From: Argopecten irradians | Taxonomy: Eukaryota; Mollusca; Bivalvia; Pectinida; Pectinidae | Direction of reading: 5' to 3' | Length of the DNA: 64,000 bases | NCBI RefSeq assembly: GCF_041381155.1 | Contig: NC_091134.1 | Coordinates: forward strand, 58,187,467-58,251,466 | In this document: positions 1-64,000 of the stretch, piece after piece | How the letters are laid out: the number at the start of each line of letters is the position of its first letter | Numbering within the stretch: the first letter of the stretch is position 1 | Notes under the pieces: generated by a model | Databases searched by the model: none | Seen by the model: the letters and a program-made list of their open reading frames with translations, nothing else | What the model was told of the DNA's origin: nothing | Program-made: the position numbers and the translations under genes

Positions 1-2700
1 GAATGATTTTTAATTGCAATTAAGCTCTTTCGTAACGAAAATATCTAATCGTATCGGAACGTCAGAGGCATCTGAGTGATACGAAACTACTTACTGATAC
101 TTCGCTCTTTTGCAGTTTATACACACAGCACAAATGTATGTATGTTAAATGTCGCCATAATGCAGTACACAGTTTTGCTAAAGTAGTACATTTTTATGTT
201 GAACATGAATATGAACATTATAAAACCTCTAAATCAGAACGTGTCCCCATGTTGTATTTACCTTCCAGTGATCATCCGTGAACGCACAGGTATATAGGAT
301 AGTACAAATACGTGTTTTATTTTTTAAAATAATTATTTTTATCGAAGCTGCAGATGGACCAAAGTTACGTATGCTGTTAAACATAATAGGTGGCAGGGCC
401 TCAGTTCCTGAGTTCGTCATAGGTATTGACATTTAAATCAACCTCAGCTAATTCTAGGCCGTCGTAAGTCCTGTCTACTGTCGCCGGCACCGACATGTTT
501 TCATATCCTCCTTCATCTGGCATCTCAGACCTTGTATCTGATTCACGAAGGGATCTTTTCTCCACACATCTGTTTAAAGATATACTTTATACGTTAGTAT
601 CACAAACATGTGTGCAAAATATGCTGATTAGAATTTGGAGTTCATGTGTTATATAATGGTCATAGCAATTTGTCGATGCACTTACGGAGCTTGTTCTACA
701 TGGTTTGACTTCTAATGAAGCCAGGGAGGAGACACGGTGCATTGAATAACGTAATATAAGCTTTAAGATCCAGTATGGGAAAACAGATGGATTTTTACAT
801 GTAGATTTCATGTCTCTTCAATATCATTAAACAATGGCGTTTTATGAAAGCTAGTTATATAACTTACTATAAATATGAACTCAAAACATAGACAGAGAAC
901 ATTCTACTTTCAAAATGTAAAGGGAGATACGTAACTCACTGGTAAAAGTTCAACATTCCATCAGATGTCAATTACATGGGAAATGAGCTCCCTATCACGT
1001 AATTACGTGAACAAAATTTCCATTTATCAAGAAAATCACCAAATACCTACGTTGTGCTTTCAAAAATGATTTTAGGTGACAAGAAATGTGACTTTGTATT
1101 TCTATCCAGCTGTAACGCCATTATACAAAGCATACTATGATTTCCTCTCGGTACTCACCTTCTCACATACAGAAAGGTCATGGCCGCTGCGTATAGTGAA
1201 ACGAGACATAGGCAAATAGCCAAAATGGCAACAGCGTACACTGCAAGAGAGATTGAAAGCTTTCAAAACTATTAGAATAACGAAATTTTATGACGTGTAT
1301 GTGTAAGGTGTTCATTGTTGGTTTGATTAACTTAAAGTAACCATCAGTTAAGAGATCCTCACTACTGTGACATAGTTCTTCATAGATTAAAGAAAATATT
1401 TCTCGAAACCACTCTGATCATATCAATATCATACTGCACGTATATATACTACACATACTATACAACATTGAGCATCTGAAGATAAAGTGAAAGCGCTAAT
1501 GCTTAACGAAGACTTCGTCATTTGTGCATTTTTTCTATACTATACATAGTATTTATATGGAAGAACGCATATCTGTTTTAAAAGAAAGTGAACCCTATAA
1601 ATTTGAAAAAGCTTACCAGGTAAAATTATGTACTGTTTTTCATTAACACCGCAACGGCATTCTTGTACATACACATAGAAAAAGTGTTGAAAAAGAATAA
1701 AACAAGGACACCTAGATTCTAATAAAATGAAAATAATTACTAAAAAGTTAAACTTCTCTACATATGTTTTTAGATTTAAACTTTCCAACCTCTTGTTATG
1801 ATAAACCAGGAAATATTTTATACGATGTAACATTACTTCCTGGATAAACTTCGGTCTCTGACCCACATTGTAAAGATGTCTTCATTTCCATAAAAATTCA
1901 TTTCATTTGTTGATGATATAATCCTATGAATCATTTTATTTTTTAACAATAACAACATTACCATGTGTTTCGGTTGATGAAGTGCTATGAGAAACAGGTG
2001 TGGTAGTTTCAGTTTCGACATCGCCTTTAGTTGGCTCAAGTGTAATACCTCCTGATGTAACTGTCGTAGCTCTTGTTGATGGAATTGTTGTTGGTGATGG
2101 TATTGAATTAAAAGGCTTGGTACATGTTATTGTAAATGTAGTGTTAGGTATCACAACCTCGCCTGAAATATAGAAGTTTATTTAATTTTTTATTGTACTC
2201 TATATAGATTAGTCGTATAGATAATACTGAATAATGACTTCCTTTTCTTGTTTGTTTGGTTTTTTTTTTTATTAATTAACGTACTATTAATAGCTATGGT
2301 CCCTTTTCTTTTCTTTCTCTCTACACCATAGACGTTTCAAGTTCGATGTTTATACTTACATGTAACATTAAGACAGTACTTCGAGTCTCCACTAGATCTC
2401 CTGCTCTATGTTATAGTAACTGGTCTTATATGGAAAGTTCGAACAGGGGATGTGTTACATTGATAGCGTATGTCTTCCTCTACAGAGCCACTCTTGGGAA
2501 CCACAACCTCACTACCACAACTGGATGTATTGGGGTTTAAACCTTCACCGTAAAACTCTATGTTGATAAGAATGATGAGTGGTGAGTTAACAATACAAGA
2601 ACAAGTTATCTCCCCTGTATCCTCGGCCTCGTGTGTGTCCAGTATCACTCTATCTGACGTCACGTTTCCATCCTCACACATCCGGATATCTAGGATTAAA
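1..2700. repeat. Tandem duplication, copy 1 (matches 12214-14780)
   Basis: Starts with the same sequence as 12214 (GAATGATTTTTAATTGCAAT) and stays alignable through the 3' flank, tail, TM, Cys, stalk and ectodomain exons with small indels. Similarity stops at the acceptor of the ectodomain exon, so introns 2 and the 5' exons are unrelated between genes 1 and 2. Bases 1-400 are the 3' flank of gene 1 and hold no other recognisable gene. Confidence 0.9.
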
Positions 2701-2918
2701 CCAAGCCAGATTGTAATTGCTAGTACTTTGATCTTGTTAACGTTTAACTGACTGGTTATTGAATGTTTCTGGATAAAACATTAAATAGTTTGATCAAGTT
2801 AAAAAAACAAGTCCAATATTAAGGGACAATGTGGTTTTGTAAGCATGATTCAATTTCTTAATAATACTAACCAAATAGTTTATGTTTTAGATTTATGATT
2901 TTGTTCTGATTTTCATCC

Positions 2919-3225
2919 TCGATACTCCAGGGGATTCGATCACTTACTATCTCTACACCCCTGAACTATCTCATAGTAAAACTTGAGGCAACAGAACAGG
3001 ACAGGAAATGTACGCCTTTGATGTCCGTATAACGGTACACTATGGTTGACTGTTTGACTTTGAAGTTTCGCGTCGCTCTTTCTGTAGTTTTCAAATACTT
3101 TTTTGCTGGCATGTGATTGGTCCAGTTGTTTTTCCTCTAAGCTGCCTTCAGTTTTACTATGAGATGGTCCAGGGGTGTAGGGATCGTAAGTGAGCGGAAC
3201 CTCTGGAGTATCGAAGATGGTTGCG
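2919..3225. mobile_element. MITE-like element with ~80-bp inverted repeats
   Basis: CGATACTCCAGGGG...TCACTTAC...CACCCCTGAACTATCTCATA at the left returns inverted at 3140-3225 (CTATGAGATGGTCCAGGGGTG ... CCTCTGGAGTATCG). The interior of about 140 bp has no convincing gene; the open frame through it is a by-product. Confidence 0.7.
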
Positions 3226-4034
3226 TATATACCCGACACAAACAAATCTAAGTCTGCTGAGCGTGATATAAGTGTATTACTACTAAATGGGATCCTACCG
3301 CATTACGTCCCTTTATTTGACGCCGTTAGCCGTCGGGCGGCGCTGCCTACTTTTGGTAGTTCCGGTTTGGACGGCAATGTAAACAAGGCCATGCCGCATC
3401 GTACACATCAAACGTCAAGTCGACGTTCTTCCGTTTGGCTGGGCTATTAAATCTCATTTTGTGAGTATTACGATCAGATACAATACACACTCTTTTTCGA
3501 TTCAATTATAAAATGTGTTTTCTCTATCATCACTTACAGCTGCGCAGTACGGCTTGAGTTTTAAAAAAAATGTTATAGCGGTTATACGAGGCACAAAAGC
3601 GTCTTGCATATGTATAAGGTTTTAAGATTCACTGAAACATTTTTTTATTATTAATTTTTCACCCTGTGGAAATCGAGACTTACCGTAGTTTGCATTGTCA
3701 TAAAGTTTGTCAATGACACAATGTACATATGTAGTTGTTTCTCTACATTTTAGTACATATGACAATGGTACATATATAGTCTATACAGTTGGTATACGTA
3801 GTAGACTAAAGGTTTCAGCATTGCGCACAGGGTACGTTTAAACTACAGGTTCTCATTGATACATTAAATTCTATACATGTATATCAATACATGTTACATT
3901 ATTTCACATCATCGTGTATCGATTTAAATACATATTTAAGATAACTTTATTTCTGGTTCAGGACTTATATGTAAAGTCCTCTATACCAGACTCAGACATA
4001 ATATAGAGTTTACAGTTAATACATTTTTATCCGG

Positions 4035-4510
4035 TAATAATAATAAATTAATGATGTATAAAGGCTTTGTAGTTGTATAAGAGTTCCTGTTCTTTCCAAT
4101 GTTTATCTAACGCATTTTTGAAGGAGTTTATATTTGGCGCCATCACTACATTCTCTGGTAGATCGTTCCATATCTTAGTAGCTCTTAGTGAAAAAAAGTT
4201 TCTCCTAATCCCATAGTTAGATCTTGTATGGAATAGCTTCCTCCTATGCCCCCTGCTGCTCTCGCGGTCCGTTGCATCTTTCCATAAAGATAAAATGTTA
4301 CAACATTCGGAGTCATATACTCCATCTAAAATTTTGAAGAGTTCTATCATGTCTCCTCGTATTCTTCTATATGCCAATGTTGGTAATTTCAGTTTCTCCA
4401 GTCTTTTACTATATGCTAGATGTGACATTCCTGATAGACATTTTGTCGCTCTTCTTTGGACACTTTCTATCATTAATCCGTGTCGAAACCATGTACACAA
4501 TATGTCATCT
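4035..4510 (-). mobile_element. 5'-truncated LINE, C-terminal end of its reverse transcriptase ORF
   Basis: A 150-codon minus-strand frame (4500-4048) carries the hallmark tail of LINE-encoded RT proteins: IESVQRRATKCL, LEKLKLPTLAYRRIRGDMIE, FKILDGVYD, FFSLRATKIWNDLPENV and NSFKNALDKHW. The catalytic RT and endonuclease parts are missing, as is usual for 5'-truncated insertions. A short TAATAA-type repeat at 4035-4050 marks the 3' end. Confidence 0.85.
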
Positions 4511-5970
4511 TTTGTCTACTACTAACTATACATGCAGACAGTGCCATGTAGAATTTGAAAGATATATGGTAAGAATTTGATTGTTAAAATTTCAAGGCAG
4601 TCTGCTCTTTTATCAATACATATATAAAACGAATACAGAATTTGCATTTATATATTTCTTTCAATTTAGCCTGTCCCCTGCCTCTAATGGATTCAATTTT
4701 TCCTTTTAGGTTTAAAGACCATCCAAAACATCACTCATCAGAAGACAGTCTAAGAAAAACTGGAACCACGTGCATCTAGTGTTGGAACATTGTATTGAAT
4801 CCATTATAATAAAATTAGCCATTGTCAGATGTGATTATTTTTTCATTCTATTGTTCATTTTTGTAGGCATTTGCATGCACATGTTACCACTACTTAAGAA
4901 ACTACCAGGATATGGGCCCATTAAACTAAACTTTCATTAGTAGGTACATTTACTACCAACTGTAGGTAAAATATGAGACTGTTTGGAAATCTAATATGTG
5001 GTATAGAGACCGCAGAACCAAATGATTTCGCTATATACGATATATTAACGTTTGCCACTGTCCAGGTTAAATGGAGTTTTCAAGTCTGGTCACCTGTCAC
5101 TAATTTTGAAGAATGGCATCTGGCATACCTGTGAATAAAAAGAAATAAAGATCTACCATCTTGCTAAACTTTTATGTGGGGGGTTCCATCTTATGTTGAA
5201 TTCCGCACCAAAAATTGACCAAAATATTCATGAAATTCCAATATTGATTACCTCCCCCTGTCAGACACACACTTGACAGAATTTTAAAATTTCTTTACAT
5301 ATTTTACATCTACATGTATTGCCCAACCCACACATTAAACATTTGAAACTGATGCGCCCTGAATACCCAATCAGCAGGCTCCGAAACATTCACCTCTCTA
5401 TGAAATCTTGTGCCCAAAAAGGGATTTCTAGGAATCTATTTTTGGTTTGATTCTGCGGTCTAATATAATCTATAGGTGATACCTTAAACCTCAAAGCTTC
5501 AGGTACATATAGGATATATATTTACTGGGGAAGTAGTCAATCAAAATTCAAATCCAATAATTGACTTGTAACTTGTAAGATTATCAGATGTACCTTCTAT
5601 GGGTTATACATGTCACATAGTGGCTAAAACATTATATAATGTAATAAAAAATACTTTCAGCTAAAATTCAAAGCTTAGATAAATACCTGGTACATTTTTT
5701 GTTCGCAGATATAATTGTAGCTGTTTGTTGCATTAATATGGTGGTTTCCCCAGACTTATGAATTTATAGTCATTAATTGAAATGGTGCATTAATTTATGC
5801 ACTGCATCATTTGACATGTATGTCAAGATAAAAAAATTAGGGTAGGGCAGATGTTGGGTAGCCTAGGACATGTTGGGTAGGGCATATTTTACCAAGGACA
5901 TACATGTTTCCAGTATATCAAAACATTTTCTTTCATACCTGTGTAATACTGGCTGGTCTAGGGCAATACA
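4511..5970. other. Intronic stretch of gene 1, no gene seen
   Basis: AT-rich sequence with stops in all frames, short T/A runs and no recognised coding segment; part of the long second intron of gene 1. Confidence 0.5.
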
Positions 5971-5974
5971 CCCA

Positions 5975-6025
5975 TGTCGCCTGAGGCTGTATTGCATGGC
6001 TACCCATGCAATAAAGCCTCGTGAC
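5975..6025. repeat. Short hairpin
   Basis: GAGGCTGTATTGCATGG and CCATGCAATAAAGCCTC face each other around CTAC, with partial extension (TGTCGCCT / CGTGACA). A strong stem of about 17 bp with one mismatch and one bulge. Confidence 0.7.
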
Positions 6026-6260
6026 ATCACGGTGTCAACAAAATTTCTATTTTCTCGGTAAAATTTTAACATTTTTTTCAAAATTTTGACTGATTTTACT
6101 ATAAAAGATGCAAACAACGGAATTTTTGTTGAAAATATCGCGTAATTTTTCATGAATGGAAAATTGACTCTCAGTCGTGGATTTCTTCGAATTTATTTCA
6201 AAGTGGTGGGATATTATAGTTGTAAAATTGCAATAAAAAGTTAAGGTATTAAAGAAAAAT

Positions 6261-6409
6261 ACTCTTTCATAAGTGGATATGAAGGATAGGGATATTCTAC
6301 CCTCGGGATCACAAAATGTTGCAAAACCCTCGGCAAGCCTCGGGTTTTACTACATTTTGTGACCCTCGGGTAGAATATCCCTATCCTTAATATCCACATA
6401 TGAAAGAGT
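6261..6409. mobile_element. Foldback element, ~149 bp
   Basis: ACTCTTTCATAAGTGGATAT at the left pairs with ATATCCACATATGAAAGAGT at the right, and GATAGGGATATTCTACCCTC with GGGTAGAATATCCCTATC. The whole unit is one imperfect palindrome, typical of a MITE. Confidence 0.8.
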
Positions 6410-6644
6410 CTTATAATACTGTATTTGACCCAGTAAGCACCCAGCACATTTAAAACAATATTGAAACAAATAAGAACGCTTAATGGAACCAATTTGTTCA
6501 GCCTAATAAACTATTGAAGAAAGTGAGTCAGTTAAATGAAATACAAAAGAAATGATTATAAGCCTTTAGTTTTCATATTTTTTGTCTGCATTTAATTTGA
6601 GTCAAGTGATATTTAAGCCCAAAAATGGGGAGAAGCACTTATAG

Positions 6645-6760
6645 GCACAGGGACCTGGCACAATTTTTTTGTAACCAACAGTATACAGATATATATTATA
6701 GTATCTATTATATATATGTGTATACTGTTGGTTAAAAAAATTCGTGTCAGGTCCCTGTGC
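6645..6760. mobile_element. Foldback element with AT-rich loop
   Basis: GCACAGGGACCTGGCACAA and TGTCAGGTCCCTGTGC form the outer stem, ACCAACAGTATAC and GTATACTGTTGGT the inner stem, around a TATATATTATAG loop. Confidence 0.8.
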
Positions 6761-6999
6761 TTAAAGGGTTTGGGACCGTATTGGGTCGAATACAGTACAT
6801 GTACCTTGCCAATGCAGCCTAGAGATGATGAGTCTCAATTTTCTCAAAATATTCCTTAACAGACTATAGCACAAACTTTGTTCTTTATTGGTTATAAGTA
6901 AATGGTTCCATTCCTTGGTTAAGGTACAAGTATATAACTAACAGGAGATCAAACAAGGAATGTAAATGTCCACCATAGATGGATCAATCAAAAGAAATA

Positions 7000-9900
7000 T
7001 TGACATTTCTTTTGCTAGTCTTTTTTTCCCATTACTAAGGCCCAAAGACAACCTGCAGTACAAGTCTTGCACAGAAAGATTCCTTCAGCACTTCCTGAGC
7101 AAAATTGGAAAAAATTGAGTTATCAAAATAGTGTCTGTTGGCCATTATGTGTTAACATCGCTCCTAAATTTGAGTGTGCACAACTTAAGATTGAGAAAGA
7201 ATGGAAAACAGATGGATCGTGAACGAAAAACCATTTATTAAATATATATCACAATACACAATGAATATAATCAAATGGTGGGCTAATTGAATTAGAACAT
7301 TTTGCCTGTGGTTTGTTGACGGACAGATTTCAAAACAAAACAGGACAAAAAAGCCTCCTGATTTATTCAATATACACATTAAAATAAACTTCAAAATACA
7401 TTTTTTTCCTTTTTAACATAGTAACCCAATTTTGAATCAGATGAAAAAATGTCACTACATTACTTGTTCACATCATATCATTTGGAAAAAAATTATAACA
7501 ATAAGATAAAATAAAGTTGTTACATAAAATCATATTACTAGTAATACATTGTAGTTGCCTTGACTTTATTTATAATATGCATACAAACATGATTAATGTC
7601 ATTTTTTTATGAATCTGCTTAAATTGGCACTGTTGATCAGTGATCAATAGTTATTGTTTTACAGTAATCTTCTAAATCTTTTTCAGAACTCAAACTGGTT
7701 AACTATAGATGTAATTGTAGACCCTGAAAATATATTGAGAAATATTTCAGATGTGTGCTTAAATAAATTGATACATTGTAAATGAATAAATAAGCTGCAA
7801 ATGTGTTACTTGTGTTCAAATTATATTTCTTGAATTAAATTTAACAGTTCTAATCAACTGATCTAATAACAGGTGATACATTTTTGATCATTAAGTATTG
7901 ATTTAACTTAATGGTATTTCTATAAGTCTACACTTAATAACAATACAATAATAAAACACTGCTTGACTACATAGCTTTGAAGATGGGCGTCACTCTCCAC
8001 AGTCTTCAAGGACAACTTTGAAGGTCTGTTTTTGGTCAGTGTTTTTCTCTTTCCTGAAATGCCTTAATTTTTACTATGATCGGAATAGTCCAGAGATGTA
8101 CTTTAGGGCCGTGATAGTATTACTTCTTGTACCAATACATGCATGAATATTATGCGTTGAGCCCTTATAACTTCTATCTTTAAACGATACTTTTATTCTT
8201 TTTAATTCATTCATATATATATAGTAAACCTTGAATAGCTCTCATTCATGAAATGGATTGCATTGTCACGACATCATCCGTTTAATATATATTTTCATAT
8301 TTCACACCTGATAGTTGGAACACACATATAAATGTGAGTACCGGTATTGAGTAATACAGTGTAATATCATCTTTCCGGGATTGAATGAGGTTTGGTAAAC
8401 ATTTTTACGCATTATATTTAAACAGGGGTAGAATTTAATTTTTTAAACCACTATCCATTTTCGGCAAGTTGGTAAAATTTCAACTCGCCAAATTAGAAAC
8501 TTGCTTACCACTTTTAAAGTAAAATTAAAAAGCAAACCAAATTCATCGACATTTATTATATTAATTTATTGTAGGAAACAATAAATGTTGGAACATTTTT
8601 AGTGTCACTGTAGTGTAGTGTAACAACAATTTATTTTCAGAATATGGCACTTTGTGCAAATGAAAACTAGTTAAATACTATTAAAGTATCACTTGCTTTT
8701 GTCTAAGCTCACATAATGAACAGTGTTTGGATGTCTGGTTCTATATATTGAGAATAACTACAATGTATCCGCTCGCCAAAAATTGCAAGCAGAATATTTT
8801 TCAACTCACCATTCCAAAAATCAATTCGCATTTGGCCAGTTGGCGAGTGTTAATTTCGAACCCTTTTTAAAATGTGTGATTTTAACTTGTTTTAACTAAG
8901 ATATACACCTTGTATTGACAATTTAAATAACGAATTTGACTGTAAAATGTACTGTACATATGTAGTACATTTATACAATGTATGAAAGTTTTGAGTCATA
9001 ATACCAAATATACATTACTATGGAAATTGTCTGATAGTCTGGGAATGTCATGTAATGAAAAGGTACAGTACAATGTACATGTACAGTATGTTGTGTGTAT
9101 TTTATCACACAGTTTGACGTTCTGTCAATGATAATTGCATATCGGTCAGTTTTCGGTTACTGTCAAGTTGATATAATGCAGTCTAAAATTGTGTGGGGGA
9201 GCTGGATTTCTGTTCTATACATAAAAAAGCCAAACAATACTCTAAGTAACCTCGTAGGTTGATTCTATTTTATTCTAGGCTTCATATTATGTATAGTATA
9301 TTAGCCTACATTATCTCAACTGTTGCCAACGACGCACTGTCAGATTGTGCATGCACGTAGAAGTGCCTACCCTGCTAAAGTGTCACAATATATATATATA
9401 TCGTATACTATCGCTATACCCTTCAAAGTTGCGTATTCAAACATTCATGTGCTTGTGACGTACCTGTACTTATCATTGTCATGTTGATATCATAGTCCGT
9501 GGCTCATAACAGGCAAATATTTTGTGCCGACACGGTAAACACATGACGTTACTCAACGTTGCAACCGAAACCGGAACTACCATACTCACTGTTCGTAATT
9601 TGATAGTAGAAACATAGCGCGCACAAAGGGACGTAATGCGGTAGGCTCCAATTACTAAATGAAAAATATACTGTTCGATGAACACATCAAAATAACATAT
9701 AAACACATCTAGTTTTTATCCAGTACAAAACTGCATGCGACGTCACGTGGCTCAGATACGTCAATGTTATAAAAGCTGTTATACCAAAGTGGTGATAAAA
9801 GGATGATCTGATTACAGCTCACCTTTTCTCTTTGTCAGATTACAAGAAATGAAAATGTTGATCTATCTATTCATAATAACTATGATAAAGTAATTCATTG

Positions 9901-10240
9901 AAAATAACCTAATTTAGTTGTGCCAATACCAAAACTATCTATACAGTACATGAGAGAATAATCTGGAACTTCTATGCTTCGTTTTACACAAAGAGCCGTT
10001 TACACATGTATGCCGAATTACATTATTTTATCATTAATTCTTTTTTATATTAAACAAATGTTTCTGTTAGCATTTTTATGACACGCAGTTATGAAATAGA
10101 AATACATTGTATTAGAAACAAGTATTATAAGAATAGGTGCGTATTAATTTATTTTACTTCTCCAGATATAACACAAAATAACTGGTAAAAATGTAACCAG
10201 CATGCATGCATGTATGAAGTTCATTTAACAGTTAACAATA
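7000..10240. other. Remainder of gene 1 intron 2, repeat-rich
   Basis: No exon with coding signal was found. A probable non-autonomous element lies at about 8424-8870: GGGGTAGAATTTAATTTTTT at the left resembles the inverse of AATTTCGAACCCTTTTT at the right, with repeated CTCGCC/GGCGAG motifs inside. At 9540-9690 a minus-strand segment shares GCCTACCGCATTACGTCCCT with 3290-3310. Confidence 0.45.
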
Positions 10241-10719
10241 ACTCACGTGGGATGTCTTCTTTGTCTGCCGCATCTGAACAACTACTTGCTTTGATACCTG
10301 GGAATTATACATTATACTGTAAAATATTGAAGTAGGGGCATCGTCGGAAATACTTTATTTGTCGATTTAGAATGTATCGAATATCAGTTTTCACCTATTG
10401 CATGATCGTAAAAGGCGACTAAATTTAGGATCTTATCTTTTCTCTTCTTCCTAACTGACTTTATCTTTCCTAATGCGACTACCCTGAAAGTACAAACTTA
10501 CCACCCCGCCATTACATTGTAAACACAATGTTTTTAATGAACTCGCTGTGTATTGTGTGTAAACATGACTAGTTATTGCAATGACTGCACTATTTAATAT
10601 TCTGGTAGTCTTCGGTAAAAACTAAAAAACCCCTGCTGTCCTAACCTGGTTATTTCATTGTTGGACATTATGTTTAGGGTTTGACACTGCAGGTATGGGG
10701 CGTAAAACATTTAACCTGC

Positions 10720-11195
10720 TTTGCCCCTATTGAATGATCGTAAAAGGAGACTAAATTTAGGATCTTATCTTTTCTCTTCTACCTAAATGACTTTATCTTT
10801 CATACATGCCCTCATTGGGCACCCGCCTCACATTTGGCCTTGAGTTGAAGCGTTAGCCCCTGTGGAGGAAGGCTCCTGCTGGTCGAGACACTCAAAGTCT
10901 ATAAAAGTGGTAGTTTCTGCTCCTGCAGGGAGTGGGGATGACTGGTTCGCCGTTCGTTGTTAGTATAAAGTGACCGGGTGGGGTGTGTTGCTTGGTGTCT
11001 TCGGCGGCATGCTTCAGTGATATAGCACTATAAAAAGGGCAACAGTTCCACTATACAAGAAGACACAACATGAATATACCCAGTCTCCCAAAACAGGCAC
11101 CTCGCACAACATACACGCAACACACCGCATACATGGGAGGCCGTCCTTACATGACCATAGCTGTTAATAGGACGTTAATTAATCAAATAAACAAA
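10720..11195 (+). mobile_element. SINE-like / non-autonomous retroelement
   Basis: GATCGTAAAAGGAGACTAAA near the left end resembles the tRNA-derived head of mollusc SINEs; a related fragment is at 10390-10500 and another, inverted, at 30.83-30.87 kb. The right end CTGTTAATAGGACGTTAATT followed by AATCAAATAAACAAA looks like a LINE-type 3' tail. The middle is GC-richer than its surroundings. Confidence 0.55.
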
Positions 11196-11199
11196 AAAG

Positions 11200-12213
11200 T
11201 TTCGGGTATTTCTATGTAACCTTGTTGTCGATATCAACTTATTGGCAGTTATGTCCATGGTAGAGCGATTCTCTTTATTATAACTCTATATACATGTTTT
11301 ACCATAGGAAGTATTAGAGTATTGTAATGTTATGAGTGTGACGAAGGATGTTATTTCAGTATTGATGTTATATTTTTAAAAATAATTTTACTTCCGCTTT
11401 CATATGAAAGTCTGTACAACGTTTTTTAAAGTACTCGACTTTGTTTTGATATAGCGATTTCGAGGCCTATAACTGAATCCTAAAATCTATCTGCCTAATA
11501 ATCGACCTACTTCATCATATTGAAGATCATATCGATACCGATACGGTTTAGTGTAGGAAACCATGCATGAATTACTGCATGCGTTGTATATTTCTACAGC
11601 TCAAGGACAGTTGAAACATTTAGATGATTTATAATGAAATCACACAAGATGTTTGACAGCTTTTTCATTTAATCACAGTTTGATATCTATACTATCAGTT
11701 TCATTGCGTTATAACAGCCTTGGTACTACAGTGTATTAGTACATAATGTGGGTGGAGACACCTCTTCTTCCCCATCCTGACATCCGGTGATAGTGTTCAT
11801 GTATCATTCGTTCATTTTTAACACACAATGCACCTATAAAAACACCCTATTTTAGCTCAATTACGGCTAAAAATCGTACATATTTAAATAACGTACATTG
11901 GTGTTAAATTATGAAATTTTCATTTATTGTCAGATGTTGTATCACCACATTTGGAAATGTGATAATACATCCACGGAAAGGTACACAATGAGATAAAAGT
12001 CTCAACTATCACTTTAAATTGCATCACCATAATGAAAACATACCTAATACAATGTTTCAAATATTTCCATCCACATTAAAGGATTTTTTTATCCAATATC
12101 TTCATGAACTTGCATTCCTTGAAACATGACTTTGTACATATATGAAGTGTTCGCCAATGTTAATGTTTATAAATCGAATACATACTTTTGGAATCTTTCA
12201 GATATAAAACAAT
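11200..12213. other. Spacer between the gene 1 linker exon and the duplication copy 2
   Basis: Searched on the minus strand for the missing gene 1 signal exon (ATG, hydrophobic run, phase 1 donor); none convincing. AT-rich, no repeat family recognised. Confidence 0.4.
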
Positions 12214-14780
12214 GTGAATGATTTTTAATTGCAATTAAGCTCTTTCGTAACGAAAATATCTAATCGTATCGCAATGTCAGAGGCATCTGAGTGATACGAA
12301 ACTACTTACTGATACTTCGCTCTTTTGCAGTTTATACACCCAGCACAAATGTAAGTATGTTAAATGTGGCCATAATGCAGTACACAGTTTTGCTAAAGTA
12401 GTACATTTTTATGTTGAACATGAATATGAACATTATAAAACCTCTAAATCAGAACGTGATGTAAATGTCCCCATGTTGTATTTACCTGGTGATCATCCGT
12501 GAACGCACAGGTATATTGGATAGTAAAAATACGTGTTTTATTTTTAAATGATTATTTTTATCGAAACTGCAGATGGACCAAAGTTACGTATGCTGTTAAA
12601 CATAATAGGTGGCAGGGCCTCAGTTCCTGAGTTCGTCATAGGTATTGACATTTAAATCAACCTCAGCTAATTCTAGGCCTTCGTAGGTCCTGTCTACTGT
12701 CGCCGTCACCGACATGTTTTCATATCCTCCTTCATCTGGCATCTCAGACCTTGTATCTGATTCACGAAGGGATCTTTTCTCCACACATCTGTTTAAATAT
12801 ATACTTTATTCATTACTATCACAAACAGGTATGCAAAATATGATGATTAGAATTTGGAGTTCATGTGTTATATAATGGTCATAACAATTTGTCGATGCAC
12901 TTACGGATCTTGTTCTACATGGTTTGACTTCTAATGAAGGTCCAGGGAGGAGACACGGTGCATTGACTAACGTAATGTAATATTAAACAATGGCGGTTTA
13001 TAAAAGCCAGTTATATAACTTATTGTAAAGATGAACTCAAAACATAGACAGAGAACATTCTACTTTCAAAATATAAAGGGAGCTACGTAACTCACTGGTA
13101 AAAGTTCACCATTCCATCAGGTGTCAATTACATTGGCAATGAGCTCCCTATCACATATTTACGTGACCAAAATTTCCATTTATCACCAGAAAATCCCCAA
13201 ATACCTACGTTGTGCTTTCAAAAACAATTTTTGGTGACAAAATTGTGACTTTGTATTTCTATCTACCTGTAACGCCATTATACAAAGCATACTATGATAT
13301 CCTCTCATTACTCACCTTCTTACATACAGAAAGGTCATGGCCGCTGCGTATAGTGAAACGAGACATAGGCAAATAGCCAAAATGGCAACAACGTACACTG
13401 CAAGAGAGATTGAAAGCTTTCAAAACTAATAGAATAAAGAACTTTTATAATGTACATGTGTAAGGTGTTCATTGTTGGTTTGATTAACTTAAAGTAACCA
13501 TCAATTAAGATATCCTTACTACTGTGACATAGTTCTACATAGATTAAAGAAAATATTTCTCGAACCCACTCTGATCATATCAACATCATACTGCACGTAT
13601 ATATACTATACATAGTATTTATATGGAAGAACGCATATCTGTTTTAAAAAAAAGTGAACCCTATAAATTTGAAAAAGCTTACCAGGTAAAATTATGTACT
13701 GTTTTTCATTAACACCGCAACGGCATTCTTGTACATACTTGTCACAATTTTCTTCTCCTAAAAAAAACATGTTGAAAAAGAATAAAACAAGGACACGTAG
13801 ATTCTAATAAAATGAAAATAATTACTAAAAAGTTAAACTTCTCTACATCTGTTATTTGATTCGAACTTTCAAACCTCTGGTTATGACGAACCAGGAAATA
13901 TTTTTACGATATCACATTACTTCCTGGATAGACTTCGGTCTCTGGCCCATATTGTAAAAATGTCTTTAATTCCATAACAAAATTCATTTCATTTGTTGAT
14001 GATATGTTCCTATGAATCATTTTATTTTTTAACAATAACAACATTACCATGTGTTTTGGTTGATGAAGTGCTATGAGAAACAGGTGAGGTAGTTTCAGTT
14101 TCGACATCGCTTGTAATTGGCTCATTTGTAATACCTCCCGATGCAATTGTCGTAGTTCTGGTTGATGGAATTGTTGTTGGTGATGGTATTGAATTAAATG
14201 GCTTGGTACATGTTATTGTAAATGTAGTGTTAGGTATCATAACCACGCCTGAAATATAGAAGTTTATTTAACTTTTTATTGTACTCTATAGATTAGTCGT
14301 ATAGATAATACTGAATAATGACTTCCTTTTCTTGTTTGTTTGGGTTTTTTTTATTAATTAACGTCTTATTAATAGCTATGGTCCCTTTTCTTTTCTTTTT
14401 CTCTACACCATAGACGTTTCAAGTTCGATGTTTATACTTACCTGTAACATTAAGACAGTACTTTGAGTCTCCGCTAGATCTCCTGTTCCATGTTATAGTC
14501 ACTGGTCTTACATGAACAGTTCGAACAGGTGATGTGTTACATTGATAGCGTATGTCTTCCTCTACAGAGCCACTCTTAGGAACCACAACCTCACTACCAC
14601 AACTGGATGTATTGGGGTTTAACCCTTCACCGTAATACTCTATGTAGATAATAACGATGGATGTAGAGTTAACAATACAGGAACAAGTTGTCTCCCCTGT
14701 ATCCGCGACCCCATGTGTGCCCAGTATCACTCTATCTGACGTCACGTTTCCATCTTTACACATCCGGATGTCTAGAAATA
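12214..14780. repeat. Tandem duplication, copy 2
   Basis: Partner of 1-2700, offset about 12.2 kb, containing exons 3-7 of gene 2 and the 3' flank 12214-12619. Differences are mostly single bases and short indels, for example a ~200-bp stretch near 12.97 kb that is shorter here. Confidence 0.9.
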
Positions 14781-16865
14781 GAGATAAAATCAGCTTTGCC
14801 CTAGGATGTATGGTGTCCAAATCAAACATATATCGATTAAGGACAATAAAATAGTTATCTGTTTAGTTCAGAATATAAACTACAAAATATTTAATTCCTT
14901 CACTCAGCAACGACAAAATATCATTTCATAGTTATCATTTATAGTTTTAAAACATATATCGATGATGGAAACACACAATAGAGTGTCACACTTATTGATT
15001 TAGGGTGTAAGCCAAATAAGGTTTCATTTCACAATTTAGCAATGATAAAAATTAATGTCTAATATATTAATTATCTATAGATTTTACCTTTATAGATGGG
15101 TAGTACAAAGGCGACTTACACGGTATACCAGCTGTTTGTGCAGCTTCTGAACACCGACTCCCTGTCGTTTCTGAAGGAAAATCCAATACAAACATGTTAA
15201 GTCCCTGTCATTCTTTAGTTTGACGGTTCGGGAAATCTGATATGAGAGGCTTTTTGAAGGTATGTTTTTTTCAGATAAAATATATACAGTTTGGACCAAA
15301 TACTCGATAAAAACATTGATAAGTCTTCGAGTAAGATGCATAAACTTTTGTTCCAAAGGATTTATCATGAATTAATTTGAATGTCTCTTAAACACCATGT
15401 TTCAAGTGTACAGATTATTTCATGTTTCATTTGTTCATCAAATTTAATTCAACCCAGCCCAAACATCCAAAGTTGGCTTGGTTGTTTTGATACATCACAT
15501 TGTGTATTACAAAAATAATGTACTCACATTATCATGTCTCCTAAACAAAGTCTATTTTCTTGTGGACTATCAATGTACAATGCCACTTGTTTGTTTGGAC
15601 ATGTAAATATAACGTATATAGAGGTTACACAACGAGTGGTTGATGGATATGGAATTTATTACACACGAGTGAGTTATTTTGTAAAAGTTACAAAAGACAC
15701 CAGCTTTTAAAAAATAACTAACGAGTGTGTAATAAATTCCGTATCTAATAACCGCGAGTATGTGACCTGTTTCTACCACAATTAAATCATCTACAAGTGA
15801 TAGCATTATAAGCAAATAGGCACTCATTAATATTCAAATATATTTAATTACTTAAATAATGTATTGATAATTTTAATTATGAACAACTATTCCATGCATT
15901 CCTTCTTACCGAACGTTTTTTGAATCTTGATTTCTATAGGTACTTCAACAATAACCTTGTCATTGTCGAACTACATTTGGACATGTTTACGGCAAAGTGA
16001 CATCTACATCCCGCCAAATAATCATCAAACCATTGTAACTAAGTTAGAGTCTGAACTAGGTGCGTTAAATTCTACCGAAATCACCCCTAAGGGTCCTCGT
16101 CAGGTGAGATACGCCACTAAATAAAGGCCAATTATGAATTTTGCGTCGATAGTTTATGCTACGAATGGGAAAACAGGAAAGATTTCGACGCCGTCATACA
16201 TTCAGTTTCAATAGTGGCAAGCAGCGATCAGAGTACAGCAGCATGACGTCATTCGATAATTGATGACGTCAACTATCTGTGAAGTGACAATGAGAAAAAA
16301 GTATTCGACGTATTGTGGTAGAAAAGGAAACAAAAAATGACCAATATAGGTTTATCACATAATTCGCCTGATATCCAGTGATTTCACCCGTGTAATATTT
16401 TTGCGTATGTCACTAGTGTAATATGATGTGGAGCGATTTTCATTGGCTGGAAATCCATTGTGACGTCAGACAGAAACAAAAAAATAACTTCAGGAAAAGT
16501 GACGTGACGTCAGAATAACGAAGACGGCTGGACAAAATGCCAAGGCTCGCAAAAATAAAAACTTCTTAGATTCGTTTCATAAAATTTCATATGAAATGAT
16601 CACTCATGTAAGGTCCTATATAATACAAGAGCTTTGCTCGGTTTGACTAGTTTAACGTCCTTTAACAAGACATTTGTTACCAAACCTTTAACGTTAGAAC
16701 ACTATGTATAATATCTGTTCTACTTACTTCCTGCTTGGAATTTACATAGTTTATTAAAATGTTATAGATATCCAGCAGTCACTCCTGTTATTTATGCTGA
16801 TAGTACTAACCTGCAATCTGGATCAGTAACAGAAAACATATCGGGGTAGTGTTTCGCCAGCCCAT
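12620..16865 (-). CDS. Receptor gene 2: complete 320-aa type I membrane receptor with ITAM-like tail
   Basis: Seven exons on the minus strand: signal 16865-16811 (MGWRNTTPICFLLLIQIA), linker 15170-15120, ectodomain 14771-14442, stalk 14248-14048, Cys exon 13757-13683, TM 13397-13316, tail 12788-12620. Lengths sum to 963 nt, exactly 321 codons including TGA, and every junction is phase-compatible with GT/AG ends. The ~110-residue ectodomain has six cysteines (MC, CSC, SCG, QC, YC) and an IEYYGEG stretch; I cannot assign it to a named family, though a CUB-like or other beta-sandwich fold is conceivable. The stalk is Thr/Ser/Pro-rich (likely O-glycosylated). The Cys exon reads ENCDKYVQECRCGVNEKQ. 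The tail has GGYENM (YxxM, a PI3K-SH2 type motif) and the pair YEGL...YDEL with 11 residues between, close to the ITAM pattern. Inferred role: surface recognition coupled to tyrosine-kinase signalling. Expression is not shown by the sequence. Confidence 0.85.
15620..15769. mobile_element. Foldback element, ~150 bp
   Basis: ATGGAATTTATTACACACGA and CGAGTGTGTAATAAATTCCG pair, as do GAGTTATTTTGTAAAAG and CTTTTAAAAAATAACTA; outer ends GGTTACAC and GTGACC extend the stem. It sits in intron 1 of gene 2. Confidence 0.8.
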
Positions 16866-17329
16866 CTATTCATCGAATCCCTTGTGATTCTGATATAACT
16901 TTTTACCAAGAAGAAATACACACGAATTTATAAAAATGACAAAACCTTGTGTCATACCCGACCGCTTTAAATGAATACATTCTCGCACAACAACAACTTG
17001 TGTAATTTAACACCTTTGGCTAGTTTACCAACACATCCGTCTTGATATCAAAATTATAATACACAAACACCCACATTTGAATTATTTCACACGGTATTCA
17101 GAACAAAAAGAGCTACAATCCTGAATTATCCTGATTAATGGAGTTTCATCAGCTGCAGTGTTACAGACATGTAGCTAACGTATGTGTCAATGGTGTGACC
17201 TTCTGTCCCTATACCTTCAGCTGTAGTACTCCCACAATAGGGAGACAGATTTGAGACCTGTGTAATCGTACGTCGGTAGGCATGCATTACGTTATCAGGT
17301 GAAAGCCATTACCATTAATTATATCCTAT

Positions 17330-17440
17330 TCCCTGCTTGGCATACACTCTCTAAATAAGTTACAGATTTTCAGCTGTGATTCCTTTGGTGTATGATGGAA
17401 TACAACGTAGTGCTAACCTGCTATCTTAGGTATCAATAGT
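17330..17440 (-). pseudogene. Relic copy of the gene 2 signal-exon border
   Basis: TTCCTGCTTGG...TATGATG...GTGCTAACCTGC at 17330-17420 resembles 16730-16815, where ACTAACCTGC is the exon 1 donor of gene 2. No intact ATG plus hydrophobic reading frame remains. It looks like the remnant of an earlier tandem copy of exon 1. Confidence 0.35.
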
Positions 17441-17449
17441 ATACATATA

Positions 17450-18520
17450 ATAGTTTGATCATATTCCCTTTCAAAATCGAATTTTCTTTGTCATTCCCGA
17501 AAGAAAGATAAAAGATGTTTATATTACATAACATGCATTGCATTTTTATTTTTTGTGCCTCAAAATATTTGATTGGTTAAATATCTGCATTTTTTATTGG
17601 TATGAAATTGTGCTGTTGATTTATACTATGATACCAAGATAATAAACGAAAACTTGGATCATACATGACAGGATTCAATTAACTCACACGGGTACAATAA
17701 CAATGTAAAACGAGCCCACCTAAACCTAGCTGTATTTATGTACCTCTTTTTATAATAAAAAATACCACTAATATTTTATCGAGTGAGGTGGAAACTTTGT
17801 TATTTTTCACGGGTGCGTGATGTTAAAACCTTTGTCAATGTGATAGAGTTTCTGTCTATCGAAATTAGTACTTACAATTAGTTCAGCTCTGCTCTGTAGC
17901 ACATTTTTGTACGATATTTTGGAAGTGGGTCATCTAATATTTGGTAAAGCGATGGTCGGTAATATGACAAAACTGAATATTTAGATTATAATTCACAAAA
18001 ATAAATTGTCGTGAACATATTTTAACTTAAAATACCATTTGTCTTTCAACTGTTTAAAATTGTAAAATTAAAACGCAGCAAAAAGTCATAGTACATGGAA
18101 ATGTAACATGAATCCGCCATCAAGTTTATACAAATGTATGTACATCTTTGGTGTTTTATTGAGAGTGTAAAAACTATGCGTGTTAAATGATGTACGAGCA
18201 TTACTACATCGAAGCCGTCAGAATGCATTCACGTAAAATATGGATAATAAACAAAAACTTTAACTTTAAACCTTTGAGGTTTCAGTCTCTTTTCAACATA
18301 TTGATCAAGAAGTTATGAGATTTTCAAATAAGATTATCAATATCTGTAGAAATTTGTCAGTTGTAAATTTTGTCAAAAAATTACATTTCTATTCTGAGAT
18401 TTTTTTTATATGCGGATTTTAAGAAATATCACGAGGGCTTTAATCAGCTTAAATAACGACAAATCTTTACAGGGATAATTTGATAATCTTTTATTTTCTT
18501 ATTAGATTCATCGTCTAAAT
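17450..18520. other. Gene 2 to gene 3 spacer
   Basis: Upstream flank of gene 2 and 3' flank of gene 3. AT-rich with stops in all frames; no gene or clear repeat seen apart from the relic exon at 17.33 kb. Confidence 0.45.
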
Positions 18521-18532
18521 ATTAGTTTTCTT

Positions 18533-18790
18533 CTATTCGTCTATTTTCTTATTAAACTCAGTATTATCCTTAGAATTTTTGGTTGATTCATCATATTCCT
18601 CTGCATTCACATCTGCAGCATTAGACTTGTCAAACACTTTGTATGTTATACTAGATGATTTATCCTCCGAATATTCGTCCGGTATTTTGTTGTTCAAGGG
18701 ATAAACAAACTTTTCACTACCAAGTACGTATTTACTCTGAGCGTCCTCGTGGGGGTCATGCGCTTCTTGTATTTTGTCGTTGAGCGTCCT
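18533..18790 (-). pseudogene. Out-of-frame continuation of the gene 3 tail
   Basis: Beyond the stop at about 18756 the next minus-strand frame stays open to a TAG at 18533-18535. It reads the last repeat as DKIQEAHDPHEDAQ, matching the register of the upstream repeats (KGQEVHDPHEDA), then continues through NKIPDEYSEDKSSSITYKVF and AEEYDEST to NKKIDE. The matching repeat register shows that this was, or still is in another allele, the true C-terminus; the last repeat copy is 43 bp instead of 60 bp, a 17-bp loss that shifts the frame. Alternatives are polymorphism or an assembly error inside the repeat. Confidence 0.6.
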
Positions 18791-18961
18791 CGTGGGGTTC
18801 ATGCGTTTCTTGTCTTTTGTCGATGGATTCCATATAAGGAAGAGCGTCCTCGTGGGGGTCATGCACTTCTTGTCCTTTGTCGATGGATTCCATATAAGGA
18901 AGAGCGTCCCCGTAGGGGTCATGCGCTTCTTGTCCTTTGTCAATGAATTCCATAAAAGTAC
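18739..18961 (-). repeat. 60-bp coding minisatellite in the gene 3 tail
   Basis: Four tandem units start near 18739 (43 bp), 18782, 18842 and 18902 (about 60 bp each) on the plus strand, each beginning GAGCGTCC. On the coding strand each full unit gives 20 residues of the type MESIDKGQEVHDPHEDALPY. Unit number and unit length are likely to vary between individuals because the copies are nearly identical. Confidence 0.85.
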
Positions 18962-21900
18962 TTTGAACAATAACATTGTTTGTCGGATGATACAAGGGAT
19001 ATGTTATGCGCTTTTTCATATCCTCCTCGCCATCGTTCGTTTGCGAACAGAGAATATTATGGTATTCCTGAGCCTCCTCAGTGCTGTCATATGAAGCAAA
19101 TCCGTGGGTGTCTCTCATGTGAGGTAAAGATGAGGACGCCATCTCCATGTCATTGTCGTAGGACTGCCGTCTTCGACCTTCTGCAGGATGTACATGTCTT
19201 AACGCGGAACAAAATATACACTTTTGTTATAAAAGGACATCACCAACTATGCGGAAATATGATAACCACTATATAATGTCATGTGATATTTCTTCCTTTA
19301 GTATTTAGGACTAAGAAAAAAATTACTTTCCAGTACCAATAACTCTTATGAACATCAGTTTGTTTGTGCCTGCAGATACTGTCGCACTCGTTTTAAGGAT
19401 GCAGACAGCTGAATTGATACACAGTTGTATTCCCCACCAAACATTTTCGTCAACAACTGGGCAATTACTAGATAATCAAAAGAGATTATGTTTTTAAGAA
19501 AAAAACTTGATCTTCGGATATTGCGATTCAAAATTAAATGAGTTGATTAAATTTGCAATAATGTCACATTCTTATTTTTTCGTGGAAGCATTCGTCATAA
19601 AAGTAGAAGATAAGCTTACCTGAACCATAGAGCAAAGCCGATGGTGATGATAATGACAAGAGGAACTATTGTACCAACAGTAATTGCTGCCATATCTAAA
19701 CAAAAGTATATACTTATAGTTATATACAACTGAATGATGAATTAGAATTGCAACGTTGAAAAGGAAAAGTGTCATTTCAAGTTCTTTATGATTTTTTTCC
19801 AAGATTAAACATCTTATACTTATGAAAACCATATTGAAAGTCACAATTTAATCAACAAATGGATAGCAAAGTAAGAAACCACTTGTTATAAGTACGAAGA
19901 ATAGAATACTCGAATTGTGCTACAATATCCGAAATACAAATCTAGGTCAACTCTGTTTGATGTTACAATAACATAACGCAATTTTCACTCTAGTGTTGAA
20001 TTGATTTGGGAAGTTAAAATACAATATTCAATTTAAATATTCATTCAATCATTAAACCGCTTTATTTTCAAGAGAGAGACAGACGTGTTCGCGCTATGTC
20101 GCGAGAGAGTTCGATCGCCAATTCAATTGTTTCTTAGAGAAGTTTTACATGAATGTGTGATTGTCAGCGTCATTCAATGACGTAAAATATTGTGAACGCA
20201 AAAATAATGCAGTTTACAGTATTAGTGTATTTTTATTAGTTAATGCTCTACGATATACTTACAGACTGTATTATCATCTGGTGCTTGTGTTATTAGATCA
20301 CTAGGTGTCACTGTTGATGCTATTTGATCCGTAATTGCTATCCCCAGATAAGTATTGGATGTATTTGTCACATCTGGCAGGACCACACTACTGCTTGTCG
20401 TGGTATTTGTCACATCTGGCAGGACCACACTACTGCTTGTCGTGGTCAATGTTGATACCTGTGGTAACTGTTGTGACATTTCAGCTGTACAAGTTGATGA
20501 GTTAGTGGATAATGTCTCAGGCTTATAGCATTCTATTGCAAATGTAGTATTTGGGCTGTTTACTACTCCTGGAATAGTACAGTTTAGGTAAAATGACCAA
20601 CTTGTTTACATAGTTTGTTTTCGAAATTTATTACTAAACCCATAATCAAATGTAAATGATGGTGTTAAAGACAAACACAAGCTTTCGTGCGTTTGGCATT
20701 GACACAGGAATATCTCAACTTGAATGAAATGTTTTGGCTTATCAGCATCAGGCTTACCGCGTGCTGACCAGCACCAACAATATTTCACTGACACCCTTAG
20801 GAGAAAATAAAGAAAAAATGTTTTGTGTCTAGTTTATAGACAAGGCTCAAACTTTGAATATATTTGACAGGTCAGGTTTTCAGTGGGTGGGGCAGAGGTA
20901 TCCCTGTCTATTGTACAGACTTTGTCATACTATATCAATCTTACACACCTGAAACATTGAGGCAGTAATTGAAGCCCAGCAGTCCACTCCATGTTACAGT
21001 CACAGGAGGTATATAAATGCCGTTGTCCTGGGACATGGTGCAGTTAGAACGCCTTTCCCCAGCTGGAGATGTTGACTTGATAATTAAATTTCCGCTGCTG
21101 CATCCGGAAATGTTTCTCGTTGTATCAATACCATTATATTGTATACGTATATTAAGACTACCATTTGAGGTAACGATACAGGAACACCTTGTTATTTCAT
21201 TAGCTCCAACCTCTGGAGTTTTCAGGATTACTGTGTCTGATGTCACAAGGCTGTCCGTACACATTGTGATGTCTGAAAAATTCAATAATAGGCCCTACGT
21301 GTCACGTTTAAAATCGACCAAAATATCTTGAAAGCAGACTGAAATAAACTATAGGGTTGCTCATAAGTACATACAATCATATGATACATGTTACATTTAG
21401 CTATCAGCTGCTCCGCAAGCACCAAATCTGTACCTTATTATTTTTACACATCCTTGTGTCTGATCCCCGAGTTACCAAATAGGCAAGGACAGCGGCGGAG
21501 ACAGCATGAAGTGTAAAGATATTGTAAAGTACAGTACATTTACGATACTGTAAATTAATATTGTTGCTTACCTTGGTTAAAAGTGCCTAGATCACTTCAT
21601 GAGAGGTAAGCAAATATGAGTCAAGATAATGAATCAGTCTATTTGCAAAATATAGATTATCAAAAGTGTTAAGATGCCATGTATTATATTTTCTAATCAT
21701 TTCCGTTATTCTACTCCAACCAGTGACAATTGTAATTATCATAAAGGAAATTATCTAAAATTTAAATTATATATTGTTAAAAGCTCACATGTCACGTTTT
21801 CCGATACTGCTCCATCTGAACACTGGCTTCCTTTCGTATCTGAAAGAAGCATTTACACATGTAGTTTTACCATAATAGGCTATACCGACATAGGACCACA

Positions 21901-24625
21901 GGCGATAGATAAGAACAATTATTATACCTCAAGTGAGAATCCTGCATTCTGATTGGTCGAGAGATATTTGGTATTTTACACTTTCACACGGCATGTAACA
22001 TTAGAACAATAGGAAACAATAGACACGTTCGTAGCAACCCCCTAGCAACGGGTGATAGTGTATTTTTGACAGTGCAAAATAATAACCGCCCGAAAAACAT
22101 GCGCACTCGTTTCTTTTTTCGACGCCATCTTTGTTTTTTGAAGCGACGCTTCAAAATTTATCTAGAGCTATTTAGTAATAGCTTTGCCAAATTAGTCTAT
22201 TTATCAATATGTTTTGTTTTCAAATTAAGGACGGAGCTTTCCGTTTACACCTTTTCGCTTACCGTCCAGCGCTATATGTTGGTTGAACGGAAGACATGCG
22301 ATTTCAAGCGTCTTCGTGACGTTGCTTATGTTGTAAACAGACGACGGGACGAAACCAAAATTCATTGAAATTTACAAAAACGTTAAGATTTTAACAAACA
22401 AAGGAAACAAGACAACAAGAATTTTCACTAAATGCTTATTGTGAGTATTCTTTTTTATAATGCAATGATAGTTAACGCTACTGAGTAGAAGCTGATATGC
22501 TATTCTACTGCTGCCGGTGACTCACTGACTGTTCGACTTTTGCAAAAATCAGTTACAATGTTTCAATAGATTGCAAATACTTGAAAACTAGTTTTGTTGC
22601 TAGACTTTTGGTATAATAAAAAAAATACTACCTGCATTAGAGGGTGACAGTGCCTGTGTAACCCCGAGGATATCACTGTCACCCGAGGCGAGGGTGACAG
22701 TGATATCCTCGGGGTTACACTTAGTCCGCTAAAACTGACCATAATCGCAGGCTCAAAATTCTGACTGATCGCCTGTTTATGGTCAGCTACCTACTGCTCT
22801 TAAAAAGTCGGGGATTGTAGTACAAATCTGGCGACAGCGATTATGAGAAATCTGCATGTTGGTTTGGGGTCAAATATGCCTTTAAAGTTAAAGGAAAACG
22901 TTTGGCACTCACTTTAATACATGTCACATCCCAATTCATCACATTAACGATGCTATGTCCCTAGTTATGTTCGAGACGTCCAAGAATCAGTGTTTCTGTA
23001 GCCATCTTTGAAGACCAAAAGTTAATTTTAACAGCCAATTAGAATCGTCGAATTTCACCAGAAATCGATCCCAGCTGTCTGATTGGGTGTTAAAATTAAC
23101 TTTCAGTCTTCAAAGATGGCTACCCAAACATTGATTCTAGGACGTCTCGACCATAACTAGGGACATAGCATCATTTATGTGATGAGTTGGGATGTGACAT
23201 GTATTAAAGTGAGTGCCAAATGTTTTCTTTTAACTGACAATACCTTTCTGACCCCAATTAAACCTACAGAAGTCCCATAATCGCTGTCGCCAGATTTGTA
23301 CTACAATCCCCGGCTTTTCAAGAGCAGTAGGTAGCTGACCATAAACAGGCGATCAGTCAGAATTTTGAGCCTGCGATTATGGTCAGTTTTAGCGGACTAG
23401 GTTACACTAGGCACTGTCACCCTCTAATGCAGGTACATTGTAGTATTTATATAATATAAACTTATACATGGAGCATATACGGTGCATCGTTACAAAAGAA
23501 ATATCGCATATCATTTTTTCTCGAACCCATGCACAAAATGCATATTTCAAAGGAAGAAGGTTAGCAGATCCTCATAGGAAGATATTTCAATAATATATAT
23601 ATATATATATATATGTATACGGACGAAATCTATAAGAAATAAAAACAATAACGACTGACTAGTAAGCGTTTTCGCCCCATTCAAGTGAGCTCTTCAGACG
23701 CACCATCTGAACCCATGCACAAAATGCATATTTCAGAGGAAGAAAGTTAGCAGATCCTCATAGGAAGAGCTCCCTTGAATGGGGCGAAAGCGCTCACTAG
23801 TCAGTCGTTATTGTTTTTATTTCTTATAGATTTCGTCTGTAAGGATTTTTCTTTAAATTTATCATATATATATATATAGTCGTACTTAATATTAAACATC
23901 TATATACGTATGTATTTGTTTTGCATATCTATGGAGTATACACGGTATAGAATGACGGCGGGGTACCTATTTATAGAATAATGCTAGAAACCGGTTTTGT
24001 TATTTATACACGTAATAAAGCGCACAGATACATATCAACACCGCTGTGCCAAGGTACAGTATAGTGTAATTCTATAGAATACAAATGATATTTAGACTTC
24101 AGCTTAGGTTTACAATGGAGAATTGGCCTATATCCCAAAACATTCCATAACTCAAACATTACATGAGTTACATGTACAGATGCATTTGTATATGTGAAGC
24201 AGATTTCAATATGATTTATTTTTATATTATATTTAAATTTTGAAGAGATGACGTTTTGAAAAATAATATACATTTAATTATGTATAATTTTCACCAATTA
24301 AAATCCCCTCATGTTAATGTTTCAGACATTTTGTTTAATGCTGATTTGCAGGAAAACATTACTTATTTATTTCTATATTTGTGTTAATGATGAAATATCA
24401 GAAGAGTATACTTCCTTTAAATAAACGCACAAATGGCTATAAACCTAAAACATCCATGACCTAGTTATAGGATTACCTTTAGTACGCACATGAAAGTTAG
24501 AGTTTAATTCTGGTTTAATGGTATTTAGTAGCTAGTAGCATACATAACTGTTTAAATTTAATATGTTTTGTCTTACCTGATGCACGAAGAAACAGCAACG
24601 AAAATAACACCAACTTTGCGTCCAT
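18756..24625 (-). CDS. Receptor gene 3: divergent paralogue, 406 aa, repeat-bearing cytoplasmic tail
   Basis: Six exons on the minus strand: signal 24625-24577 (MDAKLVLFSLLFLRAS), linker 21839-21789 (KGSQCSDGAVSENVT), ectodomain 21272-20949, stalk 20568-20263, TM 19695-19620 (VGTIVPLVIIITIGFALWF), tail 19170-18756. The sum is 1,221 nt, 407 codons with stop. The ectodomain keeps all six cysteines of genes 1 and 2 and has several N-glycosylation sequons (NGS, NIS, NCT, NVS). The stalk holds two tandem copies of TTTSSSVVLPDVTN. No separate Cys exon is seen. The tail has SYDNDM, EYHNIL (YxxI), ITYPLY and two LPYMESI units inside 20-aa repeats; it lacks the clean YxxL pair of genes 1 and 2. Uncertain points: the strong acceptor CTGCAG at 19181 would put the tail out of frame, so the weaker GAAG at 19171 is chosen; a short final repeat copy shifts the frame and ends the protein at 18756 while another frame stays open to 18533. 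Confidence 0.75.
22632..23435. mobile_element. 800-bp palindromic foldback transposon
   Basis: TACCTGCATTAGAGGGTGAC at the left returns inverted as GTCACCCTCTAATGCAGGTA at the right. Arms of about 390 bp align almost throughout (for example GCTATGTCCCTAGTTATG with CATAACTAGGGACATAGC) around a centre near 23045. The left arm has an additional nested hairpin at 22652-22722 (GAGGATATCACTGTCACCC / GGGTGACAGTGATATCCTC) absent from the right arm. No coding frame. Confidence 0.85.
23524..23845. mobile_element. Composite element with direct and inverted repeats
   Basis: A ~60-bp direct repeat (GAACCCATGCACAAAATGCA ... CCTCATAGGAAG) at 23524-23583 and 23709-23768 is combined with ~75-bp inverted repeats: GACGAAATCTATAAGAAATA at 23623 and its inverse ending at 23840, including GCCCCATTCAAGTGAGCTCT. 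TA microsatellites flank both sides. It resembles terminal-repeat remnants of a Penelope-like element. Confidence 0.65.
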
Positions 24626-24629
24626 GCCT

Positions 24630-24690
24630 CCGGTTGAAGTGCAAAATCCAGCGTGCTATAAATAACTTATATGTAATTTCCGGCGGATCA
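24630..24690 (-). promoter_or_regulatory. Probable core promoter of receptor gene 3
   Basis: On the minus strand TTACATATAAGTTATTTATAGC lies about 30-55 bases upstream of the gene 3 ATG at 24625, giving two TATA-like cores (ATATAAG, TTTATAG). The 5' leader would then be very short. The same stretch is duplicated at 43.43-43.47 kb without the coding exon. Confidence 0.35.
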
Positions 24691-25604
24691 CGGTGTGGAT
24701 TTACACAAAAGTACTATTTGTATCAATTTAGAATTTGTCAATGCTAGCCTACCTAACATGTGGTATCAGACTTCGTTATACTGGTGGATACGATTACATG
24801 TTCAATTGTCGATAGCCATCTCTCCATCTATCTCACTTTACAGCGTCACAGTGTTTCTTTGTGTGTCCTCCAAATTCAATCTGAATATATCTGAGGAACA
24901 GCAAGAAGATTTTCATTGGTTTAATATTTCATATTGTCAAACGTTCAAATTGAGATGTCTGACAATCTCTGGTCATAGGAGCAAAACATATTCCGAGTAT
25001 GAAACAAACAGAAAGCTCGAAAAGCTGGTTAGACGGTTGAATGAACATATTGCGTATGTGTAGACAATATTACTTTATTACAAGGAATCTGCTTGTTAGC
25101 TCAGTTTATTATATATTTTTCTGCGACGATGTGATCTATTTTCTGATATATATATACAGCGTTTAGCATGTCAAGAGCCCGTTAGAGTTTGGATTTTTCT
25201 AGTAGTAAATCTATAAGGCAGACAAAGCAAACAAAATGTAGTCCTGTTTTGCAGTTTATCTCTCTCCAAATAGCTGTTTATGCTGATTTGCAATTCATAG
25301 TTATCTGGATATCAATTGATATATTTATTGTCAATATTGATTTATTACATACAGCTTGGTTTTTTTTATGATATAAAAATTCACGTACCACATGATACCC
25401 GATAATGTTTGTGCGGAACTATTTTTTTCTATTTCATTTCAGCGGGAAGATTACAGATAGTTACGTTCTATCACCACTTGAGATACTAGTCCCACACAAA
25501 GAGTGTCGGATATCACGTGGTACGTGAATTAGTCTCATTACTTGGTTTCATTTCGGTTTCACCTGTAATAAAAAAGGAACAAAAAATTTCTGAAATGAAA
25601 AACT

Positions 25605-25740
25605 TTTTATTATGCTATTTATTTATATGGGACAAGTAAGTTATTCCAACCGTGTGGACAAAACAAAATTGTCAAATTTTCGAGACGATTTGCCCCTTCA
25701 TCAAGACATACAAAACGAACACGATTACATAATTTATTTA
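25605..25740 (-). mobile_element. Penelope-like terminal repeat fragment
   Basis: GTTATTCCAACCGTGTGGAC ... TTTTCGAGACGATTTGCCCC ... CATACAAAACGAACACG is repeated in altered form at 30440-30560 near the RT remnant. On the minus strand it reads TTGATGAAG...CTCGAAAATTTG, resembling the hammerhead ribozyme core known from Penelope-like terminal repeats, but with U where the core C is expected. A duplicate copy is at 44.39-44.53 kb. Confidence 0.5.
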
Positions 25741-25754
25741 TATAAACTTTTCTT

Positions 25755-28700
25755 TTAGATATTCAGCATTGACCTTTTCTTCGTGTTCGAAATGACGCAC
25801 GGTTCCCTTCCGTTATTACTCAACCTAGAATACCCTTTGTCTAGTTCTCTTGATTTAATTATTTCCTTTGAACTCATATCTATAAATTCGAATTCATCAA
25901 TGGCATTGTATATTGTATGGATAGCTTCAGCTCCGACTACTTTTTTATTTACTGTATTGTTAACTTGACTGAACAACGCGTCGGTATCAAACTTGTTTTC
26001 CGCTTTTTTCGCTTCAGTTTCACATAAGTCAGTTTTTTCTTTGTTGAAAAACTCTGGCTTCTGAACTATGTCATTAATGATATTGGAAGGAGTATTAACG
26101 TACGGTTCGTAATTAATAGTCCTTTTTGTGTCCTCATCGGTCGTAGTTGAGTCCTCATCTGTGATATTGAATGCATTCCCTGATACAGGATCCGAAGTAT
26201 CTTCGTTACTAAAATGTGGGAAAGCGAAAGACATAGAAGCTGAACATCTCTGATGACCTATTCTGAAAGTGGAAAATATTGAAATTAATGTTTCCTTTTG
26301 AACTGCTATTCAATGAACTAATTGATTACATGATGTTCGATTCTGAGCATTAATTCTTGCGTACTGTAAACCAAAAGGATGCTGCTATTAAATTTCGCGA
26401 AATTCATTTGAAAACAAGTTCGCGAAGACCAAATTTAGCGGATTGCAAAATCAAATGAAAATTACTACCAGTAAATGTGATGTAGATGGCAATTAGCGGA
26501 TATAAACTTTCGCGAATTTACTTAGATCGCTAAATTTGCGAAAGTAAATCGCACGCGAATGAAAGTTGGCTTACAGTATGTGGGAATTGGTATGAGTAAG
26601 CTGATCTGAAAAGATACGCAGAGCATTACTAATCTGTCGTAGATTGTGAACTTGAATAAGTGAACTATATTATACAATAATATATATATTTTTTCTTTTG
26701 TTGCCAATTTGATTAAACATATTTTATTTGATTCATCAATGATATTAAAAAAATATTACTTATTCACAAAGAATCTATGTGTAAATGCAATGAGGTATCG
26801 ACTAAAAGCGATGTGATGCTTCAGTACGTGATAAATGTTTAAAGATTAATTCCCATTTTACTCCTCCATGATAAATTTCTGTCTGACTTTGTAGATATAC
26901 TTTCACATTTTAGGTTGATTAATCGAAGGTTATGTCTGCTATTCCGTTTTTAATTTCTATTTGATGTTGTTCGCATCCCTTGTTCGGATGGCTTGTATTG
27001 CATAAGCAATTGCTTTAGTTCACGAAAATATATCATAAGGTCACACAGAAGCATTAGCAAAGCACAGCAGACATCAAAAACATTAATCTTCTGAAGTAGA
27101 CAAGCAAAAAGTTAACACAGACATTTATCGTAATTTTCAAAGGATATGGTTGAAATGACCATTTACATATCACACAGGTCAATTTCGTCCGAGGCTTACA
27201 TATATTGGACACATACAAAGCTTCATCACGTCCGTTGAGAGAACAACCAACTTAATAATTTTACATAGACCACAGTGTTAAAGTTTATTAAGGTTTTGTA
27301 ATGTATTATTAAAACCACTGAATATTAGTTAGCTACTGTGTTCAATAATTACAGCCTAGGTTCTCATATAACACTAGATAGAAAAAAAGTGTGGGTCCTA
27401 CTGCTCAAAATCGAACCAGAGTAGCCATTTTGAAATGAGGTGCATTCGACACCGCAAAATCATGAAATTCTAATGTTTTTACCTATTCATTATCAAAATT
27501 GATATTTTGAACCTAAGTTTCAATCTGAATTTCCAAATTCATATCATTGTTATTTAGGAATAATTACCTGTCAGAAAACATTTTCATTTTGAAATTATTA
27601 ACCAGCCAATCAGTGGGCGGGTCAAAATTCTATCCTGTGCTCAATCTGCACAGGGGCCGTTTCTTATGGTCTTTTTTCATTTAGTTGGTTGTTCCCTTGA
27701 GTCCCAGTTAAAACGGTCCCACTGTACAAACGTATTTACTCAAGTTATCGTGTCCAAATGGATAACTAAACAGTCGATGCATGACACATAAATCGACGAA
27801 CAAAGGACTAAGAAGGACTAAATAAGGAGAAACGTCTGTCGTAAAGTTTTAGTATACTTCAATTTTAAAACATATTTAAGTCATAAGTACACATTTAAAA
27901 GTTTGCGAGATGTATCCAGTGTCCTTTTAAAATAACCCTTCAAAGGAATTTTGATTTCTAGAGATGGTATTATAGTTTAGATAGATGTGCATATTCAGAT
28001 AAAAGAATAAAACAAATATGCATTAATGAATATCGAGCAAGTGATGGAAAGCTTAATGGTTTGACTCAATCGACTGATAATGTAATTTATTACACTCATT
28101 TCCATTGGTTAGATCTTTGAGGTTGCTTTTTCCATAGACCGAAAGAATTAAACCTATTCTTCCTCCTTAACACAAGTAACGCATAACGTAAGTGCTGAAT
28201 ATCTAAAGCGAACATAACAGAATAAAATAATTGCATATAATATTGTTAATATGTTTCTTTACGCATGATTTATAATTATTTTTTTCTTTGTGTTCATACC
28301 AAATCTGGCTTTCTGATTGGCCAATACTTTTTGCATATCACTATGACAAAAAAAAAATCCGAGCATGGCGCAAAACCCCGACGTTATTGTGACGTCACAA
28401 TAGAAACATTGACGTTCCGTATTGATTCGGAAAAAGAATCCCTTGAAAAATCACTAGAATGGTGCGTTAAAACATACCATATTTAAGCAAATAGATTATA
28501 AGATTAATTTCAAGCATTGATATCACTATTTTCTAAATTTAATCGGGTTATGAAAAATATTGTTTGCAAACTTTTGCGAGAATCTGCTACGAATTCCACG
28601 ATAAAATTAAAAAATAGTGACATCAATGTTTAAAGCCACACTATACGTAATTATCAACAAAAAGTCAAGTTAGATTCGACCCCGATATTGTTAGTATTTG

Positions 28701-29195
28701 CAGATGTCGTTGAAATTAAGTTATATCAAAGAATATTTATATTGATTTCTAAATAAAATTGATACAGCAGTTGTTGAAAGACAATATTTGTAAAGATGTC
28801 CTCATTTTAAACTGGTCGCCATAGAAGTTACGATTGTAGCCGAACGGAAGTATAAAAGTTCATGACCCGTTCTTGGGACAGACGTTACGTAGTTATGGTA
28901 GTCACATGACGTTCTCGGCAACGACTAACTTCGGCTTGTTTTGGGCCCACCTAGCGATGTTCAATATTTATTTGAATTTTATCAAAAGTTTCCGAATCAT
29001 TAACGCTCATCTTGACTTCGATTTAGTCCATTCTCATGATTTACAATTTTTTCAATATTTTTCTAAATCAACTAAATCATGGGACTTTATATGAAAAGGA
29101 AATAAATGAATCCGACTTTAAATTTCAGCGGTAAGACTTACATTTTTAGTCGTTTCTCTCCTATAAATATATGTTCCTCCGGTTCATGTACATCC
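25755..29195 (-). CDS. Receptor gene 4, cytoplasmic exons (partial)
   Basis: A 54-nt exon at 29195-29142 (DVHEPEEHIFIGEKRLK, AG/GT borders, phase 2 to phase 2) joins in frame to a terminal exon at 26262-25755. The terminal exon encodes about 169 residues: IGHQRCSASMSFAFPHF, then an acidic Asp/Glu/Thr-rich stretch and a C-terminus with TIYNAI and GYSRL (YxxI and YxxL, 22 residues between) ending KKRSMLNI. Both exons have the phase expected downstream of the family TM exon, and a TM exon candidate lies at 37.6 kb. The gene sits just upstream of gene 3 on the same strand, completing the array. Its ectodomain exons are not visible. The terminal exon could instead be a free-standing 159-aa gene starting at 26234. 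A second, damaged copy lies at 44.6-48.0 kb. Confidence 0.5.
26263..29141. other. Gene 4 intron (block A copy 1)
   Basis: No exon recognised. An element bounded by GAGAACAACCAACTTA (27239) and the inverse TTAGTTGGTTGTTCCCTT (about 27682-27699) may be a ~460-bp MITE. Short palindromic motifs with GCGAA (26395-26560) form weak inverted repeats. Confidence 0.4.
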
Positions 29196-30429
29196 CTGAA
29201 ATTATAAAAAAAACAGATTTATATATATAAAAATATGTCAGTATGACATGAAAAGCCACTGCAACAACAAACTTCGATTGCTAATTCATCTTAAAAACAA
29301 TCTATCCTACAGATCCGATGCTACGAAACATGTGTGCCTTATTTTCATAAAGTGTACTATAAATCTACCGTATTTCACTGGAGACTGGATTTTAGCAATG
29401 GGGTAATAAAAAATGTCACCGATTCTGTTTGTTTTATCGACAAAGACAAATCATGTAGTAAACAAATGTTTGTGTTTGTAGTTTCTGCCATTTAGTTCAA
29501 GTTAATTCACGTGTGATTTATTTTAATTATTAAGATTTAGGAATTGTGGGCAGTGCTCATATTTAACTGAAGGTTATTTTTGACCAAATACATCGATAAA
29601 TGTTTCCATGTTCACTGTTTTCACTTCAAACCGGCATGGTCAACACATTTAGAGTTCATATGGCTTGTATTTTTTTTACATAATTTTCGATATTCGTCAT
29701 TGATGCACATGGTTTCTGCAGTCGTGGATTCTAATTCAATACAATAATTACTTAAAACATCTACTTAAGGCATTTTAAAAGTTTAAAATATGTTTATTTG
29801 TACGTAACATACCTGTAGTTAACGATCAGTTGGAGAAACCATGCTTACTTTGTAGCCGCAGTGTTTTGTTTACGCAGTAAGTATAATATGATTAGCCGCA
29901 AAGTTTCGGATTTTACTCTGGATACAAAAATACTTGCTACGATGTTTTAAAGAATTTAATACGTGCATTAATCTCTGAAATACTATCAAACTATCGTCGT
30001 ATCAATAGCAATACCGATCTAATTCCCAAGTACGACTCGGTGTGAAAATGTGAAAGCATGGCTTCAACCCGACGCCATTTCCTACACTATTGCCAGCGAC
30101 CAAAACTAGGTCATCGTCTGAGCTACATACCGACCAGGAAACATGCTGATTATACAGAAAAATACATCACGAAAATCCCATTTTTATTTGTGATCTGAAA
30201 AAATACCAAGTAATGATTATAATAATATGAACAGGTTGGAGACATGCTTAACTGTCAATACCGGAAGTCAGCAGATGCGCACGCAGCAACCGGAGATGGG
30301 TCCAACACGCACCTACATGTATCTTAATAAAGCCATTAGCTACTTTAAAAATATGCTTTTACTAGCTGTTGTATGAAGATATCCTGGAGCAACCCTAATA
30401 AATAAATTAAACTTCGCTTCCCATGTATT

Positions 30430-30560
30430 CCATTCTTTTAGATGTATGAGGCAAAGAAGTAATTTCAACCGAGTGGAAAAAAAATTTTGTCAAATTTTCG
30501 AGGCGATCTGCCCCTTTATCATATCAAGACACACAAAACGAACACGAATACATAATATGA
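30430..30560 (-). mobile_element. Second Penelope-like terminal repeat fragment
   Basis: Related to 25605-25740: AATTTCAACCGAGTGGA ... TTTTCGAGGCGATCTGCCCC ... ACACAAAACGAACACGAATA. An insertion (ATCATAT) interrupts the core. It lies about 400 bp beyond the 3' end of the RT-derived sequence; duplicate at 49.27-49.40 kb. Confidence 0.5.
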
Positions 30561-30574
30561 TACGAACAGTAATA

Positions 30575-30920
30575 CGGGACAATGAAAGTAGATAAATATT
30601 TAGCTACACAATGGAGTGCAATAAACCCTTCGGCAAGTGGCAGTCGAAGGCCGGATCTTCGAAAGTGTAGTCATGATATGTTCGCAGAACGCTACAGTAT
30701 GAGCGGTGACTGGAAAGCGTCAAGCGTCAAAGCCGTCAAATGTGTGGCAAAATATATATGTAGTGCTCATTTGTATAGGATACAAATTAAGTCGCTTTTC
30801 TCCAAGGTGTGTGCAAAGGAGCAAAATCCTAAATTTAGTCGCCTTTTACCGGCATATGCAAAGGATAAAAAAAAGCGTAGAAAAGAACGGAAAATGCTGG
30901 AAATGGGGATTAGTAATTGA
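30575..30920 (-). mobile_element. SINE-like fragment
   Basis: The minus strand contains GGTAAAAGGCGACTAAATTTAGGAT, matching the 10.39 kb and 10.74 kb SINE heads. The open frame on the plus strand here (112 codons, 133 in copy 2) is therefore best read as repeat-derived. Homologue at 49.41-49.76 kb. Confidence 0.5.
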
Positions 30921-30971
30921 AAAGCGAGTGATCAATAGATGTCAATTTGTAATATATATATATTTATATAA

Positions 30972-32290
30972 TTAACGTTCGTTAATGCCTTTGGGATAGC
31001 GGATCTGTAGATAGGTAATCCAGAATATCTCCCTCGATCGACGCTTGGTTTGTGTCCAGTAGGAACAGTGCTCAATTGCAATCACTTGCATGTCTTTCCA
31101 AATATGGCTGGATAAGTTGCAATGTCTGACAACCGGATAGTCAGGTTTGTTCTGCATGATAGTCCAGCGGTGATTGTTGATTATGACGTTGAGTGGACCG
31201 CAGGTTTCCCCAACGTGTCGCATTGTGCATTTCCTACACGAGAGGAGGTAGATGACATTGCTGGATTTGCATGTCAGGTTCTGTCGGATGTTGTATGCTT
31301 TGTTGTTGATTGCACATTCAAATGTGTCTGGATGCTGGGTATGGACATATCATGCACCGTTTATTGTTGCATTTCTTGAATGAACCCGTTTGTGCAGCAG
31401 AAGCAAGAAGAGGAAGTTTGCTGCTCACTACAAGGTCTTTCACATGTTTTGGTCTGCGGTAGGCTAGTAGCGCTGGCCCTGGGAAAATACGCCTAAGTTT
31501 GATGACTCAATGATTTTCCAGTGGTTCCTAAAGATAGAAGGGAGATGTGGTAAGTTAGGATAGAATGTTACCAAACAGGGAACACGTTGAGTGGCAGTTC
31601 TGGTTTTGTATTCGAGAAGATTGGCTCTATCTAGGGCGCGGACCTTGTCGATTTCTTGGTCGATCAGGTGTGATTTGTATCCTGTGGCATTTCATCTCTT
31701 CGCACCGGCGTTCGCAGGTGGTATTGTCAGACACTATGCGTCGGATCCGTAAAGCTTGTGAATAGAGAATGCTTCTGGTGGTATGCGAGGGATGACAACT
31801 GGTGAGACGGAGGTATAGATGAGAATCAGTAGGTTTGGAATACAAGTACTAATGGCCCCTTCGACTAAGATGGATCTAGTGTCTAACAATATATTGGTAT
31901 CTGATGATATATCGGCAGTGATTTTGATGGTATTGTGGAATGTGTTGGCATGTTCAATAAATTCATCGAGATACTGTCGGTTGGAGGTCCGTTTGATTTC
32001 AATATGGTCAATGAATCTGAGCCAGCTGAAAGGTTTGATTGTTGCTGATGTTAAGACCCCCGTCCTGCAGATTCAAGGTGTCCCATAAATACATTGGCAT
32101 ACGAAGGAACCATCCTTGTGCCCATAGCTGTTACGTGCAGTTTGACAATTGAAACATAGCTTAGATATCTAAAATTGGAGTTAGAAAAGAGGTAGTCCTG
32201 TACACTTCCCGAATAGTAATCACTTGCAATTTGTCATGGTTAGTCTTCATACCGTTATTTTAAAGTTCTCTACTAAAATATCTTTAAAAA
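30972..32290 (-). mobile_element. Penelope-like element remnant: RT C-terminus plus GIY-YIG endonuclease
   Basis: Minus-strand fragments in different frames give, in order: VTAMGTRMVPSYANVFMGHL, WLRFIDHIEIKRT, YLDEFIEHANTFHNTIK, NILLDTRSILVE, then YSKPTDSHLYL and CHPSHTTRSILYSQALRIRR, then the endonuclease part NVIYLLSCRKCTMRHVGET, VVRHCNLSSHIWKDM and REIFWITYLQIRYPKGIN. This order is that of Penelope-like RT with a C-terminal GIY-YIG domain. The catalytic YIDD-type motif reads FIDH. Stops and frameshifts (31.3 kb, 31.85 kb) show it is dead. Confidence 0.85.
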
Positions 32291-32489
32291 ATATATTCTT
32301 CTACGTCTTTTGTGATTTAAAATATTAGTCAATACATGAGAGCGTATTGTCATCACCATAAGGGATCAAGATCAAATAGAAAAAATATGAAAAAGCCAAA
32401 TTCCTAAAGAGCTTTCCTGCCACCCACATCTCAAACAATAGCTCATTGTTCAAAATTCTTGTCTGCAATGCCTTTCTTCCTTAATGCCC

Positions 32490-32770
32490 GCGTCACACTA
32501 TCCCGATATTTATATCCGATGGCCATACCAATATGAAATTTTCAATTTCGGGTGAAAATCGTCCCGAAGGATGTCTTACCCGACGTCTTCGTGATAGCCA
32601 ATGAAAATATTCAAATCAAACACGAGGTCAACGCGAATATGTGTTTTTATGAGGATGTAGATACGAAGGCTTAATGAAGGACATACGAATGCTGAGCGAA
32701 GGTGACACAATGGCTATGCGACGTCGTGTTGTAGATACGATGCGCGTACGAAGCCAATCAAATATCGTTT
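32490..32770. repeat. GC-richer repeat of unknown class
   Basis: GCGTCACACTATCCCGATAT followed by many CGAAG and GATACGA motifs; related-looking motif-rich sequence recurs at 37.04-37.53 kb and in copy 2 (52.30-52.58 and 53.52-53.92 kb). These may be the two ends of one old non-autonomous element spanning the A/B junction. No coding. Confidence 0.35.
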
Positions 32771-33378
32771 AAGCTCAAACAAATATATTGGTTTAATCAG
32801 ATGATAATAATAATTCAATTAAATCAAATTGGCAATTAAAATAAAATGTTGTAGAATTTGTAGAAAAAATATTTTGTCATGTTCAAGTTTCATATGCCAT
32901 AACTGGGCGACAATTTTGACATGCTGTTTTTTCTTCACTAGTTTTTTGAAAACCACAACTTTTGAAAAATCCATTCAAAATCATACAAAGGCATGGGGAA
33001 ACATGTATGATGCCTCATAAACATTTGCAACAGCACAGAATTTATGTACTGTAATAATTCTTGTTTTTTCTGCATTATTATTTTTATGATGTATGCTTAG
33101 ATGAAAACATATTTGAAGAAGTCACGTTATAATTATTAATATCGCTGTAAAATGTGAAATAAAATTGCAGTCCACAACTTGGCTTCTTCGTTTGATAAAA
33201 AGTACTCATTTCATTGCATTTTAGACCTAAATATCCTGATTTTTAGCAGTACTGCCAAAATTCATTTTGAGCTCTTATTTGACTTTATAAAATTAAAACC
33301 TATGCATCGTAGGTATTGTAATAATCGAAATATTGACAATTTTCAGTGGTGGATATCAATAAAATCTCTTCTTGATTC

Positions 33379-36300
33379 CACTGTAGTGCAACTAGTACGG
33401 CAACGATGTTTTGATCCGTTTCCGGTATCGCTTCGATATACGAGTACCGAGCAGGTAGGTTCCAACTTGTAGAGTTTAAATACATTGCACATGGTGTTAC
33501 AGACCGATATTCAGCTCAAGTGTTAATTAGATATCCTACCTTGTATTAAGATCGTAATTTCACGCAAAGTACTCCTATTTATCATACAATTGTGACACTT
33601 ACATACAGCTTGATGCGAGTTTCTAGCAAAAAAAATCAAGATTTCATCTGAATCTTGCTATTATCCAAGAAATTCACAAAATATGACTGAGAAACAAATT
33701 ATTAGATTCATATGTATCAATCTGATATGCGCTTTGCTATATTTGATGAAGAATAAAGAGTGTTTGACACATTGTTTACATCGTTGTGTCAGTCTTTGCG
33801 CAACGGTTTTGATCGATGATATTGCGAAAAAGTGTACGGTTTGGAGTTTGAGATTGCAACGGTTTGGTATTATTTATATGATGGCATTTCCATGCGTAAT
33901 AGAATCCAACCGTAACGTATTAAGCACAAGGATCTGAGAATTAGTTACAGTTTATATAAATATGGACCCGCCAGAGTGCCCATAGACTATCTTTTAGACG
34001 TTTTAGGGACCTAGATAAAAAAAAAATCAGTAAAAATCCTATTCTACATTAAACACACATAGTACAATGTAGAATAGGATGTTTACCGATTTTTTTTATT
34101 TAGACCCCTAAAACGTCTAAAATGGTCTTTGGGTACTCTTGTGGGTCCACGATTACATTATAATTAATGTACCTAAAATATATAAACTGTAAATAATTAT
34201 CAGATCCCTAGCTGTGGCATTAATTACATTTGTCCAGTTCACCTTTAAAATAATAGTTTGCCGCTGTCCACTCGGTCACACTGACCAATGCATATATACT
34301 ATTAGTAATTTACCGTTTTTATGCCCATCATTACAATGCCTATAGGTCTCTCAAATCCTTTGATGTGGGATTAAGGAGTTTTTACTTTTGAACACTTTTG
34401 AATTATGAAACTTGTTATCGAATACCTACAAAAACTATTTTGGGAGAATTTTAACATCAAAATTTGCAGTAAATATGCAATAGAGTCGGACATCTTGTCC
34501 CGCCGTCCTCAAATCCTAACGTAACCACAAGGATCTGAGAATAAGCTACAGCTCATTTCAATATGGAACAACCAAAGAGCCCATAGACCATGTTTACACG
34601 TTTAGGGGGTCTAGATAAAAATCGGTTAACTCACATTCTACAAAGTACGTATATATTGCGAAAGGTGGAAAGCTCCCCAACACAAAAAAAAAATCGAAGA
34701 AAAATCTACCACGCCTGCGCTTTAGCGGCCAAAAATCATATTTTTAGGAAGTCTTCAGAAACAGATTACTGCCGTTGGAAAGGACGATACTTTTTGCTTT
34801 TAAAATCGTGTAAAATGGTCCATGGGCACTGTTTTGGGTGTACATTGATACAAACTTTATCTAATTATCAGACTCTTGTGGGCGTAACGTCTTGTATTCT
34901 TGATGTCCCTTCATCGTTTTTGAAATTACGTCAGATTGAATTTCGTGCCCGTTAATAGCCGATATTTATATTGTCACTGTACACATGTACAGTATCTATG
35001 TATGGCTATGAAACCCAATGTATGATAATTCTCAATATTAACATTGGCAATTACATGTAGATTTTGGTGTGCTAATTATTTCTTCAGAGTTCAAGAGGTC
35101 ACAAAAACACTGAGTTTAAGTCCATGTGAGAATTCATTGAATAATATCAATGTACAAAAATATATTCTTAAAATTGAAGAAGTATATATATCTTTGTATA
35201 TTTGGTTTATCGGTAGTCAGATACTGTCATTGTTTAATCGGTTGCTGATCACAACACAGCAGAAAAAATCGAACCAAGTATTTTTTCCCCAAAAATCATC
35301 AACTGTTTATCAAATAGTATTCTTACTCTATATAGACGTATACGAACGCGTTTTATTATTAAACTTTAGCTTTTTTTCTTTATAACTGGAACGACTAGTG
35401 ATTTGCCCTTGTACCAGTGTTTTTGCATGTATCACTAGTGTAATAAAGCATTCGTTGTCATATTTTGACATGCATTAGTATGTGACATAAATTGATTGTT
35501 CTCGCATATCTATCATGGTGCGGATATATGTTAAAACACAGTCATATGATATATATATATTTCTATTATGGTGTGCTTATTCGCACCAAGTATTTATAAG
35601 TATATTTAAAGTGAATAGTCGGGCAAAGAAAACCAGTCTAAATGCGTTCATTGGCCTTCCAAAAGTTCTCACATATTAATACGACGGCCAAGTTCTGCTT
35701 ACGTTTCCCAGTTCTGACCATTAAAGTAAAGGAAAGTTGAAAGCATTGAAAGCGAGGCTGCGTGTAAATGTAACCACGGACATAGTCAGCCGGGAGGACG
35801 TATTAGGATTCCTATACTTTAAATTAATTTCTTCGTACGCAAACAGATTTTGGCGAGAGATTTTATTTTTCCATTTCATAAGAAATTATACTGGATACAT
35901 TCACACCATTTTTACCGACTTTAGCCATCCTTGCCCGACTGTTCACTTTAAGTCCTTGTGCGTGCTATTTGATATGCTTTTTTTAAATTACAATAGCCGA
36001 TGTATGCAAAAATATGACATGAACAAGGTTACTGTACGTATAGCGCATTACGAGATAAACTAGTATACCCATTTCTAGTCTACTACAAAATTAAGATAGC
36101 ATTACTTACTATACTTGAAGCTTTCCTAAGTCGTCTACCCGCGTACACGTTAAATATTATGTTAAATGAATTTAATTCTAATAATAGTACACAAATTGGT
36201 CCAATTTCATGTCATTATCTGAAAGAAAGAAATCCAAACCGTACACTCACTTTTGATTTTAACTTGTGTCTCAACCGTACACTATTGAAATTCGAAACCG

Positions 36301-36725
36301 TTGCGACACTAGTCTGATATCGAACACAAATTGTTGAATTTCATAAGTATTTTTAACATTATTGTAAACAAATTATATACCAATGGAAACGGGAAAGTCT
36401 AAAGATTTCCAATATTGAATCACAGTAAATCTATACCTCAAAATAAGACTGCAAATCGAAACTGAACGAAAAATCTAGCTGTGGTTTCTGTCATGTGTGA
36501 TATTCAAATGCATTTTTTGAAATATAAGAAAACAGAAAATTAATTTTTTGGTTTGGTTGAAACTTATCATACTCTCTTCAGCAATCACTACATACCATCT
36601 ATCATGGTATCATCCGTAACGCCAGCAAATTAGTGATACAAAGCACAGTACCGTGGTCTTCACGTCGCCGAAGCGATACCGGAAACGGATCAAAACATCG
36701 TTGCCGTACTAGTTGCACTACAGTG
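33379..36725. mobile_element. DNA transposon T1, 3,347 bp, 57-bp TIRs, TGATTC target duplication
   Basis: Left end CACTGTAGTGCAACTAGTAC (33379) returns inverted at 36725; the first 57 bases of both ends are identical in inverted orientation. TGATTC at 33373-33378 is repeated at 36726-36731, and block copy 2 has a single TGATTC at 53164-53169 with no insert. No transposase was recognised. The longest frames (33179 region; 34590-34955; a 108-codon plus-strand frame 35737-36063 starting MKALKARLRVNVTTD) match nothing I know; the last is kept open in T2. A nested inverted repeat lies at 33963-34149. A 6-bp duplication would fit few superfamilies; assignment is open. Confidence 0.9.
33963..34149. 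repeat. Inverted repeat inside T1
   Basis: TGGACCCGCCAGAGTGCCCA and GGGTACTCTTGTGGGTCCA face each other, with TTTAGACGTTTTAGGG / CCCCTAAAACGTCTAAA and ATCCTATTCTACATT / AATGTAGAATAGGAT as inner stems. A degenerate relative at about 34510-34860 suggests a small foldback element that inserted into T1. Confidence 0.75.
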
Positions 36726-37557
36726 TGATTCGTGAGCATGCAAATTACGGCACATATAACTTTAAGTCTTATAGTTTCAACGTACGCGTAATCTTGAAAA
36801 AGTGTAGGATTGTTATATTAATTAGATATCTTCAAAAACTCAAAATAAATTAATAATGAAACAAGCTCTGTACCTGCAATGGTTGTTCATCTTGCTCTCA
36901 AAGTTGAAATAATAGAAGAAATGTAAATGTCTGCTTTTTCCTATTTATCATCATCATAACATATTATTTCTGCTGTTACCGAGGATGACTGAGAAAGATA
37001 CTCTGGTGAGTTTCGTATAAGTGTTGATATGAGCGACTGAAATTATGTTGTCTTCGCCAGTACCGTAGTTCTATCGTGATGCCATCGTACTAGGATTCGA
37101 TGTCTTCAAGACAGTCATACGAGGGCTTCACGTAGTCGTGTTGCCATCTTAAGACCATCGTATATATAACTTCGCGTTTCCTTCGTTTTGCATTCGTGAC
37201 TATATATGTGCCTATTGTCGCCGATGATTACACGATGGTAAGACGAAGAAGACACGAATTGCCAAGATATCCTCGCGATTGCCTAACCGAAGGGCAAGAT
37301 GAACACACGAATTCAACACGAAAATGAACCTTCGTATGGTGTTTGGGCATTTTTTTGCCATGCAAAAGATTTTGGCGTCACTCATGAAGTTACTGTCTAA
37401 GCATGAGAAAGTTCCCCGGCGATCTTACGATGCTAAAGATGGCCTCGCGAATGGCCCGATGCGCTCACGATCAGTGCCGAATTTGGAAATATTCTTTTTC
37501 GTGTAACCATCCTGTGTCAATTTCGGCACAGTATGACGCCAGCATAAGAAAACTTAC

Positions 37558-37629
37558 CTGCGCAAAAAAAAAGAACGACGAAGATGACGATAATAAGCCA
37601 TGGAACGTCATCAATCTGGCCACTTATAG
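37558..37629 (-). CDS. Transmembrane exon, probably of receptor gene 4
   Basis: On the minus strand CTCTCTAG precedes an open 72-nt exon reading ISGQIDDV then PWLIIVIFVVLFFCA, followed by the strong donor GCAG/GTAAGT. One hydrophobic span of about 15-17 residues fits a membrane helix, and it enters in phase 1 as the TM exons of genes 1-3 do. It leaves in phase 1, whereas phase 2 is needed for the exon at 29.2 kb; a run of nine T just before the donor makes a one-base length error or real frameshift plausible. In the duplicate at 53.9-54.0 kb about 25 bp including the donor are missing and the frame continues CWRHTVPKR, a basic stop-transfer-like sequence. Confidence 0.5.
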
Positions 37630-39179
37630 CTAGAGAGAAATGAAACAACTTCAGACAATGAGTAAATGCAAATTTATATTACATTAAGGTATCAATAACA
37701 CAATTGCATTTTTAAAAACTGCGTATATCTGGAGATAATGCAATGGAACGAATTCTCCATATTGATATTTGAAACATCTAAAAAAGTTGTAAACTGAGGA
37801 TGGGTAAATTCTGTCTTACAAAATTGACTTTTGACAATACTCTTTTAAGTAAATGAGTTCATATAATCAAAGTTAAATTGAATTAATTAACAAAAGCGTT
37901 GGACTTATGATAACACAAATATTCGATGTAACACAAAATAATTAAAATTGTCCGACAGAATATTTGTTATGTTGTTCTTATCTACTGACAAATGATATAC
38001 TGTATGTCTCATATAGTCATATTTTGCATTTCTGGTAATTCAATTTTTTTTTCATAGGGGACGTTGGAGGAAATATTGTAACACGGGCAAACTGCGGCTA
38101 ACTGGTTATTTTGCACTTTTTAAAACGATGAAGGATTTCACCTGGAGAGGAAACCTGTTTTGTTATTTCATGGTCAGAATACGCTTTCTTTGATTATGCC
38201 TTCATTTGTGTGGTAAGAATCACTCTATTGCTATTACAACGTAAAGCTAAATGGCCCGTGCCTATATATAAAAGTCTTTCGTTCTATTTTGAGAGTTAAT
38301 TGAAAACCTCATGTTCATATTTATGACGCAATGCTATTGGGTATTTCCATTTCCATTGTTGATTGGTTACTATGTAATGACAGCAACCTAATATCCTAAA
38401 TAATACTAATCTCAGCTATATGCTTACTATTAAAGGTTTTATGGCTTATTTCAATTCCTCCATTTTCTATCAAACCTTGTTTGAATTCTCGTTTGTAATA
38501 ATCATAATACCGATATGACTACTCGCACAAATAAGGGGCATACATGCATGTATATGTATACACCTACATGCACACATTCAAGCTATTATTCATGTATACG
38601 TGAATACGATTTATACATGAATATGATTTATACGTGAATATTTTCACCATATGGCATTAATTATTACAGTTATGTTATCAAATAACTTAGCTGTGACTGT
38701 AGTTATAAGGATGATCACGTATATCATTGTTATTAATTTCATGTTCGGCATGTTGATACACACACGTCAATCTGTTTAACTATATGTTTTCAATGCACCG
38801 TATACGAGTATCAATGCTAAATATTGTTTGAATGCAAACGTTATAAATAACTTCTTTAAGGACGTTCCTCCATGCTTAAACAGTCACCTGTCATACTTGT
38901 AATATGATTTTAGGCAAAGTCCATCTGAGAGTGCAGCAGTTAATCCATTCTTTTGTTAATACCAAATAGAAATGCATAATTGTTGTGAATGCAGTTTAGA
39001 TGCTATGTAAATAAATGAAGGATTTATAACGGCGAAAGAATTATCTCCCCTTACCCATCAGACGATCTATGCCATGTGTTTTGTTTTTTCAATGCATATA
39101 CATTATGCGCATTGACTTTCTGTACTACTAGAAATCAAGTTTATACTAGAATCATAACCTTGGTGAATTACTTGTATTA

Positions 39180-40262
39180 AAGATAGGTTTCACCAAACCA
39201 AATAAATATTTTCATAAAATCTGATAAGCTCAATTCAATTTCTTAATATGAGATTGAACAAATGTATCTTAAATACAAAATTGAAGGAAATCCTTGATTT
39301 ATTACGATGTCAGACTGACAGGATAGTATGCAAATGAATTAAAGCTGCGATGAATTGTGTTGTCGAAGTTTCGCGCATGCGCATTGTTACGCAGTAAAAA
39401 GTAAATAAAATGGCTGAACGAAAGCGTGTGATAAAAAAATGTATCTGAATCGGCAACAAGAGGAGGATATTAGAATGGAATTGGTAGCACCCTAGGATAT
39501 CTCTAGGGAATGAAATTCTGAGAAGGCATGTAGCAATAGCAAGCACTAGCGAGCGTATGTAAGTAACTTGAATCGTTATAGATTAAATGATATGTATAAA
39601 CAATCCATCGCACTTCCATTTGTTGTTGTTGTTTTTTTACTAAACATGCCGTGGCAAGACTGTCACTTCTTATCTGACATTTTGTTGCACGCTTCCGTTT
39701 GTTGATGCGGCCTCGTCTTGGAAAAAAATACGTCATGTTCGATGTAAAGCTTGACTTCCCTCTTTTTTAGAAGAGTATTTTCCTGGGGCTAGGCAAATGA
39801 CCATCCATATTGTTCGCTGTATGCATCGGAAATAATCTGAAGATTATTTCTATGTATAGGATAAATTTCAATTTCGTACGTAGTCTTTATATTTCATTGG
39901 GCGAAACCTGCCTTTAAGTTTATATCAAGAAAAACAATATTTAGCATAGAATACTCCTACTTTCAATTTATACAAATATACGTGACTATGGCCACAAAGA
40001 ATAACCATGCTGGTGTGGAGCAATTCCTCTAAGAATATATTCTATGGGGCGCGTTAATAAGCGCCTCGTATTGAATATATTCTTAGCGGAATTGCTCCAT
40101 ACAAGCATGATTGAAGGTTGGTTTCGCCAAATGATATATAAAGTTTACGAAATTGAAATTTATCCTATACAAATATATAATCTTCAGATCATTTTCGATG
40201 CATTCAGCGAACAATATAGGTGGTCAGTTGCCTAGCTTGACAAGGAAAATAGTCCTCTAATA
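39180..40262. mobile_element. Palindromic element, truncated copy
   Basis: Begins GATAGGTTTCACCAAACCAA at 39184 like the element at 55561, runs through the left arm and the centre near 40055 (CGCTAAGAATATATTC / GAATATATTCTTAGCG), but the right arm stops at 40262 where block B ends. Confidence 0.75.
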
Positions 40263-40596
40263 AGAGGCCCATGGCCTTAACGGTCATCTGACTCATGGCA
40301 CAAAACAACAAAGTCACAGTATAAAGTAGTGGTTAACAATTAATATAAACAATACAAGGAACTCCTTTGTTGAATATGTAAGTTTCTGAAATAGGTAAAT
40401 GTCATTTGTTGAACAAACTTAGTAGCCCTTCATCCATATATGGTTGTAACCCATTCAAGGATTAATATAAGGAGTCAGATTTTAAAGCCAAATTTCAGCA
40501 AAGCTCCCATTTTGGACCTCCACCGTACTATCCCCATGGGTCTTAGCTCAGTCCTTTATAAAATATGATTGTCCTCACCTAAAGTCCCCCTTCTGA

Positions 40597-40886
40597 ATCA
40601 ATTAAAACCCCTATAGACCAATTTGACTGAACCCGAACACAGGAAGTGGGCCAGCGGCAATCTTGGAATACCAAAATATTTACGAAAATGTTTGCATGTT
40701 GTTATACATCAATTAAAACCCCTATAGACCAATTTTCATTGAGATCAGAGACTGAAACCTTAAAACAGGAAGTGGGCCAGCGGCCATCTTGGAATACCAA
40801 AATCTTTGCGAAAATGTTTGCATGTTATTAATTAAAACCCCTATAGACCAATTTTCATTGAGATCGGAGACCTAAAGTGGGCCAGC
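40597..40886. repeat. Short tandem array, ~115-bp unit
   Basis: AATTAAAACCCCTATAGACC recurs at about 40599, 40710 and 40830, each followed by AGGAAGTGGGCCAGCGGC or a shortened form. Three incomplete units leading into the 160-bp array. Confidence 0.8.
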
Positions 40887-41925
40887 TAAAATTAAGAAAA
40901 TTTGCCCTTTTGTGGCCTACCCCCTCAGCCCCTAGGAGTCAGACCAGGCTCATTTGTATAAAATTTGATTGTCCTTCCCTAATGATGTTTCACACCAAAA
41001 ATGGATGAAAACCATCCAAGGATAAAGGATTAGTAGGATTTTAAAGCTTAAATTAAGAAAATTTGCCCTTTTTGGGCCCAACCCCTCAGCCCCTAGGGGT
41101 CAGACCTATGTCATATATATAAAATATGATTTTCCTTCCTTAATGATGTTTCACACCAAATATGGATGAAATCCATCCAAGGATGAAGGAGGAGTAGGAT
41201 TATAAAGCTTAAATTCAGAAAATTTGCCCTTTTGGGACCCCACCCCTCAGCCCCTAGGGGTCGGACCTATGTCAAATATATAAAATATGATTGTCCTTCC
41301 TTAATGATGTTTCACACTAAATATGGATGAAATCCATCCAAGGATGAAGGAGTAGGATTTTAAAGCTAAAATAAGAAAATTTGCCCTTTTGGGGCCCCAC
41401 CCCTCAGCCCCTAGGGGTCGGACCAGGCTCATTTATATAAAATATGATTGTCCTTCCCCATTGATATTTAACACCAAATATGGATGAAATCCATCCAAGG
41501 ATGAAGAAGGAGTAGGATTTTAAAGCTAAAATTAAGAAATTTTGACCTTTTGGGGCCCCGCCCCTCTGACCCTAGGGGTCGGACCACCCTTATTTATATA
41601 AAATATGATTGCCCTTCCCAAATGATGTTTCACACCGAATATGGATGAAATCAACCCAAGGATGAAGGAGGAGTAGAATTTAAAGCGTAATAAAAGAAAA
41701 TTTGCCCTTTTGGGGCCCCACCCCTCAGCCCCTAGGGGTCGGACCAGGCTCATTTATATAAAATATGATTGTCCTTCCCCAATGATGTTTCACACCAAAT
41801 ATGGATGAAATCCATCCAAGGATGAAGGAGGAGTAGGATTTTAAAGCTAAAATTAAGAAAATTTGCCCTTTTGGGGCCCCGCCCCTCTGACCCTAGGAGT
41901 CGGACCAGGCTCATCTATATAAAAT
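40887..41925. repeat. Satellite array, ~160-bp unit, about 6.5 copies
   Basis: GAAAATTTGCCCTTTTGGGG recurs at about 40897, 41057, 41217, 41376, 41534, 41696 and 41857. Other shared parts are CCCCTAGGGGTCGGACC and CACCAAATATGGATGAAATC. It ends abruptly at the TIR of T2 (41926). Confidence 0.9.
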
Positions 41926-43419
41926 CACTGTAGTGCAACTAGTACGGCAACGATGTTTTGATCCGTTTCCGGTATCGCTTCGGCGACGTGAAGACCACGG
42001 TACTGTGCTTTGTATCACTAATTTGCTGGCGTTACGGATGATACCATGATAGATGGTATGTAGTGATTGCTGAAGAGTATGATAAGTTTCAACCAAACCA
42101 AAAAATAAATTATTTTCTGTTTTCTTATATTTCAAAAAATGCATTTGAATATCACACATGACAGAAACCACAGCTAGATTTTTCGTTCAGTTTCGATTTG
42201 CAGTCTTATTTTGAGGTATAGATTTACTGTGATTCAATATTGGAAATCTTTAGACTTTCCCGTTTCCATTGGTATATAATTTGTTTACAATAATGTTAAA
42301 AATACTTATGAAATTCAACAATTTGTGTTCGATATCAGACTAATGTCGCAACGGTTTCGAATTTCAATAGTGTACGGTTGAGACACAAGTTAAAATCAAA
42401 AGTGAGTGTACGGTTTGGATTTCTTTCTTTCAGATAATGACATGAAAATGGACCAATTTGTGTACTATTATTAGAATTAAATTCATTTAACATAATATTT
42501 AACGTGTACGCGGTTAGACGACTTAGGAAAGCTTCAAGTAAAGTAAGTAATGCTATCTAAATTTTGTAGTAGACTAGAAATGGGTATACTAGTTTATCCC
42601 GTAATGCGCTTGATATACAATAACCTTGTTCATGTCATATTTTTGCATACATCGGCTATTGTAATTTAAAAAAAGCATATCAAATAGCACGCACAAGGAC
42701 TTAAAGTGAACAGTCGGGCAAGGATGGCTAAAGTCGGTAAAAATGGTGTGAATGTATCCAGTATAATTTCTTATGAAATGGAAAAATAAAATCTCTCGCC
42801 AAAATCTGTTTGCGTACGAAGAAATTAATTTAAAGTATAGGAATTCTAATACGTCCTCCCGGCTGACTATGTCCGTGGTTACATTTACACGCAGCCTCGC
42901 TTTCAATACTTTCAACTTTCCTTTACTTTAATGGTCAGAACTGGGAAACGTAAGCAGAACTTGGCCGTCGTATTAATATGTGAGAACTTTTGGAAGGCCA
43001 ATGAACGCATTTAGACTGGTTTTCTTTGCCCGACTATTCACTTTAAATATACTTATAAATACTTGGTGCGAATAAGCACACCATAATAGAAATATATATA
43101 TCATATGACTGTGTTTTAACATATATCCGCACCATGATAGATATGCGAGAACAACCAATTTATGTCACACACTAATGCATGTCAAAATATGACAACGAAT
43201 GCTTTATTACACTAGTGATACATGCAAAAACATTGGTACACGGGCAAAATCACTAGTCGTTCCAGTTATAAAGAAAAAAAGCTAAAGTTTAATAATAAAA
43301 CGCGTTCGTATACGTCTATATAGAGTAAGAATACTATTTGATAAATAGTTGATGATTTTTGGGGAAAAATACTTGGTTCGATTTCTTCTGCTGTGTTGTG
43401 ATCAGCAACCGATTAAACA
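41926..43419. mobile_element. Transposon T2: truncated inverted copy of T1
   Basis: Starts with the intact TIR CACTGTAGTGCAACTAGTAC and corresponds, inverted, to 35231-36725 of T1. It stops at GATTAAAC (43419), where block A copy 2 begins. The 108-codon frame is retained on the minus strand (42915-42589) with few changes. The left half of the transposon and its second TIR are missing, so it cannot be a simple new insertion. Confidence 0.9.
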
Positions 43420-44542
43420 TATAGAAATCCACCGTGCTATACAAATAACTTATATGTAATTTCCGGCGGATCACGGTTGTGGATTTACACAAAAGTACTA
43501 TTTGTATCAATTTTAAAATTTGTCAATGCTAGCTAGCCTACCTAAACATGTGGATATCAGACTTCGTTATACTGGTGGTATACGATTACATGTTCAATTG
43601 TCGATAGCCATCTCTCCATCTATCTCACTTTACAGCGTCACAGTGTTTCTTTGTGTGTCCTCCAAATTCAATCTGAATATATCTGAGGAACAGCAAGAAG
43701 ATTTTCATTGGTTTAATATTTCATATTGTCAAACGTTCAAATTGATATGTCTGGCAATCTCTGGTCAAAGGAGCAAAACATATTCCGAGTATGAAAACAA
43801 ACAGAAAGCTAGAAAAGCTGGTTAGACGGTTGAAATGAACATATTGCGTATGTGTAGACAATATTACTTTATTACAAGGAATCTGCTTGTTAGCTCAGTT
43901 TATTATATATTTTTCTGCGACGATGTGATCTATTTTCTGATATATATATACAGCACACGTTTAGCATGTCAAGAGCCCGTTAGAGTTTGGATTTTTCTAG
44001 TAGTAAATCTATAAGGCAGACAAAGCAAACAAAATGTAGTCCTGTTTTGCAGTTTATCTTTCTCCAATTAGCTGTTTTATGCTGATTTGCAATTCATAGT
44101 TATCTGGATATCAATTGATATATTTATTGTCAATATTGATTTATTACATACAGCTTGGTTTTTTTTATGATATAAAAATTCACGTACCACATGATACCCG
44201 ATAATGTTTGTGCGGAACTATTTTTTTCTATTTCATTTCAGCGGGAAGATTACAGATAGTTACGTTCTATCACCACTTGAGATACTAGTCCCACACAAAG
44301 AGTGTCGGATATCACGTGGTACGTGAATTAGTCTCATTACTTGGTTTCATTTCGGTTTCACCTGTAATAAAAAAGGAACAAAAAATTTCTGAAATGAAAA
44401 ACTTTTTATTATGCTATTTATTTATATGGGACAAGTAAGTTATTCCAACCGTGTGGACAAAACAAAATTGTCAAATTTTCGAGACGATTTGCCCCTTCAT
44501 CAAGACATACAAAACGAACACGATTACATAATTTATTTATAT

Positions 44543-47500
44543 AAACTTTTCTTTTAGATATTCAGCATTGACCTTTTCTTCGTGTTCGAAATGACGCACG
44601 GTTCCCTTCCGTTATTACTCAACCTAGAATACCCTTTGTCTAGTTCTCTATTGATTTAATTATTTCCTTTGAACTCATATCTATAAATTCGAATTCATCA
44701 ATGGCATTGTATGTTGTATGGATAGCTTCAGCTCCGACTACTTTTTATTTACTGTATTGTTAAACTTGACTGAACAACGCGTCGGTATCAAACTTGTTTT
44801 CCGCTTTTTTCGCTTCAGTTTCACATAAGTCAGTTTTTTCTTTGTTGAAAAACTCTGGCTTCTGAACTATGTCATTAATGATATTAGAAGGAGTATTAAC
44901 GTACGGTTCGTAATTAATAGTCCTTTTTGTGTCCTCATCGGTCGTAGTTGAGTCCTCATCTGTGATATTGAATGCATTCCCTGATACAGGATCCGAAGTA
45001 TCTTCGTTACTAAAATGTGGGAAAGCGAAAGACATAGAAGCTGAACATCTCTGATGACCTATTCTGAAAGTGGAAAATATTGAAATTAATGTTTCCTTTT
45101 GAACTGCTATTCAATGAACTAATTGATTACATGATGTTCGATTCTGAGCATTAATTCTTGCGTACTGTAAACCAAAAGGATGCTGCTATTAAATTTCGCG
45201 AATTTCATTTGAAAACAAGTTCGCGAAGACCAAATTTAGCGGATTGCAAAATCAAATGAAAATTACTACCAGTAAATGTGATGTAGATGGCAATTAGCGG
45301 ATATAAACTTTCGCGAATTTACTTAGATCGCTAAATTTGCGAAAGTAAATCGCACGCGAATGAAAGTTGGCTTACAGTATGTGGGAATTGGTATGAGTAA
45401 GCTGATCTGAAAAGATACGCAGAGCATTACTAATCTGTCGTAGATTGTGAACTTGAAATAAGTGAACTATATTATACAATAATATATATATTTTTTCTTT
45501 TGTTGCCAATTTGATTAAACATATTTTTATTTGATTCATCAATTATATTAAAAAAATATTACTTATTCACAAAGAATCTATGTGTAAATGCAATGAGATA
45601 TCGACTAAAAGCGATGTGATGCTTCAGTACGTGATAAATGTTTAAAGATTAATTCCCATTTTACTCCTCCATGATAAATTTCTGTCTGACTTTGTAGATA
45701 TACTTTCACATTTTAGGTTGATTAATCGAAGGTTATGTCTGCTATTCCGTTTTTAATTTCTATTTGATGTTGTTCGCATCCCTTGTTCGCATGACTTGTA
45801 TTGCATTAACAATTGCTTTAGTTTAGGAAAATATATCATAAGGTCACACAGAAGCATTAGCAAAGCACAGCAGACATCAAAAACATTAATCTTCTGAAGT
45901 AGACAAGCAAAAAGTTAACACAGACATTTATCGTAATTTTCAAAGGATATGGTTGAAATGACCATTTACATATCACACAGGTCAATTTCGTCCGAGGCTT
46001 ACAAATATTGGACACATACAAAGCTTCATCACGTCCGTTGAGAGAACAACCAACTTAATAATTTTACATAGACCACAGTGTTAAAGTTTATTAAGGTTTT
46101 GTAATGTATTATTAAAACCACTGAATATTAGTTAGCTACTGTGTTCAATAATTACAGCCTAGGTTCTCATATAACACTAGATAGAAAAAAGTGTGGGTCC
46201 TACTGCTCAAAATCGAACCAGAGTAGCCATTTTGAAATGAGGTGCATTCGACAACCGCAAAATCATGAAATTCTAATGTTTTTACCTATTCATTTATCAA
46301 AATTGATATTTTGAACCTAAGTTTCATTCTGAATATTCCAAATTCAAATCATTGTTATTTAGGAATAATTACCTGTCAGAAAACATTTTTATTTTGAAAT
46401 TATTAACCACTCCCCAATCAGTGGCCGGTCAAAATTCTATCCTGTGCTCAATCTGCACATGGGGCCGTTTCTTATGGTCCTTTTTTTCATTTAGTTGGTT
46501 GTTCCCTTGAGTCCCATTAAAACGGTCCCACTGTACAAACGTATTTACCTCAAGTTATCGTGTCCAAATGGATAACTAAACAAGTCGATGCATGACACCA
46601 TAAATCGACGAACAAAGGACTAAGAAGGACTAAATAAGGAGAAACGTCTGTCGTAAAGTTTTAGTATACTTCAATTTTAAAACATATTTAAGTCATAAGT
46701 ACACATTTAAAAGTTTGCGAGATGTATCCAGTGTCCTTTTAAAATAACCCTTCAAAGGAATTTTGATTTCTAGAGATGGTATTATAGTTTAGATAGATGT
46801 GCATATTCAGATAAAAGAATAAAACAAATATGCATTAATGAATATCGAGCAAGTGATGGAAAGCTTAATGGTTTGACTCAATCGACTGATAATGTAATTT
46901 ATTACACTCATTTCCATTGGTTAGATCTTTGAGGTTGCTTTTTCCATAGACCGAAAGAATTAAACCTATTCTTCCTCCTTAACACAAGTAACGCATAACG
47001 TAAGTGCTGAATATCTAAAGCGAACATAACAGAATAAAATAATTGCATATAATATTGTTAATATGTTTCTTTACGCATGATTTATAATTATTTTTTTCTT
47101 TGTTTTCATACCAAATCTGGCTTTCTGATTGGCCAATACTTTTTGCATATCACTATGACAAAAAAAAAATCCGAGCATGGCGCAAAACCCCGACGTTATT
47201 GTGACGTCACAATAGAAACATTGACGTTCCGTATTGATTCGGAAAAAGAATCCCTTGAAAAATCACTAGAATGGTGCGTTAAAACATACCATATTTAAGC
47301 AAATAGATTATAAGATTAATTTCAAGCATTGATATCACTATTTTTTAAATTTAATCGGGTTATGAAAAATATTGTTTGCAAACTTTTGCGAGAATCTGCT
47401 ACGAATTCCACGATAAAATTAAAAAATAGTGACATCAATGTTTAAAGCCACACTATACGTAATTATCAACAAAAAGTCAAGTTAGATTCGACCCCGATAT

Positions 47501-47998
47501 TGTTAGTATTTGCAGATGTCGTTGAAATTAAGTTATATCAAAGAATATTTATATTGATTTCTAAATAAAATTGATACAGCAGTTGTTGAAAGACAATATT
47601 TGTAAAGATGTCTTCATTTTAAACTGGTCGCCATAGAAGTTACGATTGTAGCCGAACGGAAGTATAAAAGTTCATGACCCGTTCTTGGGACAGACGTTAC
47701 GTAGTTATGGTAGTCACATGACGTTCTCGGCAACGACTAACTTCGGCTTGTTTTGGGACCCACCTAGCGATGTTCAATATTTATTTGAATTTTATCAAAA
47801 GTTTCCGAATCATTAACGTTCATCTTGACTTCGATTTAGTCCATTCTCATGATTTACAACAGAATTTTTTCAATATTTTTCTAAATCAACTAAATCATGG
47901 GACTTTATATGAAAAGGAAATAAATGAATCCGACTTTAAATTTCAGCGGTAAGACTTACATTTTTAGTCGTTTCTCTCCTATAAATATATGTTCCTCC
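44543..47998 (-). pseudogene. Damaged duplicate of the gene 4 cytoplasmic exons
   Basis: Second copy of the 25.7-29.2 kb exons, about 18.8 kb further along. The N-terminal part of the tail is preserved (MSFAFPHFSNEDTSDPVSGN onward, 45035 down to 44760), but an inserted A in GTTAAACTTG stops the frame after DALFSQV. A shortened T run and a 2-base insertion near 44650 add further shifts before TIYNAI and GYSRL. The 54-nt upstream exon is intact near 47.95-48.00 kb. Either a young pseudogene or the second haplotype of gene 4. Confidence 0.6.
45060..47940. other. Gene 4 intron, block A copy 2
   Basis: Mirrors 26263-29141 with small indels; no exon recognised. Confidence 0.4.
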
Positions 47999-49796
47999 GG
48001 TTCATGTACATCCCTGAAATTATAAAAAAAAAAATTTATTATTTAACAGATTTATATATATAAAAATATGTCAGTATGACATGAAAAGCCACTGCAACAA
48101 CAAACTTCGATTGCTAATTCATCTTAAAAACAATCTATCCTACAGATCCGATGCTACGAAACATGTGTGCCTTATTTTCATAAAGTGTACTATAAATCTA
48201 CCGTATTTCACTGGAGACTGGATTTTAGCAATGGGGTAATAAAAAATGTCACCGATTCTGTTTGTTTTATCGACAAAGACAAATCACGTAGTAAACAAAT
48301 GTTTGTGTTTGTAGTTTCTGCCATTTAGTTCAAGTTAATTCACGTGTGATTTATTTTAATTATTAAGATTTAGGAATTGTGGGCAGTGCTCATATTTAAC
48401 TGAAGGTTATTTTTGACCAAATACATCGATAAATGTTTCCATGTTCACTGTTTTCACTTCAAACCGGCATGGTCAACACATTTAGAGTTCATATGGCTTG
48501 TATTTTTTTTACATAATTTTTCGATATTCGTCATTGATGCACATGGTTTCTGCAGTCGTGGATTCTAATTCAATACAATAATTACTTAAAACATCTACTT
48601 AAGGCATTTTAAAAGTTTAAAATTATGTTTATTTGTACGTAACATACCTGTAGTTAACGATCAGTTGGAGAAACCATGCTTTACTTTGCAGCCGCAGTGT
48701 TTTGTTTACGCAGTAAGTATAATATGATTAGCCGCAAAGTTTCGGATTTTACTCTGGATACAAAAATACTTGCTACGATGTTTTAAAGAATTTAATACGT
48801 GCATTAATCTCTGAAATACTATCAAACTATCGTCGTATCAATAGCAATACCGATCTAATTCCCAAGTACGACTCGGTGTGAAAATGTGAAAGCATGGCTT
48901 CAACCCGACGCCATTTCCTACACTATTGCCAGCGACCAAAACTAGGTCATCGTCTGAGCTACATACCGACCAGGAAACATGCTGATTATACAGAAAAATA
49001 CATCACGAAAATCCCATTTTTATTTGTGATCTGAAAAAATACCAAGTAATGATTATAATAATATGAACAGGTTGGAGACATGCTTAACTGTCAATACCGG
49101 AAGTCAGCAGATGCGCACGCAGCAACCGGAGATGGGTCCAACACGCACCTACATGTATCTTAATAAAGCCATTAGCTACTTTAAAAATATGCTTTTACTA
49201 GCTGTTGTATGAAGATATCCTGGAGCAACCCTAATAAATAAATTAAACTTCGCTTCCCATGTATTCCATTTTTTTAGATGTATGAGGCAAAGAAGTAATT
49301 TCAACCGAGTGGAAAAAAAATTTTGTCAAATTTTCGAGGCGATCTGCCCCTTTATCATATCAAGACACACAAAACGAACACGAATACATAATATGATACG
49401 AACAGTAATACGGGACAATGAAAGTAGATAAATATTTAGCTACACAATGGAGTGCAATAAACCCTTCGGCAAGTGGCAGTCGAAGTCCGGATCTTCGAAA
49501 GTGTAGTCATGATATGTTCGCAGAACGCTACAGTATGAGCGGTGACTGGAAAGCGTCAAGCGTCAAAGCCGTCAAATGTGTGGCAAAATATATATGTAGT
49601 GCTCATTTGTATAGGATACAAATTAAGTCGCTTTTCTCCAAGGTGTGTGCAAAGGAGCAAAATCCTAAATTTAGTCGCCTTTTACCGGCATATGCAAAGG
49701 ATAAAAAAAACGTAGAAAAGAACGGAAAATGCTGGAAATGGGGATTAGTAATTGAAAAGCGAGTGATCAATAGATGTCAATTTGTAATATATATTA

Positions 49797-50770
49797 TTAG
49801 TTATATAGTCAGTTACTGACCCCCTATAAAGGCATAGAGGGTCAGTAAGATTTATAGGGGGCGAGGGCGTAGCCCGAGCCTCCTATACTTCTTACTGACC
49901 CTCTATACCTTTATAGGGGGTCAGTAACTGACTATATAACGAATTTATCGCATCGAGGACCATTTATTTGTTTCATTAGATCTTTGTTTCCTATTTGTTT
50001 TCTCAAGAATCTGATATCAAACCTGATCCATGCTGGCGAAGTATACAACAATCGCCGCATTTTTAAATATTTGGCCTACACAGTAGGCCTACGTATTTAT
50101 TTACATGTATGTATTTCTTTCCAGAATCTGCAAATAACTGTATAAGGAACCTGAAGAACAATACTGAGTAATTCATAAATCAACAATAATTCGACATTCC
50201 TAGTGCACAATGGGCCTACCTCAATGCGACATCAGAATGGTTGTATATTGAAAGCATCACAAACAAAAGTGACACAAACATCCATCCAACATTTATAGCG
50301 CAGACTCATGATCATCTCTGCATTCTCGCTGAGTTAATCACTTAAAGTAATGCCGATAAATTAGCTGTAGAGTGAGGGTTGATAGATCTAAAGATACGAA
50401 CCCCTCCATTTGTTTATGGTCGCAGTCAAGAAAACGCTTGAATTCTTACGTTTGACTTTCACCGCGTCATCAACTTTCAAACTGGCGTAGGGGAAGCAAC
50501 TCGTATTTAAAAAATGCGTTTCATTTAACTTGAAGTATTAAAACGATTTTAAATGAATTTTACATAAAAAAAATAATAAGTAAAATATATTTTTACGATA
50601 AAGAAATGGTATATTTAGTTGAAGAGAATGTGTTAAAATTTTGAAGCGAGGGCGACAGCCGCCATATTGCACCATAATAAAATTTACTGACCCCCTATAA
50701 AGTATTAGGGGGTCACCACGTGACGGCTCTCCGCCAATCATTTGGGGACATTTCTGTCCGAGGTGCGATA
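49797..50770. mobile_element. Copy-2-specific insertion, ~975 bp
   Basis: Absent at the matching place in copy 1 (30950-30970). It opens with a 140-bp hairpin (GTTATATAGTCAGTTACTGA ... TCAGTAACTGACTATATAAC, 49799-49941) whose stem carries CCCCCTATAAAG and GGGTCAGTAAG, and near its right end TTACTGACCCCCTATAAAG recurs at about 50683. The interior has no recognised gene. Confidence 0.7.
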
Positions 50771-50781
50771 AATATATATAT

Positions 50782-52100
50782 CTAACGTTCGTTAATGCCT
50801 TTGGGATAGCGGATCTGTAGATAGGTAATCCAGAATATCTCCCTCGATCGACGCTTGGTTTGTGTCCAGTAGGAACAGTGCTCAATTGCAATCACTTGCA
50901 TGTCTTTCCAAATATGGCTGGATAAGTTGCAATGTCTGACAACCGGATAGTCAGGTTTGTTCTGCATGATAGTCCAGCGGTGATTGTTGATTATGACGTT
51001 GAGTGGACCGCAGGTTTCCCCAACGTGTCGCATTGTGCATTTCCTACACGAGAGGAGGTAGATGACATTGCTGGATTTGCATGTCAGGTTCTGTCGGATG
51101 TTGTATGCTTTGTTGTTGATTGCACATTCAAATGTGTCTGGATGCTGGGTATGGACATATCATGCACCGTTTATTGTTGCATTTCTTGAATGAACCCGTT
51201 TGTGCAGCAGAAGCAAGAAGAGGAAGTTTGCTGCTCACTACAAGGTCTTTCACATGTTTTGGTCTGCGGTAGGCTAGTAGCGCTGGCCCTGGGAAAATAC
51301 GCCTAAGTTTGATGACTCAATGATTTTCCAGTGGTTCCTAAAGATAGAAGGGAGATGTGGTAAGTTAGGATAGAATGTTACCAAACAGGGAACACGTTGA
51401 GTGGCAGTTCTGGTTTTGTATTCGAGAAGATTGGCTCTATCTAGGGCGCGGACCTTGTCGATTTCTTGGTCGATCAGGTGTGATTTGTATCCTGTGGCAT
51501 TTCATCTCTTCGCACCGGCGTTCGCAGGTGGTATTGTCAGACACTATGCGTCGGATCCGTAAAGCTTGTGAATAGAGAATGCTTCTGGTGGTATGCGAGG
51601 GATGACAACGGGTGGGACGGAGGTATAGATGAGAATCAGTAGGTTTGGAATACAAGTACTAATGGCCCTATAGACTAAGATGGATCTAGTGTCTAACAAT
51701 ATATTGGTATCTGATGATATATCGGCAGTGATTTTGATGGTATTGTGGAATGTGTTGGCATGTTCAATAAATTCATCGAGATACTGTCGGTTGGAGGTCC
51801 GTTTGATTTCAATATGGTCAATGAATCTGAGCCAGCTGAAAGGTTTGATTGTTGCTGATGTTAAGACCCCCGTCCTGCAGATTCAAGGTGTCCCATAAAT
51901 ACATTGGCATACGAAGGAACCATCCTTGTGCCCATAGCTGTTACGTGCAGTTTGACAATTGAAACATAGCTTAGATATCTAAAATTGGAGGTAGAAAAGA
52001 GGTAGTCCTGTACACTTCCCGAATAGTAATCACTTGCAATTTGTCATGGTTAGTCTTCATACCGTTATTTTAAAGTTCTCTACTAAAATATCTTTAAAAA
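50782..52100 (-). mobile_element. Duplicate Penelope-like element remnant
   Basis: Same fragments and the same breaks as 30972-32290, so it was copied with block A rather than transposed. Minor differences, for example LYLRPTRCHPSHTTR in place of LYLRLTSCHPSHTTR. Confidence 0.85.
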
Positions 52101-53282
52101 ATATATTCTTCTACGTCTTTTGTGATTTAAAATATTAGTCAATACATGAGAGCGTATTGTCATCACCATAAGGGATCAAGATCAAATAGAAAAAATATGA
52201 AAAAGCCAAATTCCTAAAGAGCTTTCCTGCCACCCACATCTCAAACAATAGCTCATTGTTCAAAATTCTTGTCTGCAATGCCTTTCTTCCTTAATGCCCG
52301 CGTCACACTGTCCCGATATTTATATCCGATGGCCATACCAATATGAAATTTTCAATTTCGGGTGAAAATCGTCCCGAAGGATGTCTTACCCGACGTCTTC
52401 ACCGAAGTGATAGCCAATGAAAATATTCCAATCAAACACGAGGTCAACGCGAATATGTGTTTTTATAAGGATGTAGATACGAAGGCTTAATGAAGGACAC
52501 ACGAATGCTGAGCGAAGGTGACACAATGGCTATGCGACGTCGTGTTGTAGATACGATGCGCGTACGAAGCCAATCAAATATCGTTTAAGCTCAAACAAAT
52601 ATATTGGTTTAATCAGATGATAATAATAATTCAATTAAATCAAATTGGCAGTTAAAATAAAATGTTGTAGAATTTGTAGAAAAAATATTTTGTCATGTTC
52701 AAGTTTCATATGCCATAACTGGGCGACAATTTTGACATGCTGTTTTTTCTTCACTAGTTTTTTGAAAACCACAACTTTTGAAAAATCCATTCAAAATCAT
52801 ACAAAGGCATGGGGAAACATGTATGATGCCTCATAAACATTTGCAACAGCACAGAATTTATGTACTGTAATAATTCTTGTTTTTTCTGCATTATTATTTT
52901 TATGATGTATGCTTAGATGAAAACATATTTGAAGAAGTCACGTTATAATTATTAATATCGCTGTAAAATGTGAAATAAAATTGCAGACCACAACTTGGCT
53001 TCTTCGTTTGATAAAAAGTACTCATTTCATTGCATTTTAGACCTAAATAAATTCATTTTGAGCTCTTATTTGACTTTATAAAGTTAAAACCTATGCATCG
53101 TAGGTATTGTAATAATCGAAATATTGATAATTTTCAGTGGTGGATATCAATAAAATCTCTTCTTGATTCGTGAGCATGCAAATTACGGCACATATAACTT
53201 TAAGTCTTATAGTTTCAACGTACGCGTAATCTTGAAAAAGTGTAGGATTGTTATATTAATTAGATATCTTCAAAAACTCAGA

Positions 53283-53342
53283 AAGAGAGCTTGTTTCATT
53301 ATTAATTTATTTTGAAAATAAATTAATAATGAAACAAGCTCT
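53283..53342. repeat. Perfect hairpin unique to copy 2
   Basis: GAGAGCTTGTTTCATTATTA and its inverse ending TAATGAAACAAGCTCTC surround GAAA. In copy 1 (36838-36872) only the right arm exists, so the left arm arose as a local inverted duplication after the block was copied. Confidence 0.8.
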
Positions 53343-53893
53343 CTACCTGCAATGGTTGTTCATCTTGCTCTCAAAGTTGAAATAATAGAAGAAATGTAGA
53401 TGTCTGCTTTTTCCTATTTATCATCATCATAACATATTATTTCTGCTGTTACCGAGGATGACTGAGAAAGATACTCTGGTGAGTTTCGTACAAGTGTTGA
53501 TATGAGCGACTGAAATTATGTTGTCTTCAAGACGGTCATACGAGGGCTTCACGTAGTCGTGTTGCCTTCTTAAGACCATCGTGTTTCCTTCGTTTTGCAT
53601 TCGTGACTATATATGTGCCTATTGTCGCCGATGATTACACGATGGTAAGACGAAGAAGACACGAATTGCCAAGATATCCTCGCGATTGCCTAACCGAAGG
53701 GCAAGATGAACACACGAATTCAACACGAAAATGAACCTTCGTATGGTGTTTGGGCATTTTTTTGCCATGCAAAAGATTTTGGCGTCACTCATGAAGTTAC
53801 TGTCTAAGCATGAGAAAGTTCCCCGGCGATCTTACGATGCTAAAGATGGCCTCGCGAATGGCCCGATGCGCTCACGATCAGTGCCGAATTTGG

Positions 53894-53988
53894 AAATATT
53901 CTTTTCGGCACAGTATGACGCCAGCATAAGAAAATGACGAAGATGACGATAATAAGCCATGGAACGTCATCAATCTGCCCACTTATAA
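53894..53988 (-). pseudogene. Duplicate TM exon without splice donor
   Basis: Counterpart of 37558-37629. The acceptor CTCTCTAG and the sequence ISGQIDDVPWLIIVIFVIFL are present, but the segment with the donor and the T run is absent, so the frame runs on into CWRHTVPKR and then intron-like sequence. Which of the two copies is ancestral cannot be decided from these two alone. Confidence 0.45.
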
Positions 53989-55560
53989 CTAGAGAGAAAT
54001 GAAACAACTTCAGACAATGAGTAAATGCAGATTTATTATACATTAAGGTATCAATAACACAATACTGCGTATATCTGGAGATAATGCAATGGAACGAATT
54101 CTCCATATTGATATTAAAAACATGTAAAAAAAAAAGTTGTAAACCGAGGATGGATAAATTCTGTCTTACAAAATTGACTTTTGACAATACTGTTTTCAGT
54201 AAATGAGTTCACAGAATCAAAGTTAAATTGAATTGATTAACAAAAGCGTTTGACTTATGATAACCCAAATATTCGATGTAACACAAAATAATTGAAATTG
54301 TCCGACAGAATATTTGTTTGTTGTTCTTATCTACTGACAAATGATAAACTGTATGTCTCATATAGTCATATTTTGCATATTCTGGTAATTCAAATTCCTT
54401 TTTTTTTGTTTTTTTTTTGTAATGGTGCCTCATCAAAGGGGATGTTGGAGGAAATATTGTAACACGGGAAAACTGCGGCTAACTGGTTATTTTGAACTTT
54501 TTAAAATGATGAAGGATTTCACCTGGAGAGGAAACCTGTTTTGTTATTTCATGGTCGGAATACACTTTCTTTGATTATGCCTTCATTTGTGTGGTAAGAA
54601 TCACTATTGATATTGCAACGTAAAGCTAAATGGCCCGTGTCTATATATAAAAGTCTTTCGTTCTATTTTGAGAGTTAATTGAAAACCTCATGTTCATATT
54701 TATGACGCAATGCTATCGGGTATTTCCATTTCCATTGTTGATTGGTTACTATGTAATGACAGCAACCTAATATCCTAAATAATACTAATCTCAGCTATAT
54801 GCTTACTATTAAAGGTTTTATGGCTTATTTCAATTCCTCCATTTTCTATCAAACCTTGTTTGAATTCTCGTTTGTAATAATCATAATACCGATATGACTA
54901 CTCGCACAAATAAGCGGCATACATGCATGTACATGTATACACCTACATGCACACATTCAAGCTATTATTAATGTATACGTGAATACGATTTATACATGAA
55001 TATGATTTATACGTGAATATGTTCACCATGTGGCATTAATTATTACAGTTATGTTATCAAATAACTTAGCTGTGACTGTAGTTATAAGGATTATTACGTA
55101 TAGCATTGTTATTAATGTCATGTTCGGCATGTTGATACACACACGTCAATCTGTTTAACTATATGTTTTCAATGTACCGTATACGAGTATCAATCCGCTA
55201 ACTATATTTGAATGCAAACGTTATTAATAACTTCTTTAAGGACGTTCCTCCATGCTAAAACAGTCACCTGTCATACTTGTAATATGATTTTAGGCAAAGT
55301 CCATCTGAGAGTGCAGCAGTTAATCCATTCTTTTGTTAATACCAAATAGAAATACATAATTGTTGTGAATGCAGTTTAAAAGCCATGTAATAAATGAAGG
55401 ATTTATAACGGCGAGAGAATTATCTCCCCTTACCCATCAGACGATCTATGCCATGTGTTTTGTTGTTTTCAGTGCATATACATTATGCGCATTGACTTTC
55501 TGTACTGCTAGAAATCAAGTTTATACTAGAATCATAACCTTGCTGAATTACTTGTATTAA

Positions 55561-57652
55561 AGGTAGGTTTCACCCTACCAAATAAATATGTTTTATAAAA
55601 TCTGATAAACGGAAGAAAAGGTGAAAAAAAAACAAATAAGCTCAATTCAATTTCTTAATGCGTATGAGATTGAACAAATGTGTCTTAAATACAAAATTGA
55701 AGGAAATCCTTGATTTATTACAATGTCTGGATGATGACAGGATAGTATGCAAATGAATTAAAGCTGCGATGGATTGTGTTGTCGAAGTTTTGCGCATGCG
55801 CATTGTTACGCAGTAAAAAGTAAACAAAATAGCTGAACGAAAGCGTGTGATAAAAAAATATATCTAAATCGGCAACAAAGAGGAGGATATTAGAATGGAA
55901 TTGGTAGCACCCTAGGATATCTATAGGGAATGGAATTCTGATATGGCATGTAGCAATAGCAGAAACAGAAGCCACATCTCAAGCGGAACTCTCCCGGATT
56001 CTTTTGGGGCTCGTGTTGCACCTGGTGAGTTAAATTTCAACACATATGCCAGCGCACATACAGCGGCAGACTAGCTAAATATATGGCTGATGTACAAAGC
56101 TAGCGAGCGTATGTAAATAACTTGTATCGTTATAGATTAAATGCTATGTATAAACAATCCATCACACTTCGATTTGTTGTTTGTTTGATTTTTTTTACTA
56201 AACATTTTACTAAACATGCCGTGATAAGACTGTCACTTCTATCTGACATTTTGTTGCACGCTTCCGTTTGTTGATGCGGCCTCGTTTTGGAAAAAAAATA
56301 CGCCATGTTCTATGTAAAGCTTGACTTCCCTATTTTTAGAGGAGTATTTTCTTCGGGCTAGGCAACTGACCATCCATATTGTTCGCTGTATGCTTTGGAA
56401 ATGATCTGAAGATTATATATTTGTATAGGGTAAATTTCAATTTCGTACGTAGTCTTTATATTTCATTGAGCGAAAGTTTATATCAAGAAAAACAATATTT
56501 AGCTTAGAATACTTCTACTTTCAATTTATGCAAATATACGTGACTATGGCCACAAAGAATAACCATGCTTGTGTGGAGTAATTCCGCTAAGAATATATAT
56601 TCTATGGGGCGCGTTAATAAGCGCTCCGTATTGAATATATTCTTAGCGGAATTGCTCCATTGGTTTCGCCAAATGATATATAAAGTTTACGAAATTGAAA
56701 TTTATCCTATACAAATATATAATCTTCAGATCATTTTCGATGCATACAGCGAACAATATGGGTGGTCAGTTGCCTAGCTTGACCAGGAAAATACTCCTCT
56801 AAAAATAGAGCGAAGTCAAGCTTACATTGAACATGACGTATTTTTTCCAAAACGAGGCCGCATCAACAAACGGAAGCGTGCAACAAAATGTCGGATAGAA
56901 GTGACAGTCTTGCCATGGCATGTGAAGTAAAAAAAACCACCAACAACAATTCGAAATACGATGGGTTGTTTATACATATCATATAATCTTTCACACTTCA
57001 AGTTATTTACATACGCTCGCTAGCTTAGTACATCAAACATATATGTAGTTAGTCTGCCGCTGTTTTGTGCGCTGGCATATGTGTTGAAACTTAACTCACC
57101 AATCGCTGAATCGCTGTGGTCGGATCGCTGTAAGCTAGTTCTAGCTTGTGAAGATCCATCGTGGTCATTTAATTTAAACACGAGTCCCAACAGAATCAGG
57201 GCGAGTTCCACTTGAGATGTGGCTTCTGTTTCATCTATTGCTACATGCCATCTCTGACTTCCATTCCTTAGAGATATCCTAGGGTGCTACCGATTCCATT
57301 CTAATTTCCTACTCTTTGATGCCGATTATGATACTTTTTTTTCTCACACGCTTTCGTTCAGCCATTTTGTTTACTTTTGGTGCGTAACAATAATATTAAT
57401 GCGCATACGCGAAACTTCGACAACACATTCCATCGCAGCTTCATTTGCATACAATATTAATCCTGTCAGCCTGACATAGTAATAAATCAAGGAATTCCTT
57501 CAATTTTGTATTCAAGTCACATTTGTTCAATCTCATACGCACTAATTAAAAAATTAATTTGAGATATCTTTAATATGTTTTTTCACCTTTTCTTCCGTTT
57601 ATCGGATTTTACAAAAAATATATATTTGGTTGGGCGAAACATACCTTTAACA
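55561..57652. mobile_element. 2.1-kb palindromic element with ~1-kb arms
   Basis: Left end GGTAGGTTTCACCCTACC and right end (inverted) GGTATGTTTCGCCCAACC. The arms align over most of their length, with shared blocks such as GTTTGTTGATGCGGCCTCG, GCGCATGCGCATTGTTACGC versus its right-arm form, and the centre near 56615 (CCGCTAAGAATATAT / ATATTCTTAGCGG). Right arm, minus strand, has a coding-like segment (57211-57100: ELALILLGLVFKLNDHDG, SLQRSDHSDSAIG) ending at a GTGAGT donor; in the left arm the same segment is broken. Confidence 0.8.
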
Positions 57653-57654
57653 TA

Positions 57655-59410
57655 AAAGTGAAATCCAATCCCTATATTTACACTCACACATGACTTTTTA
57701 TTTATATTTTATGCAATAAAATCGTCATTTGAAAGTGACGTAATTATTTAATAAAAGTCGGTGAAAATTGAGAGGAGCTTAATCAATTGAACAGCTAATG
57801 ATGACTGCACATAAGGTGGAATTCATCCGCGACGACAAAATGTTCAACATTTTAGTGTAAAATAAACATGACAAACAAAATAACTTTCAGAGATACAACT
57901 TAATTTTTTCAGATCAGATATTTAAATATGTATTTTTTTTTTGCTAAAAGTTAACATAAAGCGTAATAACATAATGTATTTGTACTCGGCCACATGTGTG
58001 AACTCGGTGACGTTATTGTGCAGCCAGGCGCAGCTGACGCACACTTACACACAGAGTTTTCCGAAGCTATCAAAACATTGCAAGTAGCTCAATGTTTTTG
58101 AGATTGTCGTCTGACTTGACGATATTAACACAGGAGCCTGACGTTCTGTGAAATAATAATATAGATATATAGCCTTGCCCCTATATACATTATAAAAACA
58201 CCAGGAATGAAATGCATAGCTGGCCAAATTTTTTCACCACCTTCGGTAAAAGTTCAGTAAAATTTGTTCTGAGAAATGTCTGCATGTGTCACAGCGCCGA
58301 TAACACAATAAGATGTTATACTTCACATATGTCAACACTAACCTGTTCACAACCCCATCACAATAAGTTTAATCCCATGTCATTTTGAAAGTTTTGCAGA
58401 TTTCGCGGCTACTTTGTTTCGTTGCCAAATCCATTACAGGGATGTAATTCGGTAGGCTCCCATTAGTTAATTACAACGCCTTTTCATGTACATAAATCCT
58501 TATGTTTGATAATGGTTTATGTTATTTTGCTTCTAACAGCGCTTTTACAGATATCAATGCCATAAGCAATGACATCCACAGTATTAAAGTGAATAATTTC
58601 CAGTAAATGCATGGGTATGGGTCCGTTTGACAGAATTATTTTCATGAAACACGTAACCGCCTTACTTCTTTCCGTTCAGTCGAGTAAACAGAGCGTTATT
58701 CTAGCATTACAATGCGGTAAACCTATGCTATTATTATTAAGCAAGTTGATATTGTCAGTTATGGTTTCACAATAAGCCCTGCTGCAAAAAATCAATTCAT
58801 ATATATCCTTTGTTTAAACATTTTGCTCTTAACCACTGGAAATACCAAAACTACTAATATTCGATTGACTCTTCAACAACTTTAAATATCCACCAATTAA
58901 ATAATTTAGATTGTAAAATTTTATATGCATACTGTATACATTGCAATATTTTTTATATATCATATATTCGTAATCTGCAATACATGATTAAAAATTCTAT
59001 AAAAATTTGAATGATACAAGAAAGTTGAAAAATTATTTGGAAAAAAACATGCCTCTGTGTTTGCAAAATCACCCGATTGTTTCGGCTTTACCAATATTGT
59101 TGAACACAAACTTTTCGTCGACCTCTATGCATCTATGATAATTACAATTTTGCCTAGCCTAACAACATGAATAACTAAAGTATGTGATCTGGTACGAACA
59201 AAATTTCATAAATATCTCCTAGAATGTATCTTGATAATGAAAGGGAAAAATAGTAGGAAGACGATGATCGTTTAAAAAGAGATGAAGAAAAACTTTTGTT
59301 CAGTTTCGTGTTCTAGGCTCGGTTATAACCGAAAAAATGAATCAATCAATTAATTTTTAAATTTGAATGATAAACTTTATTGTACTGATACCAAGACAAA
59401 GTTTTAAATT
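57655..59410. other. 3' flank of the BRICHOS-like gene, no gene seen
   Basis: AT-rich. A fragment at 58437-58475 (GGGATGTAATTCGGTAGGCTC) is related to repeats at 3.29 and 9.65 kb. No exon with coding signal. Confidence 0.45.
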
Positions 59411-59415
59411 GCTGA

Positions 59416-61235
59416 TTAGTTGAGAGCCACGATTGGCCAGTCGGCCCTACACATGTGAGACAGGATTTTACTCATTAAGGCTAGGTCAGAGTGAGACATT
59501 GGCGTTCCATCTGGAGTGTAGTCAACCAACTGAATGAGCTTCATCTGAGGATATAAGATGTATATCAAAAATAAGATAGAAAAAGAAACACAGACAAAAA
59601 ACAAAATGTAACATATACAAAGCAAAAGAAACTGATATATTCCCGCGATCGATTCCAAAGAAATCAGGTGCTTCCATTTATTAGAAATTAAACACCGCAG
59701 TGTTATTTGGTTGAATGAATAAGACGCTTCCGTGTCATTGGCGTTGAACAGAAATACACACTTCACTCATAAAAATGAATTATATTTGTAGGCTTTGGAG
59801 AAAATAATGGCTACGATTAATACGATGCTTATCAACCAAACCTATGATGTAATTGTAGTTATTTATATATTTATTACACAAATCAAAATGAAACTGAAAT
59901 GGTTATTGTTAAAACTAATAAATCTTTTCACAAGAGAAAAATATGTTTTGGAAATAATAATAAAAAGAGGATAAATAATTTGTAGTGGAACAATAAATTA
60001 GAGCTCTAACATACCTCGAGACTTCTGAGGAAATGGGTATCCGTAATTTGGCGCTGTTCGTCGTCTGTAAGGTGGTACACCCAACACTTGTGGTTATTGA
60101 CCACAGCCATACGGTGCTGTACAAATATACCAAACAGCTATACGTAGATATATTCCGTCTTTGCATATTGCAAAGTTAGCTCCCTTGCGGGTAGGTATCC
60201 ATTATGACGTCATTATTTTTGTGAGCGCAATGCACGCCGTTTTTCTCCCAAAATTATTATGTTACGCTCGCAAACATATGACTTCACAATCAATACCTAC
60301 CCACAATTGCAGATAACTCTGAAATATGCAAACAGGGGCGTAGCTTGCTCAAAAAAAAGCCCGGGCTTGCACATAAAAAATCCTAGTATGAGTTATTCAT
60401 GGTCTTGTGATGTTTAAACATTTATGTCGATCCGTCAAAGTCTTGAATGTAATGCAAAATCAAAGAAAAAAAATAACCTAAATGTAGATGAATTATCTAA
60501 AATTAATGATACTGACATTTACCCGTGCAGTTTTGGAAGTCCGAAAATGGAAACCTGAAGTCGTATCCGTTTATTACGACCAACCTACGGGTTCTGGGTG
60601 TTTAGTGCTTGTGTTGTTTGGTTCGTTGATATGAAGAAGACACAATTAACGACAAGATGGCTTTTTCAAGCTTTAACCGAAAGACACGCAAAGTCAAAGG
60701 ACGATAGATGAAATATCGAAAAGTGACACCTCGCAAATTATAGTGACACAGAGTAGATTCTACTTAGATAGTATCTATTATGGAATCCAATCGGATATAT
60801 TCTGTAAACGAAACGACACGGAAATTGTGGAAGGTTCACGATTGTTATAAAGTCTAGTGTCTTAAGTACAACCGATGATTTATTTAAATACTTTTTTGTA
60901 GTACCAAAATGTTGTTACCGAATTTCTGTCATATCTGAAAGTAAAGCCGTCTCCAATAGGTGGTGCGTGGGTCAGATGAGGATGAGGACGATGTGTGGTG
61001 ATATGCTGATGTGGCGTCGTCATTGCGCATGCCTGGAATATTTAAGATAAAAAGTTAAATCCATTGAAAGACAATACGACATGGAATTTGATTCCTGAAA
61101 CTTGCTCTATTAAAATATTATATATTTTTATTCAAAGTGTGATAATACCTCTCAAATGGTTCCTTCTATCGACGGTAAGAAATTTCAAGAACTGACCTCA
61201 ACTGGCCATTTATTGCGTAAGGGAGTAGCATGATG
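59416..61235 (-). CDS. Probable BRICHOS-domain protein, C-terminal exons (5' end missing)
   Basis: Four minus-strand exons, all phase 0: 61235-61197 (HHATPLRNKWPVE), 61032-60919 (His/Thr/Pro-rich TTPHQHITTHRPHPHLTH then GDGFTFRYDRNS), 60116-60015 (HRMAVVNNHKCWVYHLTDDE ... THFLRSLE), 59544-59416 (MKLIQLVDYTPDG ... SHSDLALMSKILSHMCRADW, PIVALN, TAA). Total 384 nt, 127 residues. The pattern FxFRYDxNxxxMAVV...KCWVYHL and the C-terminal LxxxMSKILxxMCRxxWPI followed at once by the stop match the BRICHOS fold, with its two conserved cysteines and its position at the extreme C-terminus (as in ITM2 and chondromodulin types). The N-terminal region with the membrane anchor would lie beyond the satellite. 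The donor at 60918 (GTAACA) is weak. The family call is by pattern only. Confidence 0.6.
60187..60306. mobile_element. MITE-like foldback in the BRICHOS-like gene intron
   Basis: GCGGGTAGGTATCCATTATG with GACGTCATTATTTTTGTGAGCG at the left pairs with CGCTCGCAAACATATGACTTC and CAATACCTACCC at the right. Confidence 0.7.
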
Positions 61236-61418
61236 CTGATATGAACATGATTTCATCAAAAATAGCAATATCGACATATTTAAATAGTTTTGAAAAAAAA
61301 GTTGATAAAACAACAATTTAGTCAAATATATATTTGTACCAATGATCCTGACAATTAGAATTGTGTGTTCACTGATCATGTAGACTAAGTCTTTTAAGCC
61401 TCATCGAAGACACGAACA

Positions 61419-61770
61419 AAACACAAATCTTTGTCAAATCTCGATCACCAATCACACAAATCTAGGTCAAATCAGACCACCAACTACAAACATCTAGGTC
61501 AAATCCGTGTCACCAACCACACAAATATAGGTCAAATCCCTATCATCGACCATACAAATCTAGGTCAAATCCCGATCATCAACCACAAATATATAGGTCA
61601 AATCCGTGTCACCAACCACATAAATATAGTCAAATCCCGATCCATCAACCACACAAATCTAGGCAAATTCCGTCAAAATCCGATCACCAACCACACAAAT
61701 CTACATCAAATACCGATCACCAACCACACAAATCTAAGTCATATATCGATCACCAACCACAAACAATAAC
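61419..61770. repeat. 33-bp monomer satellite, diverged edge
   Basis: Repeated CACAAATCTAGGTCAAATCC plus GATCACCAAC-type units, mostly 28-33 bp, with more variation than the main array. Because 33 is a multiple of three, an 11-residue repeat (for example HTNLGQIPITN) is open over 112 codons; this is a by-product. Confidence 0.85.
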
Positions 61771-64000
61771 CACAAAAACCTAGGTTAAATCTGTGTCACT
61801 AACCACACAAATCTACATCAAATACCGATCACCAACCACACAAATCTAAGTCATATATCGATCACCAACCACAAACAATAACCACAAAAACCTAGGTTAA
61901 ATCTGTGTCACTAACCACACAAATCTACATCAAATACCGATCACCAACCACACAAATCTAAGTCATATATCGATCACCAACCACAAACAATAACCACAAA
62001 AACCTAGGTTAAATCTGTGTCACTAACCACACAAATCTACATCAAATACCGATCACCAACCACACAAATCTAAGTCATATATCGATCACCAACCACAAAC
62101 AATAACCACAAAAACCTAGGTTAAATCTGTGTCACTAACCACACAAATCTACATCAAATACCGATCACCAACCACACAAACTAACGTCCAACACAAATCT
62201 AAGTCATATCGATCACCAACCACAAAACAATAACCACAAAAACCTAGGTTAAATCTGTGTCACTAACCACACAAATCTACATCAAATACCGATCACCAAC
62301 CACACAAATCTAAGTCATATATCGATCACCAACCACAAACAATAACCACAAAAACCTAGGTTAAATCTGTGTCACTAACCACACAAATCTACATCAAATA
62401 CCGATCACCAACCACACAAATCTACATCAAATACCATGTCACCAACCACACAAATCTAAGTCATATATCGATCACCAACCACAAACAATAACCACAAAAA
62501 CCTAGGTTAAATCTGTGTCACTAACCACACAAATCTACATCAAATACCGATCACCAACCACACAAATCTAAGTCATATATCGATCACCAACCACAAACAA
62601 TAACCACAAAAACCTAGGTTAAATCTGTGTCACTAACCACACAAATCTACATCAAATACCGATCACCAACCACACAAATCTAAGTCATATATCGATCACC
62701 AACCACAAACAATAACCACAAAAACCTAGGTTAAATCTGTGTCACTAACCACACAAATCTACATCAAATACCGATCACCAACCACACAAATCTAAGTCAT
62801 ATATCGATCACCAACCAAAAACAATAACCACAAAAACCTAGGTTAAATCTGTGTCACTAACCACACAAATCTACATCAAATACCGATCACCAACCACACA
62901 AATCTAAGTCATATATCGATCACCAACCACAAACAATAACCACAAAAACCTAGGTTAAATCTGTGTCACTAACCACACAAATCTACATCAAAATACCGAT
63001 CACCAACCACACAAATCTAAGTCATATATCGATCACCAACCACAAAAAATAACCACAAAAACCTAGGTTTAAATCTGTGTCACTAACCACACAAATCTAC
63101 ATCAAATACCGATCACCAACCACACAAATCTAAGTCATATATCGATCACCAACCACAAACAATAACCACAAAAACCTAGGTTAAATCTGTGTCACTAACC
63201 ACACAAATCTACAAATCTACGTCACCAACCACACAAAGTCATATATCGATCACCAACCAAAACAATAACCACAAAAACCTAGGTTAAATCTGTGTCACTA
63301 ACCACACAAATCTACATCAAATACCGATCACCACCCACCATAAAATCTAAGTCATATATCGATCACCAACCACAAACAATAACCACAAAAACCTAGGTTT
63401 AAATCTGTGTCACTAACCACACAAATCTACATCAAATACCGATCACCAACCACACAAATCTAAGTCATATATCGATCACCAACCAAAAACAATAACCACA
63501 AAAACCTAGGTTAAATCTGTGTCACTAACCACACAAATCTAATCAAATACCGATCAAATAGTCATATATCGATCACCAACCACAAACAATAACCACAAAA
63601 ACCTAGTTAAATCTGTGTCACTAACCACACAAATCTACATCAAATACCGATCACCAACCACACAAATCTAAGTCATATATCGATCACCAACCACAAACAA
63701 TAACCACAAAAACCTAGGTTAAATCTGTGTCACTAACCACACAAATCTACATCAAATACCGATCACCAACCACACAAATCTAAGTCAAATATCGATCACC
63801 AACCCACAAACCAATAACCACAAAAACCTAAGTAAAATCTGTGTCACTAACCACAACAAATCTACATCAAATACCGATCACCAACCACACAAATCTAAGT
63901 CATATATCGATCACCAACCACAAACAATAACCACCTAGGTTAAATCTGTGTCACTAACCAACAAATCTACATCAAATACCGATCACCAACCACACAAATC
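61771..64000. repeat. 112-bp higher-order satellite array, runs off the window
   Basis: The unit consists of three 33-bp monomers (starting ACAAATCTACATCAAATACC, ACAAATCTAAGTCATATATC and AAAAACCTAGGTTAAATCTG) plus a 13-bp remnant AAACAATAACCAC: 3 x 33 + 13 = 112. ATCTACATCAAATACC recurs at 61811, 61923 and 62035, exactly 112 apart, and about 20 units follow with a few indels (62180-62225, 62417-62450, 63213-63245, 63540-63570). The array continues past 64000. Confidence 0.95.

Follow-up and report, generated by a model that had tools for sequence, protein, structure and literature searches.

The bay scallop, Argopecten irradians, carries a cluster of small cell-surface receptor genes in the 64,000-nucleotide stretch of DNA analysed here (the window), and one more copy of the family lies to its left. 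On the evidence of sequence, we lean towards a family of single-chain receptors in scallops, with a short-tail form that would signal in the manner of an ITAM/YxxM receptor. The case is carried by gene 2, a type I single-pass receptor with a family ectodomain that has no named relative. That its tail is phosphorylated and bound, that it is expressed and that it serves immunity are points we infer, as are the labels "activating" and "immune" that the first-pass annotation attached to the cluster product. The same annotation described a tandem cluster of mollusc-type receptors with ITAM-like/YxxM tails. As a description of gene 2 this is supported by a tail kept in the Mizuhopecten protein P0007 and by a genome that encodes a Syk-type kinase and p85; as a description of the cluster it is not supported, since the copies have their ectodomain in common, gene 1 is damaged and the tails are not alike throughout. 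"Mollusc-type" is also too broad, as the named relatives, within the limits of the search, all belong to the Pectinidae.

Gene 2 is well formed, with seven exons joined in frame at canonical splice sites and no lesion (Table 1). The encoded protein consists, in order, of a signal peptide, a six-Cys domain, a Ser/Thr/Pro-rich stalk (57% S/T/P), one transmembrane (TM) segment and a 55-residue tail. Junctions are of phase 1 up to the TM exon and of phase 2 between TM and tail; with GT/AG sites and a single, strong TM segment (19-residue hydropathy maximum 2.89), the exon phases and topology first proposed hold for this gene. Of the eight N-x-S/T sequons, six lie in the lumenal portion of the mature protein, while the signal peptide and the tail have one each. 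The public gene 2 model, P0001 (220 aa), ends in intron 4 and has neither TM segment nor tail.

Table 1. Exons and tail motifs of the receptor genes, in window positions.
Feature	Position	Strand	Basis
Gene 1 exon 2 GIKASSCSDAADKEDIP	10247..10297	-	
Gene 1 ectodomain exon, with TAG at 2408-2406	2360..2689	-	
Gene 1 stalk exon	1962..2162	-	
Gene 1 transmembrane exon	1159..1240	-	
Gene 1 tail exon (YENM, YDGL-x11-YDEL)	401..569	-	
Gene 2 signal-peptide exon MGWRNTTPICFLLLIQIA	16811..16865	-	tblastn of P0001, 18/18 residues
Gene 2 signal-peptide exon donor	after ..GATTGCAG		read from sequence
Gene 2 exon 2 ETTGSRCSEAAQTAGIP	15120..15170	-	
Gene 2 six-Cys ectodomain exon, phase 1-1	14442..14771	-	
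Gene 2 Ser/Thr/Pro-rich stalk exon, phase 1-1	14048..14248	-	
Gene 2 membrane-proximal Cys exon (EENCDKYVQECRCG...), phase 1-1	13683..13757	-	
Gene 2 transmembrane exon, phase 1-2	13316..13397	-	
Gene 2 cytoplasmic tail exon	12620..12788	-	
Gene 2 tail codons	YENM 12724-12713; YEGL 12685-12674; YDEL 12640-12629; stop 12622-12620	-	
Gene 3 signal-peptide exon	24577..24625	-	
Gene 3 exon 2	21789..21839	-	
Gene 3 ectodomain exon, sharing 42% identity with gene 2	20949..21272	-	
Gene 3 stalk exon	20263..20568	-	
Gene 3 transmembrane exon	19620..19695	-	
Gene 3 tail exon in the P0008 annotation, last residues RQNTRSA	18756..19197	-	
Orphan cytoplasmic-tail exon	25755..26262	-	

The tyrosine motifs lie where they were first placed, in the tail exons of genes 1 and 2. 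The gene 2 tail combines YENM with the pair YEGL-x11-YDEL. The ITAM consensus is YxxL/I-x(6-12)-YxxL/I, usually with a gap of six to eight residues, and the Draper ITAM has a gap of 11. At 11 residues, the gap in gene 2, as in the C-terminal tail of P0007, falls within the consensus and outside the usual range. Among 200,000 shuffles of the 55 residues, an ITAM-like pair arose in 0.4% and a pair plus YxxM in 0.015%, for motifs that were picked after inspection of the sequence. A genome search for the tail (two candidates scored) reported it in two places, genes 1 and 2, and since gene 1 is damaged, gene 2 is the sole intact carrier seen in the genome. A third match to the GGYENM pattern, on C4, was rejected as a relative; its surroundings look retroelement-like by eye, and it was not among the places found by the tail search. 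Genes 1 and 2 are 98.2% alike in their tails, 93.1% in the preceding intron and 97.5% in the 3' flank, and because the flank is so similar, constraint on the tail is not cleanly visible within the Argopecten genome.

Potential partners for such a tail are encoded in the same genome. A gene for a Syk-type tandem-SH2 kinase lies on C6 at about 6.141-6.155 Mb, its exons ordered and on one strand. Identity to human SYK is 59% and 39% in the N-SH2 exons, 43-52% in the inter-SH2/C-SH2 exons and 33-67% in the kinase exons, with some matches including stops where they run beyond exon ends; by eye, no ankyrin stretch was seen between the SH2 domains. For p85, two of the three reported matches to its inter-SH2 domain are above the Pfam cut-off, so that a YxxM tail and its putative PI3K partner occur together. 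If the receptor works as proposed, ligand-driven clustering would lead a Src-family kinase to phosphorylate the gene 2 tail. The phosphorylated YEGL-x11-YDEL pair could then dock the tandem SH2 domains of Syk, while YENM, with N at +2 and M at +3, could dock p85 and perhaps Grb2. The outcome may be activation of, or uptake by, the receptor-bearing cell, perhaps a hemocyte. Relatives that combine this kind of ectodomain with other tails, one of them with an ITIM consensus, would tune or oppose the signal.

The first-pass annotation had named homologues lacking the tyrosine pair as evidence against its reading. Among six named proteins from other species, only Mizuhopecten P0007 has the gene 2 type of tail at its C-terminus; in three (P0004, P0006 and P0010) the C-terminal tail is long and of another type, and the models of two (P0005 and P0011) are tailless. 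When the TM/tail region was used as query, the gene 1 model alone came back among 19 candidates, and the pair was found in just one protein outside Argopecten. P0007, a possible ortholog of gene 2, carries YENM, YEGL and YEVL with the same 11-residue gap. Its tail (ESYENM...STYEGLELSHVDLSPNTYEVL) and that of gene 2 (GGYENM...RTYEGLELAEVDLNVNTYDEL) are 50% identical over 46 columns by tblastn. In a hand-extended alignment of the whole tail, 23 of 55 residues are identical, including all six key positions (the Tyr and +3 of three motifs), at identical spacing (hypergeometric P 0.0035). Over 33 residues, the gene 2 TM exon shares 42% identity with one TM segment of P0007 and 39% with the other, and the CxC stretch before the TM in P0007 resembles, by eye, the membrane-proximal Cys exon. 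A first short tail within both P0007 and P0006 has YVNM and, as modelled, no pair.

These comparisons also bear on two other uses of the tyrosines. Yxx-phi is the consensus of tyrosine sorting signals for AP-2 uptake, and the three tyrosines could serve this purpose in an endocytic or mucin-like scavenger receptor that does not signal. YENM, YEGL, YDEL and YEVL all fit (4/4) and the gene 2 tail leaves no room for a catalytic domain; however, Yxx-phi needs neither the kept spacing of the pair nor the N at +2 of YENM/YVNM, and we regard this reading as unlikely. Alternatively, YENM may be a PI3K/Grb2 docking site in an adhesion or growth receptor, with the YxxL pair docking single SH2 proteins instead of forming an ITAM for Syk. 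Each of the four short tails seen, those of genes 1 and 2 and of both P0007 copies, does carry YENM or YVNM, the first P0007 copy as modelled without the pair, yet the second P0007 copy keeps both pair and gap, which makes this proposal rather improbable.

The long tails suggest a further dimension to the ITAM/YxxM reading. In the Mizuhopecten models, the P0006 ectodomain is that of P0007 residue for residue, and the two proteins diverge exactly at the ectodomain/stalk junction. Beyond it, the tail of P0006 is long and includes ITIM-consensus motifs, of which two align with motifs in Pecten and Ylistrum. Matches to [SIVL]xYxx[ILV] number two in P0004, two in P0010 and three in P0006, two being aligned in all three, although some chance matches are expected in nine-Tyr tails and the long tail is conserved throughout. 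The first pair tyrosine of Mizuhopecten (STYEGL) fits the ITIM consensus as well. In Argopecten, the long tail was not found at the cluster locus nor in the 90 kb to the left of the window; its best match lies on C1 at 45.098 Mb, 3.5 kb downstream of a diverged ectodomain exon. A tail of the same type in a second scallop species and a different one in close relatives hints at a pair of activating and inhibitory receptors. More tentatively, scallops may possess paired receptors in which one kind of ectodomain is joined either to an activating tail of the short ITAM-like/YxxM type or to a long inhibitory tail with ITIMs, by means of duplicated stalk-TM-tail cassettes with a common phase 1 junction and alternative splicing in one gene. 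They would have an origin separate from that of the paired receptors of vertebrates, in parallel with Draper-I/II.

Turning to the remaining copies, a tyrosine tail common to every one was expected and is absent. The gene 1 tail is of the gene 2 type, and the gene has an in-frame TAG in its ectodomain exon, is missing the splice acceptor along with 16 bases of the Cys exon, and has no signal-peptide exon that could be found. P0009, a relative of gene 3 with 445 residues, runs on in a second frame to 18536; scanned as P0009, the gene 3 type of tail has no ITAM, ITIM or YxxM match. Since its 1,854-base contig covers 6 kb of genome, P0009 is probably a spliced transcript. The block taken for a possible fourth paralogue is a lone tail exon, with a copy near 45035-44557 that has in-frame stops. 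The lone exon may be a diverged form of the long tail; its score against the tails of P0004, P0010 and P0006 was reached by 7, 254 and 21 of 500 shuffles, respectively. From 24700 rightwards to the end of the window, and through the 20 kb beyond it, tblastn gave no match with any of 11 family proteins. The lesions in gene 1, the orphan exon with its dead copy and the truncated P0001 model could together describe decaying duplicates, a mostly broken array in which gene 2 makes only a secreted protein. Set against this are the intact gene 2, the probable splicing of P0009 and an ectodomain Ka below Ks in all three pairs of genes 0, 1 and 2 (damaged gene 1 included), so that decay appears very unlikely. 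Diversifying selection on the ectodomain was not seen in these three pairs; stalk Ka is 0.087 vs a Ks of 0.059, with only 15 changes behind the figures.

The ectodomain itself has no match in Pfam at E<=1 in any of the nine ectodomains scanned, and neither Ig, EMI/EGF nor another known ectodomain is demonstrable by Pfam and PDB profile. The best PDB profile hits, to a viral 3C proteinase (E 0.29) and an Ig-like NK-receptor ligand (0.43), are not significant. Sodium channel beta-2 (E 0.023), the best match in another profile comparison, falls in profile positions 234-288, the TM part; TMEM9 on gene 2 (E 0.024) is a weak match under the Pfam cut-off. Of eleven Pfam rows for P0006, P0007 and P0010, the one over the cut-off, Orthoreo_P10 in P0010, falls on the TM stretch. 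An Ig fold may be hidden in the ectodomain, the two structure predictions being of low confidence (pLDDT 35.3 and 39.6) and built on shallow alignments.

Several known receptors resemble the proposed ITAM/YxxM receptor in part. Fc-gamma-RIIA is likewise a single chain whose own tail bears a wide-gap ITAM, but it is mammalian with an Ig ectodomain. In CD28-type YMNM tails, pYxNM docks p85 and Grb2; unlike gene 2, these receptors have an Ig ectodomain and no paired YxxL. Vertebrate paired receptors such as KIR, SIRP and PILR place activating and inhibitory tails on one kind of ectodomain within a tandem cluster. The scallop ectodomain has no detected relation to theirs and the inhibitory-type tail was not found at the Argopecten locus; if the tail swap is true, activating/inhibitory pairing evolved on an ectodomain without known relation to the vertebrate ones. 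Draper, MEGF10 and CED-1 are single-chain receptors like gene 2, and differ in having an EMI/EGF ectodomain and NPxY, with Pfam finding no EMI or EGF domain in gene 2 and its tail having no NPxY. The ITAM of Draper and MEGF10 is described as being read by a Syk-family kinase, with an ITIM instead in the Draper-II splice form (PMC4503800, PMC8092387).

Syk/Zap70 homologues are reported to track the CARD-CC/Bcl10/paracaspase complex in invertebrates including molluscs, from which the same source infers ancient ITAM receptors upstream of Syk/Zap70 and CARD-CC/Bcl10 (PMC5978004). In gene 2, a farmed animal offers a candidate receptor that is compact and has a conserved tail of three motifs, making the link between ITAM receptor and Syk directly testable. 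Among the ITAM literature listed for scallops, oyster and other molluscs, Hydractinia and Draper, no entry seen named the family. A molluscan ITAM receptor has already been described in CgIgIT2 of the oyster Crassostrea gigas, for which a review reports an ITAM, hemolymph-dominant expression and ERK signalling (PMC11999971). While CgIgIT2, as described there, has five Ig domains and gene 2 one short six-Cys ectodomain with no Pfam domain, both are bivalve single-pass receptors with an ITAM-type motif.

Gene 2 encodes a product of 320 residues with one transmembrane (TM) segment, and its exons run in the order signal peptide, exon 2, six-Cys ectodomain, stalk, Cys exon, TM and tail. All of the splice junctions are GT/AG, every junction as far as the TM exon is in phase 1 and the TM/tail junction is in phase 2. 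Within the part encoded by the ectodomain exon, cysteines occupy residues 40, 65, 67, 93, 113 and 141 of the product, and S, T and P make up 57% of the stalk. P0001, the public model of this gene, is without the tail. In both genes 1 and 2, reading on past the stalk donor yields a short TM-less form ending NVVIVKK, which is what the public gene 2 model represents.

By virtue of its sequence, CVEKRSLRESDTRSEMPDEGGYENMSVTATVDRTYEGLELAEVDLNVNTYDELRN, the gene 2 tail bears out the tyrosine motifs described in the first-pass annotation, an observation strengthened by their conservation in a second scallop. Among shuffles of the tail, the ITAM-like pair appeared in 0.4%, and the pair together with YxxM in 0.015%. 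The Mizuhopecten protein P0007 ends in ESYENMPLPPSSDSTYEGLELSHVDLSPNTYEVLGNSGT; when its alignment with the gene 2 tail is extended manually, the two agree at 23 of 55 positions, including six of six key ones (P 0.0035). A protein search with the TM/tail region returned only P0002, the model of gene 1, among 19 candidates, within a size range that excluded P0007 (598 aa). An earlier internal short tail in P0007 and in another Mizuhopecten protein model, P0006, has YVNM and then, as modelled, the next ectodomain without the pair. YxNM binds p85 and Grb2.

An ectodomain profile search, which scored the 7,991 candidates with the most words in common with the profile, found at least 11 proteins at E<=0.1. 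These are four from Argopecten (P0001, P0002, P0003 and P0008, models of genes 2, 1, 0 and 3), four from Mizuhopecten (P0005, P0006, P0007 and P0011), one each from Pecten (P0004) and Ylistrum (P0010), and the unnamed P0009; all four genera belong to Pectinidae. In the genome, the gene 2 ectodomain matched at least five places (17 candidates scored), namely genes 0 to 3 and one 13 Mb off. Such copy counts are lower bounds; the search giving the weak single match at 50.51 Mb, for example, missed gene 3. Gene 1 is 91.6, 94.8 and 92.9% identical to gene 2 across three stretches; it carries an in-frame TAG, and its Cys exon is missing the acceptor and 16 bases. P0002 is without the ectodomain-exon end and the Cys exon, and its start differs. 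Gene 3 keeps the exon order of gene 2 without the Cys exon, and its tail differs.

In P0009 (445 residues on a 1,854-base contig, without exon 2), the signal, ectodomain, stalk, TM and tail parts are all represented, and their counterparts in gene 3 are spread over 6 kb of genome. Since P0009 nonetheless fits 1,854 bases, it probably represents spliced RNA from gene 3 or from a closely related gene. The gene 3 reference tail ends RQNTRSA inside a degenerate repeat, and P0009 continues for ~67 residues in another frame; the difference may reflect an allele, a repeat-length change or an assembly error.

Coordinates of features (window positions, from C1:58187467-58251466 of the 846 Mb Argopecten irradians assembly, unless a chromosome is named)
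Feature	Position	Strand	Remark
Gene 1 TAG	2408-2406	-	
Gene 1 read-through	from 1961	-	
Gene 2	16865-12620	-	7 exons
Gene 2 read-through	from 14047	-	intron 4
Gene 3	24625-18756	-	
Gene 3 reference tail	18756-18800	-	
Orphan tail exon	26262-25755		
Direct segmental duplication	24644-30970 / 43425-49807; 30958-33378 / 50768-53169		large, ~98% identical
ORF pair	30972-31349 / 50782-51159		translations identical as listed
Inverted copies	35231-36725 / 43419-41926		1.5 kb, 98% identical
Tandem repeat	40884-41925		161-base unit, 6.5 copies
Satellite-like array	61421-64000		112-base unit, extreme strand skew, up to window end; 14.5 copies at 93% in 62405-64000
Gene 0 ectodomain	C1:58181031-58181360		left of window, 89% identical to gene 2 query
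Weak single ectodomain match	C1 50.51 Mb		
More diverged copies	C1 45.09-45.23 Mb		
Second diverged-ectodomain group (L035/L036)	C1:45.09-45.11 Mb		long tail exon tyrosine motifs fit ITIM consensus by eye
Long tail, best Argopecten match	C1 45,097,844-45,098,242		E 8.8e-5
Syk-type kinase	C6, about 6.141-6.155 Mb		

The window also holds an orphan tail exon, with no family matches to its right. The segmental duplication carries this exon, and its start adjoins the gene 3 signal-peptide exon. The ORF pair reads like a mobile-element protein; its first copy had no Pfam match.

A different, long tail is carried by P0004, P0010 and P0006, with two, two and three ITIM-consensus matches, respectively; LxYVxV and VxYAxV lie at aligned places in all three. 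P0006 and P0007 are residue-identical over 1-144 of both and over 145-357 of P0006 and 215-427 of P0007, after which they diverge exactly at the ectodomain/stalk boundary. Since the contig listed for each has the same length, 455,769 bases, we read them as predicted models of one gene; because each holds two ectodomains, two tandem genes fused by the predictor are also possible. The best Argopecten match to the long tail shows, by eye, GDVYAVVNKSKK, GLVYAEV and SVVYAEV. On the same strand, 3.5 kb upstream of this match, is an ectodomain exon of diverged sequence, which we infer to be part of the same gene. A scan for ITIM, ITAM and YxxM gave no match in P0003, P0009, P0011 (a model cut short at the TM), the orphan tail or two tail exons near 45.22 Mb. 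As for the tandem cluster originally proposed, the copies stand while a tail common to all does not: the gene 2-type tail, reported at two places in the genome search, has one intact carrier, and tails are swapped.

Candidate readers of the tail tyrosines are encoded in the same genome. Exons for the N-SH2, inter-SH2, C-SH2 and kinase parts of a Syk-type kinase lie in order on one strand, with stops in the N-SH2 match and two kinase matches where these overrun exon ends. Two other matches, on C10 and C4, were examined by SH2 comparison only. For p85, two of three matches exceed the Pfam cut-off, on C6; among 14 control genomes, one gave a match, below that cut-off. A bolder reading, that of an activating/inhibitory paired receptor system, is tentative and rather unlikely. 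The most likely mechanism, which we favor by a little, is ITAM/YxxM-type signalling via Syk and PI3K.
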